Part shown: in pieces, positions 1 through 64,000 of the stretch
Layout: every line of letters starts with the position of its first letter
Position numbering within the stretch: position 1 is the stretch's first letter
DNA from: Litchfieldia alkalitelluris
GTDB lineage: Bacteria > Bacillota > Bacilli > Bacillales > Salisediminibacteriaceae
Reading direction: 5' to 3'
Assembly (NCBI RefSeq): GCF_002153425.1
Contig: NZ_KZ119600.1
Coordinates: forward strand, 1,091,714-1,155,713
Length of the DNA stretch: 64,000 nt
The notes under the pieces: generated by a model
Told to the model about the DNA's origin: nothing
The model's database searches: none
Seen by the model: only the letters and a program-made list of their open reading frames with translations
Position numbers and translations under genes: made by a program

Positions 1-318
1 TTCCTCTTTATCAGGTGTCAAATCTCGTGTTGTTCCATCTTCCTTCTGTAGGTAGATGTGTAAAATTTCATTCCCACCTTGATCGCTCAAATAGAGGAAA
101 CGATTATCACCAGGTTGCGGAACAAAGGAAATGGCGTAGCAAGCATCTTCTTTCGAGTTGGTTAACTGTTTAGCTTCTCCTCCATTGGAAGGTATGGAGT
201 AAACATTAAAGACCCCAGATCGATCGCTTGTAAAAATAATTTTTTCCCTATTTGCTGAAGGTGCGTTGTTAACTACTGTCTCCGTATTAATAAACTGCTC
301 AATGGTATACTTTTTCAA
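1..318 (-). CDS. S9-family peptidase-like protein, N-terminal part (partial)
   Basis: The minus strand is open from a TTG at 318 to the window edge, giving 106 N-terminal residues. An AAGGAGG-type ribosome binding site lies just upstream (about 325-335), which decides the TTG start. The translation holds beta-propeller-like strands such as IIFTSDRSGVFNVYSIP, AKQLTNS and FLYLSDQGGNE, the repeat style of TolB/DPP-IV-like N-terminal propellers in prolyl oligopeptidase family S9 enzymes. The catalytic alpha/beta hydrolase domain would lie beyond the window, so peptidase activity is inferred from family resemblance only. No signal peptide is visible, so it is probably cytosolic. Confidence 0.7.
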   Translation of the reverse strand, partial: MKKYTIEQFINTETVVNNAPSANREKIIFTSDRSGVFNVYSIPSNGGEAKQLTNSKEDACYAISFVPQPGDNRFLYLSDQGGNEILHIYLQKEDGTTRDLTPDKEE

Positions 319-424
319 AATCTTTCCCCTCCTTGTCCTTTATTAATAGGTTCGCTGTTTAAGACTATAATCCTTTTTTTTACATAATTAGTCTTGGGCG
401 TCTTGGAAGTAGGAGTAATGTAAT

Positions 425-560
425 GTGAAGGGGGTTGGCTGGTTTGAGAGGATGCGGGGTGGGGTTTTTGAGGAGAGGGGGTTGGGGGGCAGGGATGGCG
501 GATTAGGGGAGAGGGGGGAGACGGGATGCGGAGGACGGGGACGGGAGAAAATTTATGTAG
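425..560 (+). other. G-rich, purine-skewed tract
   Basis: This stretch carries many runs of three to six G on the plus strand, unlike the AT-rich surroundings. Several closely spaced G-runs fit the loose pattern for G-quadruplex formation. A 79-codon open frame crosses it, but its composition (mostly G, R, E) looks like a by-product of the base skew. The rest of 319-615 shows no gene. Confidence 0.5.
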
Positions 561-615
561 AGGTGCTTGATGTGAGGTTATGGAGTGGAGTTAAGGTACT
601 ATTCGATGATGGAAG

Positions 616-1692
616 TGCCCGAAGTGTCTGGGAGTTCGGAGCTTCGGGCAGTAAAATGAGTTGATAGTGCCCGAAGCGTTTAGGAGTTCGGAGCTTCGGG
701 CAGTAAAATGAATTGATAGTGCCCGAAGTGGTAGAGAGTCGCTTGCTCCGGGCAGTATTATGAGTTGATAGTTCCCGAAGTGTCTGGGAGTTCGGAGCTT
801 CGGGCAGTAAAATGAATTGATAGTGCCCGAAGTGGTAGAGAGTCGCTTGCTCCGGGCAGTATTATGAGTTGATAGTTCCCGAAGTGTCTGGGAGTTCGGA
901 GCTTCGGGCAGTAAAATGAATTGATAGTGCCCGAAGCGTTTAGGAGTTCGGAGCTTCGGGCAGTAAAATGAGTTGATAGTGCCCGAAGCGTTTAGGAGTT
1001 GAGTGCTTCAGGCACCAATATGAGTTGATAGTGCCCGAAGTGGTAGAGAGTCGCTTGCTCCGGGCAGTATTATGAGTTGATAGTTCCCGAAGTGTCTGGG
1101 AGTTCGGAGCTTCGGGCAGTAAAATGAGTTGATAGTGCCCGAAGCGTTTAGGAGTTCGGAGCTTCGGGCAGTAAAATGAATTGATAGTGCCCGAAGTGGT
1201 AGAGAGTTCGGAGTTCTGGGCAGTAATATGATTAGATAGTGCCCGAAGCCATCAGGATTTCTGTGCTTCGGGCACTAATACGAGTTGATAGTGCCCGAAG
1301 CGTTTAGGAGTTCGGAGCTTCGGGCAGTAAAATGAATTGATAGTGCCCGAAGTGGTAGAGAGTTCGGAGTTCTGGGCAGTAATATGATTAGATAGTGCCC
1401 GAAGCCATCAGGATTTCTGTGCTTCGGGCAGTAAAATGAGTTGATAGTGCCCGAAGCGTTAGAGAGTCGCGTGCTCCGGGCAGTATTATGAGTTGATAGT
1501 TCCCGAAGCGTCTGGGAGTCGCGTGCTTCGGGCATTATTATGATTTTATAGTTCCCGAAGCGTTTGGGAGTTCAGTGCTCCGGGCACTAATATGAATTGA
1601 TAGTGCCCGAAGTGTCTGGGAGTTCGGAGCTTCGGGCAGTAAAATGAGTTGATAGTGCCCGAAGCGTTTAGGAGTTCGGAGCTTCGGGCACT
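616..1692. repeat. 52-bp tandem repeat array A, 21 units, each with an inverted repeat
   Basis: About 21 head-to-tail units follow each other with a period of 52 bp; CCCGAAG starts fall at 618, 670, 722, 774, 826, 878 and so on. Each unit contains TGCCCGAAGC and, about 15 nt later, its complement GCTTCGGGCA, followed by an AT-rich linker (gtaaaatgagttgatag). Several variants (cgtttaggag, tggtagagag, tgtctgggag, ccatcaggat) recur in blocks of two or three, so a higher-order duplication history is visible. There is no unique spacer and no cas gene. Function unknown. Confidence 0.9.
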
Positions 1693-1746
1693 ATTAAGAG
1701 TTGGTGGATCCTGAATCAATAAAAGCAACAAAGAATCAATATGAAT

Positions 1747-2097
1747 TAATTGCCCGAACCAGAAGAGCCGACCTTGTAAAGGTAAAATAAATTGGTTTTA
1801 ATTGCCCGAAAGAGATGAGCCAACCTTGTAAAGGTAAAATAAATTGGTTTTAATTGCCCGAAGGCGAAGAGTCGACCTAGTAAAGGTAAAATAAACTGGA
1901 TTTAATTGCCCGAACCAGAAGAGCCAACCTAGTAAAGGTAAAATAAACTGGATTTAATTGCCCGAACTTGAAGAGCAACCTAGTAAAGGTAAAATAAAAC
2001 AGATTTAATTGCCTGATCCAGTAGAGCCAACCTAGTAAAGGTAAAAAACTAGATTTAATTGCCCAAAGGCCAAAAGCCAACCTAGTAAAGGTAAAAA
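1747..2097. repeat. 52-bp tandem repeat array B, 7 units
   Basis: Seven units with a period of 50-52 bp; ATTGCCC anchors lie near 1753, 1805, 1857, 1909, 1961, 2012 and 2062. Each unit has TTGCCCGAA, a variable nine or so bases, then ACCT(T/A)GTAAAGGT, a short inverted repeat, then an AT-rich linker. The array directly follows array A and shares only the TGCCCGAA motif and the period with it. The units nearest opuD are the most divergent. Confidence 0.88.
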
Positions 2098-2138
2098 TAA
2101 TGACAACAGAAGTCTAAAATACGTGACTTCTAGTTGCC
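2092..2138 (-). terminator. Probable rho-independent terminator of opuD
   Basis: Read on the minus strand, GGCAACTAGAAGTC and GACTTCTGTTGTC form a hairpin about 60 nt after the opuD stop codon. It is followed by ATTATTTTTA. The T-run is interrupted but the position and stem fit a terminator. Confidence 0.6.
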
Positions 2139-2197
2139 ATTCCACCACTGACCTACGTTTAGAGCAATAGGTGCTTGTGCTTTTCTTATCCTGAGCT

Positions 2198-3745
2198 TCA
2201 TGAACTTGGATTTGTATTTTCTCTATACCTTCGTTTTCTAAAACGTCTGCTTTCCGTAGTTGGATCTGGTTGTGGTTTCGTTTCTTCCTTGAAGGCTTTT
2301 AGCATTGCAAAAGTCATCATAATTAGTACAAAGGTTAGGGGGAAGGCACTAACGATGATTGTAGTCTGGATTGCTTCTAATCCTCCTGATGCCATTAACA
2401 CTACTGCAGAAGCAGCTAATATGATCCCCCAGCTGAACTTCACTACGTTCGGTGGCTCTGTACTCCCATTTGTGGTTTGCATACCTAAAACGAAGGTTGC
2501 AGAGTCAGCAGATGTAATGAAGAAAGTACTGATTAAAAAGATGGTGATAAACGCTAATATACTGCTAAATGGTAGCTGTTCATACACATAAAATAAAGCA
2601 GTTTCTAGGGGCTGTGCTGATATATCAAGTCCTAGGTTATATTCCATGAAAATGCCTGTTCCACCGAAAACACAGAACCATAAGGCACAAACAATGGTTG
2701 GAATAACTAACACGGCAATGACAAATTCACGTACTGTTCTTCCTCTTGAAACACGCGCAATGAATGTACCTACAAACGGTGCCCATGCAATCCACCATGC
2801 CCAGTAAAATATGGTCCAACCTTGTAACCAAGCTGCACTATCAAGGTCAAATGGTGCAAGACGTAATCCCATGGCGGGGAGATTTTGAATATAGCTTCCG
2901 AATGTGGTGGTAAATAGGTCCATAAGGAAGATTGTTGGACCTAGTGTAATAACGGCAATGAATAGCAAGACTGCTAAAACTAAGTTTGTATTACTTAAGT
3001 ACTTGATACCTCTTTTAATTCCTGTTCCTGCGCTAATCATGAATAAGACTGTTACAATAGCGATGATCAGAAATTGAATCGAAAAATTATTAGGGATTCC
3101 AGTTAAGTAACTCAATCCACCATTAATCTGTGCAGCACCTAAACCTAAAGAAGCACAAACACCGAAAATCGTCGCAAAAACTGCGACAACATCAATTACT
3201 ATTCCAGTACGTCCCTTTACTTTTTCCCCAAGCAAAGGGTAGAGAGCGGCACTCATTAATCCAGGATAGCCTTTTCGGAATTTAAAATAGGCTATCCCAA
3301 GAGCGATTGTTGCATAGATAGCCCAAGCGTGAAAACCCCAATGTAGATAGGTATAACGTAAGCTGAGGATAGCTGCTTCATCTGTACCACCGCTTATGAA
3401 AGGTGGGCTTGCAAAGTGTGAGATAGGTTCAGATACACCGAAGAACAATAAACCAATCCCCATTCCAGCACTAAAGAGCATGGCGAACCAAGTAGGGCGA
3501 CTAAATTCTGGTTTATCTCCATCTTGTCCTAATTTAATTTTCCCGTATTTACTAAAGATAAGGTATAAAGCGAAGACTAGGAAAAATGTAGCTGCAAGCT
3601 GATAAAACCAGCCAAAGTTTTCTAAAAAGAAACCAAGTGTGACGTCCATTACATTTCCTAAAATAGCTGGAAAAAATGCACCCCAAAGGACGAATATAAT
3701 AGACAATACGATAGAAACCCAAAAAACAGTTGTTACTTTTTTCAT
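2198..3745 (-). CDS. opuD: BCCT-family glycine betaine transporter
   Basis: The 515-residue product is a betaine-choline-carnitine transporter with about twelve hydrophobic segments. It would couple Na+ or H+ to uptake of glycine betaine or a related osmolyte across the cytoplasmic membrane. Diagnostic stretches are GMGIGLLFFGVSEPI, the aromatic betaine-box region around WTIFYWAWWIAWAP, and the following ARVSRGRTVREF. Length and order match the OpuD/BetP branch. The ATG has an AAAGGAGGGGG ribosome binding site. The gene stands alone and is followed by a hairpin terminator and the repeat arrays. The symbol follows the B. subtilis orthologue; the substrate could be another quaternary amine. Confidence 0.88.
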   Translation of the reverse strand: MKKVTTVFWVSIVLSIIFVLWGAFFPAILGNVMDVTLGFFLENFGWFYQLAATFFLVFALYLIFSKYGKIKLGQDGDKPEFSRPTWFAMLFSAGMGIGLLFFGVSEPISHFASPPFISGGTDEAAILSLRYTYLHWGFHAWAIYATIALGIAYFKFRKGYPGLMSAALYPLLGEKVKGRTGIVIDVVAVFATIFGVCASLGLGAAQINGGLSYLTGIPNNFSIQFLIIAIVTVLFMISAGTGIKRGIKYLSNTNLVLAVLLFIAVITLGPTIFLMDLFTTTFGSYIQNLPAMGLRLAPFDLDSAAWLQGWTIFYWAWWIAWAPFVGTFIARVSRGRTVREFVIAVLVIPTIVCALWFCVFGGTGIFMEYNLGLDISAQPLETALFYVYEQLPFSSILAFITIFLISTFFITSADSATFVLGMQTTNGSTEPPNVVKFSWGIILAASAVVLMASGGLEAIQTTIIVSAFPLTFVLIMMTFAMLKAFKEETKPQPDPTTESRRFRKRRYRENTNPSS

Positions 3746-3892
3746 AAAAGTTCCCCCTCCTTTGCAATAGCTTTTGATGTCTAACCATTTTTTATGTAAC
3801 TTATCTGAAGACGAACGCTTTATAAAAAGTTGGTAAGCGTGTTAATCTAGAAGTACTATTTGCAGTGAATACATATACAAAGAAAAGGTGAA

Positions 3893-4837
3893 ATGACAGT
3901 GAAAATAAATAATATACTAATTGCAAGTCCTATGTATAAAGAACTTCAACTAATCTTAGAAACTGAAGATATTTATAAGGAGAAGAGTTTTCGTTTTCGC
4001 TCCATGGAAGTAGAGAAAGAAGATTTTTTATGGGCGGATGCCTTTGTTGCTTTCAGTCGACCTAATAATTTTTCTTTTGACAACTTAAAATGGGTTCACT
4101 CACTAGGGGCAGGTGTAGATAAAATCTTAAGAGGATCAGAATGGAAGAGGGATATTCCACTGACGAGGACGATTTGCTCTTTTGGTCAGAAAATAAGTGA
4201 GTATGGTTTAAGTTACATATTGAGAGATCTTCAACACCAAGACGAGTTTTCTAACCTGGCCAGGAATAAAGATTGGAAACCAATTACACCTATTCCATTG
4301 TCTGAAAAAAAAGTTTTGATATACGGGACAGGGGTGATCGGACAAGAGGTTGCTGCTACCCTAACCTTTTTTGGTACAAAGGTGTACGGTGTGTCATTAA
4401 GTGGAAAGGAGAAGAAACCATTCATAGAAGTTTTTGCATCAGATTCTAATTATCAAGAGGTGCTTGCGGAAGCTGATGTTATTATCAATACGATGCCTCT
4501 TACAGAAAAAACAAGGGATCTCTTTAATGAATCATTGTTTAAATTGATGCAAGATGTCCTTTTTATTAACGTAGGACGTGGGGAATCAGTGAATAATGAT
4601 GCTTTAATAAAAGCTATAGATAAGGGACAAGTGAAGCGAGCTGTTTTAGATGTTTTTCAAGAGGAGCCCCTTCCAAAAGATGATCCATTCTGGTCCCACC
4701 CACAAGTAGTCGTTACCCCTCATATATCAGCTGTTACAACACCAGAAGAAGGGGTAGCTTGCTTTGTTGACACATTAAAAAAAATTGAAGCAGGGGAGTC
4801 CCTGCCGAATTTAGTAGATTTAGATAAAGGCTTTTAG
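3893..4837 (+). CDS. D-isomer 2-hydroxyacid dehydrogenase family protein
   Basis: A 314-residue NAD(P)-dependent dehydrogenase. The N-terminal third is the variable catalytic domain; the Rossmann motif appears as YGTGVIGQEVA, followed by FINVGRGES (catalytic Arg), DVFQEEPLP (Glu) and TPHIS (His), the Arg-Glu-His triad of D-lactate/phosphoglycerate dehydrogenase relatives. The real substrate cannot be read from sequence. It is monocistronic and convergent with cydB. A paralogue with the same C-terminal pattern lies at 63071-64000, ending NLVDYDKGY against NLVDLDKGF here. Confidence 0.85.
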   Translation: MTVKINNILIASPMYKELQLILETEDIYKEKSFRFRSMEVEKEDFLWADAFVAFSRPNNFSFDNLKWVHSLGAGVDKILRGSEWKRDIPLTRTICSFGQKISEYGLSYILRDLQHQDEFSNLARNKDWKPITPIPLSEKKVLIYGTGVIGQEVAATLTFFGTKVYGVSLSGKEKKPFIEVFASDSNYQEVLAEADVIINTMPLTEKTRDLFNESLFKLMQDVLFINVGRGESVNNDALIKAIDKGQVKRAVLDVFQEEPLPKDDPFWSHPQVVVTPHISAVTTPEEGVACFVDTLKKIEAGESLPNLVDLDKGF

Positions 4838-4867
4838 GATCAGGGAACTGGCACTCCCCTGATCCTT
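4836..4867. terminator. Hairpin between convergent genes
   Basis: AGGATCAGGG and CCCTGATCCT form an 11-bp stem right after the dehydrogenase stop, overlapping the last codon of cydB on the other strand. No good T-run follows on either side, so termination efficiency is uncertain. Confidence 0.5.
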
Positions 4868-5885
4868 AAGAAAGCTGGTTACTTCCTCGTACATAATCAG
4901 CATTAAAGATAAACAAACGCATTAACAGGAATAACGAAGGAACTAATAAAAGTAAGCCAGCGATAAAGGCAATGATTAACGTGATCCCCATTTCAGCATT
5001 TGTCACATTCGCTGTAATCGTAATGTGAGGGTACAAAATATATGGGAGATGAGTAGCACCATAGCCAAAGAAAGCAAAAGCATATTGTAAAGCGACTAAA
5101 CAAAAAGCTAATCCAAGATTCTTCCCTATATATATGAGCCATACAGCAGCTAAAAACGTTACGAGTGATAGGAGGAAAATCCAACTTTCTTCTACCATTC
5201 GTTGAAAATGCTCAGGATTATGGGTGCTCAACGTTAGGAATACAAGGAAACTCATTAATATTGTTGGTCCACTCCAAATTAAACTAAAGTTACGCATGAG
5301 AGAGTAAGCCCCATGATCATCTGCACGAGCAGCGTAATATGTTAAGAATGAAGCACTTATGAACAGTACGCTCACGATAGCTAACAGAACTACGATCCAT
5401 GAGTAAGGATTTACAAATAGCTCCCCAAGTAATAAACGGACCGTTCCCCCTTCTTCTGCAATAAAACCCCCTTCAGATATGGTCAATACAGTGGTTAACG
5501 AGGCTGGGATTAGTAAGCCTGTAATGCCATATAGAAATAAGTAAATGTTACTTTCCCTAGCTCCATAATTTGCAAATGCATAAAAGGACCCTCTTATTGC
5601 TAGGAGCACTAATGCTACACTTCCTGGAACAAGCAGGGCAGTTCCATAATAATATGCCGTTGCTGGGAAAAAACCAATTAAGCCTACCATAAAGAAGATG
5701 AGAAAGACGTTTGTAACCTCCCACACAGGAGAGAGGTATCGATCAATTACTTTACGTATCGTGTGCTCCTTTTTCGTGATTTTTGCATAAAAGGAGTAGA
5801 ACCCAGCTCCAAAATCTATAGATCCAACGATTAAATACCCATATAGGAAAATCCATAATACAGTAATGCCAATTGTTTCAATCAT
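4866..5885 (-). CDS. cydB: Cytochrome bd-type quinol oxidase subunit II
   Basis: A 339-residue, very hydrophobic protein beginning MIETIGITVLWIFLYGYLIVGSIDFG, the usual opening of subunit II of bd oxidases. Subunit II pairs with CydA in the membrane to form the quinol:O2 oxidoreductase and carries no haem of its own. It lies 20 nt downstream of cydA on the same strand. The pair resembles the B. subtilis YthA/YthB and Geobacillus bd oxidases more than the long-Q-loop enterobacterial type. No cydCD transporter genes are nearby. Confidence 0.88.
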   Translation of the reverse strand: MIETIGITVLWIFLYGYLIVGSIDFGAGFYSFYAKITKKEHTIRKVIDRYLSPVWEVTNVFLIFFMVGLIGFFPATAYYYGTALLVPGSVALVLLAIRGSFYAFANYGARESNIYLFLYGITGLLIPASLTTVLTISEGGFIAEEGGTVRLLLGELFVNPYSWIVVLLAIVSVLFISASFLTYYAARADDHGAYSLMRNFSLIWSGPTILMSFLVFLTLSTHNPEHFQRMVEESWIFLLSLVTFLAAVWLIYIGKNLGLAFCLVALQYAFAFFGYGATHLPYILYPHITITANVTNAEMGITLIIAFIAGLLLLVPSLFLLMRLFIFNADYVRGSNQLS

Positions 5886-5905
5886 AGCTCAACTGTCCCT
5901 TCCGT

Positions 5906-7240
5906 CTACAGAATAACGTGTTGCTTTTCCAATTCTGTCTCTGCATTCCGTTTTGAAAATAATCTTATTAGAATGGCAGGAACTAGTAACCCTAAAGCGA
6001 TATATAGTAGTGAAAATAAAATCAACATTTCAAGTACATGCCCTGAAGTTGTAGCAGCTTCAGCAACTGTGAGGAACCCTCTCATAATCCATGGCTGTCT
6101 CCCAACCTCTGCCATAATCCAACCTGCTTCAATAGAGAGCATGGCCAGTGGGGCACCTAAAATAATGGCCCTTAGTAACCAAGGGTGTAAAGAGTTAAAG
6201 CGATTAAAATAATAAAAGACGAGATAAACAAAGGCTACACCTGCCAAATACATGCCGATAACTACCATTAAATTAAAGAAATAGTGAATAAATAAAGGAG
6301 GCCACTGCTCTTCTGGAAATTCATTTAGCCCAATAACCTCAGCTGTAGGTCTGTTAAAAGCAAGTATACTAAGGGCATACGGGAGTCTAATTCCAAACTT
6401 CACTTCTTGCTCGTCAGGATCAAGAATCCCTCCTAACAGTAAGGTAGCTCGATCTTCTGTTTCAAAATGCCACTCTGCAGCTGCAAGTTTTTCAGGTTGA
6501 TAGGCAGCTAGAAACTTTCCACTGATATCACCATTTACTACAGTCGCTATGGAAAAAATGAAGCAACCGATCATTGTCAGATGCAACGCTTTTTTATAAT
6601 ACACGTGAGTTTTGCCCCTAAGGATATGGAATGCAGCAATAGCCGCCAAAATAAAGGCACCTGTTAAATAGGCTGTTGTGATTACATGGGACACCTTAGA
6701 AGGCATCGCTGGATTAAACATGGCCACTAATGGTTGGATATTTGTAAAAGCCCCTTCTGAGTAGATAAACCCTCGTGGAGTATTCATAAACCCATTCACT
6801 GATGTGATGAAAAAAGCTGACGCAGTAGAACCTAGCACGATTGGAAGGGACAGTAACCAATGATAGATTGGACGCTTAAATCGATCCCATGTATATAAAT
6901 AGATTCCAAGAAAAATTGCTTCAAAAAAGAATGCGAAAGTTTCCATGAACAAAGGTAAAGCAATTAATTGACCTGCGTTTTCCATGAAGGTTGGCCAAAG
7001 CAATGAAAGTTGAAAAGCAATAATTGTTCCTGTTACTACCCCCACTGCAACTAAGATGGTATACCCCCTTGCCCACCTTTTCGCTAAAAGTATGTAATGT
7101 GAATCCTTTCTTTTTATCCCTATGTATTCAGATAAACAAATGTAGACTGGGATTCCTACGCCAACCGTTGCAAAAATAGCATGAAATCCTAAGGTAGCGT
7201 AAGTGAGTATTCTGCTTAAAATTACTGGATCGTCAATCAT
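5906..7240 (-). CDS. cydA: Cytochrome bd-type quinol oxidase subunit I
   Basis: Subunit I carries the haems and the quinol site of bd oxidase. The sequence shows LSRILTYATLGFHAIFATVG with the conserved N-terminal His, the later AGWIMAEVGRQPW motif, and about nine membrane spans. At 444 residues it is the short-Q-loop form. A longer frame starts at 7264, but ATG 7240 has AAAGGAG ten bases upstream, so I take 7240. Its start overlaps the stop of the small cydS-like gene by 8 nt (ATGATTGA), implying translational coupling. cydB follows. Confidence 0.88.
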   Translation of the reverse strand: MIDDPVILSRILTYATLGFHAIFATVGVGIPVYICLSEYIGIKRKDSHYILLAKRWARGYTILVAVGVVTGTIIAFQLSLLWPTFMENAGQLIALPLFMETFAFFFEAIFLGIYLYTWDRFKRPIYHWLLSLPIVLGSTASAFFITSVNGFMNTPRGFIYSEGAFTNIQPLVAMFNPAMPSKVSHVITTAYLTGAFILAAIAAFHILRGKTHVYYKKALHLTMIGCFIFSIATVVNGDISGKFLAAYQPEKLAAAEWHFETEDRATLLLGGILDPDEQEVKFGIRLPYALSILAFNRPTAEVIGLNEFPEEQWPPLFIHYFFNLMVVIGMYLAGVAFVYLVFYYFNRFNSLHPWLLRAIILGAPLAMLSIEAGWIMAEVGRQPWIMRGFLTVAEAATTSGHVLEMLILFSLLYIALGLLVPAILIRLFSKRNAETELEKQHVIL

Positions 7241-7373
7241 TGTGTGTATGCTCCTTTGAATCATTTGTACTTGCGTAAGGTTCTTTTGACTTACTTACCC
7301 AAATAAAAAACACACCTAGTGAGAGGAAGATTACTAAAATAGGTAAGATCATAATCATAAAATCATTGATCAT
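7233..7373 (-). CDS. Small single-span membrane protein, CydS-like bd oxidase subunit
   Basis: A 46-residue ORF directly upstream of cydA. It begins MINDFMIMILPILVIFLS, forms one membrane helix (about residues 4-26) and ends in a charged tail with KSKEPY and EHTHND. Its stop overlaps the cydA start. The bd oxidase of Geobacillus has a 33-residue single-helix subunit, CydS, encoded with cydAB; size, hydrophobicity and the position agree with that. The assignment is inference, because so short a protein gives little sequence signal. The ribosome binding site (TGGAGA) is moderate. Confidence 0.65.
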   Translation of the reverse strand: MINDFMIMILPILVIFLSLGVFFIWVSKSKEPYASTNDSKEHTHND

Positions 7374-7507
7374 TTGAATATATCTCCATTTCTCGATGAA
7401 TTTTCTTCCATAGTATTACTAGGAGTGGAAAAAATATGTACATGTTAGTGGGACAAGTAGTAAAAATCTCTTGAAAGGGAGGAGAGAAAGGCAGAAGAAT
7501 TGTAAAT

Positions 7508-7547
7508 GGGCTGGGTCATCTGGTGATTGGTAATGGCCCAGCCTGTT
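7508..7547 (-). terminator. Hairpin downstream of the ykoP-like gene
   Basis: GGCTGGGCCAT and ATGACCCAGCC pair across about 13 nt, starting some ten bases after the stop of the 7555-8094 gene. The downstream T content is low, so this may be a terminator or an mRNA 3'-end stabiliser. Confidence 0.4.
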
Positions 7548-7554
7548 AAGTAAG

Positions 7555-8094
7555 TTAAGAAAACTCGAATAGCTTATTTTTTGACATAAATAAGTAATTG
7601 ACTCTTTTTTCCAATAAACCTCGAAAGGTTCCTGTTGATAAATAGTGGATTGGAAATTGGGAGAAGCATTTAGAAAGACGATAAATCTTATTGGAAATTG
7701 GACGGACTTCAAAACCTAGTCGTTCAACGAGTTTGGTTAACATCGTTACACCACAAATTGCTTTAATTTGTTTTGATAATGGATGATTTTTAATGAAAAG
7801 TGCGAGTTGAGGCAAAGCTTTTTTTACAATTTGATAGAGCTTTATTGTTTTCCTTGTGTGATGAAATGCTTGCAAGTACTTTAATAATTTGACGTTATGC
7901 AGGTGGATTTTAACTAAATAATCCCCTTTTTCAATGAGGTTGCCGTCGGAAAGGAGTTGGTTTTCGCCTCTGTACCGGATTAACTGTACACGGAAAACAG
8001 AGACATTATCTTCTGTTTCTATGGTAGAAAAATTCCTGATCTTATCATAGATAGGATCAACGAATGACCACGCATGTATAATATAGTTTCTCAT
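7555..8094 (-). CDS. YkoP-like protein of unknown function
   Basis: A 179-residue soluble, basic protein starting MRNYIIHAWSFVDPIYDKIRN. Length and opening recall the Bacillus YkoP family, whose role is not known. I see no catalytic motif, signal peptide or membrane span. The C-terminal half is rich in Lys/Arg and aromatic residues (PIHYLSTGTFRGLLEKR). It is transcribed alone, with a hairpin behind it and the DUF4023 gene in front. The family link is from memory of the family and moderate in strength. Confidence 0.6.
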   Translation of the reverse strand: MRNYIIHAWSFVDPIYDKIRNFSTIETEDNVSVFRVQLIRYRGENQLLSDGNLIEKGDYLVKIHLHNVKLLKYLQAFHHTRKTIKLYQIVKKALPQLALFIKNHPLSKQIKAICGVTMLTKLVERLGFEVRPISNKIYRLSKCFSQFPIHYLSTGTFRGLLEKRVNYLFMSKNKLFEFS

Positions 8095-8224
8095 AATGAT
8101 CTGGTCCCCTTTACGTAAAAATATTTTTCGTATTGGACGACCTTTTTATTCACAATAGGAAGGAGAATGGGGGGAGAGATTAGGCTGGATTGCCTAATTT
8201 CACTCCCGTACTTGTGTTAGCCTC

Positions 8225-8356
8225 TTATTTATTTGTGCTATGCTGCTTATTTGGTAACTTTTTATTTGCATGACGATGTCCTTGTCGTTCTTTATTTTTT
8301 TCATCCATCGCTTGTTTTTCCTTTATTCTTTCTACAAAATCATGAGTGCTATCCAT
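8225..8356 (-). CDS. DUF4023-type small hydrophilic protein
   Basis: A 43-residue ORF with ATG at 8356 preceded by AAAGGGGGTGTAATC, a strong ribosome binding site. The product begins MDSTHDFVERIKEKQ and ends KKLPNKQHSTNK, with many Lys, His and Asn. This fits the tiny DUF4023 proteins found across Bacillaceae, which have no assigned function. There is no membrane segment. It is probably transcribed alone. Confidence 0.7.
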   Translation of the reverse strand: MDSTHDFVERIKEKQAMDEKNKERQGHRHANKKLPNKQHSTNK

Positions 8357-8722
8357 GATTACACCCCCTTTAGCAATCTTCTCGTGATGTAACTTTTCCT
8401 GTTTACTTTAACCTTTTCAAATTCCAAACATGTAAAAAAATCATTGGCAAATAATGATTTATCCGAAACTAAAACGGAGTAAATGAAGCTGATAAACACT
8501 CGAAATATATACTGAAAATTAAAAATATTATACGAAGGTATAATATACACCTTTCATTGATTTCAATATAATGAATTCCAAAGGATGTTTTTCAGGAACA
8601 GAACAACTTATTCCAAAGCCCAAGTCAATGTAAATTTCGCGTTGAAAGGGGGCGGTGAATGACTTTGTAAGGAGTGTTCACTTAAAAAAGAAATTAAACT
8701 AGGGGAGAGGTGTTTAATTGTA
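8357..8722. other. Intergenic region without a recognised gene
   Basis: This 366-nt AT-rich gap separates the leftward DUF4023 gene from the rightward membrane-protein gene. I see no convincing ORF, structured RNA or operator. A purine-rich GGGGAGAGG at about 8702-8710 is the likely ribosome binding region of the next gene. Confidence 0.5.
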
Positions 8723-9784
8723 ATGTCGGTTGTCCAGTTAATAACTCGTACGATGCCGTTTTTTATTTCCCGAATTGTTGTATATGCAATATTTGGAGTC
8801 ATTTCTTTATTATTTTTAGGTCTAATGATAGGTTTAGGAGTCCTATTTGCAAGGTGGTTTGAATTTGCATCAATGGGCTTCGTATTAATGATTATCGCAT
8901 CATTTTTTGCAGTGTTAGCCATATTGCGGTTTATTGAAAGATATTTCCTCTATATGGTTAAAGTTGGCCATATAGCCGTTGTAACGGAGCTTCTTAGGAA
9001 AGGAAATGTTCCAGAAGGAAAAGGCCAAATTGAATACGGTAAAGATCAAGTTATAGCGAATTTTGGTTCAGCAAATGTGGCGTTTGTACTGGATAAAATC
9101 ATTTATGCGGCAGTGAGACAAATTCAACGCTGGATGATGAGGATTGGAAACTTTCTAAACTTCATACCAGGTGCAAAAAATATTATTGGTATCCTAAGTA
9201 AAGTAATGGAAGTAAGTTTACGTTATGTGGATGAAGCAATTTTAAGTTATATTATGTTAAAAAAGAGTGAGGCTGCAGAGTCAGAAGTAGCCGCTGGGGA
9301 AGAAGCAGAAAAAGGTGAAGAAGGTGCCTCGGAAAAAGGTGAAATTAATGTCTGGAAGGCAGCTTGTGATGGTGTCGTTTTATATGCACAGAGCTGGAAA
9401 AAAGTAATTATGACAGCTGGGGGAATAGTAGCCTTTATCTACATTTTAAACTTTGTTTTATTCATTGGTTCTGTTATTCCATTAATGGGTATAGCAAGAA
9501 TGATGGCTCCAAACGCTGGAGTAGAAGCAGTTTTTGGTTATTTTGCCCTTGTTGGTGCATATATCATTACTGCAATGGTGAAACGGGCAATTGTCGACCC
9601 AATAGCCATGATTGCTATGGTAAGGACCTATCAGTTAAATATTCAAGATATGGAACCGAAAATGGATCTACAACAAAAGCTATTGAAAGTTTCGTCTAAA
9701 TTCAGACAGCTATTTAATAAAAGTAAAACAGAGACTACTAATACTGAAGCTGCACAGGCAGATCCAGGAGTCTCAACGACTTAA
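8723..9784 (+). CDS. Multi-span membrane protein of unknown function
   Basis: A 353-residue protein. Hydrophobic spans are seen near residues 8-40, 50-75, 225-250 and 260-290. A long amphipathic central part (about 85-185) is followed by an acidic linker rich in Glu, Ala and Gly (about 180-210), then two further spans and a polar tail ending in TNTEAAQADPGVSTT. I do not recognise a family with a known activity. It has its own ribosome binding site and no operon partner; a terminator follows at 10066. Confidence 0.7.
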   Translation: MSVVQLITRTMPFFISRIVVYAIFGVISLLFLGLMIGLGVLFARWFEFASMGFVLMIIASFFAVLAILRFIERYFLYMVKVGHIAVVTELLRKGNVPEGKGQIEYGKDQVIANFGSANVAFVLDKIIYAAVRQIQRWMMRIGNFLNFIPGAKNIIGILSKVMEVSLRYVDEAILSYIMLKKSEAAESEVAAGEEAEKGEEGASEKGEINVWKAACDGVVLYAQSWKKVIMTAGGIVAFIYILNFVLFIGSVIPLMGIARMMAPNAGVEAVFGYFALVGAYIITAMVKRAIVDPIAMIAMVRTYQLNIQDMEPKMDLQQKLLKVSSKFRQLFNKSKTETTNTEAAQADPGVSTT

Positions 9785-9870
9785 AACAATTGTCTTTAAT
9801 AAATAATAAATGATGTTTATGTGCTAGTATTTTATTAATACTGTTCCAATAGGCCAATAAATAAGGGAAA

Positions 9871-9997
9871 GTTGATGAGACTGTAGCAAGCGAGACTCCT
9901 GCGGGATCAAAGGAAGGGGTGAGACCCCACAGACGCTATGCGTCGAGGAGGCTCACCAGCCGCCCGCGGAAAGCGAGCTTGCGCAAGTCTCATCAAC
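9871..9997 (+). repeat. Dispersed GC-rich element with terminal inverted repeats (GTTGATGAGACT type)
   Basis: A 127-bp element framed by GTTGATGAGACT and AGTCTCATCAAC. Its interior holds the core GACTCCTGCGGGAT, GACCCCACAG, GAGGAGGCTCACCAGCCGCC and CGCGGAAAGCGAG, which recurs at 35778-36037, 51268-51449, 52422-52547 and 62481-62550. The GC content is well above that of the flanks and the element can fold into a multi-branched hairpin. No ORF of its own. Similar elements are known from Bacillaceae genomes, but I cannot name the family. Confidence 0.8.
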
Positions 9998-10065
9998 CTT
10001 TATATTAGATTAACTTTTATTTTAGAGTGCCTTAATAAAGGGAAGTACTTTTAATAATCAACGAG

Positions 10066-10102
10066 TCACGCTGTGATAGGAAACAGCGTGGCTTTTCTTT
10101 TT
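10066..10102 (+). terminator. Rho-independent terminator
   Basis: TCACGCTGT and ACAGCGTG(G) form a stem with an 8-nt loop followed by a T-rich stretch. It would end transcripts from the 8723-9784 gene before the TetM-like gene. Confidence 0.8.
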
Positions 10103-10145
10103 GCTGATATAATAGAGTAATAGAAATGAAAATAGAGGTGTCATC

Positions 10146-12113
10146 ATGAAGAAGACAATCGGTATTTTTGCACACGTAGACGCAGGTAAGACAACGTTCA
10201 CAGAACAATTACTCTATCATACAGACAGTATTCAAACACGAGGGCGAGTCGATCATAAAGATTCCTTTCTAGATAATCACGATATTGAGAAGGAGAGGGG
10301 AATCACTGTTTTTGCCGATCAGGCGATCATGAACTACCAAGGGTCTACTTACTATATTGTAGATACCCCAGGACATGTTGATTTTTCCCCTGAAATGGAG
10401 CGGGCTATACAAACGTTAGATTATGCGATCATAATTGTAAGTGCAGTGGAAGGAATTCAAGGGCATACAGAAACAGTTTGGAAGCTACTAAGAGAATACA
10501 GTGTTCCAACCTTTTTTTTCATAAACAAGATTGATCGTGAAGGTGCGGATGCAGACCGAGTTTTCCAAGAAATAAGAAGCGAATTAACAGTTGATGTTTG
10601 TAAACTTACTCCTAATATTGGAATAAAGGATATGAATGACGATCTAATAGAATTTCTGGCAGAACGGGATGAAGCTCTATTCGATCACTATTTAGAAAGT
10701 GGGTATGATCAAGCTCTTTGGTTAAAAGAGTTGAAGAATTTTATTAAGGAAAATAAAGTTTTTCCATGTGCAGCTGGATCAGCACTGAAAGACGAGGGGA
10801 TTGTCCAGTTCCTTGAAAACTTGAGTGTTCTTACAGAAACGGAATACGCCGAACGGGAAAATGAAAGTTTTGCAGGACGAGTTTATAAAATTAGGCATGA
10901 TGGTGTTACAAGGTTAACTTTCATTAAGGCGATCCAAGGAAGCTTAAAGGTAAGAGATATGCTGCGTTATGGAAATGGTCGCGATGATGTAGATGAAAAG
11001 TCCGAAAAAATTACGGAAATTAGAAAGTATAATGGACCCAAATATAAAGTTGTAGATGAAGTGACAGCAGGAGACTTGTTTGCAGTGACAGGCTTATCGG
11101 AAGCTGTGGATGGTGATGGTGTAGGAGAGTTAATGGAACGATCGACATATTTCATGGTTCCAACGATGATGGCTAAAGTCATCTTTCAAAATCAATCAAT
11201 AAATGAAAAAGAAGCGTTGCGTCATTTTCAAATACTTGATGTAGAAGATTCTTCGTTGCAGGTAACATGGAGAGAGTCATCACAGAGTATTTACCTCCAA
11301 GTAATGGGGACGATTCAGCTTGAAGTTCTCGTGCAAGTGGTGAAGGAACGGTTTGGTTATGATATTGCTTTTGGTGATCCTGAGATTCTTTACAGAGAAA
11401 CAATTGAATTACCTACAAATGGATATGGCCATTTTGAGCCATTGGGGCATTATGCAGAAGTCCATTTGCAGCTAGAACCAGGTGAACGTAACAGTGGTAT
11501 TATTTTTTATAATCATTGCCACGCAAATGACTTATCCATCGGCAACCAAAATCTGATTCGACACCACCTATTCGAGCGTGACCATCATGGCCTCTTGACA
11601 GGGGCGCCTCTTACAGATTTAAAGATTACTTTATTGACAGGCCGCGCCCATAACAAACACACTTCTGGCGGAGACTTTCGAGAGGCAACCTATAGGGCAT
11701 TGCGTCAGGGACTGGAAAAAACAAAGTCTGTTCTTCTCGAACCTTATTATGACTTTAAACTGAAGGTGGATATGGATCATATAGGAAGAGTACTGTCCGA
11801 TTTACAACTGGCACATGGATATTTTTCTCCACCAGAGAATGTAGGAGGTAAAGTCATCGTAACTGGCAGAGTCCCTGTTTCAACATTTATGCATTATAGC
11901 TCTGAGTTTGCAGCAATCACACAAGGGAAGGGTTCCCTGCAACTAGTATATGGAGGGTATGACCGTTGTCATAATCAGGAGGAAGTGATCGAGAGGATAG
12001 GCTACAACAAAAATGCAGATCCGGAATATACTTCTTCATCCATTTTTTGTGCCAAAGGAAAGGGGTATACAGTTCCATGGGATAAAGCCGAAGATGAGAT
12101 GCATTGTTTGTAA
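10146..12113 (+). CDS. TetM/EF-G-like ribosomal protection GTPase
   Basis: A 655-residue translational GTPase. G1 is AHVDAGKTTF near the N-terminus, switch II DTPGHVDFS, G4 NKID. The overall length matches the tetracycline ribosomal protection proteins (about 640) rather than EF-G (about 690), and the opening MKKTIGIFAHVDAGKTT is typical of them. Such proteins bind the ribosomal A-site region and dislodge tetracycline. Chromosomal Bacillaceae members of this branch have not always been shown to confer resistance, so drug protection is inference. It has its own ribosome binding site and stands alone between terminators. Confidence 0.8.
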   Translation: MKKTIGIFAHVDAGKTTFTEQLLYHTDSIQTRGRVDHKDSFLDNHDIEKERGITVFADQAIMNYQGSTYYIVDTPGHVDFSPEMERAIQTLDYAIIIVSAVEGIQGHTETVWKLLREYSVPTFFFINKIDREGADADRVFQEIRSELTVDVCKLTPNIGIKDMNDDLIEFLAERDEALFDHYLESGYDQALWLKELKNFIKENKVFPCAAGSALKDEGIVQFLENLSVLTETEYAERENESFAGRVYKIRHDGVTRLTFIKAIQGSLKVRDMLRYGNGRDDVDEKSEKITEIRKYNGPKYKVVDEVTAGDLFAVTGLSEAVDGDGVGELMERSTYFMVPTMMAKVIFQNQSINEKEALRHFQILDVEDSSLQVTWRESSQSIYLQVMGTIQLEVLVQVVKERFGYDIAFGDPEILYRETIELPTNGYGHFEPLGHYAEVHLQLEPGERNSGIIFYNHCHANDLSIGNQNLIRHHLFERDHHGLLTGAPLTDLKITLLTGRAHNKHTSGGDFREATYRALRQGLEKTKSVLLEPYYDFKLKVDMDHIGRVLSDLQLAHGYFSPPENVGGKVIVTGRVPVSTFMHYSSEFAAITQGKGSLQLVYGGYDRCHNQEEVIERIGYNKNADPEYTSSSIFCAKGKGYTVPWDKAEDEMHCL

Positions 12114-12300
12114 ATGTCAATGTTGCATGCTTGAAGAATGTGTTGGTCCACTACACTTTATTAATGAATTAGTACACTAAAATATTTTATAAAAAACTGA
12201 AATATGAATGAATTTAAAAAATGTGGATAATTTTGTGCATTTTTTTTTGAAAAGTGGTGAATATATAAATAATTTCAAATAAGGAAAGGAGGCATGTATC

Positions 12301-12471
12301 ATGGAAGTAGATATGAGTATCGATGAGGTACTTGATGAACTGATGCAACTTAAGACTGAAATGGGAGTTCTGAATAAGAAGAAGCTGAAGAAATCTCATC
12401 CACGGTTAATGAGAAATGCCCTTTACCATTTCCCAAATTGGGAATCAGCAGTAGAGAAGACGATTTCTTAG
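12301..12471 (+). CDS. Small conserved-looking protein of unknown function
   Basis: A 56-residue ORF with an excellent ribosome binding site (AAGGAGG, 9-nt spacing before ATG 12301) and a terminator right behind it. The product begins MEVDMSIDEVLDELMQLKTE, an amphipathic helix, continues with a basic NKKKLKKSHPRLMRN stretch and ends LYHFPNWESAVEKTIS. No membrane span, Cys or known motif. Signals for expression are strong; the function is not recognised. Confidence 0.75.
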   Translation: MEVDMSIDEVLDELMQLKTEMGVLNKKKLKKSHPRLMRNALYHFPNWESAVEKTIS

Positions 12472-12503
12472 GAATCTACATATGGTAGGTTGTCTCGAGT
12501 GAA

Positions 12504-12546
12504 ATAGGCCCTCTGACATATTAATAGTCAGGGGCCTATTTTTTTA
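12504..12546 (+). terminator. Rho-independent terminator
   Basis: TAGGCCCTCTGAC pairs with GTCAGGGGCCTA around an ATATTAATA loop, followed by seven T. It ends the 56-residue gene and may also serve the convergent gene at 12568. Confidence 0.85.
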
Positions 12547-12567
12547 CTAGTTAACAGTTGTCTTTAA

Positions 12568-14580
12568 CTACTCTTTCTCAGTTATAATGCGATAATAATC
12601 ATTATCGAGTATTTGCCTAGAATAATAAAACTTACTGTCTATGATCGCAGATATCCAATCGATATAGTCACTATCAACGTCAATATCGGAATCATTAGGA
12701 ATAAATTCTTGTGTAATGGCATTATATTTACCTTTATCTGTTATAAAACTCTTATCTTGAAAGATTACTAATGGATCTTCATTTGAAAATATATCTCTAC
12801 CCATTAGGAGACGTGAATCATATTCAAGTCCAAAGAGGTTCAAAAGTGTTGGTAAAATATCAAGACTAGAACTCGGCTTATCAATCGTTATTGAATCGAT
12901 TCCTTTATGATATAAAATGAAAGGGGCTTGATGTAATTCGAATGTTTCATCCACAGGGTGTCCAATAAATTCACTAATGACATCATTATCTAAGCCATAA
13001 GGATAGTGATCTGCACTAATTGCAATAACGGTTTTTTCTGCAACACCAGCCCCCTCTAATTTTTCCAAAAGATGTTCTAGGGCGAGATCTAGTTCAATTT
13101 GAGTTGCTAAATATGCTTTCCCTTGTGTTGAAATGGGTAGGTCTTCTACATACTTTCGGTTTTTCATTGCCATTTGATTTCCGCCAAAGTTGTACTGTAG
13201 GTGTCCACTCACCGTCATGTAATAGGCATGGAAAGGTTCATCTTCCATGTACTCAGGGATTGTAACCTCGAACATTTCCAAATCTGACCGTGGCCACGCT
13301 TCTTCGATGACGAGTCCATTTCCAATTCCTTTGTAATGATAGCCTAAGTTTGGGTGGGAAATGTCACGATAATAATAGTCATAAGTGTGATTATGATAGG
13401 CCATTGTCTTATACTCTATATCATTTAATTGATTTCCCATCACGAAAGGGAGGTCTATATTGCTTGACTGTTGAAAACTCCAAGTTCCACTCTTTGGAAT
13501 AAGTCCTGTCATAGCCACATATTCCCCATCAGACGTACTGACTTCCCAAAGGGGGGTATAAAAATTAGTAAACTGATAACCTTCGTTTGCAAGTTTATGT
13601 AATGTTGGTGTCACTTCTTCATGTATAGCATATGGGGCTAAAGCTTCAGCTGTAATTAATATGAGATTAAAACCTTCAAATATTCCAGTGAAATCATTAT
13701 GAGCAGTTGGAGGGACACTATCGAAATACTGATGCATTTCAATGATTTCTTCCCTGTCCTCACCATCTATAAGTGATTCAAAATTTGTATCTATCGCGTG
13801 ATACTGAATCTCTTCTTCCATAAGTGGTTGTATATCTGAAATAGTTTCTTCTTCCCTGTGCCTGACAATCTTCCTATCTAAAATAGGTTCTTCTTGAGTA
13901 GCTACGGGCATTGAGACAAATACGTCCGTTACCTCTAAAGATGGGGACCAACCAGTAAGTTGCCTTTGAAGGTCTATTCTCATTGAGGTCACAAGTCCAA
14001 GTCTTTCCATGGAAAGAACAGAATTACTGTTATTAAAGTAAAGATCGTGGGCCGACTGACGTTCCTGTCCAGAAGCGAGTATTGCCCCAATTCCTAGTAA
14101 GTGAAAGGCGATTGCTGCTCCTATTAATAGGCTGCGAAAGCGCCATGATTTTTTTTCGAATGAAATGTTTTTCTGAAAAATTAGTAGGATAATCACAGGT
14201 ATAAAAACAGCAATGATCCAAGACATATTTTGATAAATTAGCATCCATATATCCTGGGAAAAATCTAAAATTTGTGTCGCGTTTCCTGCTGAATATACAC
14301 TATAGAAGTTTGTGAATGTGGAGTGATAAATAAGCTGAGAAGTAAAAAAAAAGCTAGAAAGAGACAGCAGGAATATGGAAATAATTACATTTATCATCTT
14401 GTTGAAGCAAGTGGAAAGAATGAAAAATATAACAGCAAGAGAGAGTGAGAATATGATTGAAATAACTATACCCATGGATATGAGGTTTTCAGTAGTTCCT
14501 ATCCTCAAAAGAACTTCCATAAATGTAATTGCTAGAAAAAAATAAAATAATAGATAGTTAGACTTTAAAAACCGCATCAT
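12568..14580 (-). CDS. LtaS-like sulfatase-superfamily phosphoglycerol transferase
   Basis: A 670-residue membrane enzyme. Five hydrophobic spans fill about residues 9-170, then a linker and an extracellular alkaline phosphatase-fold domain from about 295. Metal and nucleophile residues of the LtaS type can be placed: Glu312 (ITAEAL), Thr349 (VSTSDGEY), Asp524 and His525 (ISADHYPYG), and His460 (VSGHLQYN). The family moves glycerol phosphate from phosphatidylglycerol onto teichoic acid or related polymers. The ATG follows GGAGGAGAAGGGGGG; the next ATG (14577) is equally possible. The gene is monocistronic. Whether it is a true LTA synthase, a primase or a sugar-polymer modifier is open. Confidence 0.8.
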   Translation of the reverse strand: MMRFLKSNYLLFYFFLAITFMEVLLRIGTTENLISMGIVISIIFSLSLAVIFFILSTCFNKMINVIISIFLLSLSSFFFTSQLIYHSTFTNFYSVYSAGNATQILDFSQDIWMLIYQNMSWIIAVFIPVIILLIFQKNISFEKKSWRFRSLLIGAAIAFHLLGIGAILASGQERQSAHDLYFNNSNSVLSMERLGLVTSMRIDLQRQLTGWSPSLEVTDVFVSMPVATQEEPILDRKIVRHREEETISDIQPLMEEEIQYHAIDTNFESLIDGEDREEIIEMHQYFDSVPPTAHNDFTGIFEGFNLILITAEALAPYAIHEEVTPTLHKLANEGYQFTNFYTPLWEVSTSDGEYVAMTGLIPKSGTWSFQQSSNIDLPFVMGNQLNDIEYKTMAYHNHTYDYYYRDISHPNLGYHYKGIGNGLVIEEAWPRSDLEMFEVTIPEYMEDEPFHAYYMTVSGHLQYNFGGNQMAMKNRKYVEDLPISTQGKAYLATQIELDLALEHLLEKLEGAGVAEKTVIAISADHYPYGLDNDVISEFIGHPVDETFELHQAPFILYHKGIDSITIDKPSSSLDILPTLLNLFGLEYDSRLLMGRDIFSNEDPLVIFQDKSFITDKGKYNAITQEFIPNDSDIDVDSDYIDWISAIIDSKFYYSRQILDNDYYRIITEKE

Positions 14581-14727
14581 ACAAAATCCCCCCCTTCTCC
14601 TCCAATTCTATTATATTTTTACAACTATTTCGACCATATTCGGAAATATATTAATGACATAATGTTTACAATATAAGACAAAACATTCATATATCCTTTG
14701 TGTTACTATTATGATATTATTATACAT

Positions 14728-14743
14728 ATACCTGTAAGGGTAT
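14728..14743 (+). promoter_or_regulatory. CstR-like operator 1
   Basis: ATACCTGTAAGGGTAT, a member of the ATAC-N8-GTAT set found seven times in this sulfur region. It lies 55 nt upstream of the tiny ORF at 14798 and just after a possible -10 (TATACA, 14721-14726). Confidence 0.7.
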
Positions 14744-14797
14744 TTAGGGAAGTATTCCTTGTTAGAAATAATATTGTGATGAAAGTAGGTGCAGGAA

Positions 14798-14845
14798 ATG
14801 ACAGAGAAGAAAAAAATTGATGATTCTTGTGGCACTGGTGGTTGA
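14798..14845 (+). CDS. Fifteen-codon ORF with a Cys-Gly-rich end, downstream of a CstR-like operator
   Basis: ATG 14798 opens MTEKKKIDDSCGTGG and stops at TGA 14843-14845. A weak purine-rich site (GTAGGTGCAGG) lies upstream. The ORF sits 55 nt after an operator shared with the sulfur genes, and its only Cys is in a flexible SCGTGG tail. That makes a thiol-reactive peptide or leader possible. After the TGA the frame stays open for 18 more codons (GITSNSRDEVRKQKKMPSV, then TGA); readthrough cannot be excluded or shown. It may instead be a short leader on a regulatory RNA that ends at the 15052 terminator. Confidence 0.35.
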   Translation: MTEKKKIDDSCGTGG

Positions 14846-15051
14846 GGAATAACATCAAATTCTAGGGACGAGGTAAGAAAACAGAAAAAGATGCCATCTG
14901 TTTGACCTGGTACCTGGGTTTGGCTCCTGGTAGGAGTCTATCTGTTGATATCGAAAGTGTTCTTCTAAGGCTACCGTGAAAAAATAGGTTTTGTTTGTTG
15001 GAACAACCTAAGATTAACTCGCTTCCATCCCCTTGCTATCACGCAATGTAT

Positions 15052-15097
15052 AAAAAAGGATAAGGTAGAGAATTTCTCTACTTTATCCTTTTTTTTA
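15052..15097. terminator. Bidirectional rho-independent terminator
   Basis: AAAGGATAAGGTAGAG and CTCTACTTTATCCTTT form a long stem around AATTT with an A-run on one side and eight T on the other. It can end both the rightward transcript from 14728 and the leftward CoA-disulfide reductase gene. Confidence 0.9.
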
Positions 15098-15110
15098 TTC
15101 GAAACAATCA

Positions 15111-16772
15111 TTATTTATTTGATACTAATCCTTTAGCCACTGAATATGTCTTCCAGCCACCATCTAAATTAATAGCATCATAACCGTTTTCTAATAAAAT
15201 TCGAGTAGCTAGATATCCACGAAGACCGACTTGACAATTGATGTAAATGGACTCACCTTTTGGTAGTTCGTCTAAGCGGCCTCTTAGATCACCTAATGGA
15301 ATGTTGATTGAACCTTCAATATAACCACCTTTTAATTCTGAAGGCTCTCTTACATCGATTAAAACTCCCCCGTCCGCAACAACGGAATCAATTTCATCCC
15401 ATTGCACAGTTTTGATACTGTCTTCTAACATATTAGAAGCGACATAACCTGCCATGTTGACAGGATCTTTTGCCGATGAAAATGGAGGTGCATAAGATAA
15501 CTCCAAATCAGTTAAGTCATAAACGTCTAACTCACCTTTAATCGCCGTTGCGATGACGTCAATCCTTTTTTCAACGCCTGTAACACCTACTGCCTGTGCA
15601 CCAAAAACCTTTCCATTCTCAGGAGAGAATAAGAGCTTAAAGTGTATCGGATTTGCCCCTGGATAATATCCAGCATGTGATCCAGGATGGATATGAACAA
15701 CACGATAGTCAATACCTTGCTGCTTAAGTGTTTTTTCATTGTTTCCAGTGGCTGCAATAGTATATTCGAACACTTTTACTACTGCAGTTCCGAGAGTACC
15801 GTGATATTTTTTCCCACGTCCGTAAATGTTATCTGCCACAATTCTTGCTTGACGATTGGCAGGACCAGCAAGGGGAATCATTGCAGGTGCCTGGCTCACG
15901 TAATCTACCACTTCAATGGCATCACCAACAGCAAAGATACTAGGGTCATCTGTTTGTAAAAACTCGTTAACTAGTATTCCACCGCGATTTCCAAGTGGTA
16001 AACCAGCATCTCTTGCCAATTCATTTTCTGGTCTGACACCGATGGAAAGGATGATCATATCAGTAATAACCTCTGTGCCACTGTTCAAAATAACTTTTTT
16101 ACCACGATCCTCAAAAGCCTTAACCCCATCTTCTAAAATGAGGTTGACCCCATGAGCTTTTAACTTATCATGAACGATAGCAGCCATTTCAAAGTCAATT
16201 GGAGCAAGAACTTGATTTGCCATCTCAACAAGGGTTACCTCTATTCCTAGTTCTACTAAATTTTCAACCATTTCTAAACCAATAAATCCTCCACCTACAA
16301 CGACTGCGGATTGAGGCTTCTCTTCTGTCACGTATTTCTTTATGCGATCAGTGTCTGGGACATTTCTCAATGTAAATAAATGTTCCGCATCATTGATTCC
16401 AGGGATTGGTGGAACAATTGGCTTCGCACCAGGTGATAATAATAATACATCATACGATTCTTCATATTGTTCACCTGTACTTAAATTGCGAACTTCTACT
16501 GTTTTATTGTCTCTATTAATTTTTACAACTTCTGTTAAGTTGCGGATGTCGAGGTTATATTTCTTACTCATGCCTTCCACAGTTTGGACGAGGAGCTTTT
16601 CACGCTTGTTAATGGTTCCGCCAATATAATATGGTAGACCACAGTTGGCAAAGGATACATACTCTCCTCTTTCAAACATAATGATTTCTGATTTTTCATC
16701 TAGTCGTCTTAAACGTGCAGCAGCTGTAGCCCCTCCAGCGACTCCCCCAACAATAATAATTTTCTTTGTCAT
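15111..16772 (-). CDS. cdr: CoA-disulfide reductase with C-terminal rhodanese domain (CoADR-RHD)
   Basis: A 553-residue flavoprotein. The FAD Rossmann motif VGGVAGGATAAAR opens the protein, the redox Cys44 sits in SFANCGLPYY, an NAD(P)H-binding motif (VVVGGGFIGLEM) follows near residue 160, and a rhodanese domain fills about 460-553 with active Cys513 (NCQVGLRG). CoADR-RHD enzymes reduce CoA persulfide/polysulfide or disulfide with NAD(P)H and release H2S. The ATG follows GAAAGGGGAAATAAAC. An ATAC..GTAT operator lies 85 nt upstream, so the gene probably belongs to the CstR regulon. Confidence 0.9.
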   Translation of the reverse strand: MTKKIIIVGGVAGGATAAARLRRLDEKSEIIMFERGEYVSFANCGLPYYIGGTINKREKLLVQTVEGMSKKYNLDIRNLTEVVKINRDNKTVEVRNLSTGEQYEESYDVLLLSPGAKPIVPPIPGINDAEHLFTLRNVPDTDRIKKYVTEEKPQSAVVVGGGFIGLEMVENLVELGIEVTLVEMANQVLAPIDFEMAAIVHDKLKAHGVNLILEDGVKAFEDRGKKVILNSGTEVITDMIILSIGVRPENELARDAGLPLGNRGGILVNEFLQTDDPSIFAVGDAIEVVDYVSQAPAMIPLAGPANRQARIVADNIYGRGKKYHGTLGTAVVKVFEYTIAATGNNEKTLKQQGIDYRVVHIHPGSHAGYYPGANPIHFKLLFSPENGKVFGAQAVGVTGVEKRIDVIATAIKGELDVYDLTDLELSYAPPFSSAKDPVNMAGYVASNMLEDSIKTVQWDEIDSVVADGGVLIDVREPSELKGGYIEGSINIPLGDLRGRLDELPKGESIYINCQVGLRGYLATRILLENGYDAINLDGGWKTYSVAKGLVSNK

Positions 16773-16856
16773 GTTTATTTCCCCTTTCTATATTTAAACA
16801 AATGAAATGAGTATATGACTTCACAATAAATTCTACACTTACACTTATTTTTACAT

Positions 16857-16872
16857 ATACCCCTATAGGTAT
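16857..16872. promoter_or_regulatory. CstR-like operator 2, in the divergent region cdr / membrane gene
   Basis: ATACCCCTATAGGTAT, a near-palindrome with ATACC/GGTAT ends. It lies between the leftward cdr and the rightward 17027 operon. A TTGACA for the rightward operon begins only at about 16918, so the site is better placed to control cdr, but both are possible. Confidence 0.72.
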
Positions 16873-17026
16873 ATAAAGAGTATATTACATAAACTAGAAA
16901 AAATCTAGAGTGAGTTATTTGACACTTTTGTGACGGAAATAAAATTAACTTTATGAATGCCTTTCATCAAACTTTCACATTACTTGTTTATCATGGTCCA
17001 TGGAACTTATGGATGAAGGTGATGAC

Positions 17027-17740
17027 ATGAATGCAATACAGGTTGGCCCTGCGATTATTCAGCAATCGTGGATTGTAATAGGGAGCGGGCTGGTGGTTGG
17101 ATACTTATTATTAACATTCAGTTCTCCATTTAAAGGAGAAGGGGGAAAGGAGATTCGAGAGACTATTGGCAATAGCGTAATCACTTTTATTCTGACCTTC
17201 TTATTTGGAACTTTTATATTTCAAATAGACATGGTTATTCGAGACCCTATTGCAGTAATGAGTTATCCAAGCGGTGAGCAAGAACTTTACCTAGCAACGA
17301 TATTTACAATCACTTACTTAATGTATTCTAGTATAAAAAATAAGGTGGGACCGTTTGAATATGTACATGGACTTTTGTACTACCTCTTACCAACTAGCTT
17401 TATATTTGAATTTTGGGTGCAAAGGAATGGAAGGGAAATGTGGGACGGCATTTCGGTGATCCTTCCTTGGGATAATCATCCAATATCATTATATATGTTG
17501 GTTTTTTCAGCAATTCTATTAATTATTTTATTAAAAATAGAGTCAGTGAAAGTTGAACAAAAAGTGATCAATATATTATTAATATGGACCATTACATTGA
17601 ATTTGACTGCTCTCCTAGATGACTATCCTGTTTATTTTGGAATACCAGTCACGCAATGGTTCTACCTGTTTCTCTTATCTATTGTATTAGGTTTAGTAGT
17701 TATAAATCAGATAAAAAAGAAGGGGTTTTATAAATGGTAG
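17027..17740 (+). CDS. Multi-span membrane protein in the ccdA-tlpA operon, function unknown
   Basis: A 237-residue hydrophobic protein with about seven spans and short charged loops. I take ATG 17027 because GAAGGTGATG lies just upstream; the frame is open from 17000. No Cys pair or known motif is evident. The gene overlaps ccdA by 7 nt, so it is translated with the thiol-export genes. Its topology and place suggest a membrane partner for thiol or disulfide transfer, but that is guesswork from context. Confidence 0.7.
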   Translation: MNAIQVGPAIIQQSWIVIGSGLVVGYLLLTFSSPFKGEGGKEIRETIGNSVITFILTFLFGTFIFQIDMVIRDPIAVMSYPSGEQELYLATIFTITYLMYSSIKNKVGPFEYVHGLLYYLLPTSFIFEFWVQRNGREMWDGISVILPWDNHPISLYMLVFSAILLIILLKIESVKVEQKVINILLIWTITLNLTALLDDYPVYFGIPVTQWFYLFLLSIVLGLVVINQIKKKGFYKW

Positions 17741-18477
17741 AGATAGGGAGTATTACGATTTGGGCGGCATTAAGTGCGGGTATCATTTCATTTTTTTCAC
17801 CGTGTACGCTGCCATTATTTCCAGCGTATTTATCTTATATTACGGGGATGAGTGTGAAGGAACTGGAGGCGAACAAAAATATAAAAGTTAGATCAAAATT
17901 ACTTCTTCACTCCGTATTTTTCCTTTTAGGTGTATCGATGATTTTCATGAGCTTAGGGTTTGGAATGACTTACTTTGGCCAATGGATACAAGGTTTGTTT
18001 ACTGGTGATTCTGGCCACCTTATTCAACGATTTGGCGGAATTTTTATTGTATTTATGGGGCTGTTTGTTGCTGGTTGGATTAAATTGGATTGGTTAATGA
18101 AAGAACGCAGACTACATATGGCAAAAAAACCTGTTGGATATATAGGCTCGACCTTTGTTGGAATGGGTTTTGCGGCTGGTTGGACACCGTGTATCGGCCC
18201 CATTTTTGCAGCAATCTTAATGCTTGCAGCAACAAATCCATCACAAGGAGTTTTATATACAGGATTATATATCATTGGATTTGCTATTCCTTTTCTAGTG
18301 TTAACTTTCTTTCTTGGTTCAACGAGGCTGATTACAAAATATAGCGGTATTATCATGAAATTAGGCGGAACATTAATGATCATTATGGGGGTGTTGTTGT
18401 TTACAGGACAGCTTGCGAAAATCTCTATCTTTATTTTGAGATTAATAGAAGGGACATGGCTTGAAAATCTAGGGTAA
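17734..18477 (+). CDS. ccdA: CcdA-type thiol-disulfide transmembrane reductase
   Basis: A 247-residue protein with six spans. The two redox cysteines sit in FSPCTLPLFPAY (Cys24) and AAGWTPCIGPIF (about Cys156), the hallmark of CcdA/DsbD-beta proteins that pass electrons from cytosolic thioredoxin to the outside. Length exceeds a standalone CcdA (about 235) only slightly. It is followed after 14 nt by a TlpA-like thioredoxin, its natural electron acceptor. In this sulfur context the pair may reduce extracellular polysulfide or keep exported rhodaneses reduced (inference). Confidence 0.9.
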   Translation: MVEIGSITIWAALSAGIISFFSPCTLPLFPAYLSYITGMSVKELEANKNIKVRSKLLLHSVFFLLGVSMIFMSLGFGMTYFGQWIQGLFTGDSGHLIQRFGGIFIVFMGLFVAGWIKLDWLMKERRLHMAKKPVGYIGSTFVGMGFAAGWTPCIGPIFAAILMLAATNPSQGVLYTGLYIIGFAIPFLVLTFFLGSTRLITKYSGIIMKLGGTLMIIMGVLLFTGQLAKISIFILRLIEGTWLENLG

Positions 18478-18491
18478 TCTAAAGGAGGAAT

Positions 18492-19097
18492 ATGATGATG
18501 AAAAGAACGATGATAATAGCTGTAATTTTAGTAGGTATGATTGGTTGGACACTATATGAATCACTCGGTTCAAATGATGGAGTATTACAGGATCAACTAG
18601 ATGAGAATATTGAAAGTGAAACTGGAGAAGGTACACCTGAGAAAGTTGAATCAGATATACCGGAAGAGGATATTGGGATTACTCAGGGTATGTATGCGCC
18701 TGATTTTGAACTTGCCACTCTAGATGGAGAGACCGCAAAGCTTTCAGACTATAGGGGGCAAAAAATCATGTTAAACTTCTGGGCAACGTGGTGCCCGCCA
18801 TGTAGGGCAGAAATGCCTGATATGCAACGGGTTTATGAAGAACATGATGATGCCATGATTCTTGCCGTGAATCTAACAGAAACAGAGACGGGCGTAGCAC
18901 AGGTAGAGAGCTTTGCAGAGGATTTTGGATTAACTTTTCCAATTTTACTAGATGAACATGTGGAGGTAGCAGGAACTTTTGGAATTCAACCAGTACCTAC
19001 TTCATTTATGATTAATACAAAAGGAAGAATAGATAGTATTGCAATAGGACCGATGAATGAAGACATGATTATACAAAGATTTAATGAAATGGATTAA
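18492..19097 (+). CDS. Membrane-anchored TlpA/ResA-like thioredoxin
   Basis: A 201-residue protein with one N-terminal membrane helix (about 5-22), a Glu/Asp-rich linker to about residue 62, then a TlpA-like thioredoxin fold with NFWATWCPPCRAEMP (Cys101, Cys104) and the cis-Pro loop in VPTSF. It would act outside the membrane as electron acceptor of CcdA. AAAGGAGGAAT precedes three consecutive ATG codons, so the start could be 18492, 18495 or 18498. ResA-type proteins reduce apocytochrome c; no haem-attachment genes are close, so a persulfide-related role is equally likely. Confidence 0.87.
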   Translation: MMMKRTMIIAVILVGMIGWTLYESLGSNDGVLQDQLDENIESETGEGTPEKVESDIPEEDIGITQGMYAPDFELATLDGETAKLSDYRGQKIMLNFWATWCPPCRAEMPDMQRVYEEHDDAMILAVNLTETETGVAQVESFAEDFGLTFPILLDEHVEVAGTFGIQPVPTSFMINTKGRIDSIAIGPMNEDMIIQRFNEMD

Positions 19098-19140
19098 GAT
19101 AGTAGGAAGAAGTGCGGAAAGAAAGAAGTGGTGAAGTGTA

Positions 19141-19821
19141 ATGAAGCAACTAGTTTTAGTTGTAGAAGATGATGAGATGATACGTAATTTAGTTGAAATT
19201 TACTTAGAAAAAGAAGGTTATGATGTGATCACTGCAGGTGATGGGGAGGAAGCAAAGGAGATGTTTCTCCAGCATTCTCCATGCCTAGTTCTTCTAGACT
19301 TAATGCTTCCTAAGGTTAGTGGAGAAGAAGTATGTCAGTGGATTAGGGAACAGGAAAAAAATGAAGTATCGATCATCATGCTTACAGCAAAAATAAGCTC
19401 AGAAGATAAAATTAATGGGTTGAAAATAGGTGCTGATGATTACGTCATTAAACCATTTAGCCCTGAGGAATTAATGGCAAGGGTCGAAGCAGTGTTGAGG
19501 CGAGGGGGACAGTTCTGCCAAAAAATTAGTCATCAAGGTTTGACGATTAAACCTCGTAAAGGAGAGGTACTGCTAAATGGGGAACCACTACACTTAACAA
19601 AATATGAGTTTAATCTATTATTTTACTTTATGGAAAACCCCAATATAGTTCTGTCCAGAGAACAATTGATCAATCAAATTCACCCTTATGCAGATACGGC
19701 AATTATGGATCGGACAATTGATGCACATATAAAAAAACTTCGTGAAAAAATTGAAGAGACACCATCTGACCCAAAAAGAATTATGACAGTGCGTGGAATG
19801 GGGTATCGCTTTGTTGTTTAA
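19141..19821 (+). CDS. OmpR/PhoB-family response regulator
   Basis: A 226-residue regulator. The receiver domain fills about 1-115 with phosphorylation site Asp53 (LLDLMLPK), acidic pair Asp10-Asp11 and Lys in YVIKPF. A winged-helix domain with KYEFNLLFY and the C-terminal VRGMGYRFVV follows. It is transcribed with the thiol-export genes and overlaps the kinase gene. Targets are unknown; it may regulate this operon. Confidence 0.9.
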   Translation: MKQLVLVVEDDEMIRNLVEIYLEKEGYDVITAGDGEEAKEMFLQHSPCLVLLDLMLPKVSGEEVCQWIREQEKNEVSIIMLTAKISSEDKINGLKIGADDYVIKPFSPEELMARVEAVLRRGGQFCQKISHQGLTIKPRKGEVLLNGEPLHLTKYEFNLLFYFMENPNIVLSREQLINQIHPYADTAIMDRTIDAHIKKLREKIEETPSDPKRIMTVRGMGYRFVV

Positions 19822-20896
19822 AGATCGTGGCATCCTGTGGCGTTTGACGGGAATAAATATATTATTAATCACGCTCCTTGTATTGTTAAGCAGTTTGGTG
19901 ATTTATAATACGGCTTGTTTTTTAGTTGAACAAATGCCAAATGTGGATGAAGTAAAGCAGACAACATTTAATGAAAGTCTAGCTACTTATCTACTATGGA
20001 TTAGCCCGCTGTTTATATTAGCTGGAAGCCTCCTTCATTTTTCCATAACTAAACGATTACTAAAGCCTGTTCAACAACTAGTGCGGTCGACCAAAGTATT
20101 ACAGCATGGAAATTATCCAGCTCCAATGAAGGTTGACGGGAAGGATGAAATAGCTGAACTTACTTATAATTTTAACAAGTTAACTGAGTTATTGAAAAAA
20201 AATGAACATGCTCGAAATAAGATGATTACAGATATGGCCCATGAATTAAGAACCCCCCTTTCTACAATCAATGGCTATTTGGAAGGCTTAAAAAATGGTG
20301 TGCTTCATGGGACCCCTAAGTTATTTGAATCATTACACGGTGAATCTGAACGTCTCATTCAGATGATCAACCAATTGAACGAATTAAATGAATGGAATTA
20401 CGGTTTAAAAAACCAGGCTTATGCTCATGAGCGAATTGAAATTCATCACTTATTAACTAATGCCATTAATTTGTTTAAATTCGAGTTAGACAAAAAACAT
20501 ATTCTTTATGAGCTTCAGTTGGACGAAGCGGTGCTCTTGGCGGAAGAGAAAGGGATTCAACAGGCTGTAATCAACTTGATCCAAAATGCAATTCAATATT
20601 ATAAGAGTGATACTGAAGAAGTAATTTTGATAAAGGGAAAATTAAAGGGTGATCAGTACGTTGTATCAATTACAGGCCCTGGGGAAGTGATTCCGGATGA
20701 ACAGAGAGAATGGCTTTTTGAAAGGTTCTATAAAGTAGATCATGCAAGGACGAGACAGGCAGGTGGGACTGGGCTTGGACTTGCAATAGTGAAAGAAATC
20801 ATTACCAAATTACATGGTGGAGAGGTTGGTGTCGAAACAAAGGGAAATCTCCATACTTTTTGGTTTTCAATTCCAATGAACGATATGAACAGATAA
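19793..20896 (+). CDS. Sensor histidine kinase, partner of the 19141 regulator
   Basis: Up to 367 residues. Two membrane spans (about 18-40 and 65-85) flank a short extracellular loop. A HAMP-like segment, the DHp box with His150 (ITDMAHELRTPLSTI), and the ATPase domain with NLIQNAIQYY, WLFERFYK and GGTGLGLAIV follow. The frame opens at ATG 19793 inside the regulator gene; TTG 19814 (giving LFKDRGILWRL) is an alternative start with GGAATGGGG upstream. The 35-residue loop is too small for a large ligand domain, so it may sense the membrane or a thiol partner. Confidence 0.88.
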   Translation: MEWGIALLFKDRGILWRLTGINILLITLLVLLSSLVIYNTACFLVEQMPNVDEVKQTTFNESLATYLLWISPLFILAGSLLHFSITKRLLKPVQQLVRSTKVLQHGNYPAPMKVDGKDEIAELTYNFNKLTELLKKNEHARNKMITDMAHELRTPLSTINGYLEGLKNGVLHGTPKLFESLHGESERLIQMINQLNELNEWNYGLKNQAYAHERIEIHHLLTNAINLFKFELDKKHILYELQLDEAVLLAEEKGIQQAVINLIQNAIQYYKSDTEEVILIKGKLKGDQYVVSITGPGEVIPDEQREWLFERFYKVDHARTRQAGGTGLGLAIVKEIITKLHGGEVGVETKGNLHTFWFSIPMNDMNR

Positions 20897-20936
20897 AACA
20901 GTCAAGTTGGTATGGCTTCATACCTTGACTGTTTTT
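20897..20936 (+). terminator. Rho-independent terminator of the ccdA-tlpA-TCS operon
   Basis: AACAGTCAAGTTGGTATG pairs with CATACCTTGACTGTTTTT around GCTT. The hairpin starts at the kinase stop codon and closes the five-gene operon. Confidence 0.9.
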
Positions 20937-20972
20937 AGTTTTTTATGGAGTTTATAAATGGCTCCGAAATCA

Positions 20973-21173
20973 AAATGAAGACTGAAATGGAGTAGCGAAG
21001 CGATTTGAGTCTTCATTTTCTCAAAATGGAGACTGAAACGAGGAAGCGAAGCGATTTGAGTCTTCATTTTCTCAAAATGGAGACTGAACTGGAGTGGCGA
21101 AGCAATTTCAGTCTTCATTTTCTCAAAATGAAGACTGAACTGAGGAAGCAAAGCGATTTGAGTCTTCATTCTG
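20973..21173. repeat. 51-bp tandem repeat array C, 4 units (GAAGACTGAA family)
   Basis: Four units with an exact 51-bp period; the ATG of ATGAAGACTGAA or ATGGAGACTGAA falls at 20975, 21026, 21077 and 21128. Each unit begins with this motif and ends with its complement TTTGAGTCTTCATTTT, so each folds into a hairpin. The same family occurs at 45930-46280. The following 250 nt up to the MBL gene contains nothing I can name. Confidence 0.9.
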
Positions 21174-21431
21174 GTTATTTGAAAGAATACGGTATAGGTT
21201 TCAATAGCCAGGAATCATTATCGCATTCCAGAATACGCATTCCAAAGAATATGATCAGGACCCAGAACAACAGTGCGACATCTGCTCATTCTTCGCAGTG
21301 TCTTCTTTGGCGTGGGCAAGACGAACTATCACCAACCCTAGTTTATATTTTCAAGTGAGCATACTTTTAAATAGGGGAGATAGCAATACGACGTCAGTAT
21401 ATAGGGCAGGTTATGAGTTGAGGTGATGGAC

Positions 21432-22565
21432 ATGGAACAAAAAAATGATGTCACAGAAATACCTGTAGACGTATTAGCACAGAAAGTCCTAGACGGAGAG
21501 CAGTTATTTATTTTAGATGTTAGAACTACAGATGCGTTTGACGATTGGAAAATTGAAGGAGAGAACGTTGAGATCATCAATAAACCCTATTTTGAACTGA
21601 TAGACAGTATTGACTCTATCATGCACCAGCTTCCCAAAAATAATCCTATCTATGTGATCTGTAACAAAGGAGGTTCGTCACAGATGGTAGGACAGAATAT
21701 AAAAGAAGCAGGGTATGAAAATGTATTGTCTATTAAAGGTGGAATGAATGCATGGAGTGAGTTACTAGTTCCAATAAAGATTGGTGATATATCAGGTGGA
21801 GAAATCACCCAATTTGTTCGTATTGGAAAGGGGTGCCTATCCTATCTCATTGAATCTAATGGGGAATGCGCCATTGTTGATACAAATCGTATGATCGATC
21901 AGTACGAAGATTTTATTAAGAAAAATAAATTACAGCTTAAGCATTTAATTGATACACATCTTCATGCAGACCATATTTCGGGTGGAAGAATATTAGCTGA
22001 GAAAACTGGAGCAACATATCATCTTCCTCCAAAGGACGCAGAGGAAGTAACTTTTAGTTATAGTTCATTGGAGGAAGGTGAAGAGATAAAGATAGGAGAC
22101 GTCATTATTCAAGTGCTATACTCCCCTGGGCATACGATTGGTAGCACGTCACTCATTGTGGACGAGAAATACTTATTGACTGGAGATATACTATTTGTTG
22201 ATTCTATCGGAAGACCTGATTTAGCAGGGAAAGCGGAAGACTGGGTAAATGACCTTAGGCAAACATTGTATAAAACGTATAGGAATCTTGCAGATAACTT
22301 GTATGTCTTACCTGCTCATTATATGGGAATAAATGAAATGAGTAAGAACGGAAGTATAGTGGAAAAATTAAGTGTTTTATTTGAAAGAAATCATGGGTTA
22401 AACATTGAGTCAGAAGAAGAGTTTAGAAAAACAGTTTCAGAAAATCTCCCACCGCAGCCCAATTCATATCAACAGATACGTGATACAAATATGGGGAGAT
22501 TGAACCCTGATTTTGATAAGCAAAGGGAAATGGAGATTGGACCGAATCGCTGTGCTGTAAGATAA
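21432..22565 (+). CDS. Rhodanese-MBL fusion, CstB/persulfide dioxygenase-like (copy 1)
   Basis: A 377-residue protein. An N-terminal rhodanese-like domain (about 8-112) has Cys77 in [10 protein letters not shown] metallo-beta-lactamase domain follows from about 120, with the metal motif THLHADH (His176, His178, Asp180, His181), GHTIGS (His234) and GDILF (Asp252). Such MBL proteins oxidise glutathione, CoA or bacillithiol persulfides to sulfite. S. aureus CstB has the MBL first; here the order is reversed and no C-terminal rhodanese is present. It ends in GPNRCAVR, kept in copy 2. The frame opens at GTG 21423; ATG 21432 fits the GAGGTGATG ribosome site best. No operator was found close upstream. 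Confidence 0.85.
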
Positions 22566-22570
22566 GGGAA

Positions 22571-22604
22571 GGGGAGGGGGTACCAATGGTACAACCTCCT
22601 TTTC
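22571..22604 (+). terminator. Terminator after the first rhodanese-MBL gene
   Basis: AGGGGGTACC and GGTACAACCT pair around AAT, and the second arm runs into CCTTTTC. It separates the gene from the SulP operon. Confidence 0.6.
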
Positions 22605-22634
22605 ACTGTTTGAAATGATATTTGTGTCAATTTG

Positions 22635-22683
22635 TTGACAGTTTATGAAATTATAATTATTATAGATATACGGGTAGGGGTAT
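22635..22683 (+). promoter_or_regulatory. SigA-type promoter with CstR-like operator 3 for the SulP operon
   Basis: TTGACA (22635-22640), a 17-bp spacer and TATTAT (22658-22663) form a good housekeeping promoter. ATACGGGTAGGGGTAT (22668-22683) covers the expected start point, a position where a bound repressor would block initiation. Confidence 0.78.
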
Positions 22684-22779
22684 ATGGAGAAGGCTCACTA
22701 CGGTGGGCATATATATTTTTTGTTATTTTTTTCAATAAACCTATATTCGAGATAAAGATAATAAGAGGGGGAGATATAA

Positions 22780-24483
22780 TTGCTAAAAAAATATATAACT
22801 GCATTAGAATGGATCCCACAATATGATAAATCTCATTTAAGAGGTGACTTTTCAGCAGGATTAATCGTAGCCATCATGCTAATTCCACAGGGGATGGCAT
22901 ATGCAATGCTTGCTGGATTACCCCCTGTTATTGGGTTGTATGCAGCAACAGTACCACTTCTTATTTATGCATTATTTGGTACATCAAGGCACCTAGCAGT
23001 TGGGCCAGTAGCAGTCGTCTCCCTTCTAGTTCTGTCAGGTGTATCAACAATTGCAGAGCCAGGGACATCAGAATATATAGCCTATGTATTATTGCTAATG
23101 TTGATGGTTGGTGTCATTCAGTTTTTAATGGGAGTGTTAAGGTTAGGGTTCCTAGTGAACTTCTTGTCACATGCTGTCATTAGTGCCTTTACCTCTGCTG
23201 CAGCAATTATCATTGGGCTAAGTCAGTTGAAACATTTAATAGGGGTAAAACTTGAGGCTGATAAAAATGTCTTCATGATACTTTATGAGTCTGTAGCTAG
23301 AATACAAGAAATAAACCCGATTACATTTGGCATCGGTATCAGTGGAATTTTAATATTAATTGTAATGAAAAAATACTTACCCAAGATACCTGCACCGCTT
23401 GTTGTTGTTGGTTTGAGTATTATGATCGTTCAGTTTTTGCAATTAAACCAATCTGGTGTCAGTATTGTAGGTCATGTACCAGAAGGACTACCGGGTTTGT
23501 CAATTCCTGCAGTCACTATTGATGGATTAATAAAATTGCTTCCTGTTGCACTGACAATTTCATTCATAGGTTTTATGGAATCCATTGCGATGGCAAAAGC
23601 AATTGCTGCGAAGGAAAAGTACAAAGTGGATCCGAATAAGGAATTGATTGGATTAGGTCTTGCCAATGTTGGTGGATCATTCTTCTCTGGTTATCCAGTA
23701 ACAGGTGGGTTTTCTAGGTCTGCCGTGAATTATCAGTCTGGAGCTAAAACACCATTAGCTTCTCTTATAACTGCAGTCTTAATACTATTAACCTTACTTT
23801 TTTTCACAGGATTCTTTTATTATTTACCAAATGCTGTTTTAGCAGCGATCATCATGGTAGCTGTATACAACTTGATCGATGTAAAAGAGGCAAAGCATTT
23901 ATTCCAAATACGTTCCCTTGATGGGTGGACTTGGGTAATAACGTTTATTGGCACATTAGCGATAGGTGTTGAGCAAGGAATACTCATTGGTGTTATTTTC
24001 TCTTTACTTGTTTACCTTTGGAAAAGTGCCTATCCACATATGGCAGAACTCGGGTTTTTAGAAGAAGAGAAAGTCTATAGGAATATCAAACGTTTTCCAG
24101 AAGCGAAGGTAAATCCAAAAGTAATGATCTATCGGATTGACTCAGATCTTTTCTTTGCGAATATGACTTTTCTAGAAGATAAGCTATGCGACAAAATTCA
24201 AGATAAGCCTGATACAAAGTGGATTGTACTAGATTTTTCAGGAGTTAATGGCATTGATGCAGTGTCGATTCACGCATTAGAAGAAATGATGGAGTCTTGC
24301 GGTAGAGGGGAAATAGGATTTCTCTTTGCTGGTGTGAAGGGACCAGTGCGAGACTTATTGAATAGGGCTCATTGGGAAGAAAAATACGGTGACAACTATA
24401 AATACTTGACGATTGAACATGCATTAAGGGTTATTGAAGAAGGTGATGATCATGGAAGACATGATGTTAAAGGAAAAAAATGA
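22780..24483 (+). CDS. SulP-family anion transporter with STAS domain
   Basis: A 567-residue transporter. It begins LKKYITALEWIPQYDKSHLRGDFSAG and has the SulP signature MLIPQGMAYAMLAGLPPVIGLY, about ten to twelve spans, and a cytosolic STAS domain from about residue 440 with the DFSGVNGIDAVSIHAL strand-helix. SulP proteins carry sulfate, bicarbonate or other anions. The TTG start is set by AGAGGGGGAG upstream. A beta-carbonic anhydrase gene overlaps its end. Some SulP proteins are fused or linked to carbonic anhydrase, which would favour bicarbonate, while the regulon favours sulfate, sulfite or thiosulfate export or import. Substrate undecided. Confidence 0.87.
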   Translation: MLKKYITALEWIPQYDKSHLRGDFSAGLIVAIMLIPQGMAYAMLAGLPPVIGLYAATVPLLIYALFGTSRHLAVGPVAVVSLLVLSGVSTIAEPGTSEYIAYVLLLMLMVGVIQFLMGVLRLGFLVNFLSHAVISAFTSAAAIIIGLSQLKHLIGVKLEADKNVFMILYESVARIQEINPITFGIGISGILILIVMKKYLPKIPAPLVVVGLSIMIVQFLQLNQSGVSIVGHVPEGLPGLSIPAVTIDGLIKLLPVALTISFIGFMESIAMAKAIAAKEKYKVDPNKELIGLGLANVGGSFFSGYPVTGGFSRSAVNYQSGAKTPLASLITAVLILLTLLFFTGFFYYLPNAVLAAIIMVAVYNLIDVKEAKHLFQIRSLDGWTWVITFIGTLAIGVEQGILIGVIFSLLVYLWKSAYPHMAELGFLEEEKVYRNIKRFPEAKVNPKVMIYRIDSDLFFANMTFLEDKLCDKIQDKPDTKWIVLDFSGVNGIDAVSIHALEEMMESCGRGEIGFLFAGVKGPVRDLLNRAHWEEKYGDNYKYLTIEHALRVIEEGDDHGRHDVKGKK

Positions 24484-25003
24484 AGCATTTATTCAAAATA
24501 TAAAAAAGGTAGAGCCTGCCTATTTTGATGAACTAAAAAAAGGACAGCATCCTGAATACTTTGTACTTGCTTGTAGCGATTCCAGAGTCAGTCCGTCTGT
24601 TATTACTCAGATGCCTCTAGGAAAGTTATTTGTCCATAGAAATATAGCAAATCAGGTAGCGGAACAGGATGAAAGTTTTTCAGCTAGTCTCTATTATGCA
24701 TTAAAACATTTAAAGGTTAAAAAAATAGTCATTCAAGGACATACTGATTGTGGTGGGGTCAAAGCAGCAAGGAACGATAATGATGAGTCTGAACTGAGGG
24801 GATGGCTTGGCAATATTAAAAGGAGTCTGCCTGAAAAAGGAAATAGTGAGACATGTTCCTTAGAAGATTTGACCAAAATAAACGTATTAGAGCAAGTCAA
24901 ACACTTAAAGGAACACCCTATATATCAGGAGTATGGAGAAGGCATTGAAATAATTGGCTGTCTATTCCATGTAGAAACAGGATTAATTGAGTGGATTAAT
25001 TAA
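24452..25003 (+). CDS. Beta-class carbonic anhydrase
   Basis: A 183-residue enzyme interconverting CO2 and bicarbonate. Zinc ligands are readable: Cys41 and the Asp43-Arg45 dyad in ACSDSR, His97 and Cys100 in GHTDCGG. The frame opens at TTG 24434, but ATG 24452 has AAGGTG seven bases upstream; both overlap the transporter gene, so translation is coupled. Its place behind SulP in a CstR-controlled operon suggests it supplies or removes bicarbonate for transport, or handles a related substrate such as CS2 or COS, which some beta-carbonic anhydrase relatives hydrolyse (inference). Confidence 0.87.
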   Translation: MEDMMLKEKNEAFIQNIKKVEPAYFDELKKGQHPEYFVLACSDSRVSPSVITQMPLGKLFVHRNIANQVAEQDESFSASLYYALKHLKVKKIVIQGHTDCGGVKAARNDNDESELRGWLGNIKRSLPEKGNSETCSLEDLTKINVLEQVKHLKEHPIYQEYGEGIEIIGCLFHVETGLIEWIN

Positions 25004-25030
25004 TACTAAAATAAAGGAGCTTGATAAAAG

Positions 25031-25420
25031 ATGTTTCATTATACGGTAGAAACAACAATGGATATGCCAAAGGCGATTGAGAATTTAGAAGCTTCACTCA
25101 AAGAAGAAGGTTTTGGAGTATTATGGGATTTTGATTTGAAAGGTAAGCTTGAGGAAAAAGGGCTAGAGTATGATTCAGAAACGAGAATACTAGAAGTGTG
25201 TAATCCTCATGAAGCCAAAAGAGTATTAGAGATGAATAAATTAGCAGGTTACTTTCTGCCTTGTAAAATAGTAGTATTTTCTGATGATGAAGGAAGAACG
25301 AAAATAGGCATGCCAAAACCTACTGCTTTAATAGAAGCAGTTAAGGACGATAAACTAATGGAAATCGCTGAAGATATTGAAAAAAGATTAATCCATTGTA
25401 TTGATAAGATTGTTAAATAA
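25031..25420 (+). CDS. DUF302 protein
   Basis: A 129-residue soluble protein of the DUF302 type: it opens MFHYTVETTMDMPKAIENLEASLKEEGFGVLWDFD and continues with EVCNPHEAKRVLEMN and the LPCKIVVF strand. Cys56 and Cys77 lie in conserved-looking positions. DUF302 proteins are common beside sulfur- and metal-related genes but have no assigned reaction. Third gene of the SulP operon; AAAGGAGCTTG precedes the ATG. Confidence 0.8.
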   Translation: MFHYTVETTMDMPKAIENLEASLKEEGFGVLWDFDLKGKLEEKGLEYDSETRILEVCNPHEAKRVLEMNKLAGYFLPCKIVVFSDDEGRTKIGMPKPTALIEAVKDDKLMEIAEDIEKRLIHCIDKIVK

Positions 25421-25449
25421 TTCTACTCTCTTAGGAAGGAGTTAAGGTG

Positions 25450-25479
25450 TTGACTTTTATACCTGTAGGGGTATATAAT
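25450..25479 (+). promoter_or_regulatory. Promoter with CstR-like operator 4 before the rhodanese-cstR operon
   Basis: TTGACT (25450-25455) and TATAAT (25474-25479) are 18 bp apart. ATACCTGTAGGGGTAT (25459-25474) lies between them, so a bound repressor would cover the promoter. Because cstR is in this operon, autoregulation is likely. Confidence 0.82.
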
Positions 25480-25511
25480 GATTCTTGTAACTTCATAAAG
25501 GAGTGGATGTA

Positions 25512-25898
25512 ATGATTAAGAAAAACATCATTTATGTTATACCATTATTATTTTTACTAGCGATTTTTGGATTTCAATCCATCTCTGCACTAGGAACAGA
25601 AGAGATTACAACTTCAGAACTAGGGGACTTACTGGATCAACCCAATGATTACTTTTTTGTGGACGTAAGGGAAGTTCACGAGTATAATGAGGCGCATATC
25701 AATGGAATGGTCAATGTTCCATTAAGTACTTTAAATAGTGATTATCACAACATACCAAAGGATAGAACAGCAGTTATTTTTTGCCGTAGCGGTAATCGAA
25801 GCCTACAGGCAATAAAGATTCTTGAGGATCTCGGATATGAGAATCTGATTAATGTCAAAGGTGGAATGCTTGCCTGGGAAGGGGAAGTAGTAAACTAA
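25512..25898 (+). CDS. Exported rhodanese-like sulfurtransferase
   Basis: A 128-residue protein with an N-terminal hydrophobic segment (about 5-27, IIYVIPLLFLLAIFGF) that would export or anchor it, then one rhodanese domain with the active site CRSGNRS (Cys91). It probably transfers sulfane sulfur outside the membrane. ATG 25512 follows AAGGAGTGGATGTA; the GTG at 25503 is a poorer choice. First gene of the cstR operon. Confidence 0.85.
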   Translation: MIKKNIIYVIPLLFLLAIFGFQSISALGTEEITTSELGDLLDQPNDYFFVDVREVHEYNEAHINGMVNVPLSTLNSDYHNIPKDRTAVIFCRSGNRSLQAIKILEDLGYENLINVKGGMLAWEGEVVN

Positions 25899-25920
25899 AA
25901 GATATAGAAAAGGGTGTGTC

Positions 25921-26322
25921 ATGAATACGATACTGGGTATTTTGATTTTAATCAGCTTTATGATACTTTCTGCACAATTATATCAACGGTATTTTCCAGT
26001 GTATGGTGTGAAGTGTATACACCCAGAGAAAGTTTCTAAGGATACGATTTTATTAGATATTAGGGACTACAACGTAGCCTATAAACTGGAAGCCGCAAGT
26101 AAAGAAAACATCCCATTGCCATATTTAAAGCGATTCTCTGATGAGATTAAGGGAAAGAAAATTGTCGTAATTTCATCAGACTTGGCAGGGAAAAATTTAT
26201 GTGTACGTTATTTAAGGAAAAAAGGCTTTGATGTCAGGGGATATTATATTTTAGGTGAATCAGATAAATCGAAGGTTCTACATTTTTTGAATCCAAGGAG
26301 GAGGGAATGTCGTGAAATATAA
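25921..26322 (+). CDS. Membrane-anchored rhodanese-like protein lacking the active-site Cys
   Basis: A 133-residue protein: one membrane helix (about 4-20), then a rhodanese-like fold (ILLDIRDYNVAYKLEAAS, KENIPLPYL, the IVVISSD strand and LCVRYLRKKGFDVRGYY). Where an active rhodanese has Cys-x4-Arg, this protein has SSDLAGKN, so it cannot form the usual persulfide. It may bind or scaffold partners, or use one of its other cysteines. It overlaps cstR by 11 nt. Confidence 0.72.
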   Translation: MNTILGILILISFMILSAQLYQRYFPVYGVKCIHPEKVSKDTILLDIRDYNVAYKLEAASKENIPLPYLKRFSDEIKGKKIVVISSDLAGKNLCVRYLRKKGFDVRGYYILGESDKSKVLHFLNPRRRECREI

Positions 26323-26572
26323 TGATCAAATGAAAAACAGAGTAAAGAGAATTGAGGGTCAAGTGAAGGCGATTCTCCGTATGATGGAAGAGGAAAAGGA
26401 TTGTAAAGATATTGTCATTCAAATGTCTGCAGCGAGAAATGCCCTTGACCGAACGTTAGGCTTAGTTGTTAGCTCTAATTTAGAGCAGTGTGTAAGGGAT
26501 CAAATTGAAAAAGGGGAAGATACAGAACCTCTTATTCAAGAAGCGGTAAATTTATTAGTGAAAAGTAGATAA
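26312..26572 (+). CDS. cstR: CstR, persulfide-sensing CsoR-family repressor
   Basis: An 86-residue all-helical repressor of the CsoR/DUF156 family. Cys31 and Cys60 fall exactly at the two CstR thiol positions. The His of the copper-sensing CsoR motif is Asn56 (SSNLEQC). By known CstR chemistry, reaction with polysulfide or thiol persulfide crosslinks the two cysteines and releases DNA. The GTG start follows AAGGAGGAGGG. It overlaps the preceding gene and is probably autoregulated through the operator at 25459. Confidence 0.9.
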   Translation: MKYNDQMKNRVKRIEGQVKAILRMMEEEKDCKDIVIQMSAARNALDRTLGLVVSSNLEQCVRDQIEKGEDTEPLIQEAVNLLVKSR

Positions 26573-26576
26573 GGTA

Positions 26577-26629
26577 AATTCAATGCAGGTCGATGTTGCA
26601 AAGGTTTATAAAAGTATCTGCATTGAATT
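26577..26629. repeat. Inverted repeat after cstR
   Basis: AATTCAATGCAG and CTGCATTGAATT (12 bp) are separated by 29 nt. There is no T-run behind the second arm. It may limit readthrough from cstR, or stabilise the 3' end. Confidence 0.5.
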
Positions 26630-26687
26630 CTCGTACTTGTTTAACACTGTTATCATGATGCTTATATAAAAATTCAGTTTAAAAGTA

Positions 26688-26731
26688 TTGACACCACCTC
26701 ATTGCGGGTGTTAATATACCCCTATAGGTAT
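26688..26731 (+). promoter_or_regulatory. Promoter with CstR-like operator 5
   Basis: TTGACA (26688-26693), 18 bp, TAATAT (26712-26717). ATACCCCTATAGGTAT (26716-26731) overlaps the -10 end and the start point. Identical to operator 2. Confidence 0.8.
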
Positions 26732-26797
26732 TTGTGGTGTCAACGAAAGGTTTTTACTTTCATAAGTCAAACAGTAATAATTTTTTTACCAAAAAAT

Positions 26798-26813
26798 ATA
26801 CCTGTACTGGTAT
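26798..26813 (+). promoter_or_regulatory. CstR-like operator 6
   Basis: ATACCTGTACTGGTAT, 82 bp downstream of operator 5 and 40 nt before the dsrE2 start. Two operators in tandem resemble the double operator of S. aureus cst and could allow looping or stronger repression. Confidence 0.7.
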
Positions 26814-26852
26814 ATGTAAAATAAATATTAATTAATTGAGGAGTGACAAGGC

Positions 26853-27332
26853 ATGTCAGAAAAGAAGAAAACAACAATCGTATTATTCAGTGGGGATTAT
26901 GATAAGGCCATGGCGGCATACATCATCGCAAACGGTGCGGCTGCTTATGATCATGAGGTCACCATTTTCCATACTTTCTGGGGACTAAATGCTTTAAGAA
27001 AAGAGAATGCAGAGCCGATTAAGAAGGGCTTCTTGGAAAACATGTTTGGGAAGATGATGCCTAAGGGTGCTGACAAGATGGGCCTTTCTAAGATGAATTT
27101 TGCTGGCATGGGGCCAAAGATGATCAAAAAGGTCATTAAGAAGCACAATGCTATGACGCTTCCACAGTTAATTGAGATGGCTCAGGAGCAAGATGTGAAG
27201 CTCGTAAGTTGTACGATGACAATGGATTTGCTTGGTTTAGATGAAAAGGAGTTATTAGATGGTATTGAATATGCAGGTGTTGCCGCATATTTAGGGGACG
27301 CTTCAGAGGGTAACGTAAACTTATTTATATAA
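26853..27332 (+). CDS. DsrE2-type (DsrE/DsrF/DrsH-like) sulfur carrier
   Basis: A 159-residue protein of the DsrE2 branch: VLFSGDYDKAMAAYIIANGAAAYDHEVTIFHTFWGL, a Met/Lys-rich centre (LSKMNFAGMGPKM) and Cys120 in LVSCTMTMDLLGL. The central segment could touch the membrane. DsrE2 proteins accept sulfane sulfur and work with TusA and rhodanese, often from one operon as here. In S. aureus these activities are fused in CstA; here they are separate genes. GAGGAGTGACAAGGC precedes the ATG. Confidence 0.88.
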   Translation: MSEKKKTTIVLFSGDYDKAMAAYIIANGAAAYDHEVTIFHTFWGLNALRKENAEPIKKGFLENMFGKMMPKGADKMGLSKMNFAGMGPKMIKKVIKKHNAMTLPQLIEMAQEQDVKLVSCTMTMDLLGLDEKELLDGIEYAGVAAYLGDASEGNVNLFI

Positions 27333-27386
27333 GATGCACTAGACTAAGACTTATTCCATTATTCCAACATGAAAGGTGATAGCTAA

Positions 27387-27752
27387 ATGGACTGGATTTT
27401 AAATATATTAATTTTTGCAGTAGCTGGTTGGTTTCTTTACTCAAGGATCATGCCAGCTAAAGGGATTAAACAAGTGACGACAGCAGATTTGAAGCAAATG
27501 GTAAAGGAAAAGAAGAAGTATCAGTTTGTCGATGTGCGTACTGCGATGGAGTTTCGTGGTGATAGTATTAAAGGCTTTAAGAATATTCCTGTGCACGAGT
27601 TGAAGCAGCGTGTGCAAGAGCTAGAAAAGGATAAAGAGGTAGTTGTTATTTGCCAAAGTGGAATGAGAAGTAATAAGGCTAGTAAGTTACTTAAAAAATT
27701 AGGTTTCACAAAGATTTATAACGTGAAGGGCGGCATGTCTGCCTGGAGTTGA
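27387..27752 (+). CDS. Membrane-anchored rhodanese-like sulfurtransferase
   Basis: A 121-residue protein with an N-terminal membrane helix (about 3-20) and one rhodanese domain with CQSGMRS (Cys89) and the closing GGMSAWS. The basic stretch after the helix (KGIKQV...KEKKKYQ) favours a cytosolic catalytic domain. It would hand sulfur between DsrE2, TusA and thiols at the membrane. Confidence 0.85.
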   Translation: MDWILNILIFAVAGWFLYSRIMPAKGIKQVTTADLKQMVKEKKKYQFVDVRTAMEFRGDSIKGFKNIPVHELKQRVQELEKDKEVVVICQSGMRSNKASKLLKKLGFTKIYNVKGGMSAWS

Positions 27753-27774
27753 TAAAGATGGAGGAGGAAATGGA

Positions 27775-28104
27775 ATGAACATTCATGAGATGTCACCACT
27801 AGAGGTGCAAGCAGCAATTGAAAACAAGGAAGGCTATAAAGTTATTGATGTCCGTGAGCCGATGGAAGTAGAGGCTGGAAGAATTCCTGAATCTATCAAT
27901 ATTCCTTTGGGGGAGATTCCAGAGAGCATAGCTAAGCTTGATAAAGACGGGAAATATATCCTTGTTTGCAGGTCAGGTGCTCGAAGTTTTAATGCAACTT
28001 TATTCCTTGCATCAAAAGGCTTTCATGTAACAAACATGGCTGGCGGGATGATGGATTGGAATGGACCTGTCTCATCAGATTTGGAAGGGGTGTACGAAGG
28101 ATGA
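27775..28104 (+). CDS. Single-domain cytosolic rhodanese
   Basis: A 109-residue rhodanese: IDVREPMEVEAGRIP, INIPLGEIP, active site CRSGARS (Cys65), closing GGMMDWNG. No signal peptide. A strong GGAGGAGG site precedes the ATG, and its stop overlaps the next start (ATGA). Confidence 0.88.
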   Translation: MNIHEMSPLEVQAAIENKEGYKVIDVREPMEVEAGRIPESINIPLGEIPESIAKLDKDGKYILVCRSGARSFNATLFLASKGFHVTNMAGGMMDWNGPVSSDLEGVYEG

Positions 28105-28673
28105 TTAAAACAGATCAAGTTTTAGACGCAAAAGGGCTTGCTTGTCCAATGCCGATTGTAAAAACAAAGAAGACAATAACTAATATGGAACCTGGTCAAG
28201 TACTAGAGGTTCAAGCAACAGATAAAGGTTCTACTGCAGACTTAAAAGCATGGACGGAGCGAGTTGGTCATCAATATTTGGGAACGGTGGAAGAGTCGGG
28301 GACGCTACACCATTATGTTCGTAAAACTACGGATTCAGAAGAAAAGCAGGAAACAACGTATGAGGTAGTTGTAAACAATGATGAACTTCAACGGAAGCTT
28401 GAGTCGTCGGAAGATCTGACGGTAGTTGATGTCCGGGAAGAAGCAGAGTATTCCTTCAATCATATTCCAGGTGCGATATCGATTCCAATGGGAGAATTGG
28501 ACAACCGCCTTGATGAGCTAGGGAAAGATGATGAAATTTATGTAATCTGTCGTACTGGTACACGTAGTGATCTAGCTGCACAAAAGCTTGCTGATCGAGG
28601 ATTCAACAAGGTAACGAATGTTGTGCCAGGTATGAGTGACTGGAATGGTCCAACAGAAAAAAGTATTGGGTAA
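28101..28673 (+). CDS. TusA-rhodanese fusion sulfur transferase
   Basis: A 190-residue protein. An N-terminal TusA domain has LDAKGLACPMPIVKTKK with Cys15. A rhodanese domain from about residue 88 carries DVREEAEYSFNHIP and CRTGTRS (Cys150). S. aureus CstA joins rhodanese, TusA and DsrE; here TusA and rhodanese are joined in the other order and DsrE2 is separate. ATG 28101 overlaps the preceding stop by 4 nt, so I prefer it to the upstream open frame from 28056. It would relay sulfane sulfur from Cys15 to Cys150 or back. Confidence 0.87.
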   Translation: MIKTDQVLDAKGLACPMPIVKTKKTITNMEPGQVLEVQATDKGSTADLKAWTERVGHQYLGTVEESGTLHHYVRKTTDSEEKQETTYEVVVNNDELQRKLESSEDLTVVDVREEAEYSFNHIPGAISIPMGELDNRLDELGKDDEIYVICRTGTRSDLAAQKLADRGFNKVTNVVPGMSDWNGPTEKSIG

Positions 28674-28718
28674 TGATTTTGCAAATTATTTCAGGGTGAA
28701 AAAAATTTTAACTAGAAT

Positions 28719-28734
28719 ATACTGTAGGGGGTAT
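28719..28734 (+). promoter_or_regulatory. CstR-like operator 7, overlapping the ribosome binding site
   Basis: ATACTGTAGGGGGTAT. Its AGGGGG also forms the Shine-Dalgarno site of the second rhodanese-MBL gene, whose ATG is 28737 or 28740. As no room remains for a promoter downstream, the site could act as a roadblock to readthrough from the dsrE2 operon, or on a promoter further upstream. Confidence 0.65.
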
Positions 28735-28736
28735 AT

Positions 28737-29867
28737 ATGATGGCGATTAGGGAAATGGACGCTAAAGAAGTTACGAGGAAAGTAATGAACAAAAAGGAAT
28801 TATTTATTTTAGATGTTCGGAATGAAGATGCGTTTAGTGATTGGAAAATTGAAGGGGAAAACTTAACACACTTAAACGTACCGTACTTTGATTTACTTGA
28901 CGGACTTGATGAAATAAAAGATCAGCTACCTTCTGACAAAGAGATTTTAGTTGTTTGTGCGAAAGAGGGCTCGTCTATTATGGTCGCAGAAATGCTCTCT
29001 GATGAAGGCTATGAAGCTGCTTATTTAAAAGGTGGCATGAAAGCATGGAGTGAGCATTTAGAGCCAGTTAAGGTTGGGGACCTTGCAGATGGGGGCGAAA
29101 TGTACCAGTTTGTAAGAATCGGGAAAGGTTGTTTATCTTATATGGTTGTTTCGAACGGTGAAGCTGCCATCATCGATGCAACAAGAATGACAGATGTATT
29201 TATTGATTTTGCAGATAGTCTAGGGGTTCAGATTAAGCATGTATTTGATACGCATTTACACGCAGACCACATTTCAGGTGGAAGAATGATTGCAGAAAAA
29301 ACTGGTGCAGTTTACTGGCTACCACCAAAAGATGCGGAGGAAGTTCAATTCTCTTATGAACCATTAGTAGATGGAAATGATGTGAAAATAGGGAACACAA
29401 CGATTAATATCCACCCCCTATACTCACCAGGGCACACCATTGGTTCCACATCATTTGTCGTTGATGAGAAATATTTGTTATCAGGGGATATCTTGTTTGT
29501 AGATTCTATCGGGCGGCCTGATTTAGCTGGTTTAGCAGAGGATTGGGTTGGTGACTTACGAGAAACTTTATACGAAAGATATAAGGAATTGTCGGATGAA
29601 CTAATGGTTCTTCCTGCACACTTTATGATTATAGATGAGTTAAATGATGATGGTAGTGTTGGGGAAAAATTAGGTGTCCTGTTTGCAGAGAATCATGGAT
29701 TGAATATTGAGAATGAAGCCGAGTTCCGTAGTTTAGTCACGGATAATTTACCACCTCAACCAAATGCGTATCAAGAAATTCGTAAGACAAATATGGGTAA
29801 GATTACACCAGATGAAGAAGAGCAGCGTGAAATGGAAATTGGTCCTAACCGCTGTGCAGTGAGATAA
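28737..29867 (+). CDS. Rhodanese-MBL fusion, CstB/persulfide dioxygenase-like (copy 2)
   Basis: A 376-residue paralogue of the 21432 gene with the same domain order. The rhodanese-like part has VVCAKEGSS (Cys74); the MBL part has [18 protein letters not shown] and [13 protein letters not shown]. Both copies end [12 protein letters not shown], so the C-terminal Cys is conserved. The two are similar along their whole length, suggesting duplication. Expected role: oxidation of low-molecular-weight thiol persulfides to sulfite and thiosulfate. ATG 28737 and 28740 are both possible. Confidence 0.86.
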
Positions 29868-29872
29868 AAAAG

Positions 29873-29921
29873 TTCCGGGACCTGGTCCCCGAACAAAAAT
29901 TCGGGGACCAGGTCCCGCACA
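29873..29921. repeat. Large palindrome, GGGACCTGGTCCC type
   Basis: CGGGACCTGGTCCCCGAA and TTCGGGGACCAGGTCCCG are perfect complements separated by CAAAAA. The GC-rich hairpin lies six bases after the MBL stop and 40 nt before tusA. Similar GGGACCTGGTCCC palindromes are scattered in Bacillaceae genomes. It may act as a partial terminator. Confidence 0.85.
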
Positions 29922-29960
29922 ATTTTGTGAAATTTTATTCTAAAACAGGAGTGATTATTA

Positions 29961-30194
29961 ATGAGTTTCAATACAGATATTTTATTAGACGCAAAAGGGT
30001 TAGCATGTCCTATGCCAATCGTAAAGACAAAAAAAGAAATGGATAAAATAGAGTCAGGGCAGGTGATTGAAATCCATGCTACAGATAAGGGGGCAAAGGC
30101 TGACCTTACTGCGTGGGCAAAGTCTGGTGGGCATGAACTATTAGGACATGAGGAAGAAAATGGTGTCTATATATTCTGGATTAAAAAAGGATAA
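29961..30194 (+). CDS. tusA: TusA-family sulfur carrier
   Basis: A 77-residue single-domain sulfur carrier. LDAKGLACPMPIVKTKKEMD carries the acceptor Cys16, and the rest follows the TusA/SirA fold with IEIHATDKGAKADL. It is similar to the TusA part of the 28101 fusion. Last gene of the island, ended by the terminator at 30247. AGGAGTG precedes the ATG. Confidence 0.9.
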   Translation: MSFNTDILLDAKGLACPMPIVKTKKEMDKIESGQVIEIHATDKGAKADLTAWAKSGGHELLGHEEENGVYIFWIKKG

Positions 30195-30246
30195 CTAAAA
30201 AACACTAGGGGCAAACTCAATGAAACCCTATTATCAAAATACTAGA

Positions 30247-30301
30247 AAACACTGTGCTAGTACGGAGTGTATTCCACATTCCACTGGCACAGTGCTTTTT
30301 T
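30247..30301 (+). terminator. Rho-independent terminator at the end of the sulfur island
   Basis: CACTGTGCTAGTACGGAGTG and CATTCCACTGGCACAGTG form a long imperfect stem followed by CTTTTTT. No other feature is seen between it and the 30460 gene. Confidence 0.88.
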
Positions 30302-30459
30302 AATCTACAATTTATGTTGTTCATCGATATAGTACCTCTATTCAGCAACTTCGATTTTCTTTCATATAGATCGTTTTTTTACTACCTTTTCTACCCCGAA
30401 TGAAGTGTATGATAATAGTATAAGAAAATAGATTAATTTTAGAGAGGTGTTCCGTTCAC

Positions 30460-31524
30460 ATGACAACAAGACTATTAAATCCATCAGAATTACCCATTCT
30501 AGATCACTTACACAATCCCTTTGAATTTTTAGAAGGGAGCAAGGTGAAGGATCACCATGACTGGAGTAAACGTAAAGAGGAGTTAAAATCCCTCATTCAA
30601 CATTATCAATACGGTTTTTTTCCTGAATCTCCTATAGTAGCTGCAGTGCGCAGTGGGAATACATTGACGATTAATCTAGAGTTGGGAGAAAGGAAAGCTG
30701 CTTTTGACGCAACCATCTCATTTCCTGAGAATCAAGACGGACCATTTCCCGTTGTTATACATACAGGACAATTGGACGAGTCGGTCTTTCATCCCCGTGG
30801 TTATGCACTTATTTATTTCACCCCAAAAGATGTTGCATTAGATGATAAGTCTAAAAGAGAGGGTGCTTTTTACCAACTGTACCCGAACACAAAAGCAGGC
30901 AATTTAGTTGCATGGGGCTGGGGGTATCAACGAGTCATCGATGCTCTGGAAGCTATACCTGAAATTGATAAGGATCAAATCGTGATCACTGGGCATTCTC
31001 GTTTTGGAAAGTCAGCCCTCGTAGGTGGAATTTTTGATGAGCGAGTAGCTATTACGGTTCCAGCTTCCTCAGGACTAGTAGGAGCCGGGAATTATCGCTA
31101 CTTTTATGAAAACGAGGGTGCGAATGAGAAGATAGAGAATATCGTAGGTTTTGCTCCGCATTGGTTTACGGAGTTGTTTGGAGAATTTGTTTCAGAACCT
31201 AGAAGATTACCATTCGACCAACATGAGGTACTGAGCCTAATAGCCCCAAGAGGTTTATTGTTAGTAGAGGGAACAGAAGATTATTGGTGTAATCCAAGAG
31301 GAACAGCATTATCCTTTACAGCAGCTAAAAAGGTGTTTGATTTTCTAGGTGTATCGAAAAATGTGGCCATTAATTATAGGCCAGGTGATCATCCAATGAA
31401 GCAGGAAGACTTTATTGCTATTTTGGATTTTGCAGACTTTTATTTTCAACGAAAAGAAGTAGACAGACAATTTCATTCTCACCCGTACAAAATTGAAACG
31501 AAAGCAATTCCTTGGATAAAATAG
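30460..31524 (+). CDS. CE15 glucuronoyl esterase-like alpha/beta hydrolase
   Basis: A 354-residue alpha/beta hydrolase. The nucleophile lies in TGHSRFGKSA (Ser180), close to the GCSRNGKGA elbow of carbohydrate esterase family 15; His311 is in RPGDHPM. VEGTEDYWCNPRGT (about 270-282) is a typical strand-loop of the family. CE15 enzymes cleave glucuronic acid esters, in fungi linking xylan to lignin. No signal peptide is seen, so a cytosolic oligosaccharide or sugar ester is the probable substrate. It stands alone. Confidence 0.75.
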   Translation: MTTRLLNPSELPILDHLHNPFEFLEGSKVKDHHDWSKRKEELKSLIQHYQYGFFPESPIVAAVRSGNTLTINLELGERKAAFDATISFPENQDGPFPVVIHTGQLDESVFHPRGYALIYFTPKDVALDDKSKREGAFYQLYPNTKAGNLVAWGWGYQRVIDALEAIPEIDKDQIVITGHSRFGKSALVGGIFDERVAITVPASSGLVGAGNYRYFYENEGANEKIENIVGFAPHWFTELFGEFVSEPRRLPFDQHEVLSLIAPRGLLLVEGTEDYWCNPRGTALSFTAAKKVFDFLGVSKNVAINYRPGDHPMKQEDFIAILDFADFYFQRKEVDRQFHSHPYKIETKAIPWIK

Positions 31525-31634
31525 ATAGTCGTATTATGTTCAATCGAAAAATAGAAAAGGATTGGTTGGGGAAATGAAGGGAGTCTCACCTTCATTCCCT
31601 CTCCCAAATTCCCTTCCCTTCTGAAATTACTCCT

Positions 31635-31877
31635 TTAACTGTGGGCTGTGTCGGTGTAATTGTTGAGTGCTTCTAGTAACTCATGATATTGAGCAGGATC
31701 TTCAAATCGATTCTCCAGCCAATTGGACTGCACCCAATTCTTTAAATCCTCTGGGTTATTGAAAAACTCTCCGGTAGTATCTGCGTTCCGCAGCATATAT
31801 CGTCCATTATCCTCATCAATGATAACCTCACATGGCCAAGCACCATCTTTTGCTTTAATCTCAAATTCCATTTTCAT
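31635..31877 (-). CDS. Small acidic protein of unknown function
   Basis: An 80-residue protein beginning MKMEFEIKAKDGAWPCEVIIDEDNGRYML, then NNPEDLKNWVQSNWLENRFEDP. AGGTGGGAT sits right before ATG 31877; the next ATG, 31871, is also possible. The open frame runs up to 32057, but that part looks noncoding. No membrane span or known motif. Confidence 0.65.
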   Translation of the reverse strand: MKMEFEIKAKDGAWPCEVIIDEDNGRYMLRNADTTGEFFNNPEDLKNWVQSNWLENRFEDPAQYHELLEALNNYTDTAHS

Positions 31878-32136
31878 ATCCCACCTAACTTTTACATGAT
31901 TAAAATACATTAATAAAAACGATTCATATTTCGGTTGAAGGAAGCCGTAGACTTGCAGACTGCAAAAACGTCCATCTGAAGTTAAAAAATAATCATTAAA
32001 CGTAGTTTGTATGTTTGCCAAAGAAATTACACAATATTTCAGAAAATAGTAACGCAATAGTTTTATTGTGATAATTGAAATGATGCCGTGGAACTGGAAT
32101 AATTACGATTAAGATTAATAAAAAAAATTTTGTCAC

Positions 32137-32182
32137 GGTCCTCAGTGGGAAGAATGATTTCCTGCTGAGGTTTTTTCTTATG
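32137..32182 (+). terminator. Terminator-like hairpin without an obvious upstream gene
   Basis: CCTCAGTGGGAA and TTTCCTGCTGAGG form a stem followed by TTTTTT. The nearest rightward gene ends 600 nt before it, so it may end an unannotated short RNA. Elsewhere in 31878-32327 I see no gene. Confidence 0.6.
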
Positions 32183-32327
32183 TTTATGATTAATCCAATA
32201 ATGGTTATAGGAGCATATAACTGCTTTAGATTGTCCAGAAACATTTAAATATTTCCAACCTGTGAAAACTCTCATATAAAAGTTTTTTTTACAAAACATA
32301 ACTTGAAAGACAAACAGTTCATATTCC

Positions 32328-32387
32328 TTGACTAACTTGTATATACAAATTATTATATTTGATGAATAATTAAACTTGTATATACAA
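32328..32387 (+). promoter_or_regulatory. treP promoter with two TreR boxes
   Basis: TTGACT (32328-32333), 17 bp, TATTAT (32351-32356). TTGTATATACAA occurs in the spacer (32337-32348) and again at 32376-32387 as CTTGTATATACAAG. This is the box bound by the GntR-type repressor TreR of B. subtilis, which responds to trehalose 6-phosphate. No treR gene is present in the window. Confidence 0.88.
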
Positions 32388-32454
32388 GATACCAGGTGCG
32401 CCATATTAATATCAAAAATGAATGCACCATGTAATTATTTATTTTTTAATTCTA

Positions 32455-32469
32455 TTGAAAACGGTAACA
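32455..32469 (+). promoter_or_regulatory. cre site (CcpA) upstream of treP
   Basis: TTGAAAACGGTAACA matches the catabolite-responsive consensus WTGNAANCGNWNNCW at every fixed position. It lies in the treP leader just before the GGGGGAG ribosome binding site, where CcpA would block elongation or initiation when preferred sugars are present. Confidence 0.82.
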
Positions 32470-32483
32470 GGGGGAGATAAAGA

Positions 32484-33899
32484 ATGAGTCAGTATAGAGA
32501 TGCTGCAGAAAACATTATTGCTGCCTTAGGTGGGAAAGACAATATTGACGCTGCTACACATTGTGTAACGAGGCTGCGACTCGTATTGAAAGATGAAGGA
32601 CAAGTAGATCAAGATGCTCTAAGTGCCATTGACCTTGTTAAAGGGAATTTCTCAACAAACGGTCAATATCAAGTGGTGATCGGACAAGGGACAGTAGACA
32701 AAGTCTATAAAGAAATGGTCGCTATTACGGGAATTGGTGAACTTTCAAAAGAAGAAGTGAAGGAAGTTGCTGGGAAAAAGTTGAATCCACTTCAACGTGC
32801 CATTAAAACATTGGCAGATATCTTTATCCCGATCTTACCAGCCATTGTTACTGCTGGTTTATTGATGGGGATTAACAATATCCTAACAGCACCAGATATA
32901 TTTTTCGATGGACAATCCATCATTGATGTCTATCCGCAATGGGCTGATATCGCAGGAATTATTAACTTAATTGCAAACACCGCCTTCGTGTTCCTGCCAG
33001 GTTTGATTGGTTGGTCGGCAGTTAACCGTTTTGGCGGAAGTCCATTGTTGGGTATCGTGTTAGGTCTTATGCTTGTTCACCCAGACTTATTGAATGCTTG
33101 GGGCTATGCGGAAGCAAGTACTTCAGGAGATGTACCACATTGGAATATCTTCGGAATGGACGTAGCCCAACTTGGTTACCAAGGACAAGTACTTCCAATT
33201 TTGATCGCATCGTATGTGTTAGCTGTGATTGAGAAGTTCTTAAGAAAACGCATTCCAGACGCATTCCAGCTATTAACTGTAGCACCAATAGCGTTGTTAG
33301 TAACTGGTTTCCTAGCATTTATGTTCATTGGACCAGTAACTTTCACTATCGGTAACGGAATTACGGCTCTATTCACAGGTATATTCGACAACTTCGCAGT
33401 ACTAGGTGGTTTATTATACGGAGCAATTTACGCACCATTAGTTATTACAGGTATGCACCATACATTCCTTGCAGTTGACTTGCAACTTATCGGTACGATT
33501 GGTGGAACATTCCTATGGCCAATCTTAGCACTGTCAAACATTGCGCAAGGATCTGCAGCAATGGGAGTATTGCTTGCATCAAAAGATGAAAAATTAAAAG
33601 GTTTATCCATGACTTCTGGTATCTCAGCTTATTTAGGAATTACTGAACCAGCTATGTTTGGTGTTAACCTACGCTATCGTTTCCCATTCATCTGCGCGAT
33701 AATCGGTTCAGCGATTGGAGCTATGTTTATTACGTGGAATGGCGTAATGGCATCGTCCGTAGGTGTCGGAGGACTTCCAGCTATCTTCTCCATTATGAGT
33801 GAATTTTGGATCTCCTTCTTGATCGGGATGGCAATCGCTTTTGTAGTACCTTTAGTACTAACTTACCTTTATGCAAAAACAAGGCGTGTCGATTTTTAA
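32484..33899 (+). CDS. treP: PTS trehalose transporter, EIIBC
   Basis: A 471-residue phosphotransferase permease. The N-terminal IIB domain has the phosphorylated Cys27 in AATHCVTRLRL; the IIC domain has about ten spans with the glucose/sucrose-family motifs GITEPAMFGVN and the ITGMHHTF stretch. No IIA domain is fused, as in B. subtilis TreP, so the IIA is borrowed from another permease. It takes up trehalose as trehalose 6-phosphate for TreA. Confidence 0.9.
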   Translation: MSQYRDAAENIIAALGGKDNIDAATHCVTRLRLVLKDEGQVDQDALSAIDLVKGNFSTNGQYQVVIGQGTVDKVYKEMVAITGIGELSKEEVKEVAGKKLNPLQRAIKTLADIFIPILPAIVTAGLLMGINNILTAPDIFFDGQSIIDVYPQWADIAGIINLIANTAFVFLPGLIGWSAVNRFGGSPLLGIVLGLMLVHPDLLNAWGYAEASTSGDVPHWNIFGMDVAQLGYQGQVLPILIASYVLAVIEKFLRKRIPDAFQLLTVAPIALLVTGFLAFMFIGPVTFTIGNGITALFTGIFDNFAVLGGLLYGAIYAPLVITGMHHTFLAVDLQLIGTIGGTFLWPILALSNIAQGSAAMGVLLASKDEKLKGLSMTSGISAYLGITEPAMFGVNLRYRFPFICAIIGSAIGAMFITWNGVMASSVGVGGLPAIFSIMSEFWISFLIGMAIAFVVPLVLTYLYAKTRRVDF

Positions 33900-33922
33900 T
33901 TAGTTTTCAAATGACCATATGG

Positions 33923-33970
33923 ACGAGAACCGGCGGCAAGCACCATTAGCTTGCCGGACGGTCTCGTTTT
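33923..33970 (+). terminator. Terminator or attenuator between treP and treA
   Basis: ACGAGAACCGGCGGCAAGC and GCTTGCCGGACGGTCTCG form a long GC-rich stem followed by TTTTACTA. It lies inside the treP-treA transcription unit, so it would lower treA relative to treP. Confidence 0.8.
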
Positions 33971-34065
33971 ACTATATTGCTCGGGAAATAATTAAACAAA
34001 ATACGACACATTGAGACTTTTTCAACATAATGAAACAAAAACTTTACATCGGTGGTGTTTGCAAA

Positions 34066-35778
34066 ATGAAAATGAACGAATGGTGGAGGAAGTCAGTCGT
34101 CTATCAAATCTATCCAAAAAGTTTTAACGACACAACAGGAAATGGTGTTGGGGATATTGAAGGGATTATTCAAAAATTAGATTACTTAAAAGAACTAGGT
34201 GTCGATGTCGTCTGGCTAACACCTATATACGCCTCTCCACAAAAGGACAATGGCTACGATATCAGTGATTACTTCTCTATTCATCATGAATATGGAACGA
34301 TGGAAGACTTCGATCGATTATTGGAGGAAGCTCACAAACGTGGATTGAAGATCATTATGGATATTGTTGTTAACCACACGTCCACGGAGCATGAATGGTT
34401 TGTAAAGTCAAAACAAAGTAAGGACAATCCTTACCGCGATTTTTACATATGGAAAGATCCAGTGGACGGAGCTGAACCAACTAACTGGATATCAAAGTTC
34501 GGTGGTAGTGCCTGGGAATACGATGAGAAAACAGGCCAATATTATCTTCACTTATTTGATGTTACCCAAGGGGATCTAAATTGGGAAAACGAAACAGTTC
34601 GTAAAGAAATTTATGATATGATGCATTTCTGGTTTAAAAAAGGTGTCGATGGCTTCCGCCTTGATGTAATCAATTTAATCTCCAAGGACCAAAGTTTTCC
34701 GAACGACGATGGTTCAGTACCTCCAGGAGATGGCCGAAAATTCTATACAGACGGCCCGAGGGTTCATGAGTTTATGCAGGAGATGAACAAAGAGGTTTTC
34801 TCCAAATACGACATCATGACTGTCGGGGAAATGTCTTCTACAACAATTGATAATTGTATTAAATACACCAACCCTGATCGTAACGAGCTTAGTATGACAT
34901 TCAATTTCCATCATCTGAAAGTAGATTATCCTAACGGAGAGAAATGGGCTATAGGTGATGTGGATTTCCAAGCACTGAAGGATATCCTTTCTACATGGCA
35001 AGTGGAAATGCACAAAGGAGGAGGATGGAATGCACTGTTTTGGTGTAACCATGACCAACCTCGCGTTGTCACTCGATATGGAGATGATGGTAAATACCAC
35101 AAGGAATCGGGGAAAATGCTTGCGACTCTGATCCATATGATGCAAGGAACTCCTTATATCTATCAGGGGGAAGAGTTTGGAATGACGAACCCTAAGTTCG
35201 ACAAAATTGAAGACTATCGTGATGTGGAAACGAAGAACTATTACCGAATTATGAAGGAACAAGGGAAATCTGAGGAAGAAATCATGGCTATTATTAAAGA
35301 AAAATCACGTGATAATTCTCGTACTCCAGTCCAGTGGAATCGAGAAGAGCACGGTGGCTTCACAACAGGGACTCCTTGGATTCCAGTTGCAGACAACTAC
35401 ACAGAAGTGAATGCAGAAGCAGGGCTAGCTGATAAGGATTCCATTTTCTATCACTATCAAAAGCTCATTCAACTTCGTAAGGAATATGACATTATCACCT
35501 ATGGGGATTATGAATTAATCGCTCCTAACGATCCATCTGTCTTTGCCTATGTGCGAAATGGGGACGGAGAAAAACTTGTAGTCCTAAATAACTTCTACGG
35601 GGAAGAAACATCATTTGATGTCTTGAAGGAAATGGGAGGAACGTCAGCGACTACATCTGACGGAAAGTTTTCATGGAGCATCCTGTTATCTAATTACGAT
35701 GACTCAGATGTGCCAGACGAGAATAATCCCGTTACGTTACGACCATATGAATCCGTTGTGTATTATTTAAAGAAATAG
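34066..35778 (+). CDS. treA: Alpha,alpha-phosphotrehalase
   Basis: A 570-residue GH13 enzyme that cleaves trehalose 6-phosphate into glucose and glucose 6-phosphate. It closely follows B. subtilis TreA, with WWRKSVVYQIYPKSFNDTTG, the DVVWLTPIY and VVNHTS regions, GFRLDVINLISKDQ (nucleophile Asp), VGEMSSTT (acid/base Glu) and WCNHDQPR. The frame opens at 34030; ATG 34066 (MKMNEWW) matches family starts. The stop codon TAG is formed by the first base of an inserted element, see 35778-36037. Confidence 0.92.
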   Translation: MKMNEWWRKSVVYQIYPKSFNDTTGNGVGDIEGIIQKLDYLKELGVDVVWLTPIYASPQKDNGYDISDYFSIHHEYGTMEDFDRLLEEAHKRGLKIIMDIVVNHTSTEHEWFVKSKQSKDNPYRDFYIWKDPVDGAEPTNWISKFGGSAWEYDEKTGQYYLHLFDVTQGDLNWENETVRKEIYDMMHFWFKKGVDGFRLDVINLISKDQSFPNDDGSVPPGDGRKFYTDGPRVHEFMQEMNKEVFSKYDIMTVGEMSSTTIDNCIKYTNPDRNELSMTFNFHHLKVDYPNGEKWAIGDVDFQALKDILSTWQVEMHKGGGWNALFWCNHDQPRVVTRYGDDGKYHKESGKMLATLIHMMQGTPYIYQGEEFGMTNPKFDKIEDYRDVETKNYYRIMKEQGKSEEEIMAIIKEKSRDNSRTPVQWNREEHGGFTTGTPWIPVADNYTEVNAEAGLADKDSIFYHYQKLIQLRKEYDIITYGDYELIAPNDPSVFAYVRNGDGEKLVVLNNFYGEETSFDVLKEMGGTSATTSDGKFSWSILLSNYDDSDVPDENNPVTLRPYESVVYYLKK

Positions 35779-36037
35779 CTCTGTTAAAGGATAATGTTGA
35801 TATCCAATACTTTTGATTTTTTGTGGAAGGTATACCTGTCTCTTCCTCTACGAGCAAATGCTTCGTAGCGTATCCGTCGAGACAACTCGAAGCTTACTCG
35901 TGATGTTTATGCTCGTTCCTGCGGGATTAAAGGCAGGGGTAAGACCCCGCAGATGCAGAGCATTGAGGAGGCTTACCAGCCGCCCGCGGAAAGCGAGTAC
36001 CTGTAACAAAAAATCAACATCTAAGTTTAACAGAGCC
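35778..36037 (-). mobile_element. MITE-like element in the treA stop codon, 9-bp target duplication
   Basis: A 260-bp element with ends GCTCTGTTAAA and TTTAACAGAGCC. It is flanked by the 9-bp direct repeat AAAGAAATA (35769-35777 and 36038-36046). The interior holds the GC-rich core also seen at 9871, 51268, 52422 and 62481. There is no transposase ORF, so it must have been moved in trans. Its first base turns the former TAA stop of treA into TAG. Compared with the 51268 copy it carries about 79 extra bases. Confidence 0.85.
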
Positions 36038-36084
36038 AAAGAAATAACAAGAGTTAGTTTAAATAAGATGATGAGATGAGTAAC

Positions 36085-36133
36085 GGAACCAATGCAATGG
36101 GCCAGGTTAATTGGTCCTTGTATTGGTTTTTGT
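36085..36133 (+). terminator. Displaced treA terminator
   Basis: AACCAATGCAATGG and TTGTATTGGTT form an imperfect stem followed by TTTTG. It now lies about 310 nt after the treA stop because of the inserted element. The remaining bases up to 36300 contain nothing I recognise. Confidence 0.65.
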
Positions 36134-36300
36134 TGGAGATAGGTCATAAAAGAGCAAACATTAAGGAAACTCAAGCCCGATCGAATCATGATCTGGCTCG
36201 AATTCCACTAATTCCACCAACAATTCTTGAAGTTCCATCTACCCGAGAAAGCTGTAAATTGCTACAACCTTCATGCGAGCGGAAGAAAAAGAAAACTCCT

Positions 36301-38508
36301 TTACACACGAGCACCTTTCACTTGTCTTTCTTTCAATTCTAATCTCCGACGATGTAAAATCGGCTCAGTATATCCACTTGGTTGATTAGTGCCTTCAAAC
36401 ACTAAATCGCATGCAGCTTGGAAAGCAATGGATGCCATATAATCACTAGACATTGGATCATAATCTGGATCGCTAGCATTCTGATTATCGACGACCTTTG
36501 CCATACGCTCCATCGTTTCAACTACTTGATCCCGAGTACATATTCCATGGCGGAGCCAGTTGGCAATATGCTGACTGGAAATTCGTAAAGTTGCACGATC
36601 TTCCATTAGGGCAACATTATTAATATCTGGTACCTTAGAACAGCCTACACCATGATTGATCCAGCGAACAACATAACCAAGAATACCTTGAGCGTTATTA
36701 TCAAGCTCATTCTGGATTTCAGCTTCTGTCCAATTTATTTCTGCAGCTAGAGGAACTTCCAGCATATGATTCACTAATTCTTCTTGGCGTGTAGAAGAGA
36801 GAGCCTCTTCTATGTCATTTTGAACCTTTGTTACCTCTAACTTGTGATAATGAAGGGCATGTAACGTAGCTGCAGTTGGTGATGGAACCCATGCAGTGTT
36901 GGCGCCAGCTGTTAAATGACCTATTTTTTGCTCTAGCATGGAGGCCATTAAATCTGGCATAGCCCACATCCCTTTTCCGATTTGAGCGCTACCTTTAAAA
37001 CCACTCTGTAGGCCAACAGCAACATTAGCCTCTTCATAAGCTAGGAGCCAGCTTGAAGATTTCATTTCATTTTTGCGTATCATAGGCCCTGCGTCCATGG
37101 ACGTATGGATTTCATCTCCTGTTCGGTCTAAAAATCCAGTGTTGATGAATACCACCCGTTTTTTTACTTCGTTAATACAAGCCTTCAAGTTCATGGACGT
37201 TCGTCTTTCTTCGTCCATTACACCGATTTTTATCGTATGACGATCAAGTCCAAGCATATCTTCCACACGGTTAAATAGCTCATTTGAAAAAGCAACTTCT
37301 TCGGATCCGTGCATTTTAGGTTTTACTAAATAAATAGATCCTTTACGTGAGTTTTTCAACGGAGAGTTTCCAAGTAAATCATGTTTTGCAATAAGAGATG
37401 TAACAACGGCATCCATGATTCCTTCTGGCGTTTCTTCACCTTCCGCTGTTAAAACCGCATTTGTTGTCATTAAGTGTCCCACATTCCGAATGAACTGGAG
37501 CGAACGGCCAGGTAAGGTGAAGCTGTAGTTACCGTTTCCTGGAGCTTTGTACTCCCTGTCTTCCGTCAACGTTCTTGTGACAGTGCTCTTCCCTTTTGAA
37601 AAAGTTTCCGTTAAATTTCCCTTCATCAGCCCGAGTAGGTTGGAGTAGACAATTGTTTTGTCCTCCGCATCTACTGCAGCCACTGAATCCTCGCAATCCA
37701 TGATGGTAGTTAGTGCGGACTCCAAAACAATATCCTTCACGCCAGCCTTATCAGTTTTTCCTACAGGGTGACTTGGATCGAACTGCACTTCGATATGAAG
37801 TCCATTATTGACGAATAGAATTGATTCAATCTGATCATGGTTGCCTGTGAAACCTCTTAATTGATCAGGGTCCATGATCGTAGTTGTATTACCATTCTCC
37901 AACTCTACAGAAATCTCTTTCCCCTTCAACTTATATGCAATTGCGCTCTTATGGGAAGCATTCAGTAAAGGTACAGCTTCATCAAGGAATTCCCGGCCAA
38001 ACTGAATGACTTTGTCTCCGCGAATAGGATTATAATCGCCTTCCTTAGTTGCCCCATCCTCTTCACTTATAACATCAGTTCCATATAATGCGTCGTAAAG
38101 GCTACCCCAGCGTGCATTTGCAGCATTCAAGGCATACCGAGCGTTGTTTACTGGTACAACGAGCTGAGGTCCTGCTTGAGCAGTGATTTCATCATCTACA
38201 TTATTTGTTGTGATTTTGAAATCACCCACGGTTGTTTCTAAATACCCGATATTTTGCAAAAACTGTTTGTAGTTATCTGAATCAAATGATCCTTGGTTTT
38301 CCTGATGCCACTCTTTAATCTCCTGTTGTAAAGTTTCACGTTTTCCTAACAGTGCTTTATTTTTTGGCATAAAATCATGCAATAATTTCTCATAATCCTT
38401 CCAAAATGATGTTTCGGAGACTCCGGATTCAGGAAGAGCCTCCTTATTAATAAAGTTATACAACACTTCAGCGACTTGTATCTTACCAATTGATACGTAA
38501 TTGCTCAC
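36301..38508 (-). CDS. glcB: Malate synthase G
   Basis: A 735-residue enzyme that condenses glyoxylate and acetyl-CoA into malate. Length (usual 720-730) and blocks such as [54 protein letters not shown] and [10 protein letters not shown]-like [15 protein letters not shown] are those of the G isoform. No isocitrate lyase is near, fitting a role in glyoxylate or glycolate use rather than a closed glyoxylate shunt operon. A LysR regulator is divergently encoded. Confidence 0.93.
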
Positions 38509-38572
38509 CTTTTATTTCCCCCTAGCGCATTTGCTTTTCTAATTGTAGTTTTATTCTATAATAGAAAGGGAA

Positions 38573-38596
38573 ATGAAAAAAATACATATTATTCAT
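38573..38596. promoter_or_regulatory. Candidate LysR-type operator in the glcB-lysR divergent region
   Basis: ATGAA-N14-TTCAT is an inverted repeat in the shared 125-nt gap. LysR regulators commonly bind such T-N11-A-like dyads between themselves and a divergent target. The assignment rests on symmetry and place only. Confidence 0.4.
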
Positions 38597-38633
38597 AGGC
38601 GTTATGCAATTTAGTTATGAGGAGGAAGTGGCC

Positions 38634-39536
38634 ATGGATATCCGCCAATTAGAATATTTTCGGGAAGTAGCAGTACACTTAAGTTTTACAAAGGCAGCAG
38701 CTAAATTGCATGTCTCCCAGCCATCCCTGAGTAAGTCAATCAAAAATTTAGAATCGGAACTAGGAGTACCATTGTTTTATCGATCAAGTAAAACGTTAGA
38801 CCTAACAGATGCAGGAAAAGCAGTCTTGGCTCATGCTAAACATGTTCTCGGAGCCTTTGAAAATATGGCATCAGAACTCTCGGACATTACGGAATATAAA
38901 AAGGGGGAGATGAAGATTGGTATTCCACCGATTGTGGGGGCGGCCTTTTTTTCTAAGTTGATTAGTTCATTTAAAGAGGCTTTCCCTCAAGTAGATATTA
39001 CCTTAACAGAAGTGGGGTCAAAGGCTATTAAGGAAGGAATTCAAGCAGGTGATCTAGACGTTGGACTAGTCTGTAATATACCTTTAGAGAATGATAGCTT
39101 TGAAGCAATAGAACTGACAAAGGAACCGTTACTTCTTGTGGTTCATGAGGAACACCATTTGGTGGGAAAAAATAAAGTGGTGCTCAATGATCTCAAAGAA
39201 GAATCGTTTATTTTATATCGTAAGGACTTCACCTTGCATGACAGGATGATGGAACAGTTTGTGAAACGAGATTTTCAACCAAATGTGGTCTGTGAAAGCT
39301 CGCAGCGAGATTTCATGCTTGAGATGGTTGGGGCAAAACTTGGAGTGGCCCTTTTACCTAAAACGATTGCAGAAAATCCAGGGGAACTTCCATTGAAGGC
39401 TATACCTATATCTGATATTGAAATTAATTTAGAGCTAGGTGTCATCTGGAAGAAAAACAAGTATCTTTCCTATGTCGTTCGCCAGTTCATCGAGATGACT
39501 AGAGAATTGGATAGTGATGAGAAGCAGGGCACATAG
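38634..39536 (+). CDS. LysR-family transcriptional regulator
   Basis: A 300-residue regulator with an N-terminal winged helix (MDIRQLEYFREVAVHLSFTK, LHVSQPSLSKSIKNLE) and a periplasmic-binding-like effector domain. GAGGAGG before ATG 38634 decides the start; the frame is open from 38604. It is divergent from glcB and may control it in response to glyoxylate or a related acid (inference). Confidence 0.87.
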   Translation: MDIRQLEYFREVAVHLSFTKAAAKLHVSQPSLSKSIKNLESELGVPLFYRSSKTLDLTDAGKAVLAHAKHVLGAFENMASELSDITEYKKGEMKIGIPPIVGAAFFSKLISSFKEAFPQVDITLTEVGSKAIKEGIQAGDLDVGLVCNIPLENDSFEAIELTKEPLLLVVHEEHHLVGKNKVVLNDLKEESFILYRKDFTLHDRMMEQFVKRDFQPNVVCESSQRDFMLEMVGAKLGVALLPKTIAENPGELPLKAIPISDIEINLELGVIWKKNKYLSYVVRQFIEMTRELDSDEKQGT

Positions 39537-39764
39537 AAGAGAGGCTCCGTCAGGAAACCTAAAAAAATATACGCCTTAAGACTTAGTTAAAATACTTCTG
39601 CAGGCAAATGATCCTTCTCTTAAACAGGATTACAATGGTATTGGAAAATCAATCCAACGATAGGAACACATTACAATCCCCATGACATACATTCACGACA
39701 TTCCTATAAAAAATATCGTCGGTTGGATAAATCTAATACCTATGTTAAGAGAGAAGGAGAACTT

Positions 39765-42700
39765 ATGAATTTATTAAAATTTATTGTCCGCAGAAAAGTT
39801 TTAGTCGGGTTAATGGCAGTATTAGTTGTTTTAACTGGAAGCTATGCCATGATGAAGTTAGATAAAGAATTAATGCCATCCATTGATTTTGATGGGGGGT
39901 ATGTGGAGATCAGCGCTGGTGACCTGTCAGCAACAGAAGTGGAAAGGACGATAACTAGTTTACTAGAGAGACAGCTTCAGACAATTGATGGTGTGGATCG
40001 TATCCAATCCACCTCTTCGATTGGGAGAAGTTCCATTCATATGACATTTGAAAGTGGACTTGGAGAGGAACTGATTAAAGAAGTTGAATCGGTGGTTAAT
40101 AGTACAACATCTGATATAGCAAATATCAATTACATGGAAACTGGTCGATATGGAACGAATCAAAGCTATGAGTTTTTCATGGATCTAGCCGATGGGCATA
40201 TGGAGGAATTGACTGAGTTTGCAGAAACAGTGTTGCAACCACGTTTGGAGGCACTCCCAGAGGTGAGAGATGTTTTCCTTGGTGGAGTTGTGGAAAACGA
40301 GATTTCCATTGCCTTTCACCGTGACAAGTTAACGGATAAAGGCCTGGATATAACGCAAGTAATTGGATTAATCCAAGAAAATAATCGGGAGGCGACACTT
40401 GGAGAGCTCTCTGGAGAAACAGATTCCCCATTACTCCGTTGGACAACTGGCTTGGAAAGTCTAGATTCGGTTAAAAATATGACGATCCCTACTCCAGAAG
40501 GGTTTATCCAACTAGATGAAATTGCAACTGTGTCTCTAGAGCCACTTGCCAGTACATCACATGTTTGGAAAAACGGATCAAAGGACTTTATTTTTGTGCA
40601 AATCGGAAGAGTATCCGATGTAACGCAGATTGACATGGCTGAAGCTATTCGTGCTGAGCTTCATGCAATAGAAGAGGAAGGACTAGTCAAGGATTTCACA
40701 ATGAATGAAATTGTGGCGCAAGCAGACTATGTTCAAGAAGCTATAGATGGCGTGAGCTCAAATATATTAATTGGAGCTATCCTTGCATTAGTCATTTTAC
40801 TGTTGTTTTTACGAAATGTTCGAGCCACATTCATCATCGGGACCGCCATTCCTACATCGGTTTTATTAACGTTCCTTGCAATGTGGTTATTCGATTATAG
40901 TTTTAACATGCTGACCCTCATTGCCCTTGGGCTGGGAATTGGTATGATGGTAGACGCAGCGATTGTGATATTAGAGTCCATTTATAGGAAAAAGGAAGAG
41001 GGATTAGTAAACTTTGAAGCAGTGATTGAAGGGGTAAAGGAGGTTGCTACTCCAGTTTTTGCCTCCATGTTAACGACAATTGTGGTATTTGTTCCGATTG
41101 GTCTCGTTGGAGGAGAAATGGGAGAGTTCGTCCTTATCTTGTCAGCAGTTGTGGCAATTACACTTATTAGCTCCGTTGTTATCGCCTTTACGTTGATCCC
41201 TACTCTTGCCGAGAAATTCCTAAAGCTAAAGCAACCGAGGGATCATGCAAAGAATAATGCTGGAGATTATACAAGAAAAGAAGGTATGATTCTTAGGTCA
41301 TACAGCCGTCTTGTCGCTTGGATTGTTAGGAAAAAACGATGGAGCATTGCTATCATAGCGATTTTCTTTTCCATCTTTGTTGGGTCCCTATTCCTTGTTA
41401 GTAAGGTCCCGATGACCATTATGCCTGATGTTTTAAATAGATATGCTGAGGTTGGAATCGATGTAGATAATGGAATGACAGTGGAGGAAAAGGACGCCCT
41501 GATTCATGATATCCATGCCTCCTTATCGGATATTGAAGATGTGGAGACAAACTATATTTTGGATAATGGTGGATTATTATATGCCATTATTAATATGACA
41601 AAAGATGATGATATTACGCAAGACCAGAAGTCAGTTAATGAAGAAATTATGCGCTCCTTACGAGATTTGGAGGAAGAGCATCCTGTAAATGCTGTGTTTA
41701 ATGCCATGGACGGCGGCGGTGGATACCCTGTACAAGTAAATGTAAAGGGCGACGATTTTGATGAGCTTCAAACCATTACAGCTAATTTGATGGAAAAATT
41801 AAATGATGTTGATGGAATGGTGGGGCTTACGAACTCTATTGAGCGAACGTCAATTGAAGAATTAGTGCAAATGAAAGAGGATGAAATAGAGGACGCAGGC
41901 TTAACGGTTATGCAAATTAGACAGGTAATCGAAGAAGCCTTTATAGAAATGCCAGTTGCAGAAATGAATGTAGAAGGATCTACTGTCCCCCTTATTGTGA
42001 AATGGGCAGAAACAATGGACTTAAAGGAGCAGCTTCTTGATCTTACTGTTTCAACAATTGATGGGGAAAGGAAGTTATCAGACTTTATCACGTTGACAAG
42101 TACGAACACACCAAATGAAATAAGGCGTGTGGATGGGGAGCGATTTGCTTCTATATCAGCGGATATTGAGGACCGTGACCTAGGATCTGTCAACCGTGAC
42201 ATCCAAAATATCATTGATGATTTTACCGTACCGACAGGATATAGTGTTGCAGTAGCAGGGGACTTGGAGCAGCAGCAGGAACTCATCATGGAGATGCTTC
42301 TCGTTTTTGCCATCGCGCTCTTCCTAGTTTATTTCGTGATGGCTGTCCAATTTAACCATTTTCTGCACCCAATCATCGTGATGTCAGTAATTCCGATGAC
42401 ACTGGTGGGAGCGATTGCTGGACTCTTTATCACGCAACGGGAACTTAGTATCATGTCAGCAATGGGGTTAGTGATGCTTGTAGGTATTGTATTGAATAAT
42501 GCCATATTATTAATCGACAGGACCAATAAGCTAAGGTTAGAAGGATATGGTGTGGAGGACGCATTAATTATTGCGGGGAAAAATCGAATCCGGCCAATAT
42601 TCATGACGACACTAACAACAGCAGGTGGAATGCTTCCATTGGCGATTGCATCCGGGGCATCAGGAAATTATCAAGCACCAATGGCCACAGTGATTATCTC

Positions 42701-42845
42701 AGGCTTACTCTTTGCAACATTAATTACATTAGTACTTATTCCAGCCGTGTACCGTTTATTTAATGCAACAGGTAAAGGAATAAGCAAAGTCTTCCGTTTT
42801 AAAAAACAAGAGGAAACAAATAAAGAATCAAGAGCAGCAAGCTAA
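39765..42845 (+). CDS. RND-family efflux transporter (SwrC/AcrB-like)
   Basis: A 1026-residue RND pump with two repeats of one span, a large extracellular domain and five to six spans. Seen are IVRRKVLVGLMAVLVVLTGSYA at the start, the mid-membrane proton-relay helix with ALGLGIGMMVDAAIVILE and the late GLVMLVGIVLNNAILLIDR. AAGGAGAACTT decides ATG 39765. Gram-positive members such as SwrC export surfactants or lipophilic compounds without a periplasmic adaptor; none is encoded nearby. Substrate unknown. Confidence 0.87.
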   Translation: MNLLKFIVRRKVLVGLMAVLVVLTGSYAMMKLDKELMPSIDFDGGYVEISAGDLSATEVERTITSLLERQLQTIDGVDRIQSTSSIGRSSIHMTFESGLGEELIKEVESVVNSTTSDIANINYMETGRYGTNQSYEFFMDLADGHMEELTEFAETVLQPRLEALPEVRDVFLGGVVENEISIAFHRDKLTDKGLDITQVIGLIQENNREATLGELSGETDSPLLRWTTGLESLDSVKNMTIPTPEGFIQLDEIATVSLEPLASTSHVWKNGSKDFIFVQIGRVSDVTQIDMAEAIRAELHAIEEEGLVKDFTMNEIVAQADYVQEAIDGVSSNILIGAILALVILLLFLRNVRATFIIGTAIPTSVLLTFLAMWLFDYSFNMLTLIALGLGIGMMVDAAIVILESIYRKKEEGLVNFEAVIEGVKEVATPVFASMLTTIVVFVPIGLVGGEMGEFVLILSAVVAITLISSVVIAFTLIPTLAEKFLKLKQPRDHAKNNAGDYTRKEGMILRSYSRLVAWIVRKKRWSIAIIAIFFSIFVGSLFLVSKVPMTIMPDVLNRYAEVGIDVDNGMTVEEKDALIHDIHASLSDIEDVETNYILDNGGLLYAIINMTKDDDITQDQKSVNEEIMRSLRDLEEEHPVNAVFNAMDGGGGYPVQVNVKGDDFDELQTITANLMEKLNDVDGMVGLTNSIERTSIEELVQMKEDEIEDAGLTVMQIRQVIEEAFIEMPVAEMNVEGSTVPLIVKWAETMDLKEQLLDLTVSTIDGERKLSDFITLTSTNTPNEIRRVDGERFASISADIEDRDLGSVNRDIQNIIDDFTVPTGYSVAVAGDLEQQQELIMEMLLVFAIALFLVYFVMAVQFNHFLHPIIVMSVIPMTLVGAIAGLFITQRELSIMSAMGLVMLVGIVLNNAILLIDRTNKLRLEGYGVEDALIIAGKNRIRPIFMTTLTTAGGMLPLAIASGASGNYQAPMATVIISGLLFATLITLVLIPAVYRLFNATGKGISKVFRFKKQEETNKESRAAS

Positions 42846-42928
42846 AAGACTCGATGTCGCTTTGCTCTTATAGAAAGTGACTACTAAAAAGATAATTAAA
42901 TCAAATCATGTCCACGTTAACAATGGGA

Positions 42929-42958
42929 AGAGCATCTGAAATTTCAGCTGCTTTTTTC
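42929..42958 (+). terminator. Rho-independent terminator of the RND gene
   Basis: AGCATCTGAAA and TTTCAGCTGCT pair, followed by TTTTTT. Confidence 0.7.
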
Positions 42959-43017
42959 TATTAGTGTGTCTTGTATTAGTGAGCAATGAGGAATCCGGAA
43001 TCCGAAACATGGGTTGA

Positions 43018-43260
43018 TATATTAGATAAGGGGAGAAATTACCCTTATATAAGAATTTGGACTGAAAATAGTGAAAATAGATGGAGAAATTCCCGTTATT
43101 TACTTGATAACCATGATAATTTGAGTTCTTTGTAGGCTTAAAGGGAAAAACTCCCCTTATTTATACCTAACTAAGCTAGATTTTCTAGTTTAGAGGGAAA
43201 AATTCCACTTATTCAAAGTATCTTTGGTCAAAAAAATAAGGAGAGGAGAATTCTTCGTAT
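43018..43260. repeat. Degenerate array of about five AAGGGGAGAAATT-type dyads
   Basis: Short inverted repeats such as ATAAGGGGAGAAATTACCCTT-like (about 43027-43047) recur near 43081, 43141, 43194 and 43239, spaced 45-60 bp. The best ones pair AAGGGGA with TCCCCTT around an A/T centre. The array looks like an aged version of the 51-52 bp arrays. The 43261-43439 gap shows nothing else. Confidence 0.6.
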
Positions 43261-43439
43261 GATCTTATGTAAATAGAAATGAAACCAACTATTTGAAACC
43301 TATCCATGGTACTAATCGTCTACTATATAAAGGATTTTTTGTTAAATACGAGATAGTAAGTAAACGCATACACAACCTCAGAATTTTTTAAAACCTAGTG
43401 CGCATGATTAGATATCACTCTTTTTTAAGGATGATTAAT

Positions 43440-45905
43440 ATGGATAAAATCAAAGAATTACTTAAAGAGCTCACATTAAAAGAAAAGGCCAGTCTTTGTT
43501 CAGGTGCTGACATGTGGCATACAAAGGCGATTGAGAGACTTGATATTCCATCTATAATGGTATCTGATGGTCCACATGGATTACGGAGGCAACCTGAAGG
43601 AGCGGATCAGTTTGGGTTGCACAAAAGTGTGCCTGCAACGTGCTTCCCTACAGCTAGTGCATTAGCCTGTAGCTGGAACCCTAAGCTCATTTATGAAGTT
43701 GGAGAGACGATTGCTGAGGAGTGTAAAGCAGAGGGAGTTTCTGTACTTTTAGGTCCAGGTATTAACATTAAACGCAATCCACTATGTGGGCGGAATTTTG
43801 AATATTATTCAGAAGACCCTTATCTGTCTGGAAAAATGGGAACAGCATTTATCCAAGGTGTACAATCTAAGGGGATTGGAACGTCCTTAAAACATTTTGC
43901 TGTGAATAATCAGGAAAACAACCGTATGACAATTAATGCAGTGGTAGATGAGCGAGCATTAAGGGAAATCTATTTATCTGGTTTCGAGATGGCTGTAAAG
44001 GAAACGCAACCATGGACAGTCATGTGTGCCTATAACAAGGTTAATGGAACGTATGCAAGTGAAAATAGGAAACTATTAACGGACATATTAGTAGATGAGT
44101 GGAACTTTGATGGCGTTGTTGTTTCTGACTGGGGTGCAGTGAACGATAGAGTGCAAGGGCTTCAGGCAGGGTTACAACTGGAAATGCCTGGCGGTGGCAA
44201 AGATAATGATAGAAAAATTGTAGAGGCAGTAAAAAATGGTTCACTCTCCATGGAAGAGTTGGATGCTGCGGTTGAAAAACTCTTAACACTTATTTTTAAC
44301 AGTGAAAAAAATAAGGAAGTAAGCAGTTATGATGTGGAGGAACACCATCAAAAAGCAGTAAAGGCAGCAGAAGAATCGGCTGTTCTATTAAAAAATGAAG
44401 AGGCCATTCTACCACTTCAGGATCATGAAAAGGGTGCTAAAAAAATTGCTGTTCTAGGGGATTTAGCTGTTAACCCAAGGTATCAAGGCAGTGGTAGCTC
44501 CTTGATAAATCCAACTAGGTTAAAAAGTATCCATCAAGTTTTTTCAGAAAAAGGCATTGAATTCGACTATGCTAAGGGTTACGACAGATTAGTGGATAAA
44601 ACGGACATTGATTTAGTCTATGAAGCAGCAGAAATAGTGAAAGATACTGATGTAGTTATCATTGTAGCTGGTCTCTCGGCCTTAGCTGAATCGGAAGGAT
44701 TCGATAGGGAGCATATGGACTTGCCTCACAATCAAAATGATCTTATTAAGGAAATTACATCGATACACGACAACGTTATCATCGTTCTTGTAGGGGGAGC
44801 TCCTATTGAAATGCCGTGGATCAACGGTATCAAAGGTCTGCTCAATATGTATTTATCAGGGCAAGGTGGTGCAGAAGCTACCTTTGATTTACTGTTCGGT
44901 CATGCGAATCCGAGTGGTAAATTAGGGGAGACATACGGAGAAAAATATAAGGATTACCCATCGGGGAAATACTTTCCTGAAGGCCCGTCAACTGTAGAAT
45001 ATAGGGAAAGCATTTATGTTGGATATCGTTATTTTGATAAGGTTAAGCTGGAACCTCTATTTCCATTCGGTCATGGGTTGTCATATACAAGTTTCGAGTT
45101 TTCCAATTTGGTTTTATCCAAGAAGGAGTTGTCTGTTGGTGAGAAGCTCACGGTAAAAGTGGATGTCACCAACACTGGAAGTCGAGAGGGCGCAGAAGTC
45201 GTACAGCTTTACGTTAAGCATAAAAATTCAAGTGTATTTAAAGCTGAGAAGGAACTGAAGGGCTTTGATAAAGTTAGCTTGAATCCTGGAGAAACAAAGC
45301 AGTGTGAGTTTGTATTAGATGAAAATGCGTTCCGTTTTTACTATACAAAAGATGCAAGATGGTGCGTGGAAAGTGGCGATTATGAGATTTTGGTAGGTTC
45401 ATCAAGCAGAGATATTCATCTTACAGGTGGAGTAACAGTTCATGGTGTTGATCTTATCGGTCATGAGGAATGGCAAGAAGCCGAAAGTCCTTACACGGCG
45501 CCAACTGTTCCATTTCAAGCATCAGACCGTGATTTTTCAGTTATTTTCGGAGAAACTCTCCCAACAAAAGCAGTGTTTCCAGGTGAAAGCTTTACGTATG
45601 ACTCAACCTTAAAGGATATTTCAAGGACTTATCTTGGGAAAAAAGTCTATGGTGCCGTTATGAAGCAAGTGATGACACCAACAAAGAGCCAGGATGGAGA
45701 AGTTGTGTTATCTGAAAACGAATTAGTAACAAATCATATGATGGAAAAAATGCTTCCACATAACCCGTTGAGGAGCTTAGTTATATCTAGTAATGGAAAA
45801 CTGACCTATGGGATGCTGGACGGTTTGTTGTTGATTTTAAATAAGAAACGGCTAAAAGGCGGCGGGAAGCTAGTGTTAGAGGTAGTGAAGAATCTAATGC
45901 CGTAG
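43440..45905 (+). CDS. Glycoside hydrolase family 3 beta-glucosidase
   Basis: An 821-residue cytosolic GH3 enzyme. An N-terminal TIM-barrel domain has ERLDIPSIMVSDGPHGLR, KHFAVNNQE and the nucleophile Asp230 in VVVSDWGAV; an alpha/beta sandwich and a C-terminal fibronectin III-like domain follow (about 570-650, VDVTNTGSREGAEVVQLY), with an extra 150-residue tail. AAGGATGATTAAT precedes ATG 43440; the frame is open from 43398. No signal peptide, so it would act on imported beta-glucosides or cello-oligosaccharides. No transporter is adjacent. Confidence 0.9.
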   Translation: MDKIKELLKELTLKEKASLCSGADMWHTKAIERLDIPSIMVSDGPHGLRRQPEGADQFGLHKSVPATCFPTASALACSWNPKLIYEVGETIAEECKAEGVSVLLGPGINIKRNPLCGRNFEYYSEDPYLSGKMGTAFIQGVQSKGIGTSLKHFAVNNQENNRMTINAVVDERALREIYLSGFEMAVKETQPWTVMCAYNKVNGTYASENRKLLTDILVDEWNFDGVVVSDWGAVNDRVQGLQAGLQLEMPGGGKDNDRKIVEAVKNGSLSMEELDAAVEKLLTLIFNSEKNKEVSSYDVEEHHQKAVKAAEESAVLLKNEEAILPLQDHEKGAKKIAVLGDLAVNPRYQGSGSSLINPTRLKSIHQVFSEKGIEFDYAKGYDRLVDKTDIDLVYEAAEIVKDTDVVIIVAGLSALAESEGFDREHMDLPHNQNDLIKEITSIHDNVIIVLVGGAPIEMPWINGIKGLLNMYLSGQGGAEATFDLLFGHANPSGKLGETYGEKYKDYPSGKYFPEGPSTVEYRESIYVGYRYFDKVKLEPLFPFGHGLSYTSFEFSNLVLSKKELSVGEKLTVKVDVTNTGSREGAEVVQLYVKHKNSSVFKAEKELKGFDKVSLNPGETKQCEFVLDENAFRFYYTKDARWCVESGDYEILVGSSSRDIHLTGGVTVHGVDLIGHEEWQEAESPYTAPTVPFQASDRDFSVIFGETLPTKAVFPGESFTYDSTLKDISRTYLGKKVYGAVMKQVMTPTKSQDGEVVLSENELVTNHMMEKMLPHNPLRSLVISSNGKLTYGMLDGLLLILNKKRLKGGGKLVLEVVKNLMP

Positions 45906-45929
45906 TAAAGCTGAAATCGGTTCTTACAA

Positions 45930-46280
45930 ATGAAGACTGAAATGGGCTCGCGTCACTGTTTGAGTCTCCATTCTGTGGAAATGAAGACTGAAATCGACAC
46001 TCCGCGCAGTTTGAGTCTCCATTCTGTGGAAATGAAGACTGAAATCGTCACTCCGCGCAGTTTCAGTCTCCATTCTGTGGAAATGAAGACTGAAATCGAC
46101 ACTCCGTGAAGTTTGAGTCTCCATTCTTGGAAAATGAAGACTGAAATCGACACTCCGTGCAGTTTGAGTCTCCATTCTGTGAGAATGAAGACTGAAATCG
46201 GTTCTCGCAGCAGTTTGAGTCTCCATTCTTGGAAAATGAAGACTGAAATCGTCACTCCGCGCAGTTTGAGTCTTCATTCT
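45930..46280. repeat. 51-bp tandem repeat array D, 7 units (GAAGACTGAA family)
   Basis: Seven units with an exact 51-bp period; the ATG of ATGAAGACTGAA falls at 45930, 45981, 46032, 46083, 46134, 46185 and 46236. Each unit pairs AATGAAGACTGAAA with TTTGAGTCTCCATT. It is the same family as array C, 25 kb away, but with a different inner segment (tcactccgcgcag against agtagcgaagcg). Confidence 0.92.
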
Positions 46281-46399
46281 AATCTGAGGCAGTTGGGATC
46301 ACGCATCGAATTCAATATTAATAAGACTATTTATTAAATGGATCATATTTCAATTGTGTTCCGCAAAATAATTCAAAAAATTCCGTAATTTAATAGAGG

Positions 46400-46457
46400 A
46401 AAAAACACCATTGTTATCGTAATTAGTTATTATCGATTCCGTAATGGTGTTTTTTTA
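46400..46457 (+). terminator. Terminator-like hairpin before the restriction-modification gene
   Basis: AAAAAACACCATT and AATGGTGTTTTTTT pair across a 30-nt loop that can itself form a short stem. It would insulate the next gene from upstream transcription. Confidence 0.7.
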
Positions 46458-46530
46458 CTTTAACTGGAGGATATTTAGTAGATAATTAGAACGTGATTTA
46501 GTGCAACAATCTATCGAAGGGGGTGGTGAC

Positions 46531-49290
46531 ATGAGCAAATTAGATGATTTGAAAATGATACTCGAGTCTCCTTTTGATGAAGGGAGATTTTATCAATTAG
46601 TAGATATGCTCTTAAATAAGCCCCAATTGAAAAAAGCGCAACCTCATGAAGCCCAACACACCCCACAGGCAGACACAAATTCAATAGATGCAATCACAGT
46701 ATATGGGACATATCTAGATCGAGAAGCCCAATCAATGATTATATTAATAGTTAGACTAAATGGAGAAAATTCGACGCTAGATAAGCGAGATCGCCAGGCT
46801 ATTAGCAAAGTATTGGAGTCTGCAGGCTGTCAAAGAGGACTGGCCGCAGTTTATTCCCCAAACTTTGAAAGATGGAAACTAAGTTTTTTGTGTATACGTA
46901 AAGAAGGATACCAGTCTATCAAAGGAGGGAAAGGGGTTTTCTCCAACACCCCTCTTCTATCTCGTAAATCTTATCGACTAGGTCCTGGTGAAAGGACAAA
47001 CTACCCTTATGAAATATTAGCTGAGTTGAATAAGAAAAACTCAAGTTTTCGCATAGTAGAATTGGAGAAAGTCTTTAGCAATGAAAAGCTAGATAAGTTG
47101 TTTATGAACCAGTACAAAACAAAATACGAAAAGCTAAAATCCCATTTAGAGAAAAATCAACTTGAGTTTATGCACTTCGGGAACTTGGAAAGAAAAAAGT
47201 TTTCACAGTTAGCAAATCAGTTATTAATACAACTCATGTTTAACTGTTTTCTCCGGCAATCCTCACAAGACATCAGCATATTGCACAAGTCTAAAGGGAG
47301 TTTTGGGATAGCATCAATGGAGGAGGCAGCATCTCTTGATGGTGATGGGGTTATCACACGAGATACGTTGCAGTTGATAGAGGCGGAGACTTTAAACTCA
47401 TTTCAACTATTTCCATTTGCTTCAGAAGGAGACCCTTTAGATGAAGACATTGGGATAAAGCCTGAAGCACTAGGAAGAGTTTATGAGGAGTTTATAGAAA
47501 AAGGGGAACGGATTTCTAAAGGGACTTTCTATACTCCACGGGAAATTGTTATTCATATGTGTCGTGATAGCTTGTCCAGTTTTTTATCAAGTAAGCTAAA
47601 AGTGAAAAGGGAGCTAGTTACTCAATTTATTACACGGGACACGTTCAATACTGCGGAGGAGATCTATCATTTCCTGCCAGATGTGCTTGTTAGCAACCTC
47701 GAAGAAATGGATCATGCTTTAAAAAATATAAAAGTTGCGGATTTAGCAGTGGGAGCCGGAGCGTTTCCTATTGAAATAGTCACAGAAATCGTTCGTATAA
47801 GAAGTGCAATTACAGAGTATTTCATAATGACTGGAGGAGAAAGTGACGCAAATAGGTTAGAAGGAGCCCGTTCCATTTTTCAGCTGAAAATAGATGCAAT
47901 CTCAGCTATCTTTGCTGTAGATGTGGAGGATAAGGCGGTAGATATTACAAAGAAGCGGCTTTGGTTATGGCTAACAGAAGGCCGACGATGGATTGATGAG
48001 AAACAACTGTGGAGTCACTTCCACAAGCTAGGAGAGAATATTATTGTAGGAAATAGCCTCCTTGATGAGTTGGAAAAGGACTGCATTTTTCAAAACAAAA
48101 GGTTTGATATCGTCATTGGAAATCCGCCATATATAGACTCTGAAACGATGATGCTCACAGGATTGCGAGACGAGCGAGAGGATATTGCAAGGAAGTACCG
48201 CCTTACTAAAGGTAATTGGGACATGTATATTGCTTTCTTTGAGAGGGGCTTTGACCTGTTATCAAATCATGGTGTCCTCAGCTTTATCACACCCGACAAG
48301 TGGATCGCAAAACCCTTCGGGAAGAAGTTGAGGAGCGAAATGCTCCCTCACTTTGACAGTTTTTTAAAGGCGGGGCGGGGTGTTTTTGGAAGTGCAAATG
48401 TGGACGCTATCGTAACTCAGATTACTAAGGGGCCGAGGTCTGACATTCGTATTTATGATTTGGAAAAACCACATGGGAAGATTCGCGACAAAGGGACAGT
48501 CAACAAGGGAGTTCTGGCAGCAAATCACACTTTCGATGTGCTGTTTTCAAATTACATTGATCTCCTTTCTAAAATAGAGGAAAATTCATACCCCCTAGGG
48601 AACATATATACATGTGAAAATGCCTGTGCCACATCAGATGCTTATAAGCTTAAAGAAATATTATGTGATGCTATGACTCTGAATACTGACGCAGTACTTG
48701 AGGTGGAGCCGTCCCAATATTATCAGGTGATGAATACAGGAACTATAGGGCGTTACATTGGGAAATGGGGAAGGCGCCCGATGGTGTATTTGAAGGACAA
48801 ATATGCTTTTCCTGTTGTGGAGAAAACAAAGTTTGAGAAACTTTTTCCTAAATCCTATTCTAAGAAAGCGTCCCGTCCGAAAATTATGATTAAAGGCCTA
48901 ACCTTACTTGATGCCTGTTTGGATCAAGATGGGGTGGTGGTACCTGGGAAAACAACATTAATGATTGCAGATGAGCGGGTGGATAAGCTGAAGTTTTTAC
49001 TTGGTTTTATTAACTCGAAGCTCGCTTTTTTCTATATTAAGGAAAAATATGCCTCTGCAAGCTATAATGGAGGGATTAATTTTACAAAGTCCATGATAAA
49101 CAGCCTGCCATTAAAGAAGCTATCTGGACGAGAAGAACGTGAAATAGTGAAATTGGTAGATGAGATCGTGCGTATGAAAACAGATGATGTGAATGATGAT
49201 ACAACTGTGCATGAACGAGCTATTGATCGTATCATTTATAGTTGGTATGGTTTATCAGAAGACGAAATCAAAATAGTTGAGGGTGATTAA
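46531..49290 (+). CDS. Eco57I-type (IIG-like) restriction-modification methylase
   Basis: A 919-residue protein. An N-terminal region of about 250 residues is unassigned; a gamma-class N6-adenine methyltransferase domain has the AdoMet motif DLAVGAGAF (from Asp404) and the catalytic NPPY (531-534). A TaqI-like target recognition region follows (MIADERVDKLKFLLGFINSKL). AAGGGGGTGGTGAC decides ATG 46531. I could not place a PD-(D/E)xK nuclease motif with certainty, so it may be restriction-active or methylase only. No separate specificity or nuclease gene is adjacent. A PC4-like gene follows after 3 nt. Confidence 0.82.
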   Translation: MSKLDDLKMILESPFDEGRFYQLVDMLLNKPQLKKAQPHEAQHTPQADTNSIDAITVYGTYLDREAQSMIILIVRLNGENSTLDKRDRQAISKVLESAGCQRGLAAVYSPNFERWKLSFLCIRKEGYQSIKGGKGVFSNTPLLSRKSYRLGPGERTNYPYEILAELNKKNSSFRIVELEKVFSNEKLDKLFMNQYKTKYEKLKSHLEKNQLEFMHFGNLERKKFSQLANQLLIQLMFNCFLRQSSQDISILHKSKGSFGIASMEEAASLDGDGVITRDTLQLIEAETLNSFQLFPFASEGDPLDEDIGIKPEALGRVYEEFIEKGERISKGTFYTPREIVIHMCRDSLSSFLSSKLKVKRELVTQFITRDTFNTAEEIYHFLPDVLVSNLEEMDHALKNIKVADLAVGAGAFPIEIVTEIVRIRSAITEYFIMTGGESDANRLEGARSIFQLKIDAISAIFAVDVEDKAVDITKKRLWLWLTEGRRWIDEKQLWSHFHKLGENIIVGNSLLDELEKDCIFQNKRFDIVIGNPPYIDSETMMLTGLRDEREDIARKYRLTKGNWDMYIAFFERGFDLLSNHGVLSFITPDKWIAKPFGKKLRSEMLPHFDSFLKAGRGVFGSANVDAIVTQITKGPRSDIRIYDLEKPHGKIRDKGTVNKGVLAANHTFDVLFSNYIDLLSKIEENSYPLGNIYTCENACATSDAYKLKEILCDAMTLNTDAVLEVEPSQYYQVMNTGTIGRYIGKWGRRPMVYLKDKYAFPVVEKTKFEKLFPKSYSKKASRPKIMIKGLTLLDACLDQDGVVVPGKTTLMIADERVDKLKFLLGFINSKLAFFYIKEKYASASYNGGINFTKSMINSLPLKKLSGREEREIVKLVDEIVRMKTDDVNDDTTVHERAIDRIIYSWYGLSEDEIKIVEGD

Positions 49291-49293
49291 AAG

Positions 49294-49521
49294 TTGGCAG
49301 AGATCAAATATGAGGTAGAAAAGCATTTAGGTAAGGTTTCAGAAAATGCCAAAGGATGGACGAAAGAGCTTAATTTAGTGAGTTGGAATGGTCGTGAACC
49401 AAAATATGACCTACGTGACTGGGCACCGGAGAAAGAAAAGATGGGGAAAGGTGTTACTTTGTCCTTTGATGAATTAAAAGAACTAAAAGAGATTTTAAAC
49501 GGAATGGAAGAGTTAAAGTAG
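49294..49521 (+). CDS. YdbC/PC4-like ssDNA-binding protein
   Basis: A 75-residue protein like B. subtilis YdbC, a PC4/Sub1 homologue: it shows GWTKELNLVSWNGREPKYDLRDW and KMGKGVTLSFDELKELKEIL. The fold binds single-stranded DNA. The TTG start follows GAGGGTGATTAAAAG and lies 3 nt behind the methylase gene, so the two are co-translated. Whether it assists the methylase or is an unrelated neighbour cannot be told. Confidence 0.82.
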   Translation: MAEIKYEVEKHLGKVSENAKGWTKELNLVSWNGREPKYDLRDWAPEKEKMGKGVTLSFDELKELKEILNGMEELK

Positions 49522-49530
49522 AGAGTTTTC

Positions 49531-49572
49531 GTTACCAGGTAATGTTGCGCGTAGGCAACATTACCTGGTAAC
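49531..49572. repeat. Perfect 18-bp inverted repeat behind the restriction-modification pair
   Basis: GTTACCAGGTAATGTTGC and its exact complement flank a 6-nt loop. No T-run follows. The end motif GTTACCTGGTAAC occurs again at 49816-49828 inside the next gene. Confidence 0.85.
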
Positions 49573-49592
49573 TTTAAAGGGAGATGGGGAGA

Positions 49593-50459
49593 TTGTCGAA
49601 GAAAGATATGTTTTTTATTTCAGCAATTATTGTGCTTCTTTTCTTTTCTGTAATCAATTTCAACAAAATTAGTAATCTGGAAAACAACTTAAATCGAGTG
49701 AATTATCTACATTATGATGTGGAGGATGTCTATAATGCAGTCCATAGTATCTCATATGAAATAGATACAAAGCTGGAGGAATTTTTGGAGGAGCAGCTTT
49801 GGATAAGGGAAAAAAGTTACCTGGTAACGCAGGTGGATTTGGATCGAGAAACTATTGATGTTTTGATGGAATGGAGCATTCGGGACTTACAAGAAGGAGA
49901 GGAAGTTTCCTTATTGTATAGGGAAGAATCAGAACAAGAGTGGACTGAGTTACCAGTTAACACTACAAATGGATTGAACTTTAGTGTAGAGCATACATTT
50001 CAGCTTACGAAAAATTATGAAACGCAAGTGGTGGCATCCTCAGAGGAGATGACAAGAGGTGAAGGACTCCTTGAGTTAATGTTTGATGCCTATATGAATG
50101 ACCGTGTTGGGATTCATGCAGATGCCTATCGATTCGACGATAATACAATAAATATTAGTATTGATATTTTCAATACTCTGGAACATGAATGGTTGCAGGA
50201 GCACAATAAGAATGACTTCAAAATCATCAAAGCAAATGCCTATTTATATTACGAAGAAGACACCTTATTGTGGGAGTCAGATTTACTCGAGGACAATGAG
50301 GATAATTTTTTAGATTCATATCATGAAAATATTTATTTCCACCCTCTTGTAGAGATCGAAGAGGAGTTTAAGGAAGAAGTGGATAAAATGAAGCTTCACG
50401 TTGTAGTGGTAGATGGCTTAGGGTTAATTTATGAGACCGTGACGAATGTAATTGAATAA
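49593..50459 (+). CDS. Membrane-anchored protein of unknown function
   Basis: A 288-residue protein: basic N-terminus (LSKKD), one membrane helix (about 6-22), a heptad-like stretch (KISNLENNLNRVNYLHYDVEDV), then an acidic extracellular part of beta-type sequence. TTG 49593 follows GGGAGATGGGGAGA; the frame opens at ATG 49584, which has its ribosome site too close. No family recognised. It looks like a surface or envelope-associated protein. Confidence 0.65.
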   Translation: MSKKDMFFISAIIVLLFFSVINFNKISNLENNLNRVNYLHYDVEDVYNAVHSISYEIDTKLEEFLEEQLWIREKSYLVTQVDLDRETIDVLMEWSIRDLQEGEEVSLLYREESEQEWTELPVNTTNGLNFSVEHTFQLTKNYETQVVASSEEMTRGEGLLELMFDAYMNDRVGIHADAYRFDDNTINISIDIFNTLEHEWLQEHNKNDFKIIKANAYLYYEEDTLLWESDLLEDNEDNFLDSYHENIYFHPLVEIEEEFKEEVDKMKLHVVVVDGLGLIYETVTNVIE

Positions 50460-50474
50460 TAATGGTTTAGTAGA

Positions 50475-51245
50475 TTAGTTGATATGTGTATTGATTTGAT
50501 CTTGCAGCCATTTTGTTACACCTGGATGTGGAAGGTAGGCAGCCCCTTCATAATGATGGGGGATGCCTTCCAGTATTTCAGGAAGCTTCTTGGATGTATA
50601 ATAGCCTTCGCTTAAAAAAACTGGAATAGCAATCACCATCCTATTCCCATCACGACTTAATTTTTTTCCAGTCTTATAGATGGTGTCAGGAAGGACAGTA
50701 GCAAAGGCTGCATCTCCGAAACCGAATTTATTCTTAAAATGTGTAACTATTCGTTCCAATGTTGATTCCCAAACTTCTTGGAAGCCTTGTCGGTTACTTC
50801 CGTGAGCCATAAGGAGAAGGCTTTCTTTAGCAGGGGTGGTACTTAAGGAACGAATTCTATCCTCCAAGACTTGTAAGATCTGTGGATGGCAATCCATGGC
50901 TTGTGTCCATGTAATTGTAGCCTTTGGAAAAATCAGCTCTATGTCTGATTGAAAAGCTGGTGTATTTAATACTCCAAGGGCATATTTAATTTCATTCAGG
51001 TGTGTACTTCCAGAGGAGACGAAGAAGGGGATAACAATAATGTCTGTTACACTTAGTTTCTCCAGGTAGCGAACACCATCAGCAATGCTTCTCCCTTCAA
51101 CTAGCTCGAGATAACCAATTGTAACGGGGACGGACGTTTCAATTGCATTTACTGCGTTCTCGATTAATTTAATCCACTCCTGATTTCTTGAGCCATGTGC
51201 GATGACTAAAACACCAGTTTTCTTATTCATGTCGTTAGTTTTCAT
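50475..51245 (-). CDS. sirB: Sirohydrochlorin ferrochelatase
   Basis: A 256-residue CbiX/SirB-type chelatase inserting Fe2+ into sirohydrochlorin, the last step to siroheme needed by the nitrite reductase encoded nearby. Each half has the family motif: GVLVIAHGSRNQEW near the start and LLMAHGSNRQGFQE past the middle, with the metal-binding His. ATG 51245 follows AAGGGGCG; ATG 51230 is a second candidate. It is separated from sumT by an inserted element. No sirC-type dehydrogenase gene is in the window. Confidence 0.87.
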   Translation of the reverse strand: MKTNDMNKKTGVLVIAHGSRNQEWIKLIENAVNAIETSVPVTIGYLELVEGRSIADGVRYLEKLSVTDIIVIPFFVSSGSTHLNEIKYALGVLNTPAFQSDIELIFPKATITWTQAMDCHPQILQVLEDRIRSLSTTPAKESLLLMAHGSNRQGFQEVWESTLERIVTHFKNKFGFGDAAFATVLPDTIYKTGKKLSRDGNRMVIAIPVFLSEGYYTSKKLPEILEGIPHHYEGAAYLPHPGVTKWLQDQINTHIN

Positions 51246-51267
51246 GGGTAACGCCCCTTTTTTATAA

Positions 51268-51449
51268 GGCTCTGTTAAACTTAGATGTTGATTTTTTGTT
51301 ACAGGTACTCGCTTTCCGCGGGCGGCTGGTAAGCCTCCTCGATGCTTTGCATCTGCGGGGTCTTCCCCCTGCCTTTAATCCCGCAGGAGTCTCATACCTT
51401 CCACAAAAAATCAAAAGTGTTAAATATCAAAATTATCCTTTAACAGAGC
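51268..51449 (+). mobile_element. MITE-like element between sumT and sirB, 9-bp target duplication
   Basis: A 182-bp element with ends GGCTCTGTTAAAC and CTTTAACAGAGC, flanked by TTTTTATAA on both sides (51259-51267 and 51450-51458). Its interior holds the GC-rich core. It is the shorter relative of the 35778 copy in opposite orientation. It may separate two genes that were one operon. Confidence 0.85.
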
Positions 51450-51503
51450 TTTTTATAAAGAAATTGATCTAGGATCTCATTATGGATTAGGCCTTGTGGT
51501 AAT

Positions 51504-52289
51504 TCACATTTGTGCATAGTTCAGTGCAGGTAACTCTTTTTCTTTAAACCACGCTATTTTCTCACGGAGTTGAACGACTTCACCAACAACGATAATTGCT
51601 GGAGACTTGAACTGTTTTTTCTCCACTTCCTCTACGATGTTTTTTAATGTACCAACGATGGTTTCCTGTTCCGTAGTTGTTCCCCAACGAACGAGGGCAA
51701 CAGGGGTGTCTGGGGAACGACCGTGTGTGATCAGTTTCTCTTTGATCATGCGTATGTTTCCAACACCCATGTAAAAAACGAGTGTATCGATGGAGGTGGC
51801 TAGTTTATCCCACTGAATCTCCTTTTTTTCTCCACCATCCGTTCGTTTGTGTGCTGTAATAAAGGCACAGGAAGAGCTAAAGTCGCGATGGGTGAGTGGT
51901 ATTCCTGCATATGCCGTTGCGGCGATGCCCGATGTAATTCCAGGAACAATCTCGAAGGGGACATCATAGGCTCTGCAATGCTCAGCTTCTTCACCTACTC
52001 TTCCAAAAATAGTAGGATCGCCACCTTTTAAACGTACTACTGTCTTCCCCCTAAGTGCGTGTTTAACTAAAATAGCGTTAATTTCATGCTGAGGGATCGT
52101 ATGTCGATCAGGCATTTTTCCACAGTAAATGAGTTCTGTCAGTGGAGTAGCGTAGTCTAGAAGCCCTTTGTTAACGAGGCGATCGTAGACAATGACATCA
52201 GCTTTCTGGATAGCTTTCATCCCCTTCACAGTAATTAAATCAGGATCACCTGGACCAGCTCCAACAAGATATACTTTACCTTTTTTCAT
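51504..52289 (-). CDS. sumT: Uroporphyrinogen-III C-methyltransferase
   Basis: A 261-residue SUMT that methylates uroporphyrinogen III at C2 and C7 with SAM to give precorrin-2 for siroheme. The family signatures are KVYLVGAGPGDPDLITVKG at the start, VRLKGGDPTIFGRVGEEA and VPGITSGIAATAYAGIPLTH. GGGGGAAACGGAA precedes the ATG. Together with sirB it serves the NirBD nitrite reductase upstream. Siroheme synthesis also needs the SirC oxidation step, not encoded here. Confidence 0.92.
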   Translation of the reverse strand: MKKGKVYLVGAGPGDPDLITVKGMKAIQKADVIVYDRLVNKGLLDYATPLTELIYCGKMPDRHTIPQHEINAILVKHALRGKTVVRLKGGDPTIFGRVGEEAEHCRAYDVPFEIVPGITSGIAATAYAGIPLTHRDFSSSCAFITAHKRTDGGEKKEIQWDKLATSIDTLVFYMGVGNIRMIKEKLITHGRSPDTPVALVRWGTTTEQETIVGTLKNIVEEVEKKQFKSPAIIVVGEVVQLREKIAWFKEKELPALNYAQM

Positions 52290-52421
52290 TTCCGTTTCCC
52301 CCTTGATAATAAAGATTAATTATATGAAATAATAATCAACTATATAATTGAGGCCACTGAAAAGTGTAAATATTGATTTTTATTAATGCATCAATATTCA
52401 AGAATTCTTATATAAGGAAAG

Positions 52422-52547
52422 CCGATGAGACCGGAGCAAGCGAGACTCCTGCGGGATCGAAGGCAGGGGTAAGACCCCGCAGATGCAATGCATCGAGGAG
52501 GCTTACCAGCCGCCCGCGGAAAGCGAGTTTGCGCAGGACTCATCGAC
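52422..52547 (+). repeat. Dispersed GC-rich element (GTTGATGAGACT type), second copy
   Basis: A 126-bp element framed by CCGATGAGACC and GGACTCATCGAC, with the same core as the 9871 copy. It separates sumT from the trpD-like gene. No ORF of its own; the rest of 52290-52636 is AT-rich and blank. Confidence 0.8.
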
Positions 52548-52636
52548 ATCTATATAGATATAATTCAATTCTTTATATCTTTTAATTTAAGTAGCCTCAT
52601 ATAATTCTTTGTATTTTAATTTTAAGTGACAATAAG

Positions 52637-53713
52637 TTATAAACCACTGACTGATTGTGTTTCATCAAAGCCCTTCAGCAAATGATCACGCCACCGATTT
52701 AAATGAGCTGCCCCTTTTTGAGCCTCTAATTGTTCAGTTGCCAAATCGATACCAGCTTCTATAGAAGATGTTTTTCCAAATAAAGTGTAGCGTGCTGCTG
52801 CGTTGAAAATGACTTGGTTTCTGTAGTAGGTTAGCTTTTCAGAATTGTCCCCCTCCAACAGGGAATGAATGATCTGAACTTGTTCTTGTAAACTAATAGC
52901 CTCTTTCTCGGGGTCTCTCCGACAAAATAATCCGTAGTCTGCTGGGTCAAGATCCCTGTTATGAACTTGGTCGGGAGTTACTTCATAAATAAAGCTCTTT
53001 CGATGAATAGGGAGGTCCTCTGACCCTTCAGCACCTTGCACAATATAAGATTTATCAAATTGAAGTAGTCTTAAATTATCTACATTCGTATCCAATACTG
53101 TTTTGTGGAAAATTCCTAACATAATAGAATTTGCGTTTGCTTGGTTTAATAGTTTTTCTACCATATTTAAGAAGGATCGAACACCAATTTCCTTTCGAAT
53201 GTGACGAACCCTAGCCAGAGGAGGACAAAGTGATTCTGTCCATGAAAAACCAATGTGGTTCGTTTCGATAGAAGACGCAATTTGCTCTCCTGTCAAATCA
53301 ACGGGAAGGTCTAACCCTTGGAGAACATCCTTGATTGTCGACCCGTTCTTTGGTGGTAATGTGTCACTGCTGTGCAAAAAAACAGGTATGCCACTTTCGG
53401 CAAGGAGGATGGAGACAGGTACTGTTGCTGCAAATGTTTTTCTTCCGTCATATGGGCCTGAGAAATCTACTAAATTTTTTCTAGTTTCCTCTGATAGTGG
53501 AATGGTTTCTGTAGCTCGACGAAAAGCGTGTACAAAGGCGGCTACTTCCTCCGGAGACTCTGTCTTTAACCGCTGTGCAATGAGGAAAGCTGCAATCTGG
53601 ACATCTGTAGCTTCACCATTAATGATAGAGTTTGCAGCAGCTAATCCTTCATCGAAGTTTAGATCCCGTGCTCTTTTTTTCCCTTTTGCAACTTCTTTAA
53701 TCCATTCCTTCAT
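52637..53713 (-). CDS. Anthranilate phosphoribosyltransferase-like (TrpD/TrpD2 family) protein
   Basis: A 358-residue protein of the nucleoside phosphorylase-like TrpD family: an N-terminal helical domain (GEATDVQIAAFLIAQRLK), VDFSGPYDGRKTF in place of the PRPP-binding GTGGD loop, PVFLHSSDTLPPKNGST, and the VRHIRKEIGVRSFLNMVEKLL helix. The altered phosphate loop argues against true anthranilate transferase activity. ATG 53713 follows AAGGAGG; it overlaps the nasC end by 17 nt, so it belongs to the nitrate operon. Function there unknown. Confidence 0.75.
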   Translation of the reverse strand: MKEWIKEVAKGKKRARDLNFDEGLAAANSIINGEATDVQIAAFLIAQRLKTESPEEVAAFVHAFRRATETIPLSEETRKNLVDFSGPYDGRKTFAATVPVSILLAESGIPVFLHSSDTLPPKNGSTIKDVLQGLDLPVDLTGEQIASSIETNHIGFSWTESLCPPLARVRHIRKEIGVRSFLNMVEKLLNQANANSIMLGIFHKTVLDTNVDNLRLLQFDKSYIVQGAEGSEDLPIHRKSFIYEVTPDQVHNRDLDPADYGLFCRRDPEKEAISLQEQVQIIHSLLEGDNSEKLTYYRNQVIFNAAARYTLFGKTSSIEAGIDLATEQLEAQKGAAHLNRWRDHLLKGFDETQSVSGL

Positions 53714-55883
53714 CTTGAAGACCTCCTTGACCTTGACCATGATGGACTAGTTTCTTTTCAATCAGTGGTGCTACATTCACGCTCGAAACCTTGAATTCAG
53801 GCATCTTACAAACAGGATCTAGTGCGGGACTTGTTACCCGGTTAATCGATTGGGAATTTCCCCAATGAAAAGGAGCGAAGACTGTATCTCGTCGAATTCC
53901 ATTCGCGTATTTGCAACGAATAACCATAGTGCCACGGCTTGACTTAAGTTGAAATATGGAGCCGTCTTCAATTCCATATTTTGCAGCTGTGTCTGGGTGA
54001 ATCTCTAATAACGGTTCCTTTGACCTTTTTAACAAGTCAGGGCTTCTCCGTGTCTGAACCCCAGTTAAATAATGCTCCATCCACCTACCAGTAGTAAGCA
54101 TGAGCGGGTATTCTTGTGAGGTTTCCTCAGGATTTCTCGGCTTTTGTAATGGATAAAACTTTGCTTTGCCATCATCGTGATAGAACGTAGTTTCAAATAA
54201 ACGAGGCGTTCCAGGGTGTGACATGTCTGGGCACGGCCAAAATACTTCTTCTTCCTCAAGACGACTGTAGGTTATCCCGGCATAATCTGCGAGTCCACCC
54301 TTACTTGCTAATCTAAGCTCTTCGAAAATTTCCTCTGAGGAGGTGAATGGGAAGTATTCCCCTTTTCCTAATGCAGCTGCAAGTTCACAAAGGATTTCCC
54401 AATCATGTTTTACTCCATTAGGCTTTACTCGTCCAGCCCGGCGTAGTGTCACCCTACCTTCAAGATTTGTCATTGTCCCTTCATCCTCAAGATAGCTAGA
54501 AGCAGGGAGAATGATGTCTGCCATCTCAGCTGTTTCGGAGACAAACATATCTATGACGACAAGAAAACGTAACTTCTCCAAAGCCTTTTCTACAAAAATA
54601 CTATTTGGGTTTGAAACAACAGGGTTCGATGCCATGACAATCATTGACGTGATTTCTTCTCTATCAATAGCCTCCATCATTTCATAAGCTGATACCCCTT
54701 TACGAGGTAAATCCTCTTCAGGAACTCCCCATATATCAGCAATGTAGTTTCGGTGTTCCTGGTTTTCAATGGAACGGTAGCCTGGTAGCTGGTCAGCTTT
54801 TTGTCCGTGTTCCCTTCCACCTTGACCGTTTCCTTGTCCTGTTATTGCCCCGTATCCTGAAGCGTACCTTCCAATCTTACCAGTAGCTAAAGCGAGGTTG
54901 ATAAACTGTCGAACATTTTCGTAACCATTAGCGTGCTGTTCTACACCACGAGCGGTGAAGATAAAGCCTGTTTCTGCTTCTCCATATTTTCTAGCAGCAA
55001 GCTCAATTTGGTCTACTGACACCCCTGCTAAATCAGCAAGTTCACTTAATTGAAGGGACTGGAGGTCGTTGGACAACGCATCAAAACCAGTTGTTCGATC
55101 ATGAATGAAAGTTTTATCAAAATATCCCCCTTCAAATAAAACCTTTAACATTCCGTTTGTGATATGGGCGTCCATTCCTGGTTTTACTTGAAGATGAAGG
55201 TCCGCTATTCTAGATGTAGCTGTTTCTCTAGGGTCAATGACAATAATGAATGCACCATTTTTTTTCGCCTTCCTAAAATACGGGAGGATGGTAGGCTGAC
55301 AATCTGCTATATTTGTACCTGCAAGAATGATGCACTTGGCATCTGGAATTTCATGTAGACTATTGGTGAGTCCACGGTCGATCCCAAATGCCTTGTTGGC
55401 CGCAGCTGCGGCAGCACTCATGCAAAACCTGCCGTTATAGTCAATGTGTTTCGTTTTCACTGCAACTCTGGCAAACTTTCCGAGAAGGTATGCCTCCTCA
55501 TTGGTAAGGGAGCCACCGCCGTAAACGGAGACGGCATCTAATCCATCCTCTGTTTGAATGGCTTTTAGCTGTTCAGCAATATATTCCAATGCCAGTTCCC
55601 ATGGGATTTTGACAAACTCTCCATCAATTTTTAAAAGGGGGTGAGTGACCCTCTCATTGCTGACAACATGTTGATGCGCATTAACTCCTTTAATGCATAA
55701 ACGACCTTCTGAAGTTGGGTCTTGTTTATTCGGCTTTGTTTTAAATCGTTTCCGAGTTATTATTTTTTCTTCAATTAAATCCATGGAGCACTGGACACTA
55801 CAATAAGGACATTGGGTTCGCATAATCTTTTCTTTGCCTTTGACCAGTTGCTCTGATCGAAAATGCTTTAGAAAGTCACTCAA
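53697..55883 (-). CDS. nasC: Assimilatory nitrate reductase catalytic subunit
   Basis: A 728-residue molybdopterin oxidoreductase reducing nitrate to nitrite in the cytosol. After a 20-residue extension it shows the [4Fe-4S] motif CPYCSVQC...CIKG, bis-MGD binding stretches (AGTNIADCQPTILPYFRKAK) and a C-terminal molybdopterin dinucleotide domain (LTTGRWMEHYLTG). The TTG start (55883) follows AAAGGTGTGAG. No NasB-like electron-transfer subunit is encoded here, so the electron donor must lie elsewhere, perhaps ferredoxin or flavodoxin. Confidence 0.9.
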   Translation of the reverse strand: MSDFLKHFRSEQLVKGKEKIMRTQCPYCSVQCSMDLIEEKIITRKRFKTKPNKQDPTSEGRLCIKGVNAHQHVVSNERVTHPLLKIDGEFVKIPWELALEYIAEQLKAIQTEDGLDAVSVYGGGSLTNEEAYLLGKFARVAVKTKHIDYNGRFCMSAAAAAANKAFGIDRGLTNSLHEIPDAKCIILAGTNIADCQPTILPYFRKAKKNGAFIIVIDPRETATSRIADLHLQVKPGMDAHITNGMLKVLFEGGYFDKTFIHDRTTGFDALSNDLQSLQLSELADLAGVSVDQIELAARKYGEAETGFIFTARGVEQHANGYENVRQFINLALATGKIGRYASGYGAITGQGNGQGGREHGQKADQLPGYRSIENQEHRNYIADIWGVPEEDLPRKGVSAYEMMEAIDREEITSMIVMASNPVVSNPNSIFVEKALEKLRFLVVIDMFVSETAEMADIILPASSYLEDEGTMTNLEGRVTLRRAGRVKPNGVKHDWEILCELAAALGKGEYFPFTSSEEIFEELRLASKGGLADYAGITYSRLEEEEVFWPCPDMSHPGTPRLFETTFYHDDGKAKFYPLQKPRNPEETSQEYPLMLTTGRWMEHYLTGVQTRRSPDLLKRSKEPLLEIHPDTAAKYGIEDGSIFQLKSSRGTMVIRCKYANGIRRDTVFAPFHWGNSQSINRVTSPALDPVCKMPEFKVSSVNVAPLIEKKLVHHGQGQGGLQDEGMD

Positions 55884-55931
55884 TTTTACTCACACCTTTA
55901 TGGGAATGTTGGGAATGTCGTTCTCATTCTA

Positions 55932-56255
55932 TTAAATGACGATAAAGACGATATTATCGACGACTTCAACTGGGTAAGTTTTGACACACCCGTCGTCAGG
56001 CTTTTGTACTTCTCCCGTTGTAACATCTATTTTCCAATCATGCAGGGGACAAAAAACATGTTCCCCACTCACGATCCCCTGAGCGAGGGGACCTTGCTTA
56101 TGTGGACATTTATTCTCGATTGCTTTCACATTACCGCTTGTTAACCGAAACAACGCAATATGATGATTGTCGATGATAACTTCTTTTCCGATTTGAATAG
56201 GTAGTTCATCTAAGTGAGCAACTTTTACTCGTTGACCTTCTTTCATCTCATTCAT
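55932..56255 (-). CDS. nirD: Nitrite reductase small subunit (NirD, Rieske-type)
   Basis: A 107-residue NirD/NasE protein with a Rieske fold: CPHKQGPLAQG and CPLHDWKID give the two Cys-x-His pairs of a [2Fe-2S] cluster. It partners the large subunit in NAD(P)H-dependent nitrite reduction to ammonium. AAAGGAGATTATATC precedes the ATG. It lies between nirB and nasC. Confidence 0.9.
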   Translation of the reverse strand: MNEMKEGQRVKVAHLDELPIQIGKEVIIDNHHIALFRLTSGNVKAIENKCPHKQGPLAQGIVSGEHVFCPLHDWKIDVTTGEVQKPDDGCVKTYPVEVVDNIVFIVI

Positions 56256-56353
56256 GATATAATCTCCTTTCCTATTTAAGAATGACTTGTTCTTGTTCGA
56301 CTTGCTAGATTGATAGGTTTACGTCTCAAACTTCTGTTTGTTCAGGAGTGATT

Positions 56354-58783
56354 TTATGATTTTGTTACTTCTAGTGCTTTACTTTGAAATAATTCCTCTT
56401 TGTCTTTTTCACTCTCAATGAATTTTTTCCAAGGGTCTCCAGGTATAGCAGAGAGTGTTATATCCATTCTGGAAACTAGTTGTTCTTTCATATCTTGATC
56501 TTCTAGTAATACTGATTTAACGTGATCTAAACCGACACGCTCTAACCAGTGGGAAGTTCGTTCTAGATAACGTGCATTCTCACGATACAATTGAAGGTAA
56601 GCAGCAATCATTTCTAACACTTCCTCGGAGGTTTTTACTCTGCATAAAAGATCTCCTGCACGCAGGTCAGTCCCGCCGTTTCCGCCCACGTAAATCTCCC
56701 AGGCGCCATCAACACCTACAATCCCAACGTCCTTAATTCCTGATTCAGCACAGTTTCTTGGACATGCAGATACTCCCATCTTTACTTTGTGAGGTGTATT
56801 CAAGCGTTCAAATTTCTTTTCAATCTCTATGCCTAAGCCAATGGAGTCTTGCGTTCCGAATCGACAGAAGTTTTCACCAACACAAGTTTTTACCGTTCGG
56901 ATGGTCTTTCCATATGCATAGCCTGAAGGCATATCAAGGTCTGCCCAAACACTAGGTAAATCCTCTTTTTTAATTCCGAGAAGATCAATTCGCTGGCCGC
57001 CTGTAACTTTGAGTAAAGGGACATTATATTTATCTGCCACGTCTGCAATTTTTCGTAGATCCTTTGCATTTGTCACACCGCCGTACATTCGTGGGACAAC
57101 AGAATAAGTACCGTTATTTTGGATATTTGCATGCATTCTTTCATTTACGAAACGTGATTCTTGTTCATCTTCATAGTCAGTAGGATGAACCATTCCGAGA
57201 TAATAGTTAATGGCTGGTCGACACTTGGAGCACCCCTCTGGAGTAGACCAACCAAGAACATTCATGACTTCTCGGGTATGAGAGAGTCCTTTGTCGCGAA
57301 TCTCTGCAACAACCTCTTCATGAGTAAGCGTCGTACAAGCGCAGACAGTTTCTTTTTCTGTACCAACTTCAAATTCGTCACCGAGGGTGTGTTCCAGTAA
57401 GTCACCGACTAAGCCTTTACAAGTACCGCATGATCTTGAGGCATTAGTACAGTCACGAACTTCAGCAATGCTTGCTAAACCATTTTCTTTAATTGCGGAA
57501 ACGATGTCTCCTTTTGAAACACCGTTACAGCCACAGATTATTTCACTATCATCCATGTCGATGACGATGCTTTCACTTTGATCAACGCTTTGTAGAATGT
57601 TTACTTTACCTATCTCAGAGATATCTGTTTCGTTGTTAATCATATTAAGGAGCTTTGTGCCTTCTGTTGTATCGCCAAATAGAACAGACCCTACAATTCG
57701 GTTATCACGCACAACTACTTTTTTATAAATACCTTCAAATTCATCTTGAATGCGAATAGCCTTGTTGTTCTGGCTATCGTTAAACTCACCTGCGGAGAAA
57801 ACATCTACGCCGCTAACTTTTAATTTCGTGGAGAGGATAGAACCTTGATAACCATTTTCAGCATCTACACCACAAATCTGTTTTGCTAAAACCTTTGCTT
57901 GTTCCCAAAGGGGTGCTACAAGTCCGTAAACCATCTCCCGGTGTTCTGCACATTCACCAAGAGAGTAAATGTCTGGAGCACTTGTCTGCATATAATCATC
58001 GACAATAATTCCACGGTTGGTTTCTATATCACTAGCTTTGGCGACGTCCACATTCGGTTTGATACCAACAGCCATCACGACGAGGTCTGCTTTGACTACT
58101 TTTCCACCTTTAAAGGTTACTTTTTCCACTCGTTTTTTCCCAAGTATGGCTTCAGTATGGTGATTCATGAGGAAATTCATCCCTTGCTTCTCTAGCTCCT
58201 CTTGTAGCATGGCAGAGGCAGTAGGGTCGAGTTGTCGCTCCATGAGGTAGTCAAGGATGTGCACGACATCTACTTCCATTCCGAGATTCAGAAGGCCTCG
58301 TGCTGCTTCCAATCCTAGAAGACCACCACCAATGACTACAGCCCTCTCGTATTTCTTTGATGTATCAATCATCGTTTCACAGTCTTCTATATTTCGGAAC
58401 GCAATGACGCCGTCCTTATCTGCTCCAGGTAGTGGAAGCATGAAGGGGTGGGAGCCCGTTGCGAGAATGAGATCGTCGTAAGGGACAGAACGACCTTTAT
58501 CGGTGAAAACTTGTTTGGTGTCTTTATCGATTTTTTCTACTGTTTCTCCTGTATAAAGCTGAATGTTATTTTCTGCGTACCATTCGTAGGAATTTAAGAC
58601 AATATCATCGACTGTCGTGTCGCCTTGAAGGACGGATGACAGCATAATTCGATTGTAGTTAGGGTGTGGTTCTGAACCGAAGACAGTAATATCAAACCTC
58701 TCTGGATCAATGTTGAGTATTTCTTCTAAACATCTAATTCCAGCCATTCCGTTTCCAACGAGAACTAACTTTCTTTTTGTCAT
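56354..58783 (-). CDS. nirB: Nitrite reductase large subunit
   Basis: An 809-residue NirB/NasD: an FAD/NAD(P)H reductase domain (KLVLVGNGMAGIRCLEEI, VVIGGGLLGLEAARGL), two BFD-like [2Fe-2S] regions (CGCNGVSKG...CGTCKGLV and CACTTLTHEE...CSKCRPAI), and a sulfite/nitrite reductase domain with the siroheme-[4Fe-4S] motifs CVGENFCRFG and CPRNCAES. It makes ammonium from nitrite. TTGGAGGAATTC before ATG 58783 sets the start; the open frame reaches 58798. Confidence 0.92.
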   Translation of the reverse strand: MTKRKLVLVGNGMAGIRCLEEILNIDPERFDITVFGSEPHPNYNRIMLSSVLQGDTTVDDIVLNSYEWYAENNIQLYTGETVEKIDKDTKQVFTDKGRSVPYDDLILATGSHPFMLPLPGADKDGVIAFRNIEDCETMIDTSKKYERAVVIGGGLLGLEAARGLLNLGMEVDVVHILDYLMERQLDPTASAMLQEELEKQGMNFLMNHHTEAILGKKRVEKVTFKGGKVVKADLVVMAVGIKPNVDVAKASDIETNRGIIVDDYMQTSAPDIYSLGECAEHREMVYGLVAPLWEQAKVLAKQICGVDAENGYQGSILSTKLKVSGVDVFSAGEFNDSQNNKAIRIQDEFEGIYKKVVVRDNRIVGSVLFGDTTEGTKLLNMINNETDISEIGKVNILQSVDQSESIVIDMDDSEIICGCNGVSKGDIVSAIKENGLASIAEVRDCTNASRSCGTCKGLVGDLLEHTLGDEFEVGTEKETVCACTTLTHEEVVAEIRDKGLSHTREVMNVLGWSTPEGCSKCRPAINYYLGMVHPTDYEDEQESRFVNERMHANIQNNGTYSVVPRMYGGVTNAKDLRKIADVADKYNVPLLKVTGGQRIDLLGIKKEDLPSVWADLDMPSGYAYGKTIRTVKTCVGENFCRFGTQDSIGLGIEIEKKFERLNTPHKVKMGVSACPRNCAESGIKDVGIVGVDGAWEIYVGGNGGTDLRAGDLLCRVKTSEEVLEMIAAYLQLYRENARYLERTSHWLERVGLDHVKSVLLEDQDMKEQLVSRMDITLSAIPGDPWKKFIESEKDKEELFQSKALEVTKS

Positions 58784-58802
58784 AATGAATTCCTCCAATT
58801 GA

Positions 58803-60332
58803 TTATTTGTTCACTGCAACCTTTTTTACTTCAAGGTCTGGATCTGCTTCAATGGCAGTAGCGCTTACTGCTTGCTCCCGGTCAATAGAAGATTCATAGT
58901 AGTCATCAGCAAAGGAGTTTTCAGGTTCCTCTAACCAAAAGAAGCAGATGAGAAAACTAACGAAAGCCCCGCCAGCAAGAATGAAGAAAAACTGCTGTGG
59001 CGTCACAAAGGTGTATAGTGTTAAGTAAATGGTGGAACCGACATTTCCGTAAGCACCAGCCATTCCTGCAACCTGGCCTGTCATCCGTTTTTTTATCATA
59101 GGAATGATTGCGAAGGTTGCTCCCTCAGACCCTTGAACAAAGATCGATGTAAGAATGGTAAGAGCGACAGCGAGTATCAGTGGCCAGCCTGAATCGATAA
59201 ATCCCATTCCTGCCATACCAAGTGTGATTCCAACCATATAAATCAGCATGACTTGCTTCCGGTTGCCCATCCTGTCAGAGAGAATCCCACCTAAAGGACG
59301 TGCGATTAAGTTTATGAAAGCAAAGGACGCGGCGATTAATCCAGCAGTAGTAGCGCTTAATGAAAATGTCATTTGAAAAAACATTGGTAACATAGATACA
59401 ATAGCTAGCTCTGCGCCAAAGTTAGCAAAATACGTACTGTTTAGGGCAGCAACATTTTTAAACTCATAGCGATCATCTTCCGGCACTCCTTTACGGAGGT
59501 TAGGTACATTGACCTGCAATATTTTATAGATTTGGTAAATCATCACGACACCAATGATGCCGTATGTAGCATAAAGAACGGTTTGAGAGATAAACCCCAT
59601 TCCTTCAAGTCGCCAAGCTAAAACTGCTAATGCACCACCTAAGGGAAGGGTCCAAAGAATGAGTTGAATTAAATCCTTCCAAGAGCTTACCTCCATGGCA
59701 CCGCCTTTTTTAGATGGAACAAAGGTTTTTCCTTCTGGTGTATCGCGAACGGAGAAAAAGTAAATGATCCCATAGACAATACAGAAGACACCCGTTAAAG
59801 CAATGGCATAGCGCCAGCCATTTTCTCCACCAAAGGCAGTAAGGGCGATCCAAGGAAGTAGCATGGCACCAGCTGCGGATCCGAAATTCCCCCAGCCACC
59901 ATAAATTCCTTCAGCAAAACCAACGTTTTTTGGCGGGAACCATTCTGCTACCATTCTGATACCGATGACGAAGCTGGCACCAATACTACTTAGAAGAAGT
60001 CTAGAGATCATAAGTTGAGTCCACGAATCCCCGAATGCAAATAAGAAAGTAGGGATAGACATTGTAATGAGTAGGCCTGAATAAACAACTCTCGGCCCGT
60101 AGCGATCAATCAGCATTCCAATAACAATTCTTGCTGGAATCGTCAGTGCTACATTAATGATCCCTAGGGCGGCAATATGTTCACCTGTAAGCCAGTCGTT
60201 AGTTTCAAGCATTGTCGTTGCTAGAGGAGCCATATTGAACCATGTAAAGAACGAGATGAAGAACGCAATCCAGGTTAGGTGTAAAACTTTCATTTGTTCA
60301 TTTTTAAATTTAAAAATGTCTGAAATTCGCAT
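58803..60332 (-). CDS. Nitrate/nitrite transporter of the MFS NarK/NasA type
   Basis: A 509-residue permease with twelve spans and a long central loop (about residues 205-290 with two extra hydrophobic stretches). NarK signatures are FFISFFTWFNMAPL, the first nitrate motif around GGWGNFGSAAGAMLLPW and the second near GMAGAYGNVGSTIYLTLYTF. It imports nitrate for the NasC-NirBD pathway and heads the leftward operon. AAGGGAG precedes the ATG. A TnrA box lies upstream. Confidence 0.9.
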   Translation of the reverse strand: MRISDIFKFKNEQMKVLHLTWIAFFISFFTWFNMAPLATTMLETNDWLTGEHIAALGIINVALTIPARIVIGMLIDRYGPRVVYSGLLITMSIPTFLFAFGDSWTQLMISRLLLSSIGASFVIGIRMVAEWFPPKNVGFAEGIYGGWGNFGSAAGAMLLPWIALTAFGGENGWRYAIALTGVFCIVYGIIYFFSVRDTPEGKTFVPSKKGGAMEVSSWKDLIQLILWTLPLGGALAVLAWRLEGMGFISQTVLYATYGIIGVVMIYQIYKILQVNVPNLRKGVPEDDRYEFKNVAALNSTYFANFGAELAIVSMLPMFFQMTFSLSATTAGLIAASFAFINLIARPLGGILSDRMGNRKQVMLIYMVGITLGMAGMGFIDSGWPLILAVALTILTSIFVQGSEGATFAIIPMIKKRMTGQVAGMAGAYGNVGSTIYLTLYTFVTPQQFFFILAGGAFVSFLICFFWLEEPENSFADDYYESSIDREQAVSATAIEADPDLEVKKVAVNK

Positions 60333-60389
60333 TGTTTTCTCGACTCCCTTTGTATACTAGTTTTTCTTTTCTATATTTTCTGAATTTTA

Positions 60390-60454
60390 TTAGTAAAAAA
60401 ATATAGAAACTATGTAAAAAAAGATAGCCACTCAGGCTGTTATATTTGTTGACA
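60390..60454 (-). promoter_or_regulatory. narK promoter with TnrA/GlnR box
   Basis: On the minus strand TTTACA (60413-60418) and TACTAA (60390-60395) are 17 bp apart. TGTTATATTTGTTGACA (60438-60454, plus strand) fits TGTNAN7TNACA exactly. The box lies upstream of the -35, centred about 60 bp before the start, the activator position of TnrA under nitrogen limitation. The rest of 60333-60720 holds only an imperfect GTACCA/TGGTAC dyad near 60633-60660. Confidence 0.8.
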
Positions 60455-60720
60455 TTATGGCATAGCAAATTTGGCAGTAGGTGCTTTGTGATAGATTATC
60501 TAACAGAGAAAATCCTTGTAATAATAAGGTTTGTAAGCCCTTTATACACTATAGAAATAGGAATGTAACCGCTTTTATTTTTAAGTGTATTTACTTTATT
60601 AATTTGCCTGTAATAGAGTAAAATTAAAGTTGTACCATACTAGATGAAAAAGGTGGTACTGATTTAGCCAATCATTTTCTTTTGTAGGCTACTTTCATTT
60701 ACTAATTGGAGGGATTTTGA

Positions 60721-61665
60721 ATGAAGTACAGACGTCTTGGAAAAACAGGATTAAAAGTTAGTGAAATTAGTTTAGGTAGCTGGTTAACATATGGGAAGTC
60801 TGTAGAGGATAGCCTTGCAGCTAAGACAATACATAAAGCATATGAGCTTGGAATCAATTTCTTCGATTCTGCAAACGTTTATGAGCGCGGAGAAGGGGAA
60901 AAAGTAATGGCCCAAGTTTTGAAGGAGTATCCACGTGAATCATACGTGATTACAACAAAAGCATTTTGGCCGATGGGGGAAGGTCCGAATGATCGTGGTT
61001 TATCAAGAAAACACGTCATGGAGCAAGTGAACGCTAGTCTAAAACGAATGAACTTGGACTATGTGGATATCTTCTATTGTCACAGATATGATCCAGAAAC
61101 GCCTGTGGAAGAAACATTACGCGCTATTGATGATTTAGTTAGCCAAGGAAAGATCTTGTACGCTGGTGTTAGTGAGTGGAGCGCAGCGCAAATTGAAGAA
61201 GCAGTTGGAATTGCTGACAAATCCTTATTAGATCGCATCGTTGTAAACCAACCGATGTATAACATGTTTAATCGTTATATTGAGAAAGAAGTTATTCCAG
61301 TAAGTGAGAAGTATGGCATTGGACAAGTTGTATTTTCTCCATTGGCTCAAGGTGTACTAACTGGAAAATATAAAGGTGGTAAAGTTCCTGAAAACAGCCG
61401 TGCTGCAAACGAATCTATCAATCAGTTTATTAGCGGTATGTTAAATGAAGATGTTTTCAATAAAGTAGAGCAGCTTGAGGCTGTTGCAAGTGACATCAAT
61501 GCGACATTGCCAGAATTAGCATTAGCATGGATCCTCCGCCAACCGAATGTAGCTAGTGCCTTGATTGGTGCAAGTAAGCCTGAGCAAGTGGAACAGAACG
61601 TGAAAGCAATAGATGTGGAACTGTCTAAAGAAGTTATTGAAAAAATAGAGTCTATCTTAGGCTAA
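60721..61665 (+). CDS. Aldo/keto reductase
   Basis: A 314-residue (beta/alpha)8 NADPH-dependent reductase. Catalytic residues can be placed in FFDSANVYERGEGE (Asp, Tyr), VITTKAFW (Lys) and IFYCHRYDPETPVEE (His); NADPH binding is in PLAQGVLTGKYKGG and ALIGASKPEQVEQN. It belongs to the potassium-channel-beta/YghZ-like AKR branch. TTGGAGG precedes the ATG. Monocistronic with its own terminator. Physiological substrate unknown. Confidence 0.88.
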   Translation: MKYRRLGKTGLKVSEISLGSWLTYGKSVEDSLAAKTIHKAYELGINFFDSANVYERGEGEKVMAQVLKEYPRESYVITTKAFWPMGEGPNDRGLSRKHVMEQVNASLKRMNLDYVDIFYCHRYDPETPVEETLRAIDDLVSQGKILYAGVSEWSAAQIEEAVGIADKSLLDRIVVNQPMYNMFNRYIEKEVIPVSEKYGIGQVVFSPLAQGVLTGKYKGGKVPENSRAANESINQFISGMLNEDVFNKVEQLEAVASDINATLPELALAWILRQPNVASALIGASKPEQVEQNVKAIDVELSKEVIEKIESILG

Positions 61666-61688
61666 GTGGTTGAATAGAAATCGCAAAG

Positions 61689-61733
61689 AGACCCTGATCG
61701 TTCGTTGCAAAAGAACGGTCAGGGTCTTTTTTG
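61689..61733 (+). terminator. Rho-independent terminator of the aldo/keto reductase gene
   Basis: GACCCTGATCGTTC and GAACGGTCAGGGTC pair around GTTGCAAAA, followed by TTTTTT. Confidence 0.92.
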
Positions 61734-61771
61734 TGGTGTTTCTAACGTTGGTACAGAGTTCGGTTGGAGGT

Positions 61772-62416
61772 CTACAACGATTTCAGGGCTTCACTCACTG
61801 GAGTTGTACCATCTATCAGGTCGAAGCCTCGCTTAAATGTGTTTTCTTCATTTAAGGAGGCATAAATGACTTTAGCCACATCTTCCCTTGGAATAAAACC
61901 TCGTTCAAGGTTTTCCGCTACAGTGACTTTCCCAGTGCCAGGTTCATTTACTAAACCGCCAGGACGTACAATTGTATAGTTAAGGTTGCTTGCTTCTAAC
62001 ATTCTATCAGCATAATGTTTTGCTACAAAATATGGTTTGATGACGTCGTTCCAGTTTTCACGGTTGTGAGCTTGGATGGCACTAACCATAATGAAGCGAT
62101 CAACACCTGCTTTTTCCGCAGCTTCAATAGATTTAACAGCTCCATCTAAGTCGATTAATAAGGTTTTATCTGGTCCAGTCTTTCCTCCAGACCCTGCACT
62201 GAACACAATACCATCGATCCCTTTCATTGCCGCAGCAATTTCATCAACTGTCCCTTCCAAGTCAGCCAGTACTGTCTCTACTCCTTTTTGTCTAAAGGTT
62301 TCTGCCTGCTCTTCTTTTCGAACCATAGCAACGCCTGTATGATCAGTGCTTTCTTGTAATAAATTGATTAAGTGCTTACCAATTTGTCCGTTTGCTCCAA
62401 TAACAAGTATTTTCAT
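61772..62416 (-). CDS. Atypical SDR-family NAD(P)-binding protein (YhfK-like)
   Basis: A 214-residue protein opening MKILVIGANGQIGKHLINLL, the GxxGxxG Rossmann start of atypical short-chain dehydrogenases. DGIVFSAGSGGKTGPDKT, FIMVSAIQAHN and the YTIVRPGGL stretch follow the NAD(P)-binding domain of Bacillus YhfK-like proteins. The open frame extends to 62530 through a repeat, but GGGAGATATTGAAC before ATG 62416 decides the start. Substrate unknown. Confidence 0.87.
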   Translation of the reverse strand: MKILVIGANGQIGKHLINLLQESTDHTGVAMVRKEEQAETFRQKGVETVLADLEGTVDEIAAAMKGIDGIVFSAGSGGKTGPDKTLLIDLDGAVKSIEAAEKAGVDRFIMVSAIQAHNRENWNDVIKPYFVAKHYADRMLEASNLNYTIVRPGGLVNEPGTGKVTVAENLERGFIPREDVAKVIYASLNEENTFKRGFDLIDGTTPVSEALKSL

Positions 62417-62480
62417 GTTCAATATCTCCCTTCTATATAGGATTTCCGTAAAAATAGGTCTTGTGTTGGAGATCGTTAGA

Positions 62481-62550
62481 GTCCACTCGCTTTCCGCGGG
62501 CGGGTGGTGAGCCTCCTCGTGCATTCGCACTGCGGGGTCTCACCAGCCTT
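62481..62550 (-). repeat. Truncated copy of the dispersed GC-rich element
   Basis: On the plus strand ACTCGCTTTCCGCGGGCGGGTGG, GAGCCTCCTCG and TGCGGGGTCTCACCAG give the reverse of the shared core, without the long ends seen at 9871 or 51268. The rest of 62417-62712 is AT-rich with no gene. Confidence 0.7.
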
Positions 62551-62712
62551 GACTTTTGTTCTATCTCAATTATTTCAAATTGTTTTTCACTAATCAAATG
62601 TCTTGTTTATAAGAAACTTGTTCCAGTTTATATTTAGTTATTTTTACAAAAATGCAACAATTCTGTTAAATTGGGCTTGAATTACTGTCCAAGATGAAGG
62701 TGGGATGAGATA

Positions 62713-62952
62713 ATGAGGCTAGATTTGCTCAAAGCTTTTGTTACTTCGACTAAAAACCAGGAGGGTGAAACAGTGAAGTGTAAAAAGTGTAATGGCAAAG
62801 CATTAATTCAATGTAAAGACTGTAGTGGTTTAGGGACACAGATGGGTAACAGATTATGTGAAACATGTGCTGGGGAAAAAGAACTCCCATGTCCTGAATG
62901 TAAAGGGACTGGTAAAGTCAGTATCATGACAATCTTTAAGAAATCAGGTTAA
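62713..62952 (+). CDS. DnaJ-like CxxCxGxG zinc-ribbon protein
   Basis: A small protein with four CxxC motifs, three of the CxxCxGxG kind: CKKCNGKA, CKDCSGLG, CETCAGE and CPECKGTG. These bind two zinc ions as in the DnaJ zinc-finger domain. ATG 62713 has GAAGGTGGGATGAG upstream; a GTG at 62773 with AGGAGGG at ideal distance would give a 59-residue form starting KCKKCNG. Both starts are plausible. Role unknown. A terminator follows. Confidence 0.8.
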   Translation: MRLDLLKAFVTSTKNQEGETVKCKKCNGKALIQCKDCSGLGTQMGNRLCETCAGEKELPCPECKGTGKVSIMTIFKKSG

Positions 62953-63009
62953 ACTGCTGTGATGTGTTGTGACATTCAACTTAAAATATAGGGACTTAAG
63001 TATAAGTCA

Positions 63010-63049
63010 GCCACTTCTATTTTCACGATAGAAGTGGCGATTTCTTTTT
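63010..63049 (+). terminator. Rho-independent terminator
   Basis: GCCACTTCTAT and ATAGAAGTGGC pair around TTTCACG, followed by a T-rich stretch. Confidence 0.85.
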
Positions 63050-63070
63050 AGGCTATATGGTGTTGAGTCA

Positions 63071-64000
63071 TTAATAACCTTTGTCATAATCAACTAGGTT
63101 AGTCGTTGGAGGTTTTTCTTGTAAATACTCCTTTAAGTTAGGAATGAAAATATCCTCAATCACCCGTTGATCATAATGCTCGGTGGAACCTGCTGTATGG
63201 GGAGTAACGATGACATTATCCATTTCCCACAATGGGTTTTCCTCTGGTAGTGGTTCTGTTGCAAAAACATCGAGACCAGCCCCAGCTATTTGCTTATTCT
63301 GCAGTGCAGCAATCATATCTTCTTCCACAATGATATTCCCTCTACCAATGTTAATAAAGAATGACGATTCTTTCATGAGATCAAATTGTTTTTTGGTAAA
63401 TAAATGCTCTGTTTCCTTCGTAAGGGGAAGGGTCACAACAACATAATCGCAGCGCGGAAGCATGCTATTGAGCTCGTTGGGTGTAAACATTTCATCTACA
63501 AATTCAGAAGTTTTTCCTGAATGGCGAACTCCAAGTACGTGCATTCCGAAAGCTTTAGCTATTTTAGCTGTTTCCTTTCCAATAGCCCCAACGCCAATAA
63601 CTCCAATTGTTTTATTGTGTATTTCTAGTTTCATATGGGAGTGATGCCATGTCTTTTCTGTCTGGTTTCGCACATATGTATGAATTTTCCTTGTTAAGCC
63701 TAACATTAAGGCAAAAATAGTTTCAGAGATGGGATAAGCATGGACCCCATTTGCACTCGTTGTATATACGTTTCTTTGTTGTAATTTCGGTAGCGGCAGG
63801 CTATTAACTCCAGCACTCCACGCTTGAACCCAGCGAAGCTTGGAACCATCAACAAGACTGGCACTATCAATACCATCTTTCCACCCAGCAATAATTTCTG
63901 CATCATTTAAATGATCTTCCCAAATAGATCGTTCTTTCCCTGCGATAATCTCCCAAGTTGGGATAACGGCTTTGATTTGATCTAATAATTCTTCTTTTAA
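63071..64000 (-). CDS. D-isomer 2-hydroxyacid dehydrogenase family protein (5' end beyond the window)
   Basis: The minus-strand frame is open from the window edge to the stop at 63071, giving 309 C-terminal residues. The Rossmann motif is GVIGVGAIGKETAKIA; INIGRGNI, DVFATEPLPEENP and TPHTAGS carry the Arg-Glu-His triad. The first internal ATG (63706) is not the start, because LRWVQAWSAGVNSLPL and ANGVHAYPISETIFALMLG upstream are typical of the family. It is a paralogue of the 3893 gene. Substrate unknown. Confidence 0.88.
   Translation of the reverse strand, partial: LKEELLDQIKAVIPTWEIIAGKERSIWEDHLNDAEIIAGWKDGIDSASLVDGSKLRWVQAWSAGVNSLPLPKLQQRNVYTTSANGVHAYPISETIFALMLGLTRKIHTYVRNQTEKTWHHSHMKLEIHNKTIGVIGVGAIGKETAKIAKAFGMHVLGVRHSGKTSEFVDEMFTPNELNSMLPRCDYVVVTLPLTKETEHLFTKKQFDLMKESSFFINIGRGNIIVEEDMIAALQNKQIAGAGLDVFATEPLPEENPLWEMDNVIVTPHTAGSTEHYDQRVIEDIFIPNLKEYLQEKPPTTNLVDYDKGY

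Follow-up and report, generated by a model that had tools for sequence, protein, structure and literature searches.

A probable CstR-type persulfide regulon in Litchfieldia alkalitelluris, with a SulP operon and a linked gene that carries two in-frame TGA codons

Which repressor addresses the 16-bp sites that recur throughout a cluster of sulfur genes in Litchfieldia alkalitelluris, and how far does its regulon reach? Having followed up a preliminary description of a 64-kb stretch of this genome (the window), we consider it quite probable, judging from sequence, that the cluster represents a CstR (YrkD-type) persulfide regulon that includes a SulP operon, the CoA-persulfide reductase CoADR-RHD and a CstR-linked two-selenocysteine membrane protein.

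Candidate operators and the CstR-type repressor

Seven sites had been claimed, and every one of these 16-mers was found in place. The following candidate operators were scored with a matrix built from the seven themselves:

14728..14743, plus strand: candidate CstR-type operator with N8 spacing; the ATG of the two-TGA gene follows after 54 bp; score 22.7
16857..16872, minus strand: candidate CstR-type operator before CoADR-RHD, which has this region in common with the divergent 17027 operon; score 23.6
22668..22683, plus strand: candidate CstR-type operator before SulP; score 22.6
25459..25474, plus strand: candidate CstR-type operator before rhodanese-25921-cstR, enclosed by a promoter-like pair of hexamers (25450-25479); score 25.1
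26716..26731, minus strand: candidate CstR-type operator, upper of a pair before DsrE; score 23.6
26798..26813, plus strand: candidate CstR-type operator, lower member of the DsrE pair; score 20.4
28719..28734, plus strand: candidate CstR-type operator before CstB, weakest of the seven; score 16.4, leave-one-out 9.9

The seven sites and their clustering are real. Exact matches to ATAC-N8-GTAT numbered nine in the window, against a mean of 1.03 and a maximum of 3 in shuffled sequence, and matrix scores of 16.4-25.1 (leave-one-out, from 9.9 for site 28719 to 24.0) compare with a highest score of 12.6 outside the cluster but within the window. Since the end pattern occurs 91 times genome-wide, ATAC/GTAT ends by themselves do not suffice to define a site. 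A genome scan with the consensus showed near matches to concentrate in the cluster: allowing at most two mismatches, the consensus ATACCTRTAGGGGTAT occurs 11 times in the 4.88-Mb genome and seven times in these 15 kb, namely at six of the seven listed sites and at 21459, while site 28719 is more than three mismatches away. The off-cluster sites at 4396034, 1067341 and 532432 lie in or adjoin genes without evident sulfur function. Near-consensus counts across 35 family genomes were not informative (matches in 35/35, with a reversed-pattern control often equally high).

Two exact matches beyond the listed seven, 25925 and 21459, are both intragenic and were rejected as operators, the former with a matrix score of only 8.5, the latter lying inside the second CstB gene (score 16.7) and not conserved in the related genomes G003 or G005. 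Four of the seven sites had also been said to overlap or adjoin readable promoters. Promoter-like hexamers do occur at or near 14728, 22668, 25459, 26716, 26798 and 28719, but the list has none for the CoADR-RHD site at 16857; with 44 such hexamers found versus 56.1 in shuffles, they carry no weight on their own.

The repressor was confirmed inside the cluster, with Cys31, Cys60 and an asparagine at the place of the copper-binding histidine, as had been described:

26312..26572, plus strand: CstR repressor, 86 aa (C31, N56, C60)

These three residues are invariant in 17/17 close homologs. The protein belongs to the Trns_repr_metal (DUF156) family (PF02583, 85.8 bits versus a cutoff of 22.8) and bears N56 where the copper repressor CsoR has His, which sets it apart from CsoR. 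Its gene adjoins DsrE, TusA, rhodanese and CstB-type genes. By its residues and neighbourhood, the repressor is of the CstR/YrkD-like persulfide type.

CsoR and CstR are nonetheless members of one family, both are encoded in this genome, and ATAC/GTAT ends with a G tract are common to both operator kinds; some or all of the sites might hence be bound by the copper sensor instead. We regard this as very improbable. CsoR operators are reported as TAC-X9-GTA in PMC3902906, whereas the window sites have N8, and the site of the genome's own CsoR gene reads ATAC-N9-GTAT. Besides, N9 sites were found near 11/11 CsoR-type genes and N8 sites near none, while N8 sites were found near 11/30 CstR genes and N9 sites near none. 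At the level of sequence, the spacing thus separates CstR loci from metal-sensor loci, and it may serve to distinguish persulfide from metal regulons of the CsoR family by sequence alone.

Reach of the regulon

The cluster comprises the following further genes:

15111..16772, minus strand: CoADR-RHD, CoA-disulfide/persulfide reductase with a rhodanese domain
21432..22565, plus strand: second CstB-like protein, combining rhodanese and metallo-beta-lactamase fold
22780..24483, plus strand: SulP anion transporter, first gene of the SulP-CA-DUF302 operon
24446..25003, plus strand: beta-type carbonic anhydrase (CA; Pro_CA), overlapping the SulP gene
25031..25420, plus strand: DUF302 protein
25512..25898, plus strand: rhodanese with an N-terminal membrane segment
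25921..26322, plus strand: small membrane-anchored protein without a Pfam family, overlapping cstR
26853..28673, plus strand: DsrE-like protein, two rhodaneses and a TusA-rhodanese fusion
28737..30194, plus strand: CstB-like persulfide dioxygenase-rhodanese and TusA

An extension of the regulon to CoADR-RHD, SulP, CA and DUF302 had been proposed. When the matrix was applied to 80 loci outside its training set, a comparison whose p values ignore relatedness and in which loci L185 and L189 are near-duplicates, sites stood upstream of SulP in 9/14 cases, of CoADR-RHD in 5/10, of the 25512-type rhodanese in 8/14, of DsrE in 44/78 and of CstB in 20/53, with unclassified ORFs at 41/1326. The comparison speaks for CoADR-RHD and for the SulP-CA-DUF302 operon as a unit, but CA and DUF302 would mostly be reached through the SulP promoter, their own upstream sites numbering 0/7 and 5/24 in the same scan. 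With one mismatch allowed, a SulP site was present in 13 of the 34 loci scanned, own locus included, and in the related genome G002 the SulP-CA cluster retains its sites 1.16 Mb away from cstR.

There is no TauE among the ORFs of the cluster, and either TauE or SulP was present in 50/50 cst loci. Most likely, SulP substitutes for the sulfite exporter TauE and would expel the sulfur oxyanions produced by CstB; this exchange gives the transporter a testable function. A search of the genome for SQR at E 1e-40 gave no hit.

Outside the window, a VKOR gene had site pairs upstream in 13/13 cases and is likely to be a further CstR target. The idea that VKOR replaces SQR was unsupported, SQR occurring in 3/13 genomes with VKOR versus 3/22 without.

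Site 16857 stands between CoADR-RHD and a divergent membrane-protein/CcdA/TlpA/two-component operon. CstR control of the latter was not supported (sites at CcdA 0/7, TlpA 0/9, response regulator 0/9, histidine kinase 0/6).

A gene with two in-frame TGA codons

At the left edge of the cluster, the preliminary description had seen "possibly a tiny ORF". An ORF does exist there behind a candidate site, but it was misread, constituting the first 15 codons of a longer frame that contains two TGA codons:

14798..14968, plus strand: unannotated 56-codon gene whose codons 16 (14843-14845) and 36 (14903-14905) are in-frame TGAs; stop TAA
14922..14938, plus strand: SECIS-like hairpin, GGCTCC-TGGTA-GGAGTC, 17 nt downstream of the second TGA

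Reading as a 15-codon ORF, so small a gene is missed by ordinary annotation. The predicted product has 56 residues, a single membrane span, a C11-x4-U16 motif and U36 at the membrane face. Homologs were sought in fetched loci, mostly cst neighbourhoods; both TGAs are retained in 8/8 aligned sequences (Evansella, Bacillus, Cytobacillus), and no Cys form at the TGA places was found among the loci searched. A DNA pattern first drawn up for this peptide had matched the own genome only, because it required unconserved residues. The protein gave no NCBIfam match at E 10 and one Pfam match below the cutoff (E 0.063). As for the host, whose own genome was the one searched for selenocysteine machinery, selA, selB, selD and tRNA-Sec are all present: selA, selD and tRNA-Sec exceed the cutoffs of TIGR00474, TIGR00476 and RF01852, selB was recognised by tblastn (28.4% over 637 aa, E 1e-66), and selD contains a TGA and itself needs read-through. 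Given the conservation of both TGAs and this host machinery, the 14798-14968 product is probably a two-selenocysteine protein.

Two other readings of the region have to be weighed. The gene might encode a short leader peptide that stops at the first TGA, with a structured RNA behind 14728 and no selenoprotein. Nucleotide conservation is indeed strong around the hairpin, no stable hairpin lies behind the first TGA, the N-terminal frame is broken in the homolog of genome G006, and synonymous codon changes between the own genome and G002 are few (1/9 behind the second TGA, 4/15 between the TGAs). Yet the frame is held across both TGAs in Evansella as well as in Bacillus/Cytobacillus, where the inter-TGA stretch is shorter by whole codons and lacks an in-frame ATG, GTG or TTG; behind the second TGA, changes at the second codon position are the rarest kind (11 of 116 differences); the product has a membrane-helix pattern; the genome holds the full selenocysteine machinery; and an Rfam search of 10000-34000 returned nothing above threshold and one sub-threshold match. 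We consider this reading quite unlikely.

Unlikely, too, is a one-selenocysteine product whose translation starts at an ATG four codons ahead of the second TGA, with an ordinary stop at the first. It would fit with a hairpin behind the second TGA only, and the ATG is found in the own genome, G002, G003 and G005, but it is TTG (Leu) in G006 and missing in the Bacillus/Cytobacillus homologs. The hairpin itself is conserved (41/42 cells paired, without compensatory change); in G005 and G006 another fold has the lowest energy. Coming back to the two-selenocysteine protein, the candidate operator suggests CstR control of its gene in the own genome; a CstR-type site lies upstream in 2/8 of the aligned sequences, the own genome and G006 only.

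Proposed mechanism and relation to known systems

In the proposed mechanism, reduced CstR tetramers would occupy 16-bp operators of the form ATAC-N8-GTAT at some six promoters, until persulfide or polysulfide joins C31 and C60 of neighbouring subunits and CstR is released. Release would allow the sulfur carriers DsrE, TusA and rhodaneses to be made, along with the persulfide dioxygenase CstB, CoADR-RHD and the SulP-CA-DUF302 operon. The 56-residue membrane protein, read through two TGAs as selenocysteine, would probably act as a redox carrier that handles persulfides or disulfides through selenol groups. More tentatively, and at somewhat less than even odds, a new, CstR-controlled, membrane-anchored two-selenocysteine family may, at the membrane face, accept electrons or sulfane sulfur from persulfides and perhaps pass them to CcdA/TlpA or VKOR/quinone, which would make the persulfide response partly selenium-dependent, with SulP in the place of TauE as oxyanion exporter; we lowered this estimate from an even chance because an upstream site accompanies so few of the homologs. 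If both TGAs are read through, this is a selenoprotein family that neither of the two libraries searched contains, and selenium would be linked through it to sulfane-sulfur sensing.

Among known bacterial selenoproteins, SelD and HesB-like proteins share with this gene the in-frame TGA, the host selA/selB/selD/tRNA-Sec and a hairpin behind one TGA, but the gene differs in having two TGAs and in encoding a single-span membrane peptide without an NCBIfam counterpart at E 10. The core of the regulon appears to be the known YrkD/CstR system, while the arms to SulP and VKOR seem to be new. The wider set proposed in the preliminary description has to be corrected for CoADR-RHD, as control of the Enterococcus faecalis CoA-persulfide reductase CoAPR by CstR was already reported (PMC9405070); the text available from that source describes CstR over rhodaneses and a CoA-persulfide reductase with a rhodanese domain, and does not mention SulP, CA, DUF302, VKOR or a selenoprotein. 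Staphylococcus aureus CstR likewise belongs to the CsoR family, senses persulfide with two cysteines and controls CstA/CstB-type genes, yet in PMC5480029 its direct control was judged likely to extend to just one operon. The regulon also resembles that of YrkD in Bacillus licheniformis MW3, a CstR-like repressor whose DNA binding is abolished by elemental sulfur, in its yrkE (DsrE), yrkF (TusA-rhodanese), yrkH (CstB-like) and yrkI (TusA) genes (PMC9918477). The MW3 regulon occupies a single 11-gene cluster that includes TauE, NreBC, sqr and pdo, whereas the L. alkalitelluris system would operate from several promoters, add SulP-CA-DUF302, CoADR-RHD and the two-TGA gene, and do so with no TauE among the ORFs of the cluster and no SQR hit in the genome at E 1e-40.

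Operator sites and their spacing

All seven 16-mers named in the preliminary description (window positions 14728, 16857, 22668, 25459, 26716, 26798 and 28719) were located, and their pattern, ATAC-N8-GTAT, occurs nine times in the window versus 1.03 expected and 91 times in the 4.88-Mb genome. A near-consensus scan of this genome bore out the clustering: seven of the 11 sites with at most two mismatches from the consensus fall within the cluster, namely six of the seven named sites and an intragenic one at 21459. With a matrix built from the seven sites, leave-one-out scores ranged from 9.9 to 24.0, and the best score elsewhere in the window, outside the cluster, was 12.6. Besides, we observed ~52-bp tandem-like repeats (TCTTCATTTTCTCAAAATG...; window 20940-21170) between a kinase gene and the second CstB gene, and a long inverted repeat (CGGGACCTGGTCCCCGAA...; window 29876-29917) between CstB and TusA.

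The genome encodes two proteins of the repressor family at E 0.001, the CstR of the window and a His-type CsoR, the latter adjoined by a small metal-binding-domain protein that we take to be CopZ-like. The csoR gene is preceded by ATAC-N9-GTAT, and an N9 site was found near 11/11 CsoR-type genes and an N8 site near 0/11 (L019, L026-L035; automatic typing of place 56 covered four of the 11 loci, and ten of the eleven sequences could be inspected, L030 appearing on the wrong strand). Among 30 CstR genes, N8 was nearby in 11 and N9 in none. The 80 named CstR loci (L119-L198) held 225 N8 and 11 N9 sites, with 4 to 23 for each other spacing from 5 to 12. Given that PMC3902906 describes CsoR sites as TAC-X9-GTA, these distributions identify the seven window sites as predicted operators of the CstR kind.

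Reach of the predicted regulon

Exact sites recur in congeners before SulP (G002, G007), the 25512-type rhodanese (G002, G003, G005), DsrE (G002, G003, G005, G007), CstB (G003, G005, G007) and CoADR-RHD (G002), and G003 and G005 have one-mismatch sites before CoADR-RHD as well as SulP. In G002, a SulP-CA-DsrE-CstB cluster carries sites although it lies 1.16 Mb away from cstR. For G008, CstR was not found at E 1e-15, and its two scanned SulP genes lack a site. Over 34 scanned SulP loci (own included), an exact G/C-rich site lay between -400 and +60 in nine, and 13 had a site with at most one mismatch.

In the 80 named loci, none used in matrix building, upstream matrix sites accompanied DsrE (44/78), the 25512-type rhodanese (8/14), CstB (20/53) and the second CstB (1/15), compared with 41 of 1326 unclassified ORFs; relatedness is not taken into account in the p values of this test, and L185 is a near-duplicate of L189. 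CstR control had been extended in the preliminary description to CoADR-RHD, SulP, carbonic anhydrase (CA) and DUF302. Upstream sites of their own agree with this for SulP (9/14) and CoADR-RHD (5/10), while CA (0/7) and DUF302 (5/24) would, given these low counts, mostly be reached via the SulP promoter.

The transporter itself appears exchangeable. At the 50 loci with DsrE at ≥70% identity, TauE occurs alone in 40, SulP alone in eight, both in two and neither in none (Fisher p 8e-8, relatedness ignored); the corresponding counts over all 80 loci are 42, 10, 2 and 26. A TauE-like ORF is absent from the ORF listing of the window cluster, and SulP is present. SulP also adjoins SQR on the same strand in four of the six family genomes having this SQR (G032, G034, G024, G028; L219-L222 with L076-L079), and these four loci showed no CstR-type site at score 12. 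From the exchange and the adjacency, we propose that SulP may export sulfur oxyanions.

Outside the window, a VKOR gene (G000:C1:2625540-2626172; L047:9540-10172; PF07884, 73.4 bits, cutoff 27.5) carries a pair of N8 sites, 30 bp apart. Such a pair (30-33 bp apart, at most 110 bp upstream; matrix scores 12.4 to 23.6) precedes 13/13 orthologs, own included, from 35 family genomes, some of which hold only a more distant CstR kind (52-64% identity). The N8 spacing points to this pair as predicted CstR sites.

A small gene with two in-frame TGA codons

The most surprising element is the predicted protein behind site 14728. The tiny ORF of the preliminary description starts at 14798, and its frame runs on through two in-frame TGAs that are both kept in homologs. 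With TGA read as U, the product has 56 residues, with U16 and U36 and a hydrophobic C-terminal stretch (best 17-residue mean 1.99). The DNA here is 72-79% conserved in four congeners. Homologs with both TGAs occur in G002, G003, G005 and G006, and a profile search added Cytobacillus oceanisediminis pBO1 and Bacillus sp. FJAT-29937, B1-b2 and PS06; the search covered the retrieved loci, for the most part surroundings of cst genes, together with ~2 Mb of the own genome, where no second copy turned up (one match, E 0.33). Eight sequences were aligned (L185 and L189, repeats of the pBO1 protein, left out), with C11, G14, U16, P33, U36, P37, G38, W42, L44, G46 and L50 invariant; that of G006 has a one-base frame break before Cys and is alignable only from Cys onward.

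By codon position, the differences come to 47, 11 and 58 downstream of the second TGA and to 70, 50 and 100 between the two TGAs, but few of the changed codons are synonymous. The membrane part is thus likely to be coding, the stretch that separates the TGAs less certainly so. Behind the second TGA lies a stem (GGCTCC/GGAGTC); seven distinct rows keep 41 of its 42 cells paired and show no compensatory change. This stem is the lowest-energy fold in the own, G002, G003 and Bacillus/Cytobacillus rows, not in G005 and G006. No stable hairpin common to the rows was found at the first TGA. The protein had no NCBIfam match at E 10 and a single Pfam match below cutoff (E 0.063); its apparent newness is judged by these two collections.

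Probing spaced segments of the own genome with E. coli queries retrieved selA and selD, and selB and tRNA-Sec were then found close by:

G000:C1 2555803-2557260, selA (527 bits, cutoff 268)
G000:C1 2558333-2559394, selD (383 bits, cutoff 125)
G000:C1 2568654-2570663, selB (tblastn alone)
G000:C1 2571330-2571422, tRNA-Sec (55.1 bits, gathering 47)

All four lie within ~16 kb (L319, L327; 2.556-2.571 Mb). SelD itself requires TGA read-through, at SSKAG-U-GCKIGP, where E. coli SelD has Cys; elsewhere in the genome TGA is still a stop, e.g. behind the 27387 rhodanese. Conservation and machinery together support a selenocysteine reading of the predicted protein, the first TGA being the weaker of the two.

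Two further TGA-containing genes were observed. A rhodanese gene close to the cst cluster of Bacillus sp. PS06 carries a TGA (L186:6188-6190) at the place of the active-site Cys in 9/9 matches, possibly encoding a selenocysteine rhodanese. In pBO1, an unannotated IscA/HesB-like frame (L216:15026-15298) contains an in-frame TGA (GIG-U-GGP), its best match being NF038090 IscA_HesB_Se (50.2 bits, below the cutoff of 85).

An upstream CstR-type site (at most 400 bp, score at least 14) precedes the two-TGA gene in the own genome (22.7) and G006 (17.0); the same scan found none in G002, G003, G005, FJAT-29937, PS06 and pBO1. The gene adjoins CoADR-RHD in G002, G003 and G005, and in Bacillus/Cytobacillus it follows a rhodanese gene within the cst cluster. 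A connection with persulfide genes is thus seen by neighbourhood in 8/8 (in a search mostly of cst neighbourhoods) and by operator in 2/8, which supports predicted membership in the CstR regulon for the own genome and G006.

Comparison with known systems

Whole-word searches of one literature collection returned no paper combining "SulP" or "VKOR" with "CstR", and the portions of the selenium-gene paper PMC5322559 covered by the terms searched hold nothing on Bacillaceae. YrkD/CstR is an established regulator of genes for DsrE, TusA, rhodanese, CstB-like proteins and TauE (PMC9918477, PMC5480029), CoAPR is under CstR control in E. faecalis (PMC9405070), and a CsoR-family regulator of Thermus controls sulfur oxidation (PMC10318464). 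The regulon predicted here would extend this known kind, a reading well supported by the distribution of its sites.
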